DNA of 43,935 bases, taken from the NCBI GenBank assembly GCA_947632595.1, contig CANRPY010000009.1, positions 1 through 43,935 on the forward strand, in the 5' to 3' direction. The notes under the pieces were generated by a model. The model saw only the letters and a program-made list of their open reading frames with translations, ran no database searches and was not told the origin of the DNA. Position numbers and translations under genes: made by a program. Shown one piece after another: positions 1 to 43,935 of this stretch. The DNA comes from an uncultured Bacilli bacterium (GTDB lineage Bacteria; Bacillota_I; Bacilli_A; RF39; UBA660). The first letter of the stretch is position 1. Each line of letters opens with the position of its first letter.

Positions 1-224
1 CTAATACTGGTCAACCAATTCAAAATACTGCACCTCAAGCTAACTTTGATCCTAATACAGGTCAACCTATTACAACTCCTGCTTCTGAGCCTGTTACGAA
101 TCCAGTTGTTGCTTCAGAACCTAGTGTTCCACCAACTGAGGCACCTGTAGAGGTTTCTACACCAGAGACTACTCCTGAGACTACTCCAGCTGTAGAAAAT
201 CCTACAAATCCAGTTTCTCAATAA
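1..224 (+). CDS. 3' end of a Pro/Thr-rich protein (partial)
   Basis: The frame is open from the left edge to a TAA at 222-224, so only the last 73 or so residues are present and the start is missing. They are almost entirely Pro, Thr, Gln, Asn, Glu and Val, with an FDPNTGQPI-like unit seen at least twice and later PETTPETTP. Such tails are flexible linkers of extracellular or scaffold proteins. No catalytic domain is visible, so function cannot be assigned. A good intrinsic terminator follows the stop, which supports a real gene end. Confidence 0.7.
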   Translation, partial: NTGQPIQNTAPQANFDPNTGQPITTPASEPVTNPVVASEPSVPPTEAPVEVSTPETTPETTPAVENPTNPVSQ

Positions 225-238
225 GTAGACGAAATATT

Positions 239-279
239 TCCTCTTTAAGTGATACAGTATCCTTAAGGAGGATTTTTTT
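239..279 (+). terminator. Intrinsic terminator carrying the next gene's Shine-Dalgarno
   Basis: An 11-bp stem pairs 239-249 with 262-272 (one G-T pair), with a 12-nt loop, followed by seven T residues at 273-279. The 3' arm contains AAGGAGGA, the ribosome binding site of the gene starting at 280. The same bases therefore end the upstream transcript and initiate the downstream gene. Confidence 0.8.
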
Positions 280-1194
280 ATGGAAAAGAATGGATGTGAA
301 AATTTTCAAAAATTAGAAAGTAGGGTAAGAGATAGTCTTTTGGATACGGACTTAGAGTCTTTGTTTCATACCCTAAAGAATATTCAAGGAGCTACTCTTG
401 TATCTGGGGTAGGAGGATCTAGTGTGGTTTCTGAGATGGCTTCTAAGGTGTTACGAGAGAAGAATCATCTTATTACACAGAATGTAGAACCAAGAGACTT
501 TTGTCATAGAAGTCTTGATGGTTATTCTAACGTTTTATCTTGTAGTTATTCAGGGAAGAATTATGGAGTTGAGTTGTCTTTCTTAAATTCTTTAAAACAT
601 TATTTATTGAGTTCCAAGAAAAGTGAAAGAGAAGATGTTCATCCTTTGACTTATACTTGTCGGGATCCAGAGAAGAGTTTTATTTCTCTTGCGGCTACTT
701 TGATTCCTTGTAGTATCTTAGTTGATTATTATTTAGATGGGAATATGGATCAAGTACTTGGACAAATTGTTCCTAAAACGTTTACTTTTGATGGAAAAAA
801 AGACATTTATGAGATTTTTACGGGAGCAGATACTTCTGTTGCTTCTAAATACTTAGATTCTACGATGGTGGAAGCTGGAATTGGAATTCCTATTCTTCAT
901 GATAAATATGCTTATTGTCATGGAAGAAGTACTACTTGTCTTCACCATGATTCTGTTGCGATTTATTTTGATACGCATACGGAATTAGATCGACTATTCT
1001 TGGAAGAATTACCAAAATATTATTCTGAGGTTGTGAAGATTGATGTACCAGAAGGAGTATTAGGAGACTTTGTTGCGCTTGTTTCTTCTATGTACCTTAC
1101 GAAATATCTTGCGGATTCTAAAAATATGGATTTATCTGGTGTTGATTATCATCCTATTGTGAAAAAACTTTATCATTATCATGGAGGGATTTAA
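280..1194 (+). CDS. SIS-domain (sugar isomerase-like) protein
   Basis: This 304-residue cytosolic protein looks like a double SIS fold, the phosphosugar-binding domain of GlmS-type isomerases and some regulators. The first domain has the GVGGSS turn near residue 43 and a SYSGKNYG segment near residue 89, matching the SIS S-x-SG phosphate loop. The second half has a VEAGIGIP...CHGRS stretch that resembles the usual E...HGP region before the C-terminal helices. The start at 280 has AAGGAGG eight bases upstream, inside the preceding terminator. The substrate is not evident. It lies upstream of a nucleotide-acting fusion protein, which has its own promoter. Confidence 0.6.
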   Translation: MEKNGCENFQKLESRVRDSLLDTDLESLFHTLKNIQGATLVSGVGGSSVVSEMASKVLREKNHLITQNVEPRDFCHRSLDGYSNVLSCSYSGKNYGVELSFLNSLKHYLLSSKKSEREDVHPLTYTCRDPEKSFISLAATLIPCSILVDYYLDGNMDQVLGQIVPKTFTFDGKKDIYEIFTGADTSVASKYLDSTMVEAGIGIPILHDKYAYCHGRSTTCLHHDSVAIYFDTHTELDRLFLEELPKYYSEVVKIDVPEGVLGDFVALVSSMYLTKYLADSKNMDLSGVDYHPIVKKLYHYHGGI

Positions 1195-1218
1195 TTATTA
1201 TCTTCCTCTTTTTCTTTA

Positions 1219-1227
1219 TGGTATAAT
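1219..1227 (+). promoter_or_regulatory. Extended -10 promoter (TGGTATAAT)
   Basis: TATAAT at 1222-1227 is preceded by TGG, a perfect extended -10. There is no good -35. The predicted start near 1234 falls on the GGAGGG ribosome binding site, so the leader would be only about ten bases. Confidence 0.65.
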
Positions 1228-1244
1228 AGTTTTGGAGGGTTTCT

Positions 1245-2012
1245 ATGAAAGTATATCTTGCTCATTCTAAAAATTTTGGTTATCCAGAAGAATTTTATCA
1301 ATTTCTATCGAAAGATGATGAACTTTCTAAGATAGAATTTATTCTTCCTAAAAACATTTCTTCTCGAGAATCTTTTCGAGGACTTGATGTTATGATTGCA
1401 GAAGTCAGCGAACCAGATCTTAGAGTGGGAATGGAGATTGGTTGGGCTTATGATGAAGGAATTCCTATATATGGAGTTTCTAATCATTCTATTTCTTCCC
1501 CTTCTGAACTTTTAGGAGAAGTAAGAACTTATCAAACTTCGGAAGATTTGATATCTACTATCCAGGAACTTTTACTGAAGGCTCGTTCTAAGAAGGCTAG
1601 TAGGCAATATTGTGCTTCTTCTTATGTCATTGATTTTCCCAATAAAAGAACTCTTCTTATGTACAATCAAAAACTTAAGAAGTGGTTGCAACCTGGGGGA
1701 CATATTGAGAAAGGAGAAACTCCTATCGATACGTGTATTCGAGAAGCAAAAGAAGAGACAGGAATTGATATACAGGTCATTGGACCTTCTTTTCAAGAAG
1801 GGATTATAGAACCGATTTCTGTTCGGCAATATGTTAATCGTGTAGGCGATATGATTGATATCCAATATGTATCGAAACCCCTTACATTTCTAATTTCTTC
1901 TTTGGAAGGAAACCAAGTAGAATGGGTAGGAATTGAGGAACTTCCTTTTAAAGATGACGTTGATGAAGAAATTAAAGTCAAAGTAAAAAGTTTATATGAG
2001 AAGTACCGATAA
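1245..2012 (+). CDS. Nucleoside 2-deoxyribosyltransferase-like / Nudix hydrolase fusion
   Basis: This 255-residue protein has two modules. Residues 1-80 begin MKVYLAHSKNF and carry SRESFRGLDVMIAEVSEPDLR then GMEIGWAYDEGIPIYGV, the layout of nucleoside 2-deoxyribosyltransferase-like Rossmann proteins, with Glu64 in the position of the family's catalytic Glu. Residues 125-255 are a Nudix domain: the box G152-x5-E-x7-REAKEETGI is complete, with both metal-binding glutamates. A nucleotide-pool or sanitation role is inferred, with a linked glycosidic-bond and diphosphate-hydrolysis activity. GGAGGG lies six bases before the ATG. The substrate is unknown. Confidence 0.8.
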   Translation: MKVYLAHSKNFGYPEEFYQFLSKDDELSKIEFILPKNISSRESFRGLDVMIAEVSEPDLRVGMEIGWAYDEGIPIYGVSNHSISSPSELLGEVRTYQTSEDLISTIQELLLKARSKKASRQYCASSYVIDFPNKRTLLMYNQKLKKWLQPGGHIEKGETPIDTCIREAKEETGIDIQVIGPSFQEGIIEPISVRQYVNRVGDMIDIQYVSKPLTFLISSLEGNQVEWVGIEELPFKDDVDEEIKVKVKSLYEKYR

Positions 2013-2014
2013 GG

Positions 2015-2023
2015 TGTTATACT
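2015..2023 (+). promoter_or_regulatory. Extended -10 promoter (TGTTATACT)
   Basis: TATACT at 2018-2023 preceded by TGT, right after the stop codon of the Nudix fusion. It would start transcription near 2030, at the AGGAGGG site of the next gene. Confidence 0.5.
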
Positions 2024-2044
2024 TGTATTAGGAGGGTTATGGTT

Positions 2045-2956
2045 ATGGCAAGAACAAAAAAAGAAGAGAATAAAGAGGTTGTAGATTCTAAGGCAATTGA
2101 AGAGAGAGTAACAACTAAGATTTCAAATACCTTAGACAAAAAAATAGAAGAAGTTTTTGAAGAAAAATTTAATCAAAAAATAAGAAAAGAATTTATAGAA
2201 GAGATTGAGAAAGTAGAGAAGAAGACCATTCGAGAGAAAAATCGTAAAATCTTTTTTAAAGATTTCTTATTACTTATCTGTCTTGGTGTGATTATTTTTC
2301 TTCTTTACTTGATGTATCAAAATCATTATTTTGATTCTTATTTTCCTATTAATTGTCCAGAAGAGAGTGTTGTTGAAAAAGAAGAGGGAACATCTTCTAT
2401 CCAACCTAGTTTTGATGAGTTAAAGAAGACCTATGCTTCTTATTTAGATCCTTATACGATTTCTAGTGATTCTTTCTATGTAGAAAATTTATATCAAGGA
2501 CAACTTACAAATGAATTAATGAATTACTATACTTTAAATTCTATGGATTTTTCTAAACTTGAAAAAGAAGATGATTATCAACTCATTTCTCAAAAAGAAT
2601 TTATGAAGGCTTGTTCTTCCTTATTTGTGGATGAATGTTCTATGAAGAGTTTTGATTATAATGGGAATAAAGTTCGCTTTTTCTCTAAATTAGATAGTTT
2701 TGTTACGGATTCTTTTTTGGAAAAAGAAAATTCTCTTGTTCAAAGAGAAATTACAGATATTCAAGTAAAGGGAGATCTTGTTGTGATTTCTACTTTAGAG
2801 GGAGTCTTTAAAGAAGGAAAACTATCTACGATTTATCCTAAGGGATGGACTGGAGAGTATCATGGAGAGAGTTTTCTTACTTTTCGAGATCATTTAAATT
2901 CTCTTGTTTATACTTTTCAAAATAAAAAATTAAAAAGCATTGAGAAAGGATCCTAA
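2045..2956 (+). CDS. Single-pass membrane protein with N-terminal coiled coil, unknown function
   Basis: I do not recognise a family. About 70 N-terminal residues are a Lys/Glu-rich amphipathic helix likely to form a coiled coil. One hydrophobic segment follows at about residues 73-92 (FLLLICLGVIIFLLYLM), then a roughly 200-residue domain presumably outside the cell, with two to three Cys and no known motif. An upstream in-frame ATG exists at 2039, but GGAGG at 2031-2035 is only three bases from it and nine from the ATG at 2045, so the latter is chosen, giving 303 residues. The positive N-terminus suggests an N-in topology. It probably forms a transcript with the following membrane protein. 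Confidence 0.65.
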   Translation: MARTKKEENKEVVDSKAIEERVTTKISNTLDKKIEEVFEEKFNQKIRKEFIEEIEKVEKKTIREKNRKIFFKDFLLLICLGVIIFLLYLMYQNHYFDSYFPINCPEESVVEKEEGTSSIQPSFDELKKTYASYLDPYTISSDSFYVENLYQGQLTNELMNYYTLNSMDFSKLEKEDDYQLISQKEFMKACSSLFVDECSMKSFDYNGNKVRFFSKLDSFVTDSFLEKENSLVQREITDIQVKGDLVVISTLEGVFKEGKLSTIYPKGWTGEYHGESFLTFRDHLNSLVYTFQNKKLKSIEKGS

Positions 2957-2992
2957 AAAAATTCTTTTTCTTTGAATGAAAAGGGTGTATTT

Positions 2993-3655
2993 ATGAAGAT
3001 TTCATTATCGAGTGAACTAGTTTATGTACTTGCGATTCTCCTATTAGGACTTGGAGTTGCTTTTACTTCTATTGCGAATTTTGGAGTATCTATGATTGCT
3101 GCTCCTGCATATCTTTTGAGTCTAAAGACTAATCTTTTATTTGGACAATGTGAAATGATTATACAAGGAATTGTATTCTTAGTGTTTTGTTTTCTTGTAG
3201 GAAGAATTCGCATTTCTTATTTTTGGTCTTTTCTTACTTGTGTTCTCTACGGATTTGCATTGGATTTTTGGAGAATGCTTTTACCAAGTGAAGTTTCTTC
3301 TCTTGCCTTTGAAATTTTGTTTTTCATTGTAGGAGTTCTTCTTACTGCTTTATCCATTGCTCTTTTTTTCCGTACTTATTTATATCCTGCCGTTTTTGAT
3401 TTCTTTGTGAAAGGACTTTGTCATGAGAAACAATTATCATCTACAAAGTTTAAAATTATTTTTGATTTTAGTTGCTTGTTCTTTTCTCTTTTCTTTTCCT
3501 TCTTTCTTTTTCACAAGTTAAAAGGAATTGGAATTGGAACTGTTATTATGACTTTTGTGAATGGTGCTTTGATTGGTTTTTTTGGAAAAATAATTGATCG
3601 TTTCTTTGAAGTGAAGCCTTCTTTAGCCTCTTTTTCTAAATACTTTGATTTATAA
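2993..3655 (+). CDS. YczE/YyaS-like multi-pass membrane protein
   Basis: This 220-residue protein has about five to six hydrophobic helices and the pattern of the YczE/YyaS/YitT-related family (FGVSMIAAPAYLLS near the N-terminus, then a helix with GQCEM and a YGFALDFWRMLL segment). Length matches the family's roughly 210-220 residues. The biochemical role of these proteins is poorly known; YczE in Bacillus has been linked to lipopeptide production. An in-frame TTG at 2972 would add seven residues, but AAAAGGG sits eight bases before the ATG at 2993. rarA follows 15 bases downstream, so the two are probably co-transcribed. Confidence 0.7.
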   Translation: MKISLSSELVYVLAILLLGLGVAFTSIANFGVSMIAAPAYLLSLKTNLLFGQCEMIIQGIVFLVFCFLVGRIRISYFWSFLTCVLYGFALDFWRMLLPSEVSSLAFEILFFIVGVLLTALSIALFFRTYLYPAVFDFFVKGLCHEKQLSSTKFKIIFDFSCLFFSLFFSFFLFHKLKGIGIGTVIMTFVNGALIGFFGKIIDRFFEVKPSLASFSKYFDL

Positions 3656-3670
3656 GATTGGGGGAATCCT

Positions 3671-4975
3671 ATGAACTTGTTTGATATGGAAGATTTGAAA
3701 TTAGAATTTCAACCTTTGGCTGATAAAATGAGGCCAAAGACTTTGGATGATTTTGTTGGTCAAGAAGAGGTAGTAGGGAAGAATTCTCCTATTCGTAGAA
3801 TGATTGATACAGACCAAATTTCTTCTATGATTTTTTGGGGACCTCCTGGTGTTGGAAAAACGACTTTAGCTAAAATTATTGCGGAAGAGACTAAGGCTAG
3901 TTTTCATGAGTTGTCTGCTGTTACGGCAGGAGTGAAAGAGATTAAAGAAATCTTTCAGATTGCCAAGTATAATCAAACCAATGGTGTCCGTACCATTCTT
4001 TTTGTCGATGAAATTCATCGCTTTAATAAAGCTCAACAAGATGCTTTTTTGCCTTATGTTGAGAATGGTACGATTATTTTGATTGGAGCGACAACAGAAA
4101 ATCCTTCATTTGAAGTGAATTCGGCTTTGCTTTCTAGAACGAAAGTCTATGTATTACATGCTTTAACACCTGATAACATTTTTGTTATTTTAAAACGAGC
4201 AATGGAGAAGAGTTATCCTACTATTACGATTGATGAGGAGTGCTTAAAGATTCTTTCTGATACATCGGGAGGAGATGCGAGAAGCGCTTTAAATACATTA
4301 GAAAATTTAATTACGGTTATGAATCAAAAGGGAAAGAAAAAAGGGATTTCTAAAAAAGATTTGGAAAGTGTTTTTTCTGAAAAGACCTTTTTGTATGATA
4401 AAAATGGAGAAGAACATTACAATTTAATTTCTGCTCTTCATAAATCAATGAGAAATAGTGATCCTGACGCGGCCCTTTATTATTTAGCAAGAATGTTAGA
4501 AGCAGGAGAAGATCCGAAATATGTTGCGCGTAGGCTCATTCGTTTTGCATCTGAAGATATTGGGATGGCAAATACAAATGCTCTTGTACAAGCAGTTAGT
4601 GCTTATCAGGCTGTTACTTTTATTGGAATGCCGGAATGTAATGTGAATCTTGCTCAAGCGGTTGTTTACTTAAGTGTTTCTCCAAAATCTAATTCTTTAT
4701 ATGTTGCTTATGAAAAAGTAAAAAAGGATGCGAAAGCTACTTTTCAAGAGAAAGTACCGCTTGCCCTTAGAAATGCGGTTACCAAATTAGATAGTGAATT
4801 AGGATATGGAGAAGGATATTTATATGCCCATGACTTTGATGGTGTTACTTCTATGCAGTGTTTACCTGATTCCTTAAAAAATAAAAAATATTATATTCCT
4901 ACGAATCATGGGAATGAGAAAAATGTTTCTCTTTTATTAAAAGAAATTGAAAAAAAGAAAAAACAAACAAAGTGA
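3671..4975 (+). CDS. rarA: Replication-associated recombination protein RarA (MgsA)
   Basis: RarA is a clamp-loader-related AAA+ ATPase that acts at stalled replication forks and interacts with SSB. The 434-residue length is normal. Visible motifs: Walker A GPPGVGKT at 57-64, Walker B FVDEIHRFNKAQQDAFLP with D112 and E113, the sensor-1 stretch IGATTENPSFEVNSALLSR near 138-155 with the arginine finger, and sensor 2 SGGDARSALNTLE near 200. The C-terminal helical tetramerisation part (SEDIGMAN..., QAVVYLSVSPKSN...) is complete. GGGGGA lies six bases ahead of the ATG. The stop is TGA, evidence that TGA is not reassigned here. Confidence 0.97.
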   Translation: MNLFDMEDLKLEFQPLADKMRPKTLDDFVGQEEVVGKNSPIRRMIDTDQISSMIFWGPPGVGKTTLAKIIAEETKASFHELSAVTAGVKEIKEIFQIAKYNQTNGVRTILFVDEIHRFNKAQQDAFLPYVENGTIILIGATTENPSFEVNSALLSRTKVYVLHALTPDNIFVILKRAMEKSYPTITIDEECLKILSDTSGGDARSALNTLENLITVMNQKGKKKGISKKDLESVFSEKTFLYDKNGEEHYNLISALHKSMRNSDPDAALYYLARMLEAGEDPKYVARRLIRFASEDIGMANTNALVQAVSAYQAVTFIGMPECNVNLAQAVVYLSVSPKSNSLYVAYEKVKKDAKATFQEKVPLALRNAVTKLDSELGYGEGYLYAHDFDGVTSMQCLPDSLKNKKYYIPTNHGNEKNVSLLLKEIEKKKKQTK

Positions 4976-4986
4976 TTTCTTTTTTT
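4950..4986 (+). terminator. Weak A/T-rich hairpin at rarA end
   Basis: AAAAAAAGAAA at 4950-4960 can pair with TTTCTTTTTTT at 4976-4986, with the rarA stop in the loop. Eleven pairs but only one is G-C, so termination would be inefficient and the next gene may be read through. Confidence 0.35.
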
Positions 4987-5008
4987 CTACTCAAAAACAG
5001 GAGGGTTT

Positions 5009-5515
5009 ATGTCGAAGTTTAAAAAATTTATGATTACTTTAGGAGCTGTTGTGATTGCAGGAGTGTTTTATCAAGAAACACAGCCTCATTATGAGAATTG
5101 TTCTTATGAGATTTTGGAGGAAGAAGATGGAGCTTTTGCGAAGTGTTCTTGTGGAACGATTTATATTGGTAGTCGTGATTTTTTAAAGCAAATTCCAAAA
5201 GAAGAAGGAGTCATTTTAGTTGAAGATCAGAGAAGAAGTGAGGACAGAGATCCTAATATGAAGATTTATGATTCTTGCTTTTTTGATAGTGCAGAGGATA
5301 GAAATGAAGTTTTAGAGGTTCTTTTAGAATATGAGAAGAGGGATCCCTCTTCTTGGGATAGATCGTTAGAATCGATGCAGTTGGAGTGGCTTATTCATAA
5401 TTTGTCTTATCAAGTAAGATATGAAGAAAAACGTAGTGCAGATGTTGACCTTAATAATGAAGATGAGAAGTATTATGATTCTTTTCTTTTACAAAAACTT
5501 TTTCGTGTACAATAA
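5009..5515 (+). CDS. Small membrane-anchored or secreted protein, unknown function
   Basis: This 168-residue protein starts with a short basic stretch and a hydrophobic segment (FMITLGAVVIAGVFY, residues 7-21), so it is exported and either anchored or cleaved. The remainder has a CSCGTIYIGS segment with paired Cys and a C-terminal stretch WLIHNLSYQVRYEEKRSADVDLNNEDEKYY rich in aromatic and acidic residues. I recognise no enzyme motif. GGAGG lies six bases before the ATG. It converges with the glycosyltransferase-like gene; the two share a terminator. Confidence 0.6.
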   Translation: MSKFKKFMITLGAVVIAGVFYQETQPHYENCSYEILEEEDGAFAKCSCGTIYIGSRDFLKQIPKEEGVILVEDQRRSEDRDPNMKIYDSCFFDSAEDRNEVLEVLLEYEKRDPSSWDRSLESMQLEWLIHNLSYQVRYEEKRSADVDLNNEDEKYYDSFLLQKLFRVQ

Positions 5516-5550
5516 AAGAACTTTTATTTTTCAAAAAGTTCTTTATATTT
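5515..5550. terminator. Shared terminator between convergent genes
   Basis: Perfect 11-bp stem, AAAGAACTTTT at 5515-5525 with AAAAGTTCTTT at 5534-5544 and an 8-nt loop. T-rich sequence follows on both strands. The last codons of the minus-strand gene lie inside the hairpin. Confidence 0.7.
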
Positions 5551-6948
5551 TTCCCACATAGAAGGATTTAAGTGACTTGTCATTGGTCTTTCTTTTTCTT
5601 TATAGATTCTTTTTACTACTTCTCTTAATTCTTCTTTCTTGTCTTTTTCAAAGATTTCAAAAGGAAGTAGGAAGCCTTGAGAAGAATCTACTTTCATTTC
5701 TTCATAACATTCTAGTGGCGTTAAAATGACTTTGGTGTTTAGGGATAGTGCTTCCATAACGGAATAACTACAAGCTTCGCTATTGCTTAATTGTACAAAG
5801 TAGTCGGCATCTTTTATATAAGGTAGAGGGTTTTGTACGGAACGTCTGTAAATAAGACCGCCATAGACATTTGAGTCATAAGGACAAGAATCAATAAATA
5901 CATTCCAAGTATAGGGAATTTCTTCTTCATCTAAGATGGTTGCGATTTGATGAATTCTCTCTATCTTTTTAATAGGATCATTTCTTAGAGCAGATACTAA
6001 TTTTAAATGAGGTTTTACTTCACTTTCATCAATTTGAATCGGATTGATAATGTAGTCATATTCTTCTGTTGGAAAGTAATCTTTGGCTTTTTCGGCACTG
6101 ATTTTGGATACTCCAATATATTTCGTATAATTATCATATTTATATTTTCTAGAAGATGGATAATCACACATGTTTCCGTGGATAAATAAATAACTGTCTT
6201 CTTTTGTTAGAATGTTTTTTGGGTAATAATATGTTGAGTAAGTCGTGATTAATCGATTGGTAATGTATAGAGTATCTTCTTTTCTTTCTAATACTTCAAA
6301 ATATCTTTCAAAAGCTTTCTTGGTTGGAGGGTAAATTTTATCATAGAGAATGGTAATTGGAAACTCTTCTCCAAAGCATCTACCAATATTATTTAACCAG
6401 GTAATGTATCCATTAAATTGACCATTACAGTAGGTCCCCATATAAATAATATTTTTTCTTCTTACTTCTTCTTTTTCATCGGTATATAAAAAGTTATGAA
6501 TTACTCTTTCTGTTGGGATATGATGATAGATTGGTTTTTCAATATAATTTACATAGGTAAAAGTAGAATCTACTATTTCATCGGTTACTTCTTCTTTTTC
6601 AAGGATTTCCAGTAACTTTTCTTTCTTAAAAATAAATGACCAAATATAGCTTCCTTTATACGGCTTTCTTTGAATTTCAGGTGGCTCTAACTTTTCCGTT
6701 GAGAGCGTCTTTCTGTCTACTTCAATTGTGTAGTTGATTGTACAAACATCAAACTCAGTTTGTACTTTTTCTAATATTTGATCCCAGAAATCTTCTTCTA
6801 TATTTTCTAGGTTTTTTACAAACATTAAATACTTACCGGATGCCTTTTCTATGTCTTCTTTTCTTGTCTCTTCGTTCCAAACGATTTTTTCAATTCCTTC
6901 GGGAATGTTTTTTTCTTCTTTATTTAATAAAAACGCTGTTAGTATCAC
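5524..6948 (-). CDS. GT-B fold glycosyltransferase-like protein
   Basis: This 474-residue protein has no signal peptide or membrane helix, so it is probably cytosolic. The C-terminal half fits a family-4-like GT-B domain: LVSALRNDPIKKIERIHQIA (near 318) resembles the nucleotide-sugar domain opening, and ADYFVQLSNSEACSYSVMEALSL (near 396) contains the E-x7-E motif of retaining GT-B enzymes followed by a VILTPL strand. The N-terminal 150 residues are divergent. The start is GTG at 6948 with AGAGGTGA six bases upstream, a strong site. Donor and acceptor are unknown; a cell-envelope glycan is likely. It is a single-gene transcript. Confidence 0.65.
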   Translation of the reverse strand: MILTAFLLNKEEKNIPEGIEKIVWNEETRKEDIEKASGKYLMFVKNLENIEEDFWDQILEKVQTEFDVCTINYTIEVDRKTLSTEKLEPPEIQRKPYKGSYIWSFIFKKEKLLEILEKEEVTDEIVDSTFTYVNYIEKPIYHHIPTERVIHNFLYTDEKEEVRRKNIIYMGTYCNGQFNGYITWLNNIGRCFGEEFPITILYDKIYPPTKKAFERYFEVLERKEDTLYITNRLITTYSTYYYPKNILTKEDSYLFIHGNMCDYPSSRKYKYDNYTKYIGVSKISAEKAKDYFPTEEYDYIINPIQIDESEVKPHLKLVSALRNDPIKKIERIHQIATILDEEEIPYTWNVFIDSCPYDSNVYGGLIYRRSVQNPLPYIKDADYFVQLSNSEACSYSVMEALSLNTKVILTPLECYEEMKVDSSQGFLLPFEIFEKDKKEELREVVKRIYKEKERPMTSHLNPSMWEKYKELFEK

Positions 6949-6969
6949 GAATCGTCACCTCTATTATTC

Positions 6970-6975
6970 ATTATA
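6970..6975 (-). promoter_or_regulatory. -10 element of the glycosyltransferase-like gene
   Basis: TATAAT on the minus strand, 21 bases upstream of the GTG start. It lies back to back with the plus-strand promoter at 7019-7027. No convincing -35 is visible. Confidence 0.5.
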
Positions 6976-7018
6976 CACGATTTTTCTTTGAAAAAATATT
7001 CTTTTTCCTCATTTCTTT

Positions 7019-7027
7019 TGATATAAT
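7019..7027 (+). promoter_or_regulatory. Extended -10 promoter (TGATATAAT)
   Basis: TATAAT at 7022-7027 with TGA before it; the Shine-Dalgarno AGGAGGG starts at 7040, so the leader is short. Confidence 0.65.
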
Positions 7028-7052
7028 GAAGTTAATGTTAGGAGGGTGCTAT

Positions 7053-7676
7053 ATGAAATTATCCAAAGCCTTAAAAGCCGCTGTGCAAAATCAAGATGCA
7101 ACTTATGTTCTTCAAAAGGGAAATCAGTATTTTTATGATCAAGATTATGAAGAAGCAGTTGAATATTATCATTTAGCGGCAGCAATGGGAGAAGCTAGTT
7201 CTCTTGGGAGACTTGGACATTGTTATTTGTATGGAAAGGGAGTTCCTGAAGAAAGTGATCTTGCCCTTAGTTATTTTCGAATTGGAGTAGAAGAGGGAGA
7301 TATTCAATCTTTGTATGAACTTGGTAGAGCTTATTGTAGTGGTGAAGTCTTCGAAAAAGATTCAGAACTTGGACTTTATTATTACGAGAAAGCAATTCAA
7401 TTGATTGAAGATGAGTATCCTATGAAGGAAGAGATTCAGCATCCTGAATTATACTATTATCATGCTTTAGAAAGATTAAACGGAGAAGGTATTGGACGAC
7501 CATATGGAGATATTTACCATGAGTTGTTACTTGCCAAGGTTGGATTTCAACATTTGGTAGAAAATGGTGTTTATGATTATCAGAAATTATTAGATGAAGT
7601 TCAAGAAAAATTAAATGATTCTCTTTTTGATGATGTTCGTGATCTTGTGACGAATGCCTTTGAGAATGAATTTTAA
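7053..7676 (+). CDS. Sel1-like (TPR-type) repeat protein
   Basis: The protein (207 residues from the ATG at 7053) contains Sel1-like repeats, alpha-helical protein-interaction units. The clearest runs from ASSLGRLGHCYLYGKGVPEESDLALSYF (near residue 50) to a second unit with QSLYELGRAYCSGEV...LGLYYYEKAI; the repeat hallmarks LG..Y..G.GV..D...A..Y...A are present. The reading frame is open further upstream to 6738, but that part overlaps the opposite gene and its composition is an antisense shadow; AGGAGGG eight bases before 7053 and a promoter at 7022 fix the start. No signal peptide. A GtrA-like membrane protein follows after 15 bases. Confidence 0.75.
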   Translation: MKLSKALKAAVQNQDATYVLQKGNQYFYDQDYEEAVEYYHLAAAMGEASSLGRLGHCYLYGKGVPEESDLALSYFRIGVEEGDIQSLYELGRAYCSGEVFEKDSELGLYYYEKAIQLIEDEYPMKEEIQHPELYYYHALERLNGEGIGRPYGDIYHELLLAKVGFQHLVENGVYDYQKLLDEVQEKLNDSLFDDVRDLVTNAFENEF

Positions 7677-7691
7677 AGATAGGGGATTTTT

Positions 7692-8183
7692 ATGAGTAAT
7701 ACTAAGAAAATTAAAGTAAAAAAGAAAAAAGAAAAAGAAGTAGCTGATGAACTTACTTTAATGGTTCGAGAATCTTTAGGAACTATGGGTAGAACCATGA
7801 ATTCTGCTCAAGAAAAGTTATTGGTATCTATCTTAAGAGCTTTTATGATTGGTGGCGTTATGACGATTCTTGATTTGATCTTATACGTTATCTTATATCG
7901 TTTATTGAAACTAAATCCATTGCTTGCGAATGTTATTTCTTTTGTTATTAGTCTTTTGTATGGAGTTTGGGGAACTAAGAATTACGCAGCTTCTTCTGAT
8001 AAAAAGAAAGAATATCAAAGATTTTTTCTTCTTTCCTTTATGGGTCTTATAGTAACAGAAGTCCTTTTATGGATCTTTGTTTCTCATTTTGGATGGAGTC
8101 CTTTCTTATGGAAAGTTCTTGCGATTATTCTGGTTATTGTTTGTAAGAGTCTTTGTAAAAAGTTTTTCTTTTCTAAAAAATAA
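7692..8183 (+). CDS. GtrA-like membrane protein
   Basis: Members of the GtrA family are small four-helix membrane proteins thought to help move polyprenyl-linked sugars across the membrane for cell-surface glycosylation. The 163-residue protein has about 45 charged N-terminal residues, then FMIGGVMTILDLILYVILYRLL near 52 with the G..T..D..LY pattern, LANVISFVISLLYGVWGTKNYA near 80, and two further helices ending in a basic tail. The extended cytoplasmic N-terminus is longer than usual. It follows the Sel1-repeat gene by 15 bases and ends at a strong terminator. Confidence 0.75.
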   Translation: MSNTKKIKVKKKKEKEVADELTLMVRESLGTMGRTMNSAQEKLLVSILRAFMIGGVMTILDLILYVILYRLLKLNPLLANVISFVISLLYGVWGTKNYAASSDKKKEYQRFFLLSFMGLIVTEVLLWIFVSHFGWSPFLWKVLAIILVIVCKSLCKKFFFSKK

Positions 8184-8207
8184 AAATATCCGTTTGGATA
8201 TTTTTTT
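8183..8207. terminator. Bidirectional terminator (gtrA-like / mgtE)
   Basis: Nine-bp stem, AAAATATCC at 8183-8191 and GGATATTTT at 8196-8204, loop GTTT, with a T tract downstream on the plus strand and an A tract upstream that serves the minus strand. Confidence 0.8.
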
Positions 8208-9543
8208 ATAGTCCTAATAGAACTCCTGCTATTTTAAAGTAAATTAATAGAGAGCAGGCATCTACAATGGTTGTGATAAATGGGCTTGCCATTACCGCTG
8301 GGTCGAAGCCTATTTTTTTTGCTAAAATGGGAAGAGTACATCCTACTAGTTTGGCAAAGAAAATGGTTAGTAATAGGGTTGTACAAACGACTATTGCAAT
8401 TTGAATCGTTACTTGATCAATTACTAATAATTTTAAGAAATTGGCGATTGCTAAAGTGATACCACAAAGTAGGGCTACTCTTGCTTCTTTCCAGATAACT
8501 TTGAAGGTATCTTTAAATGCAATTTCATCTAAGGATAGACTACGAATTACAGAGACACTTGCTTGAGAACCTGCATTTCCTCCTGAATCCATAAGCATAG
8601 GAATAAAGGATGTTAAAATGACATAGGTAGATAGGGCTTGTTCAAAGTGGGTAATAATACTTCCTGTAAATGTTGCACTAATCATTAAGAGTAAAAGCCA
8701 AGGAATTCTCTTTTTCCATGTTTCCCATACGCCTGTTTTGATATAAGATTTATCGGTTGGTGTGATTGCGGCCATTTTTTCGATATCTTCTGTTGCTTCT
8801 TCTTCCATGATATCCATAACATCATCGATGGTTATGACACCAACGAGTCTATTTTCAGAGTCTACTACTGGTAGAGAACTATAGTTATAATCTTGGAAGA
8901 TGTTTACAACTTCTTCTTGATCCATCATGGTTGTTATGACATGTTCGGATGGCTCCATAATATCATTAATTAATGTACTTGGTTCATGGATTAATAAATT
9001 CTTAACGGTTACATATCCTTCTAGTTTTCTTTCATTATCGGTAATAAAACAAGAATCGTAGGTTACAAAATCATCTTTTTGTTTTCTAATTCTTTCAATC
9101 GATTGTTCAATGGTAAGTCCTTTTTTTAAATGAATGTATTCTGTTGCCATTAAAGATCCTGCAGAGTTATCTGGATATTTTAATAACTTATTGATATCTG
9201 CTCTGGTATCTTTTTTGACACTGGATAATAATTTTGTGACTAATAGAGCAGGCATTTCTTCAAATAAGTCTGCTGCATCATCACTAAACATATCTTCAAT
9301 AATGTCTCTTGCTTCTTCATTTGTAAGACTTGTAATTAAGTTTCTTTGGATTTCTTCATCCATATTGACAAAGACATCACTTGCCATATCTTTTGGTAAT
9401 AGACGAAAAACTTGAATTAGTTCTTCTATTGGTAATTGTTCAATTAAGGAGGCAATATCATACTCATTCATTTCTCTTAAAAGTTTTTTGATTTCACTAC
9501 GTTTTTTTTCTGTAATTAATTCTCTTAATGTATCTAGATTCAT
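8206..9543 (-). CDS. mgtE: Magnesium transporter MgtE
   Basis: MgtE is a dimeric, Mg2+-gated magnesium channel of the plasma membrane. The 445-residue length is normal. Order of parts: the N-terminal helical superhelix (about 1-130, rich in DIASLIEQLP-type repeats), two CBS domains (about 137-255, including LPVVDSENRLVGVITIDDVMDIMEEEA), a connecting helix, then five membrane helices from about 280. The pore motif PMLMDSGGNAGSQAS and the later GFDPAVMASPFITTIVDACSLLIYF with the Mg2+-selecting Asp are intact. AAGGAGGG lies upstream of the ATG. The short leader (about 25-30 nt) leaves no room for an M-box riboswitch, so control probably rests on protein gating. Confidence 0.97.
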   Translation of the reverse strand: MNLDTLRELITEKKRSEIKKLLREMNEYDIASLIEQLPIEELIQVFRLLPKDMASDVFVNMDEEIQRNLITSLTNEEARDIIEDMFSDDAADLFEEMPALLVTKLLSSVKKDTRADINKLLKYPDNSAGSLMATEYIHLKKGLTIEQSIERIRKQKDDFVTYDSCFITDNERKLEGYVTVKNLLIHEPSTLINDIMEPSEHVITTMMDQEEVVNIFQDYNYSSLPVVDSENRLVGVITIDDVMDIMEEEATEDIEKMAAITPTDKSYIKTGVWETWKKRIPWLLLLMISATFTGSIITHFEQALSTYVILTSFIPMLMDSGGNAGSQASVSVIRSLSLDEIAFKDTFKVIWKEARVALLCGITLAIANFLKLLVIDQVTIQIAIVVCTTLLLTIFFAKLVGCTLPILAKKIGFDPAVMASPFITTIVDACSLLIYFKIAGVLLGL

Positions 9544-9574
9544 AGAATCCCTCCTTTTCTTTTTGTTCTAACCT

Positions 9575-9583
9575 CTTATACCA
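9575..9583 (-). promoter_or_regulatory. Probable -10 element of mgtE
   Basis: On the minus strand TATAAG at 9580-9575 is preceded by TGG (extended -10 type), 31 bases upstream of the ATG. Confidence 0.45.
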
Positions 9584-9628
9584 TACTTTTTTTTAAAAAG
9601 AAACCTTTTTTTCTAAATAAATTTGTTG

Positions 9629-9657
9629 TTTACAAAGGTTTTCTTTTTTTATATAAT
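9629..9657 (+). promoter_or_regulatory. Sigma-A promoter of the metK riboswitch transcript
   Basis: TTTACA at 9629-9634, a 17-base spacer and TATAAT at 9652-9657. Transcription would begin near 9664, just ahead of the riboswitch aptamer. Confidence 0.75.
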
Positions 9658-9681
9658 GGTGTTGTAAATAAATTTTATATT

Positions 9682-9818
9682 ACCTTATCAAGAGTGATTG
9701 AGAGAACAGGCTCTGTGAAATCCGGCAACCCATTTCGGGTGGGTGCTAAATCCTGCGGTATATAACCGAAAGATGAGTTTATGAAAGCATTCTAGGTTAT
9801 AGAATGCTTTTTTCTTTT
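9682..9818 (+). ncRNA. SAM-I (S-box) riboswitch with terminator
   Basis: The sequence CTTATCAAGAGTGATTGAGAG, then CTCTGTGAAATCCGGCAACC, then GGTGCTAAATCCTGCGG and ACCGAAAGATGAG follows the SAM-I consensus closely. Helix P1 pairs CTTATC (9684-9689) with GATGAG (9772-9777); the GCAACC core is at 9725-9730. An intrinsic terminator follows: AAAGCATTCTA (9784-9794) with TAGAATGCTTT (9800-9810) and a T tract. When S-adenosylmethionine is bound the terminator should form and metK should be switched off, a standard product-feedback arrangement. Confidence 0.95.
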
Positions 9819-9843
9819 TAAGGTAATCAGAAGGAGGAGTATT

Positions 9844-10989
9844 ATGAAAAAATTATTTACAAGTGAAATGGTATGTGAAGGACATCCAGATAAGTTATGT
9901 GACAAGATTTCGGATGCTATCCTAGATGATTATCTTAAGCATGATGAAGATTCTAGAGTAGCTGTTGAGACGGCAGTTAGTCATGAAAGGGTCTTTGTTT
10001 TTGGAGAAGTTAGTAGTAAGTATTCTTGTCCTATTGAAGAAGTGGTAAGAAGGGTATTAAGGGAAGTAGGGTATGACCGAGAAGAACTTGGTTTTTGTGC
10101 AGAGAGTGTTCCTATTCTTGTGGATTTGGTAGAACAGTCTCCTGATATTTCTAGAGGAGTGAATCAAAAAGAAATTGGAGCAGGGGATCAAGGAATTATT
10201 TTTGGATATGCTTGTTCTGAGACGGATCAGTATTTACCTCTTAGTTATGTTTTAGCAAGTAAACTTGCAAGAAGAGCGAAAGAAGTAAGAGAAGAGAAGC
10301 TTCTTCCTTATTTGAGACCAGATGGTAAGATGCAGGTAACGGTTGAATATCAGGAAGGTGTTCCTTTTCGAGTAGATACGATTGTTCTTTCTTTACAACA
10401 TGATGAGGATGTTTCTTTAGAAAAAATGAAAAAAGATTTCCATAGAGAAATCATTGAGAAAGTAATTCCTAAAAATCTTTTACAAGATACAAAATATTAT
10501 ATTAATCCTACTGGTCGATTTGTAATTGGTGGTCCTTTAGGAGATGCGGGGCTTACTGGTAGAAAAATTGTTGTCGATACGTATGGAGGGTATGCTCCTC
10601 ATGGAGGAGGGGCTTTTAGTGGAAAGGATTATACGAAAGTCGATCGTAGTGCTGCTTATTATGCTAGATATGTTTGTAAAAACTTAGTAGCAAGTGGTGC
10701 TTGCCAAGAATGTTTAATGGAAGTTGGTTATGCGATTGGGGTTTCTAAACCTGTTAGTTTATCTATTCAAACTTTTGGTACTTCCTCTTATTCTGATGAT
10801 TTTCTATTAGAAGTTGTTGATCAACTTTTTGATTTTCGACCAGATTCTATTATTTCTTCTTTAGGACTTAAAACAATGTCTTATGAAGAACTTGCTAGTT
10901 TCGGTCACTTTGGAAGAGAAGATAGTCCTTTTGAACAACTAGATAAAGTAGAAGCAATTCGTGATTACATTCAAAAAAATCCTTGTTAG
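9844..10989 (+). CDS. metK: S-adenosylmethionine synthetase MetK
   Basis: MetK makes S-adenosylmethionine from methionine and ATP in the cytosol. The 381-residue length is normal. Visible signatures: TSEMVCEGHPDKLCDKISDAILD at the N-terminus (ATP/metal site), GAGDQGIIFGYA at 112-122, and the P-loop-like GGGAFSGKDYTKVDRSAAYYARY near 253-273. The last has Tyr where most homologues have Pro (GKDPTKVDRS), a mild variation next to a substrate-binding Lys. AAGGAGGAG precedes the ATG by six bases. The SAM-I riboswitch directly upstream confirms the identity through its regulation. Confidence 0.98.
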   Translation: MKKLFTSEMVCEGHPDKLCDKISDAILDDYLKHDEDSRVAVETAVSHERVFVFGEVSSKYSCPIEEVVRRVLREVGYDREELGFCAESVPILVDLVEQSPDISRGVNQKEIGAGDQGIIFGYACSETDQYLPLSYVLASKLARRAKEVREEKLLPYLRPDGKMQVTVEYQEGVPFRVDTIVLSLQHDEDVSLEKMKKDFHREIIEKVIPKNLLQDTKYYINPTGRFVIGGPLGDAGLTGRKIVVDTYGGYAPHGGGAFSGKDYTKVDRSAAYYARYVCKNLVASGACQECLMEVGYAIGVSKPVSLSIQTFGTSSYSDDFLLEVVDQLFDFRPDSIISSLGLKTMSYEELASFGHFGREDSPFEQLDKVEAIRDYIQKNPC

Positions 10990-10999
10990 GATTTTTTTT
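10973..10999. terminator. Bidirectional terminator at metK end
   Basis: Stem AAAAAATCC (10974-10982) with GGATTTTTT (10989-10997), loop TTGTTA, includes the metK stop codon. T tracts on both strands serve metK and the convergent minus-strand operon. Confidence 0.75.
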
Positions 11000-11951
11000 A
11001 TCGTTTTATTTTGATAGCACCTTTGTCACATTTGTTTCCCCAAGCATCAATTAGTTCTCCGTCTTTATAGATGCAGATTCTTTCACAATTGTTGGCACAG
11101 CCTTTGCATTCTACTCCTTTGGTTTCAAAGACAATATCTTCTATGTTGAAGTCAAACTCTATTTCTTTTTCTTTTTGAGATAGAATGGCTACTCCTAATG
11201 CTCCCATTAGATGAGAATTGGGATCTACTATAATTTTTTCTTTGGTTTCTTCCTCAAATGCTTTTATTACGCCTACATTTTTGGATACTCCTCCTTGGAA
11301 TACGATAGGTGGCTTTATTTTCTTTCCTTTTCCAACGTTATTTAAGTAGTTTGTAACAACGGCTTTACAAAGTCCTGCTACAATATCTTCTTTTTTATGA
11401 CCAATTTGTGCTTTATGAACTAAGTCACTTTCGGCAAATACGGTACATCGTGCTGCAATGTTCGTTGGATTTTTGCTTTTTAGGGCTAGGGGACCAAATT
11501 CTTCTACTTCAAGACCTAGTCTTCTGGATTGACTCGATAAGAAAGAACCTGTTCCGGCAGCACATAATGTATTCATTGCATAGTCTGTTACGATTCCATT
11601 ATCAATAATGATTATTTTAGAATCTTGTCCTCCTATTTCGAAGATTGTATGAACATCGGGATAAAGAGATAATGTTCCAATAGCATGCGCAGTGATTTCA
11701 TTTTTTACAACATTTGCTCCTAGAATAACACCAATTAGTTTTCTTGCAGAACCGGTTGTTCCTACTCCTACAATTTTATATTTTTTTTCGTTAAAATTTT
11801 TCTTTAAGACAGCTACTAATTTTTTTACGGCACCAATTGGGTCTCCTTCTGTCCATAAATATTCTTTTGCTAAAATATTATTTTCACTATCTATAATGAC
11901 TCCTTTGGTGGAAATGGATCCAATATCTACTCCTAAATATGCTTTTTTCAT
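10998..11951 (-). CDS. Acyl-CoA dehydratase activase (HgdC/BadF-type, COG1924-like)
   Basis: This 317-residue ASKHA-fold ATPase belongs to the BadF/BadG/HgdC family, whose members inject an electron into a dehydratase at the cost of ATP. The phosphate loop GVDIGSISTKG is at 7-17 and EIGGQDSKI at 105-113. The two ligands of the dimer-bridging [4Fe-4S] cluster are present: C130 in NTLCAAGTGSFL and C169 in AARCTVFAESDL. A short C-terminal Cys-rich tail (CKGCANNCERIC, then NKCDKG) probably binds another metal cluster; it is not part of minimal activases. Its ATG overlaps the end of the upstream gene by four bases, showing translational coupling in the minus-strand operon. Confidence 0.88.
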   Translation of the reverse strand: MKKAYLGVDIGSISTKGVIIDSENNILAKEYLWTEGDPIGAVKKLVAVLKKNFNEKKYKIVGVGTTGSARKLIGVILGANVVKNEITAHAIGTLSLYPDVHTIFEIGGQDSKIIIIDNGIVTDYAMNTLCAAGTGSFLSSQSRRLGLEVEEFGPLALKSKNPTNIAARCTVFAESDLVHKAQIGHKKEDIVAGLCKAVVTNYLNNVGKGKKIKPPIVFQGGVSKNVGVIKAFEEETKEKIIVDPNSHLMGALGVAILSQKEKEIEFDFNIEDIVFETKGVECKGCANNCERICIYKDGELIDAWGNKCDKGAIKIKR

Positions 11952-13018
11952 TTTTTCTTTTCTTCCTTTCTCATCATAATCATGTCATAAAATGCTTCTA
12001 TTCTTGTATTGATTCCTACATCGCTCGTTTGACTATCAAAACTAAAATAAATGATTGGGATTTTATAATCTTCTGATATTCTTTGTAATACGGGCATGGT
12101 ATCAATTTCTGGTGTACAACCAAAACTTTTTACGTGAATAATTCCATCACAACCTTCTTTGGCATAATCTATTGCTTTTTTTATGGTATACATTGCGGTA
12201 GCACCCATATCATATTTTGCATAATTTTTGATACTTTGTTTTACTTCTTTTGTGTTGGGATTTAGGATACTATTTGTTAAATTCATCCACCTATAAATGA
12301 TAATTCCTTTTTTTGCTAATTCTTTTTCCATGTAATGATTGCTATACTGATCCATAATGGTATAGTATTCTCCAACAAAACCTACTTTTAATGGATTTTT
12401 TGGTTTTTCTACTTCTACTTTTTTTAATTTTTTCATGTAGAGTCTAGATAGAAGATTTAGTTCTTTCTTATCATTGATATCTCTTAGATCTTCTAAAAAT
12501 TCTTCGTGTAGTTTATCAAAAGAACCCTCTATTTTTTCAAAGCCTACATTTTGTCTAATATAGTCTTCTATTTTATCGATGACTTCTACCATTTTTACAG
12601 CGAGAGCACAGGCTTGTGCTAATTTTTTGATATGTAGATTTGGATTTATCTTTTTAAATTCTTCGTAAAAGGTAATTGGATTTTTAAAGTTTCCATTGGA
12701 TAGGTTGATGAATTTAACATCATACCCTAAGTCTTTTAGTATTCTTTCTTGTAGTTCTCCATAGTATCCTAGTCGACAGACTCCTCCTACTTGTATAAGA
12801 GTGTTTGCACCAGCTTCAATTGCTTCTATATATCCTCCTAAATTATATTTAAAGGGGGTACATACAAAATCGGGAGAATTTTTGGTTCCTATTTCCAAGG
12901 TTTTTTTGGTAATAGGAGGTGCATAGACATATTCACAATCTAGACCCGATTTGATAATATGCTCTACACAAATGTCGTATGAACCAAATCTTGGAAAGTT
13001 AACTCTTGTCTTCTTCAT
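11948..13018 (-). CDS. 2-hydroxyacyl-CoA dehydratase-related protein (COG3581-like)
   Basis: This 356-residue protein resembles the HgdB/DUF2229-associated dehydratase-like part that in many clostridia is the C-terminal third of one large activase-dehydratase polypeptide. Features: N-terminal VNFPRFGSYD, then TPFKYNLGGYIEAIEAGANTLIQVGGVCRLGYYGELQ and HVKSFGCTPEIDTMPVLQRI. Cys at VCTPFK, GGVCRLG and SFGCTPE are candidate Fe-S ligands. It overlaps the preceding gene by 20 bases and the next by four, so the three proteins are made together. The actual substrate is unknown; the role in vivo of these short-chain sets is not settled. Confidence 0.75.
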   Translation of the reverse strand: MKKTRVNFPRFGSYDICVEHIIKSGLDCEYVYAPPITKKTLEIGTKNSPDFVCTPFKYNLGGYIEAIEAGANTLIQVGGVCRLGYYGELQERILKDLGYDVKFINLSNGNFKNPITFYEEFKKINPNLHIKKLAQACALAVKMVEVIDKIEDYIRQNVGFEKIEGSFDKLHEEFLEDLRDINDKKELNLLSRLYMKKLKKVEVEKPKNPLKVGFVGEYYTIMDQYSNHYMEKELAKKGIIIYRWMNLTNSILNPNTKEVKQSIKNYAKYDMGATAMYTIKKAIDYAKEGCDGIIHVKSFGCTPEIDTMPVLQRISEDYKIPIIYFSFDSQTSDVGINTRIEAFYDMIMMRKEEKKK

Positions 13019-13934
13019 ATTCCTTTTCCTTTCTTAGTCGAATAATATCTATAAAGCTTTCGATTCTTGTTTCCATTCCTGCTGTTCCTTCTTGGGCATC
13101 TAAGATTAGATTAATAATTGGTTTGTCTTTTATTTTTCGAATAATCATTTCATTTACTAGAGAATCAGGTCCACAAGGAAATGAGGATACTAAAATGATT
13201 CCATCTACTTGATCTTTATATATGGCAATGGATCCTACTAATTCTTTATTAAACGTCCAAGGTAGGGTAGGAGTTATAGCTTTTGCTTTTTCTCTTGCAT
13301 GTTTTTCATCTACTACACAGCCAATAATTGCTTCACAGTCCATTTCTTTTAAGGCATTTAGAATAGGTTCTCCTACGTATTTATCATAGATATTATAAGG
13401 ATGAGATACGATTAGTATTTTGATTTTATCTTTTTGTAGAACATTTTTTTGATTATTGATTTCAATCATCTTTTGAGTTTTTTCTGCTTGTTTTGCAATA
13501 TAGTACGCTTTTAAAATTTGTGTTTTTTTCTTTCCTAGAAACTTTCCCATTTTTAAAAATGCTTTTAATTCTGTTTCTTTATTATGAACATCGATACTGT
13601 AATAAAGTATTTTTAGCTCTTTTTCTCGATAAGTATTTTTGATTACATCATAGATTGCTTGAAACTTAGAGCATACAATTTCTTTTTTATTTGCAAAACT
13701 TGCAATTCTAGGAATCAAAATATAGTCACATTTATCGATTAAGTAATCAACATGTCCTGTATAGATTTTACTAGATAAGCAGGATTCATCCATTGCATGA
13801 GAAGTTCCTCTTGCGATGATATCTTTGTTTGTTTCGGGACTTACAATATAGTCTAATCCTAGTTCTTCAAAAAAGGTTTCCCATAAAGTATGATATCGAT
13901 AGTATAAAAATGCTCGTGGTATTCCTATGGTCAT
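12999..13934 (-). CDS. DUF2229 / COG3580-like dehydratase-activase partner
   Basis: This 311-residue protein starts MTIGIPRAFLYYRYHTLWETFF, the opening typical of DUF2229 (CoA-substrate-specific activase-related) proteins. It continues with DESCLSSKIYTGHVDYLIDKCDYILIPRI and ILVSSFPCGPDSLVNEMIIR, with Cys in both segments that could bind an Fe-S cluster. The C-terminus overlaps the start of the next gene by 20 bases. With its two neighbours it reconstitutes, as separate polypeptides, the domains that many Firmicutes encode in one protein of around 1,400 residues. Confidence 0.75.
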   Translation of the reverse strand: MTIGIPRAFLYYRYHTLWETFFEELGLDYIVSPETNKDIIARGTSHAMDESCLSSKIYTGHVDYLIDKCDYILIPRIASFANKKEIVCSKFQAIYDVIKNTYREKELKILYYSIDVHNKETELKAFLKMGKFLGKKKTQILKAYYIAKQAEKTQKMIEINNQKNVLQKDKIKILIVSHPYNIYDKYVGEPILNALKEMDCEAIIGCVVDEKHAREKAKAITPTLPWTFNKELVGSIAIYKDQVDGIILVSSFPCGPDSLVNEMIIRKIKDKPIINLILDAQEGTAGMETRIESFIDIIRLRKEKEYEEDKS

Positions 13935-13947
13935 ATGTATCCTTCTT

Positions 13948-15666
13948 TCATTCGTTATTTTCTTTTTCTAATTCTCGATAATCTACTTTTCCAATCATTG
14001 TTTTTGGAAGAGATTCTTTAAAGACAAATTCTTTTGGTATCATATACTTTGCTAAATTTTTTTCACAGTAGTCTTTGATGTCTTTTTTCACGGAGCTTGT
14101 TAATTTTACTCCATTTTTTAATACAATATAAGCTTTTGGTACTTGTACTTTGTAGGGGTGTGGAACTCCAATTACTCCACAGTTTAAGACGTCTTTATGT
14201 TTTAAGATCACATCTTCTATGTGAGATGGATAGACATTGTAACCGGAAACAATCAACATTCTTTTTAGACGTTGAACGAAGAATAAAACACCATCTTCAT
14301 TCATATATCCTAAGTCTCCAGAATGAACCCAAACTTTCTTTTTCTTATCTACTTCTAGAATTTCATTGGTTTCTTTTTCGTTGTCTAGATATCCTGCCAT
14401 TACGGTTGGACCTGTAATACAGATTTCTCCAATTTCTCCTAGAGGAACTTCTTCTTTTGTTTCTGTACTTACAATCTTTATTTCATTACTAGGGAGAGGA
14501 ATTCCAACACTTCCTAATACATCAGAACCTAGTGCTCCAAAACATACGGGTCCTGTTGTTTCCGTCATACCATATCCTTGTATTACATGACTTCTGCAAT
14601 GATGTTCTCTTAAGAATTCGTTTACTTGCTGATTTTTTTCAATGGATAAGGTATCTCCTCCAGAAATTACATATTTTACAAAAGATAAGTCAACATTCTT
14701 CATGTGTTTATTGGTCAATAGTGCTTCAAATAAAGTAGGAACTCCTGGTACGAGGGTTGGGTGATATTTTGTGAGTAATTTATCAAATCTTGATGCGTCA
14801 AATTGTGGGATTAGAATGATGCTTGCTCCTAAATATAGGGGAGCATGTACTCCGACTACCAAACCAAAACAGTGGAATATAGGAAGAACGGATAACATGC
14901 TATCATGCTGATTAATTTCTGGTAGAATGATATCTGCTTGTTTACATACGGCATTGATATTTCCATTTGTTAAAACTATATTTTTTGGGACTCCTGTTGT
15001 ACCACCACTATGTAAGATAACAGCAGGTTGATCTTTTGTGGTTTTTGCTAAAATCTTTTCTCCATAGTGTTTTCCTTTTTCCATAAAATCATTCCAAAAT
15101 AGGTTTCCTTCACTTCTTTTTGGGACTTCTACTTTTCTACCTTGTGTAATGTAATATCCTATTTTTAAAAGTGTAGGCATAGAGTCTCCGGGAGAAACAA
15201 TAATTGTTTTATAAACATTTGTATCTTCTATAATTTCTTTTACCTTTTTATAACTAAGATTGATGGCGATTAACATGACACTTTTTGTTGAAATAAGAGA
15301 TGCCTTAATTTCTTCTTCTGCAGATAGAGGATGAATCATATTCGCAATGGCACCTATTTTATTAATGGCATAAAAGGAAATAATCGCTTCTGGGGTGTTT
15401 GCCATACATATGGTTACAACATCTCCTGGTCTTATTCCTTGACTTCTTAGAGATCTTGCACATTGATTAATTTCTCTAAAAAATTCTCTGAAGGTTATTT
15501 TTTTATTAAAATAATTGATTGCAATAGAATCTAAATTGTCTTTATTATTCTCATTGATTAATTCATATAGAGAAAGATTAGGAACTTCTATTTCTCTTTC
15601 CTGTTTCTTATAAAATTTATCCCAAGGATGTTTTTCTCTCCTTTTAAATATGTTCTTTATTTTCAT
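13948..15666 (-). CDS. AMP-forming acyl-CoA synthetase (FadD-like)
   Basis: This 572-residue cytosolic or membrane-associated enzyme activates a carboxylic acid, probably a fatty acid, to its acyl-CoA through an acyl-AMP. Motifs: the P-loop-like ILHSGGTTGVPKNIVLTNGN near 216-235, YGMTETTGPVCFG near 363, the HSGDLGYMNEDGVLFFVQRLKRMLIVSGYNVYP hinge region near 449-481 and the C-terminal lysine motif PKTMIGKVDYREL near 556. All residues for both half-reactions appear present. It is first in a four-gene operon with the dehydratase-activase set, and is divergent from a TetR-type regulator, suggesting control by a fatty acid or its CoA ester. Confidence 0.9.
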   Translation of the reverse strand: MKIKNIFKRREKHPWDKFYKKQEREIEVPNLSLYELINENNKDNLDSIAINYFNKKITFREFFREINQCARSLRSQGIRPGDVVTICMANTPEAIISFYAINKIGAIANMIHPLSAEEEIKASLISTKSVMLIAINLSYKKVKEIIEDTNVYKTIIVSPGDSMPTLLKIGYYITQGRKVEVPKRSEGNLFWNDFMEKGKHYGEKILAKTTKDQPAVILHSGGTTGVPKNIVLTNGNINAVCKQADIILPEINQHDSMLSVLPIFHCFGLVVGVHAPLYLGASIILIPQFDASRFDKLLTKYHPTLVPGVPTLFEALLTNKHMKNVDLSFVKYVISGGDTLSIEKNQQVNEFLREHHCRSHVIQGYGMTETTGPVCFGALGSDVLGSVGIPLPSNEIKIVSTETKEEVPLGEIGEICITGPTVMAGYLDNEKETNEILEVDKKKKVWVHSGDLGYMNEDGVLFFVQRLKRMLIVSGYNVYPSHIEDVILKHKDVLNCGVIGVPHPYKVQVPKAYIVLKNGVKLTSSVKKDIKDYCEKNLAKYMIPKEFVFKESLPKTMIGKVDYRELEKENNE

Positions 15667-15684
15667 AAATCCTCCTATAAGTTT

Positions 15685-15718
15685 TAATACATTTGTTGCA
15701 TAACTTACAAATGTATTA
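15685..15718. promoter_or_regulatory. 34-bp inverted repeat, probable TetR-type operator
   Basis: TAATACATTTGT (15685-15696) and ACAAATGTATTA (15707-15718) are perfect 12-base inverted repeats around a 10-base centre. The site covers the acyl-CoA synthetase start point and the -35/spacer of the regulator's promoter. A further related half-site, TGTAAGTTAT at 15764-15773, is the inverse of ATAACTTACA at 15700-15709. Confidence 0.6.
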
Positions 15719-15724
15719 TATAAT
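15696..15724 (+). promoter_or_regulatory. Promoter of the TetR-type regulator
   Basis: TTGCAT at 15696-15701, 17 bases, TATAAT at 15719-15724. Its -10 overlaps the -10 of the opposite promoter. Confidence 0.6.
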
Positions 15725-15743
15725 TCCTATAGGTTGGTTACAA
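15715..15743 (-). promoter_or_regulatory. Promoter of the acyl-CoA synthetase operon
   Basis: Read on the minus strand: TTGTAA (15743-15738), 17 bases, TATAAT (15720-15715). Start expected near 15708, inside the inverted repeat. Confidence 0.6.
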
Positions 15744-15814
15744 TCATCAATCTTACTCTAAAGTGTAAGTTATTCAACACTATTTTAAAGATTTGTTTTA
15801 TAAGAGGTGAGGAA

Positions 15815-16372
15815 ATGGATCGAAGAGTTTTATATACGAAAAAAATGATTACGGATACTTTTTTGCAATTACTTTCTTACAAAGATATAAAAAAAATCAC
15901 TGTTAGTGAAATTTGTAAGGAAGCAGATATTAACCGAGCTACTTTTTATCGATATTATTTAGATGTTTATGATTTACTAGATCATATTCAAACTGATTTT
16001 GTCAATGATTTAAAAAGAGTTGTGGATACGGAAGGAAAATATTCGGTATCTAGTTTTACAAAAGAATTTTTAATGGTATTTCTTCAAAATAAAGATTTGG
16101 TAAAAGTTCTTTTTAATTTTAATAATCATGTTTATTATTTAAATGAATTATTAGAAATTGCTTATACTAGATGTCGGGAAAAATGGAAGATGGATTTACC
16201 TAATGTTTCGGAAGAAGATATTGATTATGCTGCTATCTATATTTTTAATGGGGCTCTTGGGGTTATTAATTTTTGGGTTAAGAATGATTTTGATAAAGAT
16301 GTTGATGAGATTGCTAATATTATTGAAAGACTTAGTTATTATGGAACGAAACGTTTTATTTATAAAGTTTAA
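15815..16372 (+). CDS. TetR/AcrR-family transcriptional regulator
   Basis: This 185-residue protein has an N-terminal TetR helix-turn-helix: MITDTFLQLLSYKDIKKITVSEICKEADINRATFYRYYLDVYDLLDHI (about residues 10-57), with the typical RATFYRYY recognition helix. The C-terminal ligand domain is divergent, as is normal in the family. The frame is open to 15734, but AGAGGTGAGG just before the ATG at 15815 sets the start. It faces the acyl-CoA synthetase operon across a shared control region with a 34-bp inverted repeat, so it probably represses both itself and that operon, with an acyl compound as inducer. Confidence 0.85.
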   Translation: MDRRVLYTKKMITDTFLQLLSYKDIKKITVSEICKEADINRATFYRYYLDVYDLLDHIQTDFVNDLKRVVDTEGKYSVSSFTKEFLMVFLQNKDLVKVLFNFNNHVYYLNELLEIAYTRCREKWKMDLPNVSEEDIDYAAIYIFNGALGVINFWVKNDFDKDVDEIANIIERLSYYGTKRFIYKV

Positions 16373-16377
16373 ATTTG

Positions 16378-16386
16378 TGGTATACT
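16378..16386 (+). promoter_or_regulatory. Extended -10 promoter (TGGTATACT)
   Basis: TATACT at 16381-16386 preceded by TGG; the TAGGAGG site starts about six bases further on at 16392. Confidence 0.55.
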
Positions 16387-16406
16387 AATTTTAGGAGGAT
16401 ATGTTT

Positions 16407-16970
16407 ATGAAAAAAAGTATAAAAACGACAGAAGCAATTTTTCCAATGCCTGTTTTGATGATTGCTACTTATAATGATGATGGTAGCGTTAATGTTATGA
16501 ATGCTGCTTGGGGAATGATGATTGATCGAGATGTTGTTGGTCTTAATTTAACAGAGACTCATAAGACTGTACAAAATATTTTGAAAAGAGGAGCTTTTAC
16601 TGTTAGTATTGCGGATAAGAATCATGTTGTAGAAGCTGATTATTTTGGGATGGCTTCTGGGAATCAAGAACCTCATAAATTAGAGAAGAGTGGGTTAACG
16701 GCTCATCCTTCTACTTTAGTGGATGCTCCTGTTATTGAAGAATTTCCTATTTGTATGGAATGTCAGTTTATTGAATATCAAGGAGAAGACTATGGAGTAG
16801 GAGTCGTTGGAAAAGTTCTTAATACGTTAGTAGATGAGGCTGTTCTAAAAGATGGACAAGTAGATATTTCTCTGTTAGGAGCTATTTGTTTTGATCCTTA
16901 TACTCATGGTTATTATGAAGTAGGTAATCGAGTAGGAGATGCTTTTCGAGATGGTAAAAAAATACATTAG
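16407..16970 (+). CDS. Flavin reductase-like FMN-binding protein
   Basis: This 187-residue protein matches the flavin-reductase-like split-barrel family: FPMPVLMIATYNDDGSVNVMNAAWGMMIDRDVVGLNL at the N-terminus (FMN phosphate and isoalloxazine side), KTVQNILKRGAFTVSIAD near 50 and a VVEADYFGMASG segment. Such proteins bind FMN as dimers and reduce it or act as flavoprotein redox enzymes. An ATG at 16401 lies only two bases from GGAGG, so the ATG at 16407 is preferred. It has its own promoter and a strong terminator, and is thus monocistronic. Confidence 0.85.
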   Translation: MKKSIKTTEAIFPMPVLMIATYNDDGSVNVMNAAWGMMIDRDVVGLNLTETHKTVQNILKRGAFTVSIADKNHVVEADYFGMASGNQEPHKLEKSGLTAHPSTLVDAPVIEEFPICMECQFIEYQGEDYGVGVVGKVLNTLVDEAVLKDGQVDISLLGAICFDPYTHGYYEVGNRVGDAFRDGKKIH

Positions 16971-16990
16971 AGTTTTCTAATGTATTTTTT
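16957..16990. terminator. Bidirectional terminator (flavin reductase-like / VanY-like)
   Basis: A 15-bp perfect stem, 16957-16971 with 16976-16990, loop GTTT. It overlaps the 3' end of both convergent genes, with A and T tracts built into the stem. Confidence 0.85.
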
Positions 16991-17933
16991 ATTCTACATA
17001 ACGAACATAGTATTCATCATAGGTCATATTGGTTTCATGAATTCTTTTTGCAATCTCTTTTCCTACATAGCGATAATGCCATGATTCATATTGGTAACCA
17101 GTAACATCTACTTTGCTTTTTGGATATCTTAAGATGAATCCATATTCATGAGCATGTTCTTGCATCCATCCAAATTCTTTGGTATTTTCAAAATCGGTAT
17201 AAGAAATTTTTCCGTTATCAATATCTACGGCTAGACCTGTTTGATGTTCTGAATATCCTGCTCTTGCGGAATAGGTATCTGCTTGTTGCTGTCCGTCTTG
17301 TCTTACATATCGATTGTACAAGTTCTTTTGGTAGTCATAGGAACGATAGGAAGACATTGCTCGAATCGTATAACCTTCTTCTTTTGCAGCAGAAGCCATT
17401 TCTTCAAAGGCATCTTTTGCATAATCTACTAATTTCATTCCGGATACTGCATATTCTTCCTTGATAGCAGTTAAGTTTTTAGGAACATAATCATTTGGAA
17501 GATAATGGTATTTATTCACTAAGATATCGGATGAATTTAGACGATCTGCTTGTTTTGTATTTTCATAGAAGGGATAATCAAAATTCATATTGACATCTAC
17601 AATTACAGTTTCTGTTTTATAGGTTGGATGTTTTTCTTTATAGGCAACGTAACGATCTAGATATTCTTCTTTAAAGAAAGAAAGGCGTTCATCGATATTT
17701 TCTAGAAAATTCTTTTTTCTTTCTTCTTCCGAAATCTTTGGTGGTTCTATTCTGATTTCTTGTTTTACTTCTTTCTTTGTTTCTTTTTTTACAACTTCTT
17801 TTTCCTCTTTTTCTTCTTTTGTTTTGGCACAAGTTTTTAGACCAAATGCTAGGACGAATGCGATTAAGAATATTAAGCAGAGAGATAGAATTGTGTATTT
17901 TATTTTTCTTTTTAATTTTCTTTTTTGTTTCAT
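16989..17933 (-). CDS. VanY-like D-alanyl-D-alanine carboxypeptidase (M15B)
   Basis: This enzyme removes the terminal D-Ala from peptidoglycan stem peptides outside the cell. The basic N-terminus is followed by one membrane helix (YTILSLCLIFLIAFVLAFGL) and a Lys/Glu-rich linker of about 40 residues. The zinc peptidase domain has AMSSYRSYDYQKNLYNRYV, then YSEHQTGLAVDID (His and Asp zinc ligands, near 227-237) and ESWHYRYVG with the third ligand near 285. An upstream ATG at 17981 would add 16 residues, but AAGGAGG lies eight bases before the ATG at 17933, giving 314 residues. The window shows no vancomycin-resistance genes, so wall remodelling is the likely role. Confidence 0.9.
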   Translation of the reverse strand: MKQKRKLKRKIKYTILSLCLIFLIAFVLAFGLKTCAKTKEEKEEKEVVKKETKKEVKQEIRIEPPKISEEERKKNFLENIDERLSFFKEEYLDRYVAYKEKHPTYKTETVIVDVNMNFDYPFYENTKQADRLNSSDILVNKYHYLPNDYVPKNLTAIKEEYAVSGMKLVDYAKDAFEEMASAAKEEGYTIRAMSSYRSYDYQKNLYNRYVRQDGQQQADTYSARAGYSEHQTGLAVDIDNGKISYTDFENTKEFGWMQEHAHEYGFILRYPKSKVDVTGYQYESWHYRYVGKEIAKRIHETNMTYDEYYVRYVE

Positions 17934-18023
17934 TTCTGCATCCTCCTTATCTTTATCGTACCATTTTTTATTTCCTTTCATTCTCTTCTTTTTTCTTTAA
18001 AATGTATACTTTACAATTTTTTG

Positions 18024-18032
18024 TGCTATAAT
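18024..18032 (+). promoter_or_regulatory. Extended -10 promoter (TGCTATAAT)
   Basis: TATAAT at 18027-18032 with TGC before it, 25 bases upstream of the HMA-protein ATG. Confidence 0.6.
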
Positions 18033-18057
18033 TTTTATAGATTTTAAGAAAGGTGTT

Positions 18058-18270
18058 ATGTTTGTGGAAAAAATATGCTTTCATGTAGAAGGAATGTCTT
18101 GTGGAGGGTGTGAGAAAAGAATTGAGAATGCACTTTCTAAGATGGAATCTGTATCTGAAGTTCATGCCAATCACGAGAGTGGAGAAGTTGTTGTTTCTGT
18201 TTCTTCTTTAGAAGTTAAAGATGCGCTTGCTCAAAAAATGGAAGATTTAGGATACGAAGTTCAAAAATAG
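18058..18270 (+). CDS. CopZ-like heavy-metal-associated domain protein
   Basis: This 70-residue protein is a single HMA domain, a ferredoxin-like fold that carries Cu(I) or another soft metal in the cytosol. The metal loop is GMSCGGC (Met13, Cys15, Cys18), then LSKMESVSEVHANHESGEVVVSV and LGYEVQK. The usual copper chaperone loop is MxCxHC or MTCxxC; here GG replaces the common His. No copper ATPase or CsoR gene is next to it. AAGAAAGGTG precedes the ATG. Confidence 0.88.
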   Translation: MFVEKICFHVEGMSCGGCEKRIENALSKMESVSEVHANHESGEVVVSVSSLEVKDALAQKMEDLGYEVQK

Positions 18271-18279
18271 TTTTTGAAC
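18259..18279 (+). other. Hairpin at the stop of the HMA gene
   Basis: GTTCAAAAA (18259-18267) pairs with TTTTTGAAC (18271-18279), the three-base loop being the TAG stop. No immediate T tract follows, so it may be a weak terminator or an mRNA-end stabiliser. Confidence 0.4.
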
Positions 18280-18351
18280 AAATGTCTTTTTTCTGTTTAT
18301 TGTAATCCTTCCTTTCCTATGATACATTTTAAGGGGATGGAGGATTTTTTT

Positions 18352-18999
18352 ATGTCGAAAATTACAATTCCTAAATATAGTTTAACAGAAGAACTCTTGA
18401 ATTCTATTTCTCATGGAGTAGGGGCTCTTCTTTCTATTGCAGCACTTGTTTTGTGTGTTGTCTTTTCTAGTCTTCATGGGAATGTACTTGCGATTCTTTC
18501 TAGTGTTATTTATGGAAGTAGTCTACTCATTTTATATTTTGTTAGTTCTTTTTATCATGCTTTGAAGCCTAACGCTGCCAAAAGAATTTTTCGTGTCTTT
18601 GATCACTGTAGTATTTACCTTTTGATTGCGGGAAGCTATACTCCTTTTTTACTTCTTACGATTGGTGGAGTTCGAGGAATTTTCTTTTTATGTCTTATGT
18701 GGACTCTTGCGATTATTGGGATTCTTGGAAATGTTTATTCTCTGGAAAAATTTAAAAAGATCTCTTTTTTCTTATATCTTATTATGGGATGGATGGTTGT
18801 TTTTTCTTTAAAAGCCTTATGTCAAAATCTTGCGAAGCCTGGACTTATCTTGTTGTTGGTGGGAGGAATTTTATATACCGTTGGCGCTGTTATTTATGCA
18901 ATCGGAAGTAAAGTAAAATATATGCATTCTATTTGGCATTTCTTTGTATTAGGAGGAAGTATTTGTCAATTTTTTACCATTTTTCTTCATGTTATTTAA
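18352..18999 (+). CDS. Hemolysin III / TrhA-like (PAQR-type) membrane protein
   Basis: This 215-residue protein has seven predicted helices and the hallmarks of the hemolysin III (YqfA/TrhA, PAQR) family: EELLNSISHGVGALLSI at the N-terminus, SSFYHAL near 62 and FDHCSIYLLIAGSYTPFLL near 78, and WHFFVLGGSICQFFTIF at the C-terminus. The conserved His of SFYH, DH and WHF form a presumed metal-dependent hydrolase-like site. TrhA has been linked to membrane-energy or lipid homeostasis. The frame extends to 18274 but GGAGGA seven bases before the ATG at 18352 fixes the start. Confidence 0.88.
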   Translation: MSKITIPKYSLTEELLNSISHGVGALLSIAALVLCVVFSSLHGNVLAILSSVIYGSSLLILYFVSSFYHALKPNAAKRIFRVFDHCSIYLLIAGSYTPFLLLTIGGVRGIFFLCLMWTLAIIGILGNVYSLEKFKKISFFLYLIMGWMVVFSLKALCQNLAKPGLILLLVGGILYTVGAVIYAIGSKVKYMHSIWHFFVLGGSICQFFTIFLHVI

Positions 19000-19005
19000 G
19001 TTCTT

Positions 19006-19014
19006 TGTTATACT
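19006..19014 (+). promoter_or_regulatory. Extended -10 promoter (TGTTATACT)
   Basis: TATACT at 19009-19014 preceded by TGT, only 15 bases from the GNAT start codon, so the leader would be about eight bases. Confidence 0.5.
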
Positions 19015-19029
19015 TAAGTTGGTGATGGT

Positions 19030-19458
19030 ATGATAACAGTAAAAGAAAATGTTTTGAATGTAGATGAATTTAATTCTTTATATGATGCGGTTGGATGGGG
19101 TGCTTATGAGAGAGAAGTTTCTTTAAAAGCCCTTCAAAATACTTTTTATTCTGTCTCTATTTATGATGGGGATTCTATTATTGGTTATGGTAGGTTGATT
19201 GGCGATGGCATTTGTTTTTTATATATTCACGATGTCATGGTTCTACCAGAATATCAATCACAAAAAATAGGGACTATGATTATGAAGAATTTACTACAAA
19301 AAGTTTCCACTGTTCAAAAGAAAAATCCAAGTTTGCGTCTTTATTTAGGAGCCTCTCTTGGAAAGGAAGGATTTTACCGAAAGTTTGGTTTTCTCTCTCG
19401 TGAAGAAGCTGGACTTGGTAGTGGAATGATTTATCAAGGAGAAGAGAAAATAGACTAG
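19030..19458 (+). CDS. GNAT-family N-acetyltransferase
   Basis: This 142-residue protein has a GNAT fold. The acetyl-CoA-binding part is IIGYGRLIGDGICFLYIHDVMVLPEYQSQKIGTMIMKNLL (about residues 56-97), with the Q-x-x-I-G loop that holds the CoA pyrophosphate, followed by LRLYLGAS and GFYRKFGFLSR, the usual end of the fold. The acceptor cannot be told. GGTGATGG lies just upstream of the ATG. Confidence 0.85.
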   Translation: MITVKENVLNVDEFNSLYDAVGWGAYEREVSLKALQNTFYSVSIYDGDSIIGYGRLIGDGICFLYIHDVMVLPEYQSQKIGTMIMKNLLQKVSTVQKKNPSLRLYLGASLGKEGFYRKFGFLSREEAGLGSGMIYQGEEKID

Positions 19459-19474
19459 TTTTTTCTCTTTTTTT
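19443..19474 (+). terminator. Terminator after the GNAT gene
   Basis: AGAGAAAA (19443-19450) with TTTTCTCT (19461-19468), 10-nt loop containing the stop codon, then a run of T. Confidence 0.65.
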
Positions 19475-19487
19475 ATGAGATTCGTTA

Positions 19488-19516
19488 TTGTAAAAAAATG
19501 TCGTTTATGTTACTAT
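19488..19516 (+). promoter_or_regulatory. Promoter of the SipW/McrB-like operon
   Basis: TTGTAA at 19488-19493, a 17-base spacer and TACTAT at 19511-19516, preceded by TGT. It lies about 40 bases upstream of the first gene of the surface-fibre region. Confidence 0.6.
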
Positions 19517-19555
19517 TATTTTAGTGTACTAGGCTAGGAAAGTAGGAATGAGCAT

Positions 19556-21616
19556 ATGGTTTTAGAAAAAAGGGGCTTATACAAGAAAATCATAGATATT
19601 GTTTTAGATATTTTAATTGTTGTTTTTGCAATTATTCTTGCAATCTCTATTTACAGTAATATTCAAGTAAAAGTACTTGGAAATGCCTATTCTAGTTTTT
19701 TTGGATACTCTGTTTTTGAAGTTCAAACGGGTAGTATGGCAGATACGATTAATGTAGGTGATTGGATTGTTGTTAAAAAGTCTAAAAATATCCGCTTAGA
19801 TGATATCATTACATATGAGAAAAATGGACAATTTATTACGCATAGAGTAATTGAGGCTTATAAAGGAACTTATATTACTAAGGGAGATGCGAATAATGGA
19901 AAAGATGAGGCTGTTAATGAGAGTCAAATCGTTGGAAAAGTTGTTAAAATCTTACCAGAATTAGGCCTTATTCGTAAAACTATCTTTAATCCTGTTGTTT
20001 TAATTGCTTTGATTGCAACTCTTTACTTAATTGGTAGCTGCTTAAAAGATGAGAAGAAGAATACCATTAAAAAACAATTAGATACTTTGCGCACAAAACT
20101 TGTGGATAAAACGAAAAAAATGGTTCCTAAAAAAGAAGAAAAAGTTGAAAAAGTGGAAAAAGAGAAAATAGAAGAATCTGTTGTGGAAGAAGTATCTGAG
20201 AAAGAAGAAGGAAAAGAAGAAGTTGTTGAAACTCCTACGGAAGAAGAAAAAGAAATTATAGAAGAGACTGTAGAAGAAGCAGAAGAGAGTCCTGTAGAAG
20301 TAGAGGAAGAGGCTGAAGAGAGGGAACCTGATCTTAATCAGACTATGATTTTCCGTATGGTAGATGTTGATAAACTAGATTTGGATTCTGACTACTTGGA
20401 GCTTGCTAAACAAGAATATGAAATGTTTGATGAAGAAGTAGAAGAAGAGGAGACTACTTCTAAAGAGAATCCTAGTGCTGCTCAAGAAAAATTAAAGATT
20501 GTTCAAAACCGTAAAAAGAAATTTAAAAATCTTATGGATAAAGTTATGTATACCAAGAGTTGTGAAATTCGTGAGATGGTTGATATTCTCAGAGGCGGAG
20601 AAAAGTTTAAGACAAATGAAGCTAGTATTGTAGAAGAACTTCTTACTGATTATATCGATGGAAAATACTATAATTTCTGTAATAATGTTAATCTAGAATA
20701 TAACAGTAAAAATATGCTTACTAGATTAGATACTGAGTTAAAAGAAAAAGGAAATGCTTTGATTCAAAAATACAAGGGAAATGATTCTAAATATGCAGAA
20801 AAAGTAGAGAAATGTGTATCTATTTTCCAATTAGTATCTGTTTTAGAAAAACAATTCTTACAAGATAGTGATGTACAAACAAAAAGAGATGGATATTCTA
20901 CTCGAATTCAAAAATGCTTTAAAAAAGATGGTTTAACAGCATTAGAATTAAAGAATATGATTCATAAACTCATTTCTTTACAAAATACTTATTATTCTGT
21001 TTATAAACATTTATTAAATGAACAAGAGTCAAATACTTTCCAATTAGAACTTCATAAGATTTCTAATTGGAAAAACTTCTTTTATGCATCTTTAAATCAT
21101 AATTTATCCTTTAGCAAAGTCTATAGTAATTATATTGTTGATAAAACTTATTCAGAAGGAGTTATTGCAGAAGATAAGGTTTTGATTCTTTTGAACTTAC
21201 TTATGGTAGAATTTATTAAAGATATGTTCCAAGGAGAATTCCAAAAGAAATATTTCTTCTATTTACCATCTAGTATTTATTCTAAACCAAATAAACTTAG
21301 TAAAGTCTTCCACTTCTTTGAAGATGAATTTGTTAAGAACCATGTTTTTGTTGTCATTCCTTATAGCGATTTTCTTCTTCATAAAAAGATTGTGAAAGAT
21401 TATAAGAAATTAGGATATCACTTTGCTTTGGTTATGGAATACCATGTTCCAATAAAAGATAAAGATCAAAAGTCTATTTCTGTTGCAGACTATGTCTTTA
21501 TTGATAAAAAGATACAAAAAGATAAGGAATACTTAGAAAAGATTCCTATAGATTTAAAAGAATTTATTCTTGTTGAAGATATTCTATCTAAAATAAATGG
21601 TGATGGGGGTAAATAA
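19556..21616 (+). CDS. SipW-type signal peptidase fused to a large cytoplasmic domain
   Basis: Residues 1-165 are an ER/SipW-type type I signal peptidase. A first helix lies at about 12-32, and the catalytic serine S60 is in TGSMADTINVGDW. His96 in ITHRV takes the place of the Lys used by ordinary bacterial enzymes, and TKGDANNGKDEA follows at 108-119. A second helix lies at about 144-161. Unlike SipW (about 190 residues) the protein then continues for some 520 residues inside the cell: a Glu/Val/Lys-rich acidic linker (about 190-275), a helical region and a C-terminal alpha/beta part (FVVIPYSDFLLHKKIVKDYKKLGYHFAL...DYVFIDKKIQKD). The last part is faintly reminiscent of a degenerate EAL-type barrel end, but I do not claim that fold. 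It is first in the operon; the ATPase gene follows after two bases. Confidence 0.85.
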   Translation: MVLEKRGLYKKIIDIVLDILIVVFAIILAISIYSNIQVKVLGNAYSSFFGYSVFEVQTGSMADTINVGDWIVVKKSKNIRLDDIITYEKNGQFITHRVIEAYKGTYITKGDANNGKDEAVNESQIVGKVVKILPELGLIRKTIFNPVVLIALIATLYLIGSCLKDEKKNTIKKQLDTLRTKLVDKTKKMVPKKEEKVEKVEKEKIEESVVEEVSEKEEGKEEVVETPTEEEKEIIEETVEEAEESPVEVEEEAEEREPDLNQTMIFRMVDVDKLDLDSDYLELAKQEYEMFDEEVEEEETTSKENPSAAQEKLKIVQNRKKKFKNLMDKVMYTKSCEIREMVDILRGGEKFKTNEASIVEELLTDYIDGKYYNFCNNVNLEYNSKNMLTRLDTELKEKGNALIQKYKGNDSKYAEKVEKCVSIFQLVSVLEKQFLQDSDVQTKRDGYSTRIQKCFKKDGLTALELKNMIHKLISLQNTYYSVYKHLLNEQESNTFQLELHKISNWKNFFYASLNHNLSFSKVYSNYIVDKTYSEGVIAEDKVLILLNLLMVEFIKDMFQGEFQKKYFFYLPSSIYSKPNKLSKVFHFFEDEFVKNHVFVVIPYSDFLLHKKIVKDYKKLGYHFALVMEYHVPIKDKDQKSISVADYVFIDKKIQKDKEYLEKIPIDLKEFILVEDILSKINGDGGK

Positions 21617-21618
21617 TT

Positions 21619-23154
21619 ATGAATACATTTTTAAGATTTTTCTATGAATTTACATCGATTTTCTTTAATGGTTTCTTTATGATTTTTAAAGGACTATTTG
21701 GGGGAATTAAAGAGATGTTTAACTTTCCTAAATATGGGAAAGTTATTGAAAGTTATAAAGGGTTCTTTAATGGGGGAGAGATGGTTTTTGTTATTTTAAC
21801 CATTGTTTTCCTTGTTATTATTTGTTTATTAGTTATAGGAATTCTTTATCTTATTATCCGAAAGATTATTCGGAGACTAAATAATACTTATAGTAAAGAT
21901 GAACTTTTAGATGAGATTGGGGAATTAAATGATAAAGTACGTCAACTTATGAAAGAAAAAGATGAGTTGATGGCAATGAAAGTATCTCAACTTGGGTTAT
22001 CTCCTGATGGAGATGAGGGTGAAGAGGGAGAGAAACCTTCTGAAGAAAACCCTGAAGAAGATCCAAAAGAAGCGGGAATTCGATTCCCTAAATTGTGTTC
22101 TTACGATGAACTTTATCAAAATTATCATGCACAAAACTACGATAATAGTTTTACCTTAGCACAATTAATTGATGACTTCCGTTGTTTTTCTGCTTCTCAG
22201 TTACATCTTTATTATGATTATTCTATTTTAAGACCTTTCTTTGCAGGACTTGCTTGTTCTAAACTTATTATCTTACAAGGTATTTCTGGTACTGGTAAAA
22301 CTTCCCTTGCTTATGCTTGGGGTAAATTTGTTAAGAATGATGCTTGTGTTACTTCTGTAGAACCATCTTGGAGAGATAAGTCTGATTTCTTAGGATATTT
22401 TAATGAACTTACAAAGAAATTTAATGAAACGAGTGCCTTGGGTGAGATTTATATTGCAGGATTTGATGATAATGTACATACCATTATTCTAGATGAAATG
22501 AATCTTGCTCGTGTTGAGTATTATTTTGCAGATTTATTATCTATTCTTGAAATGCCTAATAAAAAAGAATGGTTAGTCGATATTGTTTCTAGTTCTTGGC
22601 CAAAAGACCCTAAAAAACTAGAAAAAGGTAAATTAAGATTACCTCCTAACTTATGGTATATTGGAACGATTAATAACGATGAATCTACCTTCATGGTAAC
22701 CGATAAAGTTTACGATAGAGCTATGCCTATTGATATTAATACGAAAGTAGAAGCTTTTAAATGTCGTGAGCAAGAAGCAGAAAATGTAAATTCTACGTAT
22801 TTGGAGACTTTATTTGAAGAAGCAAAAGAAAAGTATCCATTATCTGCGAAAGGATTAGAAACGGTTAAAGAATTAGATGATTATATTACCGAACACTTTA
22901 GAATTGCTTTTGGTAATCGTATTATGAAACAATTAGGAGATTTCTCTCCTGTTTATGTTGCTTGTGGTGGAAAAGAAATTGAAGCGATTGATTACTTTAT
23001 TGCGAAAAAAGTATTACGTAAATTTGATCAATTAAGTGTTAATTTTATTCGAGAAGAATTAAATCCTTTCATCTCTTTCCTTAATAAAAATTATGGAAAA
23101 GGTACGATGAAAGAATGTATTGCCTTCTTGGAGAACTTAAAGAAGAGTATATAG
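21619..23154 (+). CDS. Membrane-anchored McrB-like AAA+ ATPase
   Basis: This 511-residue protein has an amphipathic N-terminus, a clear membrane helix at about 54-80, a coiled coil (about 92-120), an acidic linker and an AAA+ module. Walker A is GISGTGKTSLA at 221-231, the McrB-typical VEPSWRDKSDFLGYFN follows at 247-262, and Walker B is IILDEMNLARVEYYFADLL with D292 and E293. Sensor 1 is IGTINNDESTFMVTDKVYDRA near 348-368. The usual D-x-AlxRRF arginine motif of McrB is replaced by YDRAMPIDI. McrB is the GTP-driven motor of McrBC restriction; GTP versus ATP use is unknown here. Its membrane helix and position between two signal-peptidase genes argue against restriction and for a transport or assembly role. 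Confidence 0.85.
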   Translation: MNTFLRFFYEFTSIFFNGFFMIFKGLFGGIKEMFNFPKYGKVIESYKGFFNGGEMVFVILTIVFLVIICLLVIGILYLIIRKIIRRLNNTYSKDELLDEIGELNDKVRQLMKEKDELMAMKVSQLGLSPDGDEGEEGEKPSEENPEEDPKEAGIRFPKLCSYDELYQNYHAQNYDNSFTLAQLIDDFRCFSASQLHLYYDYSILRPFFAGLACSKLIILQGISGTGKTSLAYAWGKFVKNDACVTSVEPSWRDKSDFLGYFNELTKKFNETSALGEIYIAGFDDNVHTIILDEMNLARVEYYFADLLSILEMPNKKEWLVDIVSSSWPKDPKKLEKGKLRLPPNLWYIGTINNDESTFMVTDKVYDRAMPIDINTKVEAFKCREQEAENVNSTYLETLFEEAKEKYPLSAKGLETVKELDDYITEHFRIAFGNRIMKQLGDFSPVYVACGGKEIEAIDYFIAKKVLRKFDQLSVNFIREELNPFISFLNKNYGKGTMKECIAFLENLKKSI

Positions 23155-23167
23155 GAGTTGAGAAGAC

Positions 23168-24298
23168 ATGGCTAAAAGTGTAAAAAAAGTCATTGCGTCT
23201 TGTGAGGAAGCAAATGCAAAAAAAGAAACTTTTTTTGATAAATTGAATCATGAAATGCATTATGAATCTAACTTTAATGGAAATGCCATGTCTTTTGAAT
23301 GGCTTGATCAGATAGAATTTGCTTGTCCTTTTATTGATAACGTTGTAAGAAATGCTAAATTTTCTCTTGTAAAAGAAGAGATGATTGTAAAGGCAGAAAA
23401 AACAAAAAGAATTACTGTAGAAAGTGTTAAAAACTTATCTAGACATCCTGATTATATTGAAAAAGTGGATCCTGCAACTGATGATGTTACTCCTAAGAAA
23501 ATCTTGAATGTTGTTAGTGAAGAAACGTTTAATATTTATGAGAATCGGTTTCTTTATACTTTAATTCATGATATGAATCGAATTGTATATGAAAAAGAAC
23601 AAGAACTTAAGAATTTTCAGTTTGTTGAGAAAAAGTTTTTAGAATACCATGCCAATACTTCTACAGATATGGAAAATGTTAGTATTCAATTACGAGTAGA
23701 TTCTGAATCTTTTCCAAGTGATAAATTAGATAAAAAATTAAAAGAACAAATTAAGAATGCAAAAAGTAGAATTAAAAAAATTAAAATGTATTTTACGAGT
23801 TGGGAACATTCTATGATGTATAAAGAACTTGAGAAGAATCATGTTACTTTATTAAAACCTCCTATTCGTAAAACGAATATTATTTTAAAAAATCCTAATT
23901 TTCAAGTTGCGATGAAGTTATTTGATTATTTACAAAAACTTACGCAAAATGAGGATAGTCGTTCTAATTTAGAAAAAGATGAAGATCCTTTCTTAGGATT
24001 TATTGATTGTTCTTTCTTAACGGATTTTTGTGTACTAGATTCTGTTTCTCGATTAAAAAGAGAACAAAAACAAAAGATGGCTTGTTATGCAATTGTATTA
24101 TTAAAAGAAGAAGTACGTAGAACACTTGATCTTTTACTTCGAGCAGGGATTGAAGTAAGTGATGATGAACTTTTACAAATGCTTGCGGATGAATTAAAGA
24201 AAGAGAGAAGTGAAAGATTGGTTGGAGTAGAAGATGTTAAAAAGAAATTTAAAAATGCTATGGATGAGTATTTAGAAAGGATGCAAGATTACTTGTAA
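23168..24298 (+). CDS. DUF2357/McrC-N-like partner protein, no nuclease seen
   Basis: This 376-residue, charged, helical protein has no membrane helix. The segment VVSEETFNIYENRFLYTLIHDMNRIV (near 116-141) resembles the E-T-x-N-x-x-E-N-R-F-L region of DUF2357 proteins, the usual companions of McrB-like ATPases. A later stretch, YKELEKNHVTLLKPPIRKTNIILKNPNFQ, fits the same family pattern. McrC and most DUF2357 proteins end in a PD-(D/E)xK nuclease; here the C-terminus is instead a helical tail (EEVRRTLDLLLRAGIEVSDDELLQMLADEL...) with no D...ExK signature that I can find. It lies between the ATPase gene and a sipW gene, with gaps of 13 and 8 bases. Confidence 0.55.
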   Translation: MAKSVKKVIASCEEANAKKETFFDKLNHEMHYESNFNGNAMSFEWLDQIEFACPFIDNVVRNAKFSLVKEEMIVKAEKTKRITVESVKNLSRHPDYIEKVDPATDDVTPKKILNVVSEETFNIYENRFLYTLIHDMNRIVYEKEQELKNFQFVEKKFLEYHANTSTDMENVSIQLRVDSESFPSDKLDKKLKEQIKNAKSRIKKIKMYFTSWEHSMMYKELEKNHVTLLKPPIRKTNIILKNPNFQVAMKLFDYLQKLTQNEDSRSNLEKDEDPFLGFIDCSFLTDFCVLDSVSRLKREQKQKMACYAIVLLKEEVRRTLDLLLRAGIEVSDDELLQMLADELKKERSERLVGVEDVKKKFKNAMDEYLERMQDYL

Positions 24299-24306
24299 GG
24301 TGATGT

Positions 24307-24858
24307 ATGAAAATATGGAAGATTTTAAAAAGGTTCGTTAATGTCATTGTTGTCATTGCCGTACTTGGATTTTTATTTGTTGTATGCTTACAAAGATTTA
24401 CTAATAATCGAATGTCTTTCTTTAATTATCGATTGTTTACTGTAGTATCTGGTTCCATGGAGCCTAAATATAAAGTAGGGGATGTTTTGATTGCGAAAGA
24501 AAAAGATCCGCAAGATGTTAAAGTAGGGGATTCTATTAGTTATTTAGGATCTATTGGACAATTTCAAGATAAGGTTATTACCCATGAAGTTGTTAAGATT
24601 GAAAAAGATAAAGATGGAAAATATCTATTTCATACAAAAGGTATTTCTAACTTAGTAGAAGACCCTTTGGTTTCTGAAGACCAATATTATGGTGTTGTTA
24701 TTTATAAATGTGTTATTCTTTCCTTTATTTATCGAATTGTAGGAACTCCTATTGGAATGCTTTTATTTATTATTGTTCCTATATTCTATATTATTGGATC
24801 TGAAGTGATTGCGACATTCCTTGAAAAGGAAGAAGAAAAAAGAAAGAAAGCGAAATAA
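24307..24858 (+). CDS. sipW: SipW-type (ER-type) signal peptidase
   Basis: This 183-residue membrane peptidase is of normal SipW length. The first helix is at about 11-28; the catalytic Ser50 is in VVSGSMEPKYKVGDVLIA and His93 in VITHEVV, the Ser-His pair of archaeal/ER-type enzymes; HTKGISNLVEDP follows, then a C-terminal hydrophobic segment (IGMLLFIIVPIFYIIGSEVIA) and a basic tail. In Bacillus subtilis SipW processes TasA and TapA. Here the likely substrates are the many exported proteins downstream with a TYAWF- or TYxKY-like motif. GGTGATG precedes the ATG. Confidence 0.93.
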   Translation: MKIWKILKRFVNVIVVIAVLGFLFVVCLQRFTNNRMSFFNYRLFTVVSGSMEPKYKVGDVLIAKEKDPQDVKVGDSISYLGSIGQFQDKVITHEVVKIEKDKDGKYLFHTKGISNLVEDPLVSEDQYYGVVIYKCVILSFIYRIVGTPIGMLLFIIVPIFYIIGSEVIATFLEKEEEKRKKAK

Positions 24859-24889
24859 GGAAAAAGAAAAAGAGAAAGGAGGAATTAGG

Positions 24890-26098
24890 ATGCTAAAGAA
24901 TGGGAAACGTAGTTTCAAATTTAAAATTGTTCCCTTGTTTTTTCTTGCGGTATCTTTAATCTCTATTTCTCTTGCATGGTTTGCTTATAGTGGTTTGGCA
25001 AAAGTAGAGACAGAAATTGATGTAAAGACTTGGTATATTGAGTTTCAAAAAAATGGAGAAGCAGTTTCTAATAATATTGTGATTTCTCTTGATGAGATTT
25101 ATCCTGGAATGGATACGGTTCATGAGTCTGTTAAAATTCTTAATAAAGGAGATACGGATGCTAAACTTAGTTACCAAATTGTTTCTGCTAATATTTTAGG
25201 AGAAGAAAAAAGCGTTACCGATTCTTCTTTTGAAGAAGATCAGTTATCTCAAGAATATCCTTTTCATATTAATATGAATTTGAGTAAGGATTTTGCAAAA
25301 TCTGAAGGAAATTATAGTATGTTTGATTTGTCGGTTTCTTGGCCTTATGAGTCTTCTCATGATGATATTGATAGTGAATGGGGAAATAAAGCTTTTCAAT
25401 TTCAACAAGAACAATTAGAAAAATCGTCTAGAGAAGAGAATTATCAAGTACAACCTTCTATTAAAGTTGTGATTTCTGTCAAAGCAGAACAATACTTAGA
25501 AGAGGGGGAGTCTAGAGATATTCGATTTGATACAGGGGATTTAATTTTATATGATGTTAGTAAACATGAGAGTTGTACTCAACTTAGTGATACTTGTATT
25601 CGTACTCATGTGTTAGATTCTAATAATTTGTTATCGGATCAGACTGTTTCTTTATTACCAGATTTTTATGGTAGTTATGCAAGTGGGTCTTATGGTGATT
25701 ATCAAAGTTTACTTTCCTCTTCCTTACCAAATTGGAATGTTAGTAGAAGAGGCTTAACGGTACAAGATATTCTTGGGATTATTTCTTCTGATGTGTTATC
25801 TTCTCAGATTGTGACTCCTAATTTATCTGATCGTATTATAGGAGATGTTTCTTATCCAACTAGACCTAATCAATTATTAGAGCAAGTAACTTCTAGTGGG
25901 GCTTATTTCCGATATGCGCATAATAGTTTTACTTATTTATCTACAAATTCTTGTATTTGGACACAATCTGAATATTCTGGTGATATGGGTTTTGCTCTTA
26001 CGAAGATTGATGATGGTCACTCTAAAATCTATGGAGAGAATAAGAATACCTCTTGTATGATTATTCCTGTTATTGTTGCGGACAAAGATACCTTATAG
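24890..26098 (+). CDS. Exported SipW-type substrate, TasA/camelysin-like
   Basis: From the ATG at 24890 (AAAGGAGG eight bases upstream) the protein has 402 residues; the open frame upstream to 24809 overlaps sipW and lacks a ribosome binding site. The N-terminus is basic and hydrophobic with ISLAWFAYSG at about 26-35, the same A-W-F site seen in the TasA-like proteins downstream. The mature part begins with the typical TasA-family pattern: EIDVKTWYIEF, then ISLDEIYPGMDTVHESVKILNKGDTDAKLSYQI. The rest is long and beta-rich, with a Cys pair in SCTQLSDTC and two more Cys near the end. It is the last gene of the operon, consistent with being a substrate of the linked peptidases. Confidence 0.7.
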   Translation: MLKNGKRSFKFKIVPLFFLAVSLISISLAWFAYSGLAKVETEIDVKTWYIEFQKNGEAVSNNIVISLDEIYPGMDTVHESVKILNKGDTDAKLSYQIVSANILGEEKSVTDSSFEEDQLSQEYPFHINMNLSKDFAKSEGNYSMFDLSVSWPYESSHDDIDSEWGNKAFQFQQEQLEKSSREENYQVQPSIKVVISVKAEQYLEEGESRDIRFDTGDLILYDVSKHESCTQLSDTCIRTHVLDSNNLLSDQTVSLLPDFYGSYASGSYGDYQSLLSSSLPNWNVSRRGLTVQDILGIISSDVLSSQIVTPNLSDRIIGDVSYPTRPNQLLEQVTSSGAYFRYAHNSFTYLSTNSCIWTQSEYSGDMGFALTKIDDGHSKIYGENKNTSCMIIPVIVADKDTL

Positions 26099-26115
26099 GG
26101 CTTTGTCCTTTTTTT
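26080..26115 (+). terminator. Terminator of the SipW/McrB-like operon
   Basis: GGACAAAG (26080-26087) with CTTTGTCC (26101-26108), the stop codon in the loop, followed by seven T. Confidence 0.8.
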
Positions 26116-26117
26116 GT

Positions 26118-26148
26118 CAAAAAAATAAAGCACAATTTGTGCTTTATT
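26118..26148 (-). terminator. Terminator of the minus-strand TasA-like gene
   Basis: Stem AATAAAGCAC (26124-26133) and GTGCTTTATT (26139-26148), loop AATTT, with a T tract on the minus strand at 26125-26118. Confidence 0.75.
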
Positions 26149-26764
26149 GAATCATTTGGGTAAATGCCATATCTACTTTAATCTTTAGAGATTCTTCTGA
26201 TGCGTTTCTTCCAATTTCTGTATCTTCTTCATCACTCATTTGTTCTTCTTCTCCTTCGTACCATTCAAAGTAAATTCTAATTGTGAATGGTTCAAATTGG
26301 AAAGAATCTAATTCATTATTATAAAGAAGAGTTCCTTCTATTTGATTTTCTTGTATGTTCTTTAATTCTTGTTGATCTTGTTCTTTATGGGTTGTATCTA
26401 ATATCGAATATTTTGTAATCACTAAGTCGGGAATATTTTCGTTTAACATATTTAATGTAATTTTATAATTAAATGATAATTGTACGTTAGATGGATCTAT
26501 ATCAATATCAAAATAACCTTTTGATGATGGGGCAACCTTATTCTTCGCAATATATTGATTTTGTTCAATTACAGGCATTAACGTAATTTCTTTGGTATTC
26601 TTATCCGTAATATCACTTTCATTGACAAGTATTTGCCATTTGGAGAAGGATACTTCGAAGTTTCCTGTTGTATTTGCTGCATATTTTGAATAAGTACTGC
26701 TCATTAAACTAAGTGTTATTGATAGTGAAATTAGAACCAATAATAACTTGATTCTGGTTTTCAA
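26144..26764 (-). CDS. Exported TasA/camelysin-like protein on the opposite strand
   Basis: This 206-residue protein starts at a TTG codon with AGGAGGGAAG upstream. The N-terminal signal is hydrophobic (LLLVLISLSITLSLMS) and ends in STYSKYAANTTG, the T-Y-x-K-Y pattern of SipW-processed proteins. The mature part (NFEVSFSKWQILVNESDI, then APSSKGYFDIDIDPSNVQLSFNYKITL) follows the camelysin/TasA beta-sandwich layout, with a short acidic stretch near 175-186. No Cys occurs in the mature part. It faces the TasA-like operon and has its own promoter and terminator; it may be a minor subunit, base or cap. Confidence 0.7.
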   Translation of the reverse strand: MKTRIKLLLVLISLSITLSLMSSTYSKYAANTTGNFEVSFSKWQILVNESDITDKNTKEITLMPVIEQNQYIAKNKVAPSSKGYFDIDIDPSNVQLSFNYKITLNMLNENIPDLVITKYSILDTTHKEQDQQELKNIQENQIEGTLLYNNELDSFQFEPFTIRIYFEWYEGEEEQMSDEEDTEIGRNASEESLKIKVDMAFTQMIQ

Positions 26765-26790
26765 TTTACTTCCCTCCTTATCCTAATTTA

Positions 26791-26819
26791 ATCATACTAG
26801 GTTTACACTTTCTTTGCAA
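26791..26819 (-). promoter_or_regulatory. Promoter of the minus-strand TasA-like gene
   Basis: On the minus strand, TTGCAA (26819-26814), 17 bases, TATGAT (26796-26791), 26 bases ahead of the TTG start. Confidence 0.6.
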
Positions 26820-26875
26820 CTGAAAAAGTGTTAAAAATTTGTAAACCTTGTAAATGGATGTCAAGTGTTAGATTT

Positions 26876-26884
26876 GTGCCAAAT
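26876..26884 (+). promoter_or_regulatory. GTGCCAAAT box upstream of fibre promoter 1
   Basis: GTGCCAAAT lies exactly 24 bases before the -35 of the promoter at 26909. The same nonamer stands at the same distance from the second promoter (32698-32706), while the bases between differ. This suggests a binding site for a shared regulator. Confidence 0.5.
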
Positions 26885-26908
26885 AACGACAGAATCTGGC
26901 AAATTTTA

Positions 26909-26937
26909 TTGACTTTTTTTCTTGTAGTTTTTATAAT
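26909..26937 (+). promoter_or_regulatory. Fibre promoter 1 (TTGACT-17-TATAAT)
   Basis: TTGACT at 26909-26914, 17-base spacer, TATAAT at 26932-26937. Sequence after the -10 (AATTAAATTGTATT.TAGAGAGTA) is conserved at fibre promoter 2. Confidence 0.8.
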
Positions 26938-26943
26938 TAAATT

Positions 26944-27116
26944 GTATTATAGAGAGTACCGTAGTGTAGATATGATTTCATAAGGTAGATAGAGAAAGCT
27001 TATCATATCCTCTTTATTGGTATGATTTATAACTGTGATAGCGTTTTTTTTAAATGACTACACTTGGAACTGTAAAGCCATGACAGTTCTAAATATATAA
27101 TGAGAAGGAGAGAAAT
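26944..27116 (+). promoter_or_regulatory. Long structured leader with possible attenuator
   Basis: The predicted 173-base leader has competing pairings. GATATGAT (26969-26976) can pair with ATCATATC (27002-27009). Alternatively GCTTATCA (26998-27005) can pair with TGATAGC (27036-27042), followed directly by G and eight T at 27044-27051, a terminator-like shape. A third arm, GGTATGAT (27019-27026), can also take ATCATATC. A separate hairpin, GAACTGT (27067-27073) with ACAGTTC (27083-27089), lies shortly before the ribosome binding site. No known riboswitch class is recognised. Confidence 0.45.
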
Positions 27117-28367
27117 ATGAAAAAGAAAAAGAATGATAAGCATGAAAGACGAATTAAAAAGTTGATTGTTGGTTCTTTCTTTTGTGCAATTGTTTTAGCA
27201 GTTTCTACTTATGCATGGTTCATTGGTATGAAAACTGTTAATGTGTCAAGTTTTGATGTTACAATCGCAGCTACGGATAGTTTATCTTTATCTTTAGATG
27301 GTGAAGAGTGGGCAGATACCATTTCTATTGATAAAGCAACTTATAGTGAAAGTGCTTACGAAGGAAATAAAAATGCTTGGCCAAAGAATGGACTTGTTCC
27401 TGTATCTACTGTTGGAAAGATTGATAAGACATCTTCTAGATTAACGATGTTTGAGAAAGGTAGTTTAACGGCTACTCCAGGAGGATATCGTTTAATGGCT
27501 AGTCAAGTTAAGAATAATGGAGAAAATGAACAAGATGGCTATGTTGCATTTGATTTATTTATTCGAAACTTATCTGGTAATGAATACTACAAAGATTTTG
27601 ATGCTTTAAATGAAGAAGCAATTTACTTAACTCCAGAATCAAAAGTAACTGTTGCGGAAGATGGAACAGTTGATGGAGAAGAAAATTCTGGAATTGAAAA
27701 CTCTGTTAGAGTTGCTTTTGCAGAAATCGGACGTGTTGTGGCAACTACAAATACTCCTGAGACGATTACTGGAATTAATTGTAGTTCTACAGGAGATGTT
27801 ACAACGATTTGTGAAAAACGTGATGCACAAATTTGGGAACCAAATGATACAAAACATGTAAAAAATGCAATTAACTGGTACACTACTTCTTGTAAAGCAA
27901 GAACGGGTGATGATGTTACGAAAGATGCTTCTTATGGTGCTACTTGTACTGAAATTAAAGATGGTACTGCATATCCAACATATGCTGTAAGTGGTGTTGT
28001 TAATTATAGTGATAACGTTGATGTTTATGATGGTACGGAATACAATACTTATACGAAATCCGTATCTGATTCAGCTGCTGCTGGTAAATTAGTCAAATAT
28101 GATACTTTCACAGATACTATGAAAGATTTAAAAGGTGTTGATCGTCCAACCTTTATTACACTTGCTCCAAATAGTATTACAAAAGTAAGAGTTTATATCT
28201 ATATCGAAGGACAAGATATTGATAACTATGACTTTGCTTCTTTAGGAAAGAAGATTAAAGTAGGATTTGGATTCACGAAAGAAAGATTCTATGGTGAAGA
28301 TGTAGAATATGATGGTACTCCAGCGTTACCTAGTGGTCTACAATCTAGAACACCTGCAAGTTCATAA
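27117..28367 (+). CDS. TasA-like surface-fibre subunit A1
   Basis: This 416-residue exported protein has a basic N-terminus and hydrophobic helix, then the SipW-type site TYAWF at 31-35. The mature part begins with IGMKTVNVSSFDVTIAATDSLSLSLDG and has G-G-Y-R-L-M-A-S, GYVAFDLFIRNLSG, IENSVRVAFAEIGRV, IWEPNDTKHV and the C-terminal ITKVRVYIYIEGQDIDNYDFASLG, a block widespread in TasA-like proteins of gut Firmicutes. Four Cys in the central part (NCSS..ICEK, TSCKA..ATCTE) are kept in all A and B copies and probably form disulfides. No sortase motif. Its closest relative is the gene at 33538. It is the first gene behind the leader. Confidence 0.8.
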   Translation: MKKKKNDKHERRIKKLIVGSFFCAIVLAVSTYAWFIGMKTVNVSSFDVTIAATDSLSLSLDGEEWADTISIDKATYSESAYEGNKNAWPKNGLVPVSTVGKIDKTSSRLTMFEKGSLTATPGGYRLMASQVKNNGENEQDGYVAFDLFIRNLSGNEYYKDFDALNEEAIYLTPESKVTVAEDGTVDGEENSGIENSVRVAFAEIGRVVATTNTPETITGINCSSTGDVTTICEKRDAQIWEPNDTKHVKNAINWYTTSCKARTGDDVTKDASYGATCTEIKDGTAYPTYAVSGVVNYSDNVDVYDGTEYNTYTKSVSDSAAAGKLVKYDTFTDTMKDLKGVDRPTFITLAPNSITKVRVYIYIEGQDIDNYDFASLGKKIKVGFGFTKERFYGEDVEYDGTPALPSGLQSRTPASS

Positions 28368-28390
28368 AATAGAGAATGGAGGAAAAACAT

Positions 28391-29683
28391 ATGGCTAAAA
28401 AGAATAATAAACGTGATAATCGACGTTTAAAGAAATTGATTGCTATCTGTGTTATATGCGCAGTTGTCTTAGTTGTTTCTACCTATGCATGGTTCATTGG
28501 TATGAAAACAGTTAAGGTAAATGAATTTGAAATTGAAATTGCGACTACGGAAGGTCTATTCCTTTCTATGGATGGACAAAAGTGGTCTTATAAACTAGAT
28601 GTTAAAAGTGCTACTGTCTATGATAAAAACGCAAATGTATGGGCAGATGATGGTTTAATTCCTATGTCTACTGTTGGAGACATGGATAGTGAAGCTTCTC
28701 GTATGAAGTTATTTGAAAAAGGAAGTTTAACAACAACACCAGGAGGTTATCGTTTACTTACTTCTCGTGTTAACAACTACAACAATGTTGGTGCTAGTGG
28801 ACAACAAGAAGAAGGAAAAGGATACGTTGCTTTCGACTTATTCATTAAGAACTTATCTGGAACAGAATATTATACAGAAAACAATCCATTAAATGAAGAA
28901 GCTATTTACTTAACTACTAATTCAGCAGTTAAAGTTTCTGAGAATGGTGGAGTTGATAAGACTGGTATTGAAAACTCTGTTAGAGTTGCTTTTGCTCAAA
29001 TTGGTCGTGTAGAAGGAACTACTACTAAACAAGAGGATATTACTGGTATTACTTGTTCTGATGTTCCAGCAGCAGCTGAAAAAGCTCAAGTTACTGGAAT
29101 TTGTCGTAATGCACAAATTTGGGAACCAAATGATACAGCACACGTTCAAAATGCTATTAGTTGGTATAACACTTCTTGTAAGAAAAGAACGGGTGCTACT
29201 GTAACAGATGCTGGTTCTTATGGAGATAAGGGAAGTTGTGCTACGATTGCTGATAAGACTGCTTATCCTACATATGCTGTTAGTAAAGCAATTGCGATTG
29301 CAGATCAAGTAGATGTTTATGATGGAAAAGAGTACAACACTTATGAAACAAACTCCATTGATTATGCTACTTATGATGCTGCAGAAGCAGGACCTGAAGG
29401 AAAAGATCAATATAAATTGGTTAACTTCCCATACTTTACGGATACTATGAAAGCTAAAGTAGGAATGGAGAGACCAGCTTTCATGACATTAGCTCCAAAT
29501 AGTATTACAAAAGTAAGAGTATATATCTATATTGAAGGACAAGATATTGATAATTATGACTTTGCTCAATTAGGAAAGAAAATTTCTGTTAATTTCGGAT
29601 TTACGAAAGAAAGATTTGAGACAAGCGATATTGAAGGTTATAATGGACCTTCTCCTGTTGAAGGTGTAGACGCAGAAAGTTAA
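28391..29683 (+). CDS. TasA-like surface-fibre subunit B1
   Basis: The ATG at 28391 has GGAGG eight bases upstream; an earlier in-frame ATG at 28376 lies before that site and is rejected, leaving 430 residues. It has the same layout as A1: basic N-terminus, helix, STYAWFIGMKTV at 30-41, LDGxW-like sheet, FEKGSLTTTPGGYRLLTSRV, YVAFDLFIKNLSGTEYY and the C-terminal SITKVRVYIYIEGQDIDNYDFAQLGKK. It differs from the A type in the early strands (VNEFEIEIATTEGLFLSMDG) and an insert near YDAAEAGPEGK. Four central Cys match A1. Its counterpart is the gene at 34796. The strict A-then-B order in both copies suggests that the two co-assemble. Confidence 0.8.
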   Translation: MAKKNNKRDNRRLKKLIAICVICAVVLVVSTYAWFIGMKTVKVNEFEIEIATTEGLFLSMDGQKWSYKLDVKSATVYDKNANVWADDGLIPMSTVGDMDSEASRMKLFEKGSLTTTPGGYRLLTSRVNNYNNVGASGQQEEGKGYVAFDLFIKNLSGTEYYTENNPLNEEAIYLTTNSAVKVSENGGVDKTGIENSVRVAFAQIGRVEGTTTKQEDITGITCSDVPAAAEKAQVTGICRNAQIWEPNDTAHVQNAISWYNTSCKKRTGATVTDAGSYGDKGSCATIADKTAYPTYAVSKAIAIADQVDVYDGKEYNTYETNSIDYATYDAAEAGPEGKDQYKLVNFPYFTDTMKAKVGMERPAFMTLAPNSITKVRVYIYIEGQDIDNYDFAQLGKKISVNFGFTKERFETSDIEGYNGPSPVEGVDAES

Positions 29684-29698
29684 AAGGGAGTAATAAGT

Positions 29699-29720
29699 AA
29701 AGAGTAATGATTTACTCTTT
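29699..29720 (+). terminator. Intercistronic hairpin after B1
   Basis: AAAGAGTAA (29699-29707) with TTACTCTTT (29712-29720), four-base loop, followed by a broken T tract. It may reduce expression of the three downstream genes relative to A1 and B1. Confidence 0.45.
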
Positions 29721-29747
29721 CTTTCTATTCCATATAGGTGGTGTTTT

Positions 29748-30866
29748 ATGAAGAAGAAAAATACTACAATTAAGAAAAAGACTACCAATATGAGAAAGTC
29801 TTCGAAGAGGAAAACAAGTCTTTCTGATAAGGCAGATGAGAGAAGAAAAAAGAACATCTATATTATTTTATTTGCACTGTTTTGTTTAGGTGTTCTTTTG
29901 ATTGTTGCGGTATATGCATGGCTTTCCACAGCACTTAATGTAAAGGTTAAAACCTTTAACATGGTGGTTACGAAAAATGAAGGATTAACCATTTCCTTTG
30001 ATGCCATCCATTATGATAATTCTGTTGAAATCTCTCGAGATGCTCTTATTGATAATCTTACTAGTTTGTATCCAAATCATAAGAATCAATGGGCAACGAA
30101 TGGATTAATTCCAGTTTCTTCTCCGGGTGTTACCAATCCTAATCAATACTTCTTTGATATTTATAAGAGTAGTGGAGTTAACTACCGAGATCGTAAGAAA
30201 GAAAAAGGATTTGTTGTAACAGAATTGGATGATGAGAGTGAGCCTAGACATTTTAGTTATTTTATTGCCTTTGATTTATTCTTAAAAAATGATTCTGGAT
30301 CTCCTGTTAGTGACCATTTATTCTTAGATGATGGTACAGGAGTTGAAGTTAGTGAGAATGCATCAGAAGAGATGCTAGGACTTGTCAATTCTATTCGTTT
30401 TGGATTTGTTAAAGTAGGTAGTGTTCCTTTGAATACAGATCCAACAACGGTACAAAATATTCAATGTAATAATGATTGTGTTTCTACCATTTATGAACCT
30501 AGAAATCTAGAACATACATCGCTATCGATTGAAAGAGCAAAAAAATATGGTATTCATTTAGAAAATCAGACTTATTTCCCAACATATGCCTTTAAAAGGA
30601 GTGGAGGACCATTCCGTTTAACAGATATTGTGTCTGGGGCAGCGAACATGGATTTTAATTATTTCCAATTACAGGAAACTAAGAGAAATTTAGAGTTTGA
30701 TACTCCATTATTTATGATTCCCAATGGAATTACAAAAATGAGAGTTTATGTTTGGATAGAGGGACAAGATATTGATAGTTTGGAGACAAACTCAGAAGGA
30801 ACAGATGTTGATCTTTCCATTAATTTTGCAAAAGATACGTATGGATATGATTTCTTTGATGAGTAG
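29748..30866 (+). CDS. Divergent TasA-like protein (minor subunit C)
   Basis: This 372-residue relative of the A/B proteins has a longer cytoplasmic N-terminus (about 36 basic residues), a helix, and VYAWLS at 55-60 in place of TYAWF. The mature part keeps VKVKTFNMVVTKNEGLTISFD, FIAFDLFLKNDSG, IRFGFVKVGSV, IYEPRNLEHTS, TYFPTYAF and ITKMRVYVWIEGQDID. Only one central Cys pair (QCNNDC) remains. A lower copy number and the preceding hairpin suggest a minor or anchoring subunit. AGGTGGTG precedes the ATG. Confidence 0.75.
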   Translation: MKKKNTTIKKKTTNMRKSSKRKTSLSDKADERRKKNIYIILFALFCLGVLLIVAVYAWLSTALNVKVKTFNMVVTKNEGLTISFDAIHYDNSVEISRDALIDNLTSLYPNHKNQWATNGLIPVSSPGVTNPNQYFFDIYKSSGVNYRDRKKEKGFVVTELDDESEPRHFSYFIAFDLFLKNDSGSPVSDHLFLDDGTGVEVSENASEEMLGLVNSIRFGFVKVGSVPLNTDPTTVQNIQCNNDCVSTIYEPRNLEHTSLSIERAKKYGIHLENQTYFPTYAFKRSGGPFRLTDIVSGAANMDFNYFQLQETKRNLEFDTPLFMIPNGITKMRVYVWIEGQDIDSLETNSEGTDVDLSINFAKDTYGYDFFDE

Positions 30867-30889
30867 AATAAAAAGGGATAGGTGATAGG

Positions 30890-31039
30890 ATGAAAAAGAA
30901 TGAAGAAAAGATTGGTTTTGATTTATCATTATTAAGTTTAGAGGAATTATTGGATTGCTATACCAATATTTGTGACTTTTTACAGTTTTTAGAAGAAAAT
31001 AAACTAGAAACAGAAGAGAAGGAGACTTCCGATGATTAA
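30890..31039 (+). CDS. 49-residue acidic small protein
   Basis: A short reading frame, ATG at 30890 to TAA at 31037-31039, has AGGTGA upstream and overlaps the next start codon (31032) by eight bases, a sign of translational coupling. It begins MKKNEEKIGFDLSLLSLEEL and has two Cys around a helix (DCYTNICDFLQFLEE), then a Glu-rich tail. No membrane helix. The position between a fibre subunit and a cytoplasmic partner gene suggests a small adaptor, but this is a guess. Confidence 0.6.
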   Translation: MKKNEEKIGFDLSLLSLEELLDCYTNICDFLQFLEENKLETEEKETSDD

Positions 31040-32663
31040 TTTTAAAGAATTTATTGATAAAGATATTACTGCGAAAAAGACCTTAATTACAACATTACCT
31101 ACCAAAACAAAAACCAATCAAAAAAAATATAATGATCAAATCGAGCAAATGATTCAAAAATATAGCCAATATCAGAAGAGCGTTAGAGCTTATTTAGAAG
31201 CAAAAGCAAAATCATTTGAAGTCTTAGAAAACCATGATACCATTGATCAATTAAATGAAAAAGTAGAACAATTAGAACATATTCGTTTTCTATTAAATCC
31301 TACCAATACCTATTTAGAAAAGATGGGATTTGATGATTTACTATATCAATTAAATAATTCTTATATGCTTAATTTTCAATCCTTAAATGATATTATTAAT
31401 TGCTTTTTAGATAAATTTGAATTGGTTGGTGTAAAACTAGAAAGTGATGATTTTGATTATACTTGTTATGTTCATGAATATATGAGTTCTTTCTTACAAG
31501 TACGTTATAGTTCCGATAAAAAATATCATAAAGTATCTGAGATATTTGAATCTATTTATTGGATTAATCCAGAATTAATGGAACATATTGAATTAAATTT
31601 TCGAAAACTAATTCGTGTACATGCGAAGAAGTTTCAAAGTTATATCTTAGAAGAACAAAAAAGAGAAGCAGAACTTCATCATATTCATAATTACCAAGAT
31701 TGTATTGAAAAATTAAGAAGTGCTTATATCGATCGAAATCTTGCAGGTGGAGAAAGTATTTCGGATATTATTGAACTTGCGAAGAATCGAGCCTTTGATA
31801 TTCATCAGTATATGCCTGATCATAAAGTGAGAATTATGGCCTACCAGTCTTTGATTTCTGATGAGGCACTTGAAGAGGAGGATAAACGTAAGAAAGTATG
31901 TGAGACTCTTGCTAAGTTAAAGAGTAATGTATGTGAGTTTGATCAATATAATACTTTTTTACCAATCTTTACTTGTTTTCAAGAAGAATATAAAGATTTA
32001 ATGAATACTTCTTTAAAAGATTATAAGGGTCTTAAGAATATTGAGAATGAAATTCTTACGAAAGAAAAAGAATTAGAGAAGATGAATCATAGAATCTTTG
32101 GTTCTAAGTCTTCTATCTTTGATTTTAAGCAACAACCATTAAGTGGTGCTGGTTTAAAGAAATTAAAGATGGATACTGTAAGACAAGCAAAAGAGTTATA
32201 TACGTTATATCATCAATATGATAAAGAGTATTTTAAAGAACATGTATTAGAAGTCATTAATCCTTCTTTAATGGTTTCTGATGTTTTAAATCTATATTAT
32301 AGTTTTGCTTATTTTAGAAAACTTGTTGTACAAAAAGCTTATAAGTTAACAGAGTATTCTGAAATTATTCAAAAGAGTGATGAGTTTTATCATTTTGCGA
32401 TGGATCCTACGAATATGATTATTGCAGGGATTCCTATCTTTGAAGAAGCGAATGTTAAGAAAGTCATTGCGAATAAATATCGATTAAATAATATTAAGAT
32501 TGATGAAGAGGATTTAGAACCAGAAGAATTAAAGACATTACTTAATAAAATTCAATTAATCTTAAGAGTAGAAATGATTGAACATAGTGATGTTACTTCT
32601 ATTGAAAAGATATGTTTTATTGCAGATGTTACTAAAATTCTTGCTCAAGAAGAGAAAAAATAA
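31032..32663 (+). CDS. Large helical cytoplasmic protein, unknown function
   Basis: This 543-residue protein lacks any signal or membrane segment. It is rich in Lys, Glu and Leu with several likely coiled coils (about 20-95 and 330-360: NEILTKEKELEKMNHRIF). I recognise no catalytic motif. The start at 31032 is coupled to the 49-residue gene; GAAGGAG lies about 10 bases upstream. Being cytosolic in an operon of exported subunits, it may work with the McrB-like ATPase or the cytoplasmic tail of the fused peptidase. It ends at a strong terminator and is the last gene of the first fibre operon. Confidence 0.6.
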   Translation: MINFKEFIDKDITAKKTLITTLPTKTKTNQKKYNDQIEQMIQKYSQYQKSVRAYLEAKAKSFEVLENHDTIDQLNEKVEQLEHIRFLLNPTNTYLEKMGFDDLLYQLNNSYMLNFQSLNDIINCFLDKFELVGVKLESDDFDYTCYVHEYMSSFLQVRYSSDKKYHKVSEIFESIYWINPELMEHIELNFRKLIRVHAKKFQSYILEEQKREAELHHIHNYQDCIEKLRSAYIDRNLAGGESISDIIELAKNRAFDIHQYMPDHKVRIMAYQSLISDEALEEEDKRKKVCETLAKLKSNVCEFDQYNTFLPIFTCFQEEYKDLMNTSLKDYKGLKNIENEILTKEKELEKMNHRIFGSKSSIFDFKQQPLSGAGLKKLKMDTVRQAKELYTLYHQYDKEYFKEHVLEVINPSLMVSDVLNLYYSFAYFRKLVVQKAYKLTEYSEIIQKSDEFYHFAMDPTNMIIAGIPIFEEANVKKVIANKYRLNNIKIDEEDLEPEELKTLLNKIQLILRVEMIEHSDVTSIEKICFIADVTKILAQEEKK

Positions 32664-32667
32664 ATTT

Positions 32668-32695
32668 AAGTAGATTTTTAAAATCTACTTTTTTT
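32668..32695 (+). terminator. Terminator of fibre operon 1
   Basis: AAGTAGATTT (32668-32677) with AAATCTACTT (32681-32690), three-base loop, followed by T to 32695. Confidence 0.85.
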
Positions 32696-32697
32696 AT

Positions 32698-32706
32698 GTG
32701 CCAAAT
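32698..32706 (+). promoter_or_regulatory. GTGCCAAAT box upstream of fibre promoter 2
   Basis: The same nonamer and the same 24-base distance to the -35 as at 26876. Here the intervening bases contain CCGT-6-ACGG instead of the second TGGCA half-site seen at promoter 1. Confidence 0.5.
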
Positions 32707-32730
32707 TCCGTCATATAACGGGATTCTTTA

Positions 32731-32759
32731 TTGACTTTTTATCTTGTAATTAGTACAAT
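32731..32759 (+). promoter_or_regulatory. Fibre promoter 2 (TTGACT-17-TACAAT)
   Basis: TTGACT at 32731-32736, 17 bases, TACAAT at 32754-32759, followed by the conserved TTAAATTGTATTGTAGAGAG. The leader is much shorter than at promoter 1 and has a hairpin TATCATA (32779-32785) with TATGATA (32794-32800), GGAGG in its loop. Confidence 0.8.
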
Positions 32760-32828
32760 TAAATTGTATTGTAGAGAGTATCATAGTGGAGGATATGATA
32801 TTAAGGGTTTCGTGAGGAGTTTGATAGT

Positions 32829-33524
32829 GTGAAGGGAAAAATTACGTTAAGTGCAAAAAAATTAAAACGTGAAAAGAAACTTCGTCGTTATTTAGAAATT
32901 GCATTACTCATATTACTAATCCTATTAGTACTTATATACTTTATTATTGGTATTATTTATAATAATGGAAATTTTAGCATAACGCTCGACAAAAATTTAT
33001 ATTATCAGAAAGGACTTATTCTATATGATGACCCAGATTATAAAGTTTATCGATCTGAGTTATATGCTTTAGCGCCTGATACTTTTGACAACATTTCTTA
33101 TAAATGGCTTCCCGATGATCTTGATGAGTCAAAAGGCGGTTCTCATAATGGAGAGAATTATCTTGCCTATACTTTCTTTATAGAAAATCAAGGAAAAGAT
33201 ACTTCCGACTATTGGACAGAAGTTGTTATTGATGACGTTATTAAGAATGTTGATGAAGCTGTTCGTATAAGAGTCTATCGTGATGGTAAAGAGGTAACGT
33301 ATGCTAAAGAGTCTTCCAATGGAGGGGCTGAGCCAAATACTGTTGCCTTTCAGGAAGATGACTTAGTGGTCCGCGAGCATATTAAACATTTTCGACCTGG
33401 TGATATTAGTCGGTATACGATTGTTTTATGGATTGATGGAAGTGATCCAGAGTGTACTGATAATATATTAGGTGGAGAATTTAAAGTGCATATGGATTTT
33501 AAGTCAGAATTTGTAGAAGATTAG
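32829..33524 (+). CDS. Short membrane-anchored TasA-like protein
   Basis: This 231-residue protein begins at GTG with GAGGAG nine bases upstream. A 23-residue basic N-terminus precedes one helix (IALLILLILLVLIYFIIGIIY) with no TYAWF site, so it may stay anchored. The outer part has YLAYTFFIENQGKDTSDYWTEVVID, EAVRIRVYRDGKEVTYAK and ISRYTIVLWIDGSDPEC, matching the C-terminal blocks of the A and B proteins (R-V-Y..., W-I-E-G-Q-D). It is the first gene of the second fibre operon. A role as a membrane base for the fibre is a reasonable inference. Confidence 0.7.
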   Translation: MKGKITLSAKKLKREKKLRRYLEIALLILLILLVLIYFIIGIIYNNGNFSITLDKNLYYQKGLILYDDPDYKVYRSELYALAPDTFDNISYKWLPDDLDESKGGSHNGENYLAYTFFIENQGKDTSDYWTEVVIDDVIKNVDEAVRIRVYRDGKEVTYAKESSNGGAEPNTVAFQEDDLVVREHIKHFRPGDISRYTIVLWIDGSDPECTDNILGGEFKVHMDFKSEFVED

Positions 33525-33537
33525 AAGGAGTAAGAAT

Positions 33538-34776
33538 ATGGCAAAGAAAACAAAAAAAGAAGAAAAGCATGAAAGACGAATCAAAAAGCTTATTATTGGT
33601 TGTGGTCTTTGTGCAATTATTTTAGCAGTTTCTACTTATGCATGGTTCATTGGTATGAAAACTGTTAATGTCTCAAGTTTTGATGTTACAATTGCAGCTG
33701 CTGATAGTTTATCTTTATCTTTAGATGGAAAAACTTTTACAGATACTCTTGATATTAATAAAGAAAACTATTCAACTAGTGCATATGATGCTAACACAAA
33801 CTCTTGGGTTACAAAGGGATTAATTCCAATGTCTACTGTTGGAGTGATTAATTCTACATCTTCTCGTTTAACTTTATTTGAGAAAGGTAGTTTAACGACT
33901 ACACCAGGTGGTTATCGTTTGATGGCTAGTAAGGTTAAAAACGAAGGTGCAAAAGAACAAGATGGATATGTTGCATTCGATTTATTTATTAAGAATTTAT
34001 CTGGAGAAGAGTATTATCAAGAATTAAATGTTCTAAATGAAGAAGCTATTTATTTAACACCAGAATCTGCAGTTACGGTTTCTGCTAGTGGAGACAATGA
34101 AGAAAATTCTGGAATTGAGAACTCTGTTAGAGTTGCTTTTGCACAAATTGGTCGTGTTGTAGCAACAACAGCTGATCCTGCTACTGTTACAGGAATTACT
34201 TGTAGTACTGCTGGTGCTGTTACGGGAATTTGTAGTGATAGACCTGCACAAATTTGGGAACCAAATGATACTGCACACGTTCAAAATGCGATTAACTGGT
34301 ATAGTACTTCTTGCTTAAAGAGAACAGCAAAAGATGTTACTTCTGCAGATTCTTATAGTGGATCTTGTAGTGAAATTACAGAAGGTACTGCTTATCCAAC
34401 TTATGCTGTAAGTGGTGTTGTTGATTATAAAGATAATATCGATGTTTATGATGGAGAAGCTTATAATGGTTATACTGATTCTGTTGCAACTGATGCTGCA
34501 GATGGTAAACTAGTTGCTTATGAAACATTTACAGATACCATGAAAAATAAACAAGGTGTTGAACGTCCTACTTTCATTACTTTAGCACCTAATAGTATTA
34601 CAAAAGTAAGAGTTTATATTTATCTTGAAGGACAAGATATTGATAACTATGATTTTGCTTCTTTAGGTAAGAAGATTAAAGTAGGATTTGGATTTACTAA
34701 GGAAAGATTCTATGGTGAAGATATTAATTATACTGGAGAACCATCATTACCTCCAGAAAATGTTAGAGGATCTTAA
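33538..34776 (+). CDS. TasA-like surface-fibre subunit A2
   Basis: This 412-residue protein is the second copy of the A type. The signal region carries STYAWFIGMKTVNVSSFDV at 32-50, identical in that stretch to A1. It keeps GGYRLMASKVKN, GYVAFDLFIKNLSG, IENSVRVAFAQIGRVVATT, IWEPNDTAHVQNAINWY and the C-terminal block ending in KKIKVGFGFTKERFYGED. The central four Cys are preserved. It differs from A1 mainly in the surface loops around residues 60-85, 180-190 and 240-330, as expected for exposed regions. AGAAGGAG lies seven bases before the ATG. Confidence 0.8.
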   Translation: MAKKTKKEEKHERRIKKLIIGCGLCAIILAVSTYAWFIGMKTVNVSSFDVTIAAADSLSLSLDGKTFTDTLDINKENYSTSAYDANTNSWVTKGLIPMSTVGVINSTSSRLTLFEKGSLTTTPGGYRLMASKVKNEGAKEQDGYVAFDLFIKNLSGEEYYQELNVLNEEAIYLTPESAVTVSASGDNEENSGIENSVRVAFAQIGRVVATTADPATVTGITCSTAGAVTGICSDRPAQIWEPNDTAHVQNAINWYSTSCLKRTAKDVTSADSYSGSCSEITEGTAYPTYAVSGVVDYKDNIDVYDGEAYNGYTDSVATDAADGKLVAYETFTDTMKNKQGVERPTFITLAPNSITKVRVYIYLEGQDIDNYDFASLGKKIKVGFGFTKERFYGEDINYTGEPSLPPENVRGS

Positions 34777-34795
34777 TTAGGGAAGGGAGTTTATT

Positions 34796-36094
34796 ATGGC
34801 AAAGACTGATAGAAAACGTAAAAATAAACGTGTTAAGAAATTAATTGCTATTTGTGTGATTTGTGCTGTTGTATTAATGGTTTCTACCTATGCATGGTTT
34901 ATTGGTATGAAAACGGTTACCGTTAATTCTTTCGATATTGATATTGCTACTACGGAAGGATTATATTTATCCATGGATGGAAATACTTGGACAACAACAC
35001 TTGATGCGAAAGAAGCAGTTGCTTATGCAAAAAACGCAAATGTATGGGCAGATAGTGATGATACTGGTCTTATTCCAATGTCTACAGTAGGAGATATGGA
35101 TAAGACATCTTCTAGACTTAAATTATTTGAAAAAGGTAGTTTAACAACTACAAAAGGTGGTTACCGACTACTTACTTCTCGTGTTGCGAATAACACAAAT
35201 TTAGATCCAGATAAAGGACAATATACTGAGGGAAAAGGTTATGTTGCTTTCGACTTATTTATTAAGAACTTATCTGGAACAGAATATTATGAAGATAATG
35301 AACCTTTAAATGAAGAAGCTATTTACTTAACTTATAATTCTGCTGTTAAAGTTGCTTCTGAAGGTGGAGTTGCTGATTCTGGTATTGAAAACTCTATTCG
35401 AGTTGCTTTTGCACAAATTGGTCGTGTTGTAGCAACTACTGAGACTGCTGATGATATTACTGGTATTACTTGTACAGATGCAGGAGATGGAGAAAGTCAT
35501 GCAAAGGTTACTGGAATTTGTCGTAATGCACAAATTTGGGAACCAAATGATACTGCTCACGTACAAAATGCTTTGAACTGGTTCCAAAAATCTTGTAAAA
35601 CAAGAAAAGCAGAAGGTGCTACTGTAAGTGATCCTGAGTCTTATAATGATGCTGCTTGTGCTACTTTAAGTACTTCTCAAGCATATCCTACTTATGCCAT
35701 TTCTAGAGCATTAGATGTTAGTGATAATGTTGATATTTATGATGGTACTGAGTTTAATACTTATACTGCTAATACAACTGATTATGCAACCTATGCTGCT
35801 GGAGAAAGTGAAAGTAAGACTTATAAATTAGTTAATTTCCCATATTTTACAGATACGATGAAAAATGTTAAGGGAGCAGATAGAAATACTTTTATGACAT
35901 TAGCTCCTAATAGTATTACAAAAGTTAGAGTTTATATCTATATTGAAGGACAAGATATTGATAATTATGACTTTGCTCAATTAGGTAAAAAAGTATCTAT
36001 TAACTTTGGATTTACTAAGGAAAGATATACAGAAGAAGATTATGAAGAATATGATGGACCTACAACTGGAACAGATGCAGAACACACTTCATAA
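34796..36094 (+). CDS. TasA-like surface-fibre subunit B2
   Basis: This 432-residue protein is the second copy of the B type: VSTYAWFIGMKTV at 29-41, FDIDIATTEGLYLSMDG, LFEKGSLTTTKGGYRLLTSRV, YVAFDLFIKNLSGTEYY, IENSIRVAFAQIGRVVATTE, ICRNAQIWEPNDTAHVQNA and the shared C-terminal block (APNSITKVRVYIYIEG, DNYDFAQLGKK). It has the four central Cys. Relative to B1 the variable loop after the fourth Cys and the YAAGESES insert differ. AGGGAG precedes the ATG. A C(UUCG)G-capped terminator ends the operon. Confidence 0.8.
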   Translation: MAKTDRKRKNKRVKKLIAICVICAVVLMVSTYAWFIGMKTVTVNSFDIDIATTEGLYLSMDGNTWTTTLDAKEAVAYAKNANVWADSDDTGLIPMSTVGDMDKTSSRLKLFEKGSLTTTKGGYRLLTSRVANNTNLDPDKGQYTEGKGYVAFDLFIKNLSGTEYYEDNEPLNEEAIYLTYNSAVKVASEGGVADSGIENSIRVAFAQIGRVVATTETADDITGITCTDAGDGESHAKVTGICRNAQIWEPNDTAHVQNALNWFQKSCKTRKAEGATVSDPESYNDAACATLSTSQAYPTYAISRALDVSDNVDIYDGTEFNTYTANTTDYATYAAGESESKTYKLVNFPYFTDTMKNVKGADRNTFMTLAPNSITKVRVYIYIEGQDIDNYDFAQLGKKVSINFGFTKERYTEEDYEEYDGPTTGTDAEHTS

Positions 36095-36099
36095 AATGG

Positions 36100-36124
36100 A
36101 AAAAAGACTTCGGTCTTTTTTTTT
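36100..36124 (+). terminator. Terminator of fibre operon 2 with UUCG loop
   Basis: AAAAAAGAC (36100-36108), loop TTCG, GTCTTTTTT (36113-36121), more T after. The C(UUCG)G cap makes this hairpin very stable. Confidence 0.9.
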
Positions 36125-36152
36125 GTTTGGAGTAGTAAATTCCTATCTTTTA

Positions 36153-36161
36153 TGTTATACT
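36153..36161 (+). promoter_or_regulatory. Extended -10 promoter (TGTTATACT)
   Basis: TATACT at 36156-36161 preceded by TGT, ahead of the large surface-protein gene. Confidence 0.55.
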
Positions 36162-36196
36162 TATAGTGTAATAATAGGATGTATCGAGGGTTGCCT

Positions 36197-39100
36197 ATGA
36201 AAGTATTTGAAAAGTTTCCTTTTAAAAATTCAAAAAGAGCTAAGATTCTTTCTATTGTTCTTATTCTCTTTGTTATTTTAGGGATAGCAATCTCTGTTCC
36301 TTCTCTTGCCAGATTCATGAATCGATCTTCTTTGGTCGATACTGTTGTGTGGGATGGAAGTGTTGCTTCTTCTTATCGTAAGGGTAGTGGTAGTAAGGAA
36401 GATCCTTATCTTATTGCGAATGGGTCTGAGCTTGCTTATTTTGCTCAAAATTTAGAGAATACGGATTATCAAGGAGTTTATTTTAAACTTGCGAATGATA
36501 TTGTTTTAAATGATGGCGTTTTTTCTTATCAGAAGGAGTCTGGTCTTTCTTTATTAAAAGATTCTGAAGTTAAAAGTGTTGATCTTAGTACGGGTAGTGG
36601 ACTTCATTTATTTCCTGAGATGAAGAATTTTAAAGGATATTTTGATGGAGATTCTTATCGCATTTATGGTTTACTTATTTTAAATTCTGCATCTGAAGAG
36701 GTTGGTCTTTTTCATAATTTAGAAGGTACCATTGAGAATTTATATGTAGAGAATGCTTTTGTTTATGGTGGACATACTACGGCTTTACTTGCGGTTCATG
36801 CGAAGAATGCTGTTGTACGAAATACGATGATTCAAGGAAGTGTTGTTGGACTGGATGGAGTAGAAACTGTTACAAAAGATATTTCTACTCATGATGTTGT
36901 TATTTCACAAAAAGAAGAGGAAGAAGATTATGAAGTTTTGCTTCCTAGCCTTTCTTTTGTTCCTTCTAAGATTACTCTTAGTGGATCTGTTCAAATAGAT
37001 GGAGAAGGTAGTGCTTCTATTTTAGGACAAGAAGTTACGGATTCTTTCCAAGTAGAAGTGGATCCTTCCTTAGAAAAGATTTTTCTTCATACTATTGGTT
37101 CTTCTGATACCAAGTTTCAGTTTACGAATCTTTCTTTCCATGTAGAGGGAGAAGTAGGAGACGCTGCTGGTCTTGTTTATGATGCCTCTTCTCTTACGAT
37201 AGAGAACGTTGTTGTGAAGGGAGATATTACTTCCACTTCTTCTGCCGCTGGGTTTGTTCATTCTCTTTTGGGAGATAGTACTCTTGAAAATTCTTATAAT
37301 ACTGCAAGTATTCATAGTGAATCTGCAACTGGACTTATCCATCAAGTTTATGGTCAGACAAATTTATCTATTTCTATGAGTTATAATCGTGGAGTGTTGG
37401 ATAGTACAAAGCAATATGGTTTTCTTGGGAATGTTTCTCTTACAGATGGAGAAGTCAAAATTCAAAATAGTTTTAATACAACGGATAACTATTTCCTTGG
37501 TTCTGTACAAGGTGTTGTTTCTTTGGAAAACGTCTTTACTTCTTCTTTGGGAGTTTTAGAGGGAGAAATACAAGGGGAAGTTTCTATTGTACCTAATGTA
37601 TTAGAAGAAGTTCCTAATCATATTTCTTATCCATTATATGTGGATTCTAGTGATTATTCGAAAGATCATACTCATGCGTGGGTTATGAGTGATGGATATC
37701 CTATTTTATATTTAGATGATTCTACTTCTTCTATTGCGACTATTAATGTTGGGAATAACTATTCTTGGAATAATGTAGGTTACAAATTAAATCCTATTAA
37801 ATTTTCTTCTGCTTTTGCTTTTCAAATTGAAGAAGCCGATCACTTAAATCCTATTAAAGAACAATATTATTATCTTAGTCATTCTAGAGATGCTCTTACA
37901 CAAGAAGAGATTACTTCTATTCAAGATTGGGTTCCTTATACGGATATTGTGGAAATTGATCAAGAAGGAATTTATGTTATTTATGTAAAAGTCGTTGATT
38001 ATTATGAACAAGTGTCTTATTTAAATACTGATTTGATTATCTTAGATATGAGTGGCTCTGATATTACCATATCTTATCAAGATCATACTTGGAATGCGTT
38101 ATCTTTAGATGTTCATTCTCTATATGCAAGTGAAGATATTCAAGTAACGATTGATGCTTATGATGATTTATCTGGTGTTGATACCATAGAATATTATTTA
38201 TCTAGTGAAGTTCTTACAAAGGATGATTTGGATCAGTTAGATGAGAAAGAATGGATTCCTTATCAAGATCCGATAGTGATTTCGGAAGAAGAAAAAATTG
38301 TTTATGTTAAAGTTAAAGATAATTGTCGATATGTTACTTATGCGAATACAGATTTTCTATCTGTAAATGGATACCGAATGACTCGTATTCAAGCAGGAGA
38401 TCAAGTGGGAGAAGATTCGATTTCTGTTACGGATCATTCTACCGTTGAAGTTCGTTATCAATTTAAAGGTAAACTTACTTCTGAGAAAGCTTATACTCAT
38501 GTTTTCCGAACAAGTGAGTCTTTCCCTGTTGGAACGATTCTTACTTTGATTGATCAACAAAATCATAAAGTTTATCAAAGAACGATAGAAGAGGAACTTA
38601 CAGAAATTCCATTTACTTCTTTCCATGAGATTGGAAAGGTATCTAAAAATGATTATTGGGTAGAAGAAGATGGGGTTATTCAAGAAGAAGATTATACGTT
38701 ATTGCTTGATTTTCAAGGTGTAGAAGAAGAACTTTCTCAGGTTAGAATTACTCTTGAACTTTCTTTAGAGGATGAAATTTTATTAACGACTCTTCCTAAT
38801 ACGTATAAGAGTTTTACGGTTTATCCGGATATGGATTCTTCTGTTTCTCTTCAAAGTGATTATACTTCTACCCTTACTTATAATGTCGATCAAGTCTATT
38901 CGATTCCATTTTCTCTTAAACTTTTGACAAAGAGTGTTGCTGGAATTCCTGTTTACGATACGAATTTTGCTGGTAGGATGTTAGGGGTTGCGATTCGACT
39001 TGTAGATTCTAAAGGGCAACCGGTTTCTTCAAAAAATCTTAAAAATCTTGTTTTCCAAATCGATGGGAAGAAGTATTCTCCAGGAAATGATGGCGTTGTT

Positions 39101-39679
39101 CGCTGCAATCTAGAAAATGGATTACAAGATAGTTTGAAAACCCTTACGATAGAGACTTATCAAGATCACTCTTATCTAGAAAGTGGAACTTATCAATTAC
39201 AAATAGGTGGGTATGCTGCTTTTGGTGGTATGTATGATCAAAATATTTCATATGATCTTTCTATTCCTGTTTTGGTATCTAACAAGAAGAGTGAATATCC
39301 TAACTTTGCTGTTTCTCTTTCTAATGATATGAGAATCTTAGAACAAGGAGAAGTCGTTACGATTCCAATTTCTGTTCTTATGAATACTACTTTGCAAAAA
39401 CCAAGTGTTAAAGTTGCTTTGTATCAAAAAGTACATCCTAGTGCTTATCAAAGAGAATATGAGCTTATCGATTTACAGGATAGTCTTGTTGGATACTTAA
39501 ATCGTTATCAAGATTCTATTTATGATAGTGGTGTTACTTTGAACCGTAGTGGACAACAAACGTTCTCGATTAATCTTGATACTTCTAAATTAAAGAAAAA
39601 TGCTTATCAATTTGCTTTTATGCTTTATGATGGAGATACGAAAGTTGCTGTTATTCATAAAGATATTCTTATTCGATAG
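36197..39679 (+). CDS. Large surface protein with GLUG-like and Ig-like repeats
   Basis: This protein is 1160 residues from the ATG at 36197 (GAGGG six bases upstream; an ATG at 36179 lacks a site). An N-terminal signal or anchor helix (about 14-32) ends in SLARFMNRSS, a possible SipW-type site. GSGSKEDPYLIANGSELAYFA and FKGYFDGDSYRIYGLLILNSASEEVGLF...GTIENLYVENA are typical of GLUG-type beta-helix adhesins; that region extends to about 430. Two Ig-like repeats follow at about 553-617 and 664-722, each with YYLS...LT...W.PY.D.I.I...YVKV.D......Y.NTD. The C-terminal 400 residues are beta-rich. No LPXTG or C-terminal membrane helix is seen. An adhesive or tip role in the fibre is inferred. Confidence 0.75.
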   Translation: MKVFEKFPFKNSKRAKILSIVLILFVILGIAISVPSLARFMNRSSLVDTVVWDGSVASSYRKGSGSKEDPYLIANGSELAYFAQNLENTDYQGVYFKLANDIVLNDGVFSYQKESGLSLLKDSEVKSVDLSTGSGLHLFPEMKNFKGYFDGDSYRIYGLLILNSASEEVGLFHNLEGTIENLYVENAFVYGGHTTALLAVHAKNAVVRNTMIQGSVVGLDGVETVTKDISTHDVVISQKEEEEDYEVLLPSLSFVPSKITLSGSVQIDGEGSASILGQEVTDSFQVEVDPSLEKIFLHTIGSSDTKFQFTNLSFHVEGEVGDAAGLVYDASSLTIENVVVKGDITSTSSAAGFVHSLLGDSTLENSYNTASIHSESATGLIHQVYGQTNLSISMSYNRGVLDSTKQYGFLGNVSLTDGEVKIQNSFNTTDNYFLGSVQGVVSLENVFTSSLGVLEGEIQGEVSIVPNVLEEVPNHISYPLYVDSSDYSKDHTHAWVMSDGYPILYLDDSTSSIATINVGNNYSWNNVGYKLNPIKFSSAFAFQIEEADHLNPIKEQYYYLSHSRDALTQEEITSIQDWVPYTDIVEIDQEGIYVIYVKVVDYYEQVSYLNTDLIILDMSGSDITISYQDHTWNALSLDVHSLYASEDIQVTIDAYDDLSGVDTIEYYLSSEVLTKDDLDQLDEKEWIPYQDPIVISEEEKIVYVKVKDNCRYVTYANTDFLSVNGYRMTRIQAGDQVGEDSISVTDHSTVEVRYQFKGKLTSEKAYTHVFRTSESFPVGTILTLIDQQNHKVYQRTIEEELTEIPFTSFHEIGKVSKNDYWVEEDGVIQEEDYTLLLDFQGVEEELSQVRITLELSLEDEILLTTLPNTYKSFTVYPDMDSSVSLQSDYTSTLTYNVDQVYSIPFSLKLLTKSVAGIPVYDTNFAGRMLGVAIRLVDSKGQPVSSKNLKNLVFQIDGKKYSPGNDGVVRCNLENGLQDSLKTLTIETYQDHSYLESGTYQLQIGGYAAFGGMYDQNISYDLSIPVLVSNKKSEYPNFAVSLSNDMRILEQGEVVTIPISVLMNTTLQKPSVKVALYQKVHPSAYQREYELIDLQDSLVGYLNRYQDSIYDSGVTLNRSGQQTFSINLDTSKLKKNAYQFAFMLYDGDTKVAVIHKDILIR

Positions 39680-39691
39680 GGGGTGAGTCAT

Positions 39692-40237
39692 TTGAAAAAA
39701 AAGAAAATTTTATTGATACTACTTGGACTGATTGTTCTTGTTTGTGGTTCTTTCGCTACGTATTCTCTTTTTACCTCAAATGCCTCTTCCCAGATAGAGG
39801 ATCAGAAAATTGCTCAGTTTGTTTTTGATACAAAAAAGACAAATTCTATTGATTTAGCAATCTCTGATTTGGTACCAGGAGATCAACAAGAATATACTTT
39901 TTCTGTTAGTAATCAAGATGCTCAATTTATTAGTCATGTTACTTTAAATTATCAAATTATTTTTGAAACTTTTCATTTAATGCCTCTTGATATTGTTCTT
40001 CTTAAACAAGAGGGAGAAGATTGGAAGGAAGTCTTTACTTGTAATGAGAGTTTTTCTAGAAATGAAGAAAATACTTTGGTTTGTACTTCTCCTATTCAAG
40101 AGATGGAGTATAGTAAGGCAACTTTAGAACAATATAAGATTCGTGTTCTTTTCCCTAAAGAATATAATGGAGTAGAATATTCTGATTTAGTCGATTATCT
40201 TACTGTTCATATTAAGAGTTGGCAAAAGATGAGTTAG
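39692..40237 (+). CDS. Camelysin/TasA-like exported subunit
   Basis: Reading starts at TTG 39692, with GGGGGTGA five bases upstream; a GTG at 39683 in the same frame lies within that site and is less likely. The product has about 181 residues. A basic KKKK start and helix (LLILLGLIVLVCGS) lead to FATYSLFTSNASSQIEDQKIA, the camelysin/TasA arrangement of a T-Y-x-x-F site followed by the mature start. IDLAISDLVPGDQQEYTFSVSN is the typical P-G-D turn of the family. Two Cys (FTCNES, LVCTSP) could form a disulfide. It is 12 bases after the large surface-protein gene. Confidence 0.78.
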   Translation: MKKKKILLILLGLIVLVCGSFATYSLFTSNASSQIEDQKIAQFVFDTKKTNSIDLAISDLVPGDQQEYTFSVSNQDAQFISHVTLNYQIIFETFHLMPLDIVLLKQEGEDWKEVFTCNESFSRNEENTLVCTSPIQEMEYSKATLEQYKIRVLFPKEYNGVEYSDLVDYLTVHIKSWQKMS

Positions 40238-40247
40238 GGGTGTTGGT

Positions 40248-41054
40248 ATGAAAAAAAATACAAAATATTTATGGATAGGTTTCGCTTTATTCCTAGTTGT
40301 CTTTTTGGTTACTTATGGTTCTACTTTTGCAAAATATACAACAGATTCTGTTTGGAATTATTATTTAAAAAGTAAAGGTTTTTACTTTGATAGTCCTCTT
40401 CTAGATGGAAATTCTTATCAAGATCAAAATTGGGATGGAGGAAGTACTTATTTTCAACTTCATAATTACTTAAATGATTCTTTGATTACAGATTATGATA
40501 TTTCTTATGAAGTACATTGTAAGGTTTTAGGAGATGCTAGTGAGATTAGTAAATGTATGATTGCTGGAGAAGATAAGGATGTTTATCAAGGTGTTTTAAG
40601 TGGAGGCGTTGGAAAACAGATTAGTGATTTATACTTTGATGTAGTTCCAACGGGTAGTGAAGAACTTACGGGTGTTAGTGTAGAAATTGAAGTTCAATCT
40701 ACTTCTCCTTATCATAAAACCTTAAAAAATACTTTTGTTCTCAATAAAGGTGAACAAGAGTTAGGTGCTTTGAATCTTGCGTATGAAGAAAAAGATGCTT
40801 ATTCGTATCTTACGGTTACCAATTCTTATTTAGAAGATAAGTGTGTGAAGTTAAGTTTTCCTGCGGAAGATTTGAGAATCGATACCGAAGATAAGCGAAT
40901 CCTTCATCAAGAAGCAAATGAAGAGGGATATGTGCAAGCTGTTACTTTTCAAGTATCTAAAAAAGATAGTGTACGTTTCCGGTTTTATCCAACGAATGGG
41001 AATGTTCATTTAACAAAAAATGCATTTACGATTCAAGAGTCAAAAGAGTGTTAA
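40248..41054 (+). CDS. Exported TasA-like protein with TFAKY site
   Basis: This 268-residue protein has a signal helix (YLWIGFALFLVVFLVTYGS) ending in STFAKYTTDSVWNYYLKSKGFYFDSPLL, the common opening of SipW-type surface proteins in gut Firmicutes. The body is beta-rich: YFQLHNYLNDSLITDYDISYEV, a Cys pair in CKVLGDASEISKC, VSVEIEVQSTSPYHKTLKNTFVL, and further Cys late in the chain. AGGGGTG lies just upstream of the ATG. It is in one operon with the large surface protein and the short camelysin-like subunit. Confidence 0.72.
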   Translation: MKKNTKYLWIGFALFLVVFLVTYGSTFAKYTTDSVWNYYLKSKGFYFDSPLLDGNSYQDQNWDGGSTYFQLHNYLNDSLITDYDISYEVHCKVLGDASEISKCMIAGEDKDVYQGVLSGGVGKQISDLYFDVVPTGSEELTGVSVEIEVQSTSPYHKTLKNTFVLNKGEQELGALNLAYEEKDAYSYLTVTNSYLEDKCVKLSFPAEDLRIDTEDKRILHQEANEEGYVQAVTFQVSKKDSVRFRFYPTNGNVHLTKNAFTIQESKEC

Positions 41055-41103
41055 GTTATTGAGAAAATATGAGGAGTATGTTATTATATAATTGGAGGGC
41101 AGT

Positions 41104-41631
41104 ATGAAGGTTTTAAAGAAAGTTAAAAGTGTTTGTTTATTTGTACTTGGAGCAGCATTCTTTGTATTTGTACTATCTATGTCTATGTTATTATTAAACT
41201 TTAATAAGTTTGGTTTAACAGAGTTTGATGGTACTACGTTGGTTATTATTCCAAGAGAGATTGCATCCGATGTTTATCAAAAAGGTGATTTGGTTTTGGT
41301 AGAATCTAAAAGAGTTGATCAAATCAAAGAACAAGAAGATATTTTTACGTATCGTGTAGATTCTCAAGGTAGTGTTCATATTGATTTGGGAAAAGTTGGT
41401 AAGATTTATCCAGAAGAGAAAGCGATTTCTTTTGAGAATGGTGCTACTTATGCAGAAGAGTTTATTGCAGGAGTTCCTACAAAAGTTTATTCTAAAGTAG
41501 GTTCTGTATTATCTGTTATTGAATCTAGATGGGGATTCTTATTCATCGTACTTGTTCCATGCTTCTTATTATTCTTATATGAAGTTTATGAATTAATCGT
41601 TGAAGTGAAATATGGATCTGAGGAAGAGTAA
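41104..41631 (+). CDS. Signal-peptidase-like protein lacking catalytic residues
   Basis: This 175-residue protein (ATG at 41104, GGAGGG five bases upstream) has the SipW architecture: first helix at about 8-30, a short outer domain with KGDLVLVES matching the G-D-x-L/V-I strand after the catalytic serine, and a C-terminal helix (GFLFIVLVPCFLLFLYEVYELI) like that of SipW. But where active enzymes have SGSM it reads IIPREIASDVYQKGD, and the ITHR/E histidine region reads IFTYRVDSQGSVHIDL. No Ser-His pair can be placed. I infer an inactive paralogue that may bind or regulate peptidase or substrates. A possible TATAAT lies at 41087-41092. Confidence 0.65.
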   Translation: MKVLKKVKSVCLFVLGAAFFVFVLSMSMLLLNFNKFGLTEFDGTTLVIIPREIASDVYQKGDLVLVESKRVDQIKEQEDIFTYRVDSQGSVHIDLGKVGKIYPEEKAISFENGATYAEEFIAGVPTKVYSKVGSVLSVIESRWGFLFIVLVPCFLLFLYEVYELIVEVKYGSEEE

Positions 41632-41644
41632 ACGATACCTTTTC

Positions 41645-41668
41645 AACCACACGTTTGTGTGGTTTTTT
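41645..41668 (+). terminator. Terminator at the end of the surface-fibre region
   Basis: AACCACAC (41645-41652), loop GTTT, GTGTGGTT (41657-41664), then T to 41668. Confidence 0.88.
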
Positions 41669-41677
41669 CTTTTTTTA

Positions 41678-41686
41678 TGTTATAAT
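41678..41686 (+). promoter_or_regulatory. Extended -10 promoter (TGTTATAAT)
   Basis: TATAAT at 41681-41686 with TGT before it, 22 bases before the next start codon. Confidence 0.65.
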
Positions 41687-41708
41687 GGTTCATTGAAGAG
41701 GCGGTTTT

Positions 41709-42881
41709 ATGGAGTTATATCAAGAAATTGAGAGAAGTATTATTAAAAAGTTTCGAAAAGATATTTGGTCTAAATTTATGAAGGCTGTTATCGAATATCA
41801 ATTGATTCAAGAAAATGATCATATTATGGTTTGTATTAGTGGAGGAAAAGATTCTTTTTTACTTGCGAAATGTATTCAAGAATTACAAAGACATGGAAAA
41901 GTTCCTTTTCAAGCTTCTTATGTTGTGATGGATTCTGGGTATCGTGAAGAAAATCGCCAACTTATTTTAGAAAATGCGAAAAAGATGAATATTCCGATAG
42001 AGATTTTTCAAAGTGATATCTTTGAGATTGTTGATCAACAAGAAAAAAGTCCTTGTTATTTATGTGCTAGAATGAGAAGAGGGTGTTTATACCAACACGC
42101 GAAGGACCTTGGTTGTAATAAGATTGCTTTGGGACATCATATGGATGATGTTATTGAGACAACTTTGCTTTCTATGTTTTATGGGGCAGAGATTAAGACA
42201 ATGATGCCAAAACTACATAGTGAAAATTTTAAAGGGTTAGAGTTAATTCGACCTTTATACTTGGTTTTAGAAAAAGATATTTTAGCTTGGAAAAATTTTC
42301 ATCATCTTACTTTTTTAAATTGTGCCTGTCGTTTTACCGAGAAAAATTCTCATTCTGATGAACTTACTAGTAAACGATTAGAGATTAAACATTTTATTGA
42401 TCAATTACGAAAGGAAACTCCTATTATTGATCATCATATCTTTAAGGCATTAGATAATGTTAATTTAAATTGTATTTTAGGTACGAGAAAAGATGGAGAA
42501 TATCATAGTTTTTTAGAAGAATATTCTAATCATAAGGAGGATGATTTTATGAATCGTGAATATTTATCCAAAGAAGTGAAGGTAGTTGTCGATAGACCAC
42601 TTGGTAGTAAACATCCAAAACATGGATTTTATTATCCTGTAAATTATGGATATGTACCGGGTACGGTTAGTGGGGACGGAGAGGAATTAGATTGTTATCT
42701 TCTTGGCGTCTTTGATCCTGTTTTGGAATACGTCGGTGAATGTATTGCGATTATTCACCGCACGAATGATGACGATGACAAATTGGTTGTTGTTCCAAAG
42801 GGTAAAAATTATACGAATGAACAGATTGATGCTTTGGTAGAATTTCAAGAAAAATACTTTGAACACGTTATTTTAAGATAG
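41709..42881 (+). CDS. TtcA-like tRNA thiolase fused to small inorganic pyrophosphatase
   Basis: Residues 1-270 are a TtcA-type PP-loop enzyme, which adenylates and thiolates cytidine 32 of tRNA with release of PPi. SGGKDS is at 44-49, the Fe-S cysteines C116 and C119 in PCYLC, LGHHMDD near 141, and a further Cys pair, CAC, at 205-207 holds the probable third ligand. Residues 281-390 resemble a small type-I pyrophosphatase: RPLGSKHPKHGFYYPVNYGYVPGT, DGEELDCYLLG and DDKLVVVPKG. Between them the HKEDDFM codons contain AAGGAGG at 42534-42540, eight bases before an in-frame ATG at 42549, so a separate 110-residue pyrophosphatase may also be made. Confidence 0.85.
   Translation: MELYQEIERSIIKKFRKDIWSKFMKAVIEYQLIQENDHIMVCISGGKDSFLLAKCIQELQRHGKVPFQASYVVMDSGYREENRQLILENAKKMNIPIEIFQSDIFEIVDQQEKSPCYLCARMRRGCLYQHAKDLGCNKIALGHHMDDVIETTLLSMFYGAEIKTMMPKLHSENFKGLELIRPLYLVLEKDILAWKNFHHLTFLNCACRFTEKNSHSDELTSKRLEIKHFIDQLRKETPIIDHHIFKALDNVNLNCILGTRKDGEYHSFLEEYSNHKEDDFMNREYLSKEVKVVVDRPLGSKHPKHGFYYPVNYGYVPGTVSGDGEELDCYLLGVFDPVLEYVGECIAIIHRTNDDDDKLVVVPKGKNYTNEQIDALVEFQEKYFEHVILR
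42534..42551 (+). promoter_or_regulatory. Internal ribosome binding site and in-frame ATG
   Basis: AAGGAGG at 42534-42540 is optimally spaced (eight bases) from ATG 42549-42551, exactly at the boundary of the two domains of the fusion gene. Confidence 0.6.
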
Positions 42882-42923
42882 AAAACATCTTGTAAAGTTT
42901 GCGATTTCTAAAAGGAGAATGTT

Positions 42924-43466
42924 ATGAAAATTATTTATTATGTACATGGTACAACTTATGATAATGCTAGTAAAAAATGTAGTGGGTGGAAACAGGTTGA
43001 ATTAAATGATTTGGGAAGAGAACAAGCTGTTAATTTAGGGAAGAATACTCCTTATCACTTTGATATTTTATTTACTTCTGATCTTGTTCGAGCAATCGAT
43101 TCTGCTAATCTTGCTTTTCCAAACATTGAAAAACGTCAAGACTCTAGACTTCGTGAATGTAATTATGGAGATTTAGACGGAGGAGATAAGAAGCTTGTTC
43201 GTTACGAAGAGCATATCGAGGAACCATTTCCTAATGGAGAGTCTTTGATGGATGTTCAAAAAAGGATTCAAGAATTTCTTCTGGATACCTTAAAAAAATA
43301 TCCTGATAAAACTATTGGAATTATGGCACATCGAGCTCCACAACTTGCCATAGAGGTCCTTACCAAACATTACTCTTGGGAAGAAGCTATTTCAAAAGAC
43401 TGGAGAAAAACAGGAGATTGGCAACCTGGATTTGAATATGAATTTGATGAGAATGATTTGTCTTAG
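42924..43466 (+). CDS. Histidine-phosphatase-superfamily protein with altered RHG motif
   Basis: This 180-residue protein follows the phosphoglycerate-mutase-like pattern: an N-terminal strand, then VELNDLGREQAVNLG, TSDLVRAIDSANLAF with the second conserved Arg, LRECNYGDLDG, PNGESLMDVQKRIQEFL and the late His in IGIMAHRAPQLAIEVL. The first motif, normally RHGET, is YVHGTT: the nucleophilic His is present but the Arg is Val. Similar small proteins form a distinct branch; catalysis may be weakened or the substrate changed. AAAAGGAG lies seven bases before the ATG, and a strong terminator follows. Confidence 0.75.
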   Translation: MKIIYYVHGTTYDNASKKCSGWKQVELNDLGREQAVNLGKNTPYHFDILFTSDLVRAIDSANLAFPNIEKRQDSRLRECNYGDLDGGDKKLVRYEEHIEEPFPNGESLMDVQKRIQEFLLDTLKKYPDKTIGIMAHRAPQLAIEVLTKHYSWEEAISKDWRKTGDWQPGFEYEFDENDLS

Positions 43467-43491
43467 AACATCTACTTTGTAGATGTTTTTT
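43467..43491 (+). terminator. Terminator after the histidine-phosphatase-like gene
   Basis: AACATCTAC (43467-43475), loop TTT, GTAGATGTT (43479-43487), followed by T to 43491. Confidence 0.85.
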
Positions 43492-43525
43492 CTTTACTTT
43501 TTCTTTTCTTTGTGGTAATTAATAG

Positions 43526-43550
43526 TATAATGGCGCGACAGCAAATCGCC
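43526..43550 (+). promoter_or_regulatory. -10 element and 5' hairpin before the last gene
   Basis: TATAAT at 43526-43531 is followed at once by GGCGCGACAGCAAATCGCC (43532-43550), in which GGCG can pair with CGCC. It is a rare G/C-rich patch in this AT-rich DNA and would sit at or near the 5' end of the mRNA. AGGAGGAG follows at 43557. Confidence 0.45.
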
Positions 43551-43569
43551 ATATTTAGGAGGAGTTTTT

Positions 43570-43935
43570 GTGAAGGAAGATTTATTTTTCGCAACATCTG
43601 TTTTTAAATATTATGCAGGAGAGGGGGTTTATCTTTTTAAAGTCATTCAACCATTATTTGGTACTTATGATGAAGATGAAAAAGTATTTACCAATTTTAA
43701 TGGAAAACAGTATTATGAAATTTTGGATAAAAGAATTACTAAGGGAGAAGAAAGAATAGGTTTTTATCATTTAGAAAAACTGGTTTCTTTAGAAGAAAAG
43801 TTTCATACTCAAGAGTTAAGCTCTCTAGTATCCTTATACTTTGAACAATATAGAAGAGATGGTTTTTTATATGACTCTATTTGTCTTAGTCGATTTGATT
43901 ATGAAATTTTACGAGAAATTGTTTTTCAAAAATAG
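43570..43935 (+). CDS. Small protein of unknown function
   Basis: This complete 121-residue frame starts at GTG 43570 with AGGAGGAG upstream and ends in TAG at the right edge of the window. It has no signal or membrane segment. It reads as a mixed alpha/beta protein, rich in aromatics (LFFATSVFKYYAGEGVYLF, FNGKQYYEIL, YFEQYRRDGFLYDSICLSRFDYEIL). No motif is recognised. Confidence 0.55.
   Translation: MKEDLFFATSVFKYYAGEGVYLFKVIQPLFGTYDEDEKVFTNFNGKQYYEILDKRITKGEERIGFYHLEKLVSLEEKFHTQELSSLVSLYFEQYRRDGFLYDSICLSRFDYEILREIVFQK

Follow-up and report, generated by a model that had tools for sequence, protein, structure and literature searches.

A membrane-anchored McrBC-like pair linked to SipW peptidases and TasA-like proteins: a likely surface-fibre system of uncultured Bacilli

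We analysed a stretch of 43,935 nucleotides (the window; G+C 32%) from the 1.40 Mb, 51-contig genome of an uncultured Bacilli bacterium and found that a McrB-like NTPase with a membrane helix stands there, together with a DUF2357 partner, beside SipW-type signal peptidases and TasA-like exported proteins. Since the same gene order recurs in dozens of divergent loci, the arrangement is not a product of chance. The composition of the system, its linkage, its gene fusions and the riboswitch positions in its relatives are established here at the level of sequence. We consider it likely that the system is a membrane-anchored, nuclease-free derivative of McrBC, of the kind named CoCoPALM, that acts in maturing and assembling TasA-like surface fibres. 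In our view it most likely builds surface structures and does not act in defence.

Gene content of the window

Gene calls throughout were mechanical ORFs. A sequence-only reading of the same DNA had described a five-gene operon (SipW fusion, McrB-like AAA+ with a membrane helix, DUF2357-like protein, SipW, exported substrate) next to two TasA-like operons, a divergent subunit and a surface-protein operon, with no unrelated gene inside. The ORFs matched this layout in their coordinates, all lying on the forward (+) strand except the divergent one at 26144-26764 (-): the five genes, here called A to E, occupy 19556-26098, and the TasA-like sets G-H-I and K-L-M, the divergent F and the surface operon N-O-P-Q were all present, through 41631. 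Gene J (31032-32663, +) encodes a 543-aa cytoplasmic-looking protein with no known domain and no Pfam match above cut-off; because its homologues recur beside the system in many loci, it counts as co-conserved, and the claim that no unrelated gene lies inside stands.

Gene B (21619-23154, +) encodes a McrB-like AAA+ NTPase with an N-terminal membrane helix, near residues 55-85, and a coiled coil. Its motifs are intact (Walker A GISGTGKT, Walker B ILDEMN and sensor TINND, of the NxD type with NND), and when the profile of its family was compared with solved structures, the best match was E. coli McrB (6hz4, E=5.8e-6, profile positions 202-380). The NxD sensor was found in 112 of 114 relatives of B and an N-terminal hydrophobic helix, within the first 150 residues, in 114 of 114, and the alignment has a conserved, charged, coiled-coil-like stretch after the helix. 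By these sequence features B is an NxD McrB-like NTPase, predicted to be tied to the membrane through one helix and a coiled coil.

The partner of B is encoded by gene C (23168-24298, +), a McrC-like DUF2357 protein (PF09823, E=8e-10). For residues 36-263 of its AlphaFold2 model (mean pLDDT 77, pTM 0.49), the four best structural matches were all McrC chains, with Z scores of 7.4-8.7; a Z near 8 is modest, yet the same expected protein filled all four top places. Residues 271-375 of the model hold helices only, and a nuclease domain was not found among them. Judged by the model, C corresponds to the N-terminal (DUF2357) part of McrC, with the nuclease domain missing.

Gene A (19556-21616, +) encodes an ER-type SipW (TIGR02228, E=2e-19; SipW domain at residues 17-158, Ser and His motifs kept) followed by a C-terminal domain of about 390 aa, which we call ACt, and gene D (24307-24858, +) a SipW-type signal peptidase with its catalytic motifs kept (TIGR02228, E=6e-22). 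Both exceed the TIGR02228 cut-off, and their match to NF046067 (Bacillus SipW) lies under its own. The last gene, Q (41092-41631, +), had been read as a further SipW; profile matches to SipW relatives speak for the homology of this membrane protein, but the catalytic SGSM and THRV motifs, with their Ser and His, are absent from it, so Q looks like a dead SipW homologue. Further SipW-type matches (C1, C2, C3) lie elsewhere in the window's own genome, one of them in a 383-aa frame with an internal stop.

Most members of the genus encode ACt as a gene of its own, about 350 aa long, in the same slot; in the window it is fused to SipW. A search of ACt against Pfam gave no EAL match; against an EAL-like profile it scored 26.5-30.0 with decoys on that target at or below 18.5, and the unrelated family of J reached 24.9 on another EAL profile. 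On these sequence scores ACt is perhaps a diverged or decayed EAL domain.

The exported proteins begin with E (24890-26098, +), a TasA-like protein with the signal SLA/WF, identified from its sequence, its homologues and a fusion (L188) in which SipW is joined to an E-type substrate; its start is probably the ATG at 24890 and not the TTG at 24809 where the ORF opens. Homologues of E lie directly 3' of SipW in nearly all loci of the window's family. F (26144-26764, -) is, by sequence, a divergent exported TasA/camelysin-like subunit whose position and orientation are kept in most of these loci. G (27117-28367, +; signal TYA/WF) would be TasA-like fibre subunit 1, and the further subunits 2 to 5 are H (28376-29683, +; 61% identity to G), I (29748-30866, +; 27%), L (33538-34776, +; 75%) and M (34796-36094, +; 61%), with K (32829-33524, +) a short, membrane-anchored member of the set that has no SipW cleavage motif. 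The surface operon holds N (36179-39679, +), a surface protein of 1166 aa whose beta domains are OmpL47-like (signal SLA/RF; NF047446, E=8e-7, under cut-off), O (39683-40237, +), a TasA/camelysin-like protein (signal SFA/TY; PF12389, E=0.0023), and P (40248-41054, +), recognized as an exported subunit from its sequence and signal motif (TFA/KY), with homologues just 5' of the ATPase operon in the majority of loci from the window's family.

The label 'TasA-like' holds with moderate strength for G. Its AlphaFold2 model (pLDDT 70) matched FimA best (Z 5.1) and the TasA fibre structure 8aur at the same level (Z 5.0 over 147 residues). For the models of both C and G, Foldseek gave no significant match, the matches to McrC and TasA stemming from a second aligner, and profiles of the C type and the G type found nothing useful among PDB sequences. 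PF12389, the camelysin/TasA family, was found in 4 of 57 subunits scanned among relatives of the O type, with a best E of 3.3e-6. A PF12389 search of the window's own genome found none, which shows that such subunits escape detection when family models are the only tool. E, G, H, I, L, M, N, O and P each have a SipW-like signal whose P2' residue is aromatic or Leu, and the motif of a hydrophobic stretch followed by an aromatic or Leu P2' was found in 157 of 240 TasA-like proteins, 107 of 188 proteins of the F/O/P type and 74 of 903 other neighbours. TasA itself has Phe at P2' and is cleaved by SipW (PMC10269814). Matches to SieB, Coatomer, CrgA, T7SS EssA and similar Pfam and NCBIfam models were set aside as below cut-off and mostly due to membrane helices.

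Outside 19556-41631, a SAM riboswitch (RF00162, 73 bits) unrelated to the system lies at 9682-9779, 5' of an ORF at 9844-10989, and an ORF at 41709-42881 encodes a PP-loop (TtcA-like) domain joined to one that resembles inorganic pyrophosphatase.

Conservation and linkage

The ATPase was present in 28 of the 36 genomes of the genus searched, including 15 of the 16 with a completeness of 90% or higher, and the order of ACt or SipW-ACt, AAA, DUF2357 and SipW was constant across the genus. Across the class, the ATPase profile found it in 140 of 395 genomes, in several length classes, and a scan of named genomes gave more than 500 loci, the best 80 of which span Bacilli and Clostridia and include the isolate Ruminococcus sp. 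FC2018. We read neighbourhoods, each up to 20 kb long, at 60 places chosen from ATPase matches and at these 80 named loci. Several loci come from genomes that occur in two collections; for the linkage and EAL counts we dropped identical ATPases, and in the comparison of classes we kept them.

The sequence-only reading had proposed a neighbourhood search across Bacilli as its check, with steady linkage and no nucleases as the supporting outcome, and both parts came out in its favour. Among 88 distinct loci, from Bacilli and Clostridia, with the window's ATPase type and at least 3 kb on each side, a DUF2357 gene lay within 500 bp of the ATPase in 86, SipW within 5 kb in 84 and a TasA-like or E-type gene within 8 kb in 80. 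Neither in the model of C nor as a recurrent neighbour of the ATPase was a nuclease found, that is, the nuclease in or beside McrC that marks McrBC and CoCoNuT systems. SipW lies directly 3' of DUF2357 in most loci, and in three Ruminococcus loci (L193, L198, L211) a single polypeptide of 973-998 aa runs from DUF2357 through a long, charged coiled coil to SipW. As read from these sequences, the fusions would tie the ATPase/DUF2357 pair physically to SipW, at least in those species.

With identical ATPases kept, SipW was found near the other ATPase classes in 0 of 13 loci for the ~450-aa class, 0 of 5 for the class of 850 aa and more, and 6 of 7 for the 590-670-aa class. In the ATPase tree the window's type stands mostly apart from the other length classes, with bootstrap support unsettled. 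One clade (L117-L122) has two ~450-aa ATPases flanking one DUF2357 gene beside large membrane-anchored proteins and no SipW; in another, with a ~610-aa ATPase (L123-L128), SipW lies upstream, and in L125 ABC-transporter-like genes and a gene for an exported protein come after DUF2357.

Over the 395 genomes, 134 had both ATPase and SipW, 6 the ATPase only, 146 SipW only and 109 neither (Fisher p=2e-18, uncorrected for kinship). A few loci (L113, L176, L180, L203) have the ATPase and DUF2357 without SipW. SipW is present in 146 of the 255 genomes that lack the ATPase. In B. subtilis, TasA fibres are made with SipW alone, and together these facts indicate that SipW as such can do without the ATPase.

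c-di-GMP riboswitches and EAL genes in the relatives

The operons of relatives carry c-di-GMP-I riboswitches, found with Rfam at 54-71 bits (cut-off 35), a layer of regulation that, with the EAL genes, is new here and goes beyond the sequence-only reading. We built our own c-di-GMP-I model from 20 of these riboswitches, and it gave 33 matches in the first 70 sources. Of the first 20 Bacilli loci from outside the window's family, 13 had a riboswitch; the model matched 0 of 20 loci of the ACt type, 0 of 20 loci of other ATPase classes and none in a second set of 80 loci, and the Clostridia loci gave no match though many of them hold EAL genes. Their position is regular, 30 of 32 examined riboswitches preceding a TasA-like gene on the same strand at a distance from a slight overlap with its start to 300 bp. 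In 15 genomes, 29 of 52 genome-wide riboswitch matches fell inside the 20-kb ATPase loci, which make up about 1% of the DNA, a proportion biased upward because these genomes were picked for their riboswitch loci. In L108, three tandem c-di-GMP-I riboswitches (14684-15007) lie ahead of one TasA-like operon.

When 131 neighbours taken from 21 loci were scanned with Pfam, only DUF2357 was commoner than EAL (12 members) and GGDEF (5). With identical ATPases removed, 24 of 48 non-ACt loci had an EAL gene on the same strand, as against 0 of 66 ACt loci; loci L247-L255 had been picked partly after their EAL matches were known. In four loci (L113, L248, L249, L254) an EAL protein of about 440-460 aa occupies the slot of gene A beside a giant protein. 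Around the ATPase loci it was thus EAL and GGDEF that were enriched, not defence genes, and the outcome that the sequence-only reading had set against itself, an ATPase mostly in defence islands, was not seen. Since the relatives' operon lies behind c-di-GMP riboswitches and near EAL proteins, it appears to be switched together with surface attachment, which argues for a role there and not in defence.

No c-di-GMP riboswitch was found in the window or in its genome, and most of the genus, this genome included, has one GGDEF match, which lies in a frame of ~686 aa, about the length of GdpP; we therefore do not claim c-di-GMP control for the window. The c-di-GMP layer seems to be gone in its family.

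Proposed role, alternatives and known systems

In the mechanism that we infer, B would form a ring beneath the membrane, C would plug into it and stimulate it by analogy with McrC and McrB, and the pair would be coupled to SipW, which in some Ruminococcus shares one polypeptide with C. NTP hydrolysis would gate or drive the cleavage of membrane-held TasA-like precursors and their hand-over into the growing fibre, which is the version we favour. The large surface protein N may sit at the fibre end or base, and in the window's family the possibly EAL-derived ACt, SipW-fused here, may fill the sensor slot.

The main rival to such gating or driving is a chaperone role, in which a MoxR-like quality-control or extraction machine removes or refolds stalled SipW substrates or peptidases and has no direct part in fibre growth. 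A membrane-helix AAA+ protein with a dedicated cofactor beside membrane-held precursors would suit this role, and MoxR-type ATPases such as RavA are thought to be chaperones (PMC3893208); taken alone, however, it would leave the tie to one type of peptidase, the fusions with SipW and the control by c-di-GMP unexplained, and we regard it as unlikely. We think it quite unlikely that co-regulation is all that joins these genes, a c-di-GMP-controlled surface locus having gathered an ATPase pair that acts elsewhere at the envelope, for example on the cell wall or a giant adhesin. SipW-less variants would fit that explanation, both those with a giant protein and an EAL protein described above and two (L096, L203) in which ACt, AAA and DUF2357 precede the gene of a membrane-anchored protein rich in DxDxD (calcium-type) repeats, whereas the place of SipW directly after DUF2357 in most loci, and their fusion in three, speak against it. 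A McrBC-type system for anti-phage or nucleic-acid restriction that uses or guards the cell surface could claim the McrB/McrC ancestry, the match of B to the PADLOC candidate model PDC-M26A (E=1e-40) and the predicted defence role of the CoCoNuT relatives (PMC11090510), but it is very improbable given a C model free of a nuclease domain, PD-(D/E)XK represented among the 25 neighbour families listed by a transposase family only (2 members), listed PADLOC families that each match one member, the EAL and GGDEF neighbours, the riboswitches in relatives and an ATPase carried by nearly every near-complete genome of the genus. On the neighbour families, the PADLOC scan and the riboswitches together, we rejected a defence island as the main reading.

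The system has a precedent in name. Bell et al. 2024 (PMC11090510) used CoCoPALM for systems in which a McrB GTPase carries a fused membrane/coiled-coil domain and has a link to signal peptidases, in one paragraph that defers the details; the main text makes no mention of SipW, TasA, EAL or c-di-GMP, and a literature search on the name found no relevant paper beyond it and its preprint. The window's type shares the NxD McrB-like NTPase with membrane and coiled-coil domain, the DUF2357 partner, the signal-peptidase genes, here SipW, and the supposed link to pilus assembly; the assignment is by these features. The window's system is therefore a variant of CoCoPALM, and the earlier claim that no described system has this make-up was only partly right: the name existed, while the likely TasA-like substrates, the nuclease-free partner, the SipW fusions and the riboswitch and EAL links go beyond that text.

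Three better-known systems offer partial likenesses. With the tapA-sipW-tasA operon of B. subtilis, which to our knowledge contains no ATPase or DUF2357 gene, the window shares a SipW-type peptidase and likely TasA-like substrates with an aromatic P2', which here too would form surface fibres; the window differs in its many subunits and an apparently dead SipW homologue. McrBC and CoCoNuT type IV restriction systems share the McrB-like NTPase and the McrC-like DUF2357 activator; here, in contrast, we found no nuclease domain and no nucleic-acid-binding domain, and there are a membrane anchor, surface-protein neighbours and, in relatives, c-di-GMP control. In Lap control (LapD/LapG/LapA), degenerate EAL-type proteins and a peptidase stand beside a surface adhesin system, which we take as an analogy only, with a different peptidase, an NTPase motor here and no shown homology.

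Put in full, our account is of a widespread McrBC branch that has moved off nucleic acids entirely, in which a McrB-like motor in the membrane and its McrC-like activator, devoid of a nuclease, would drive or gate cleavage by SipW and the assembly of TasA-like fibres, ancestrally under c-di-GMP control through riboswitches and EAL-type receptors, the EAL receptor having decayed to a SipW-fused domain in the window's family; for this whole chain of steps we see about even chances. If true, a restriction-type motor would have been redirected to membrane-associated protein substrates, and CoCoPALM, named yet undescribed in the main text of Bell et al., would gain likely substrates, a peptidase partner and a regulator. 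The role of nuclease-free McrBC relatives becomes testable in Ruminococcus sp. FC2018, with fibres and attachment as the read-out, and the system may open a route to the surface fibres of uncultured gut Bacilli, a little-known subject.
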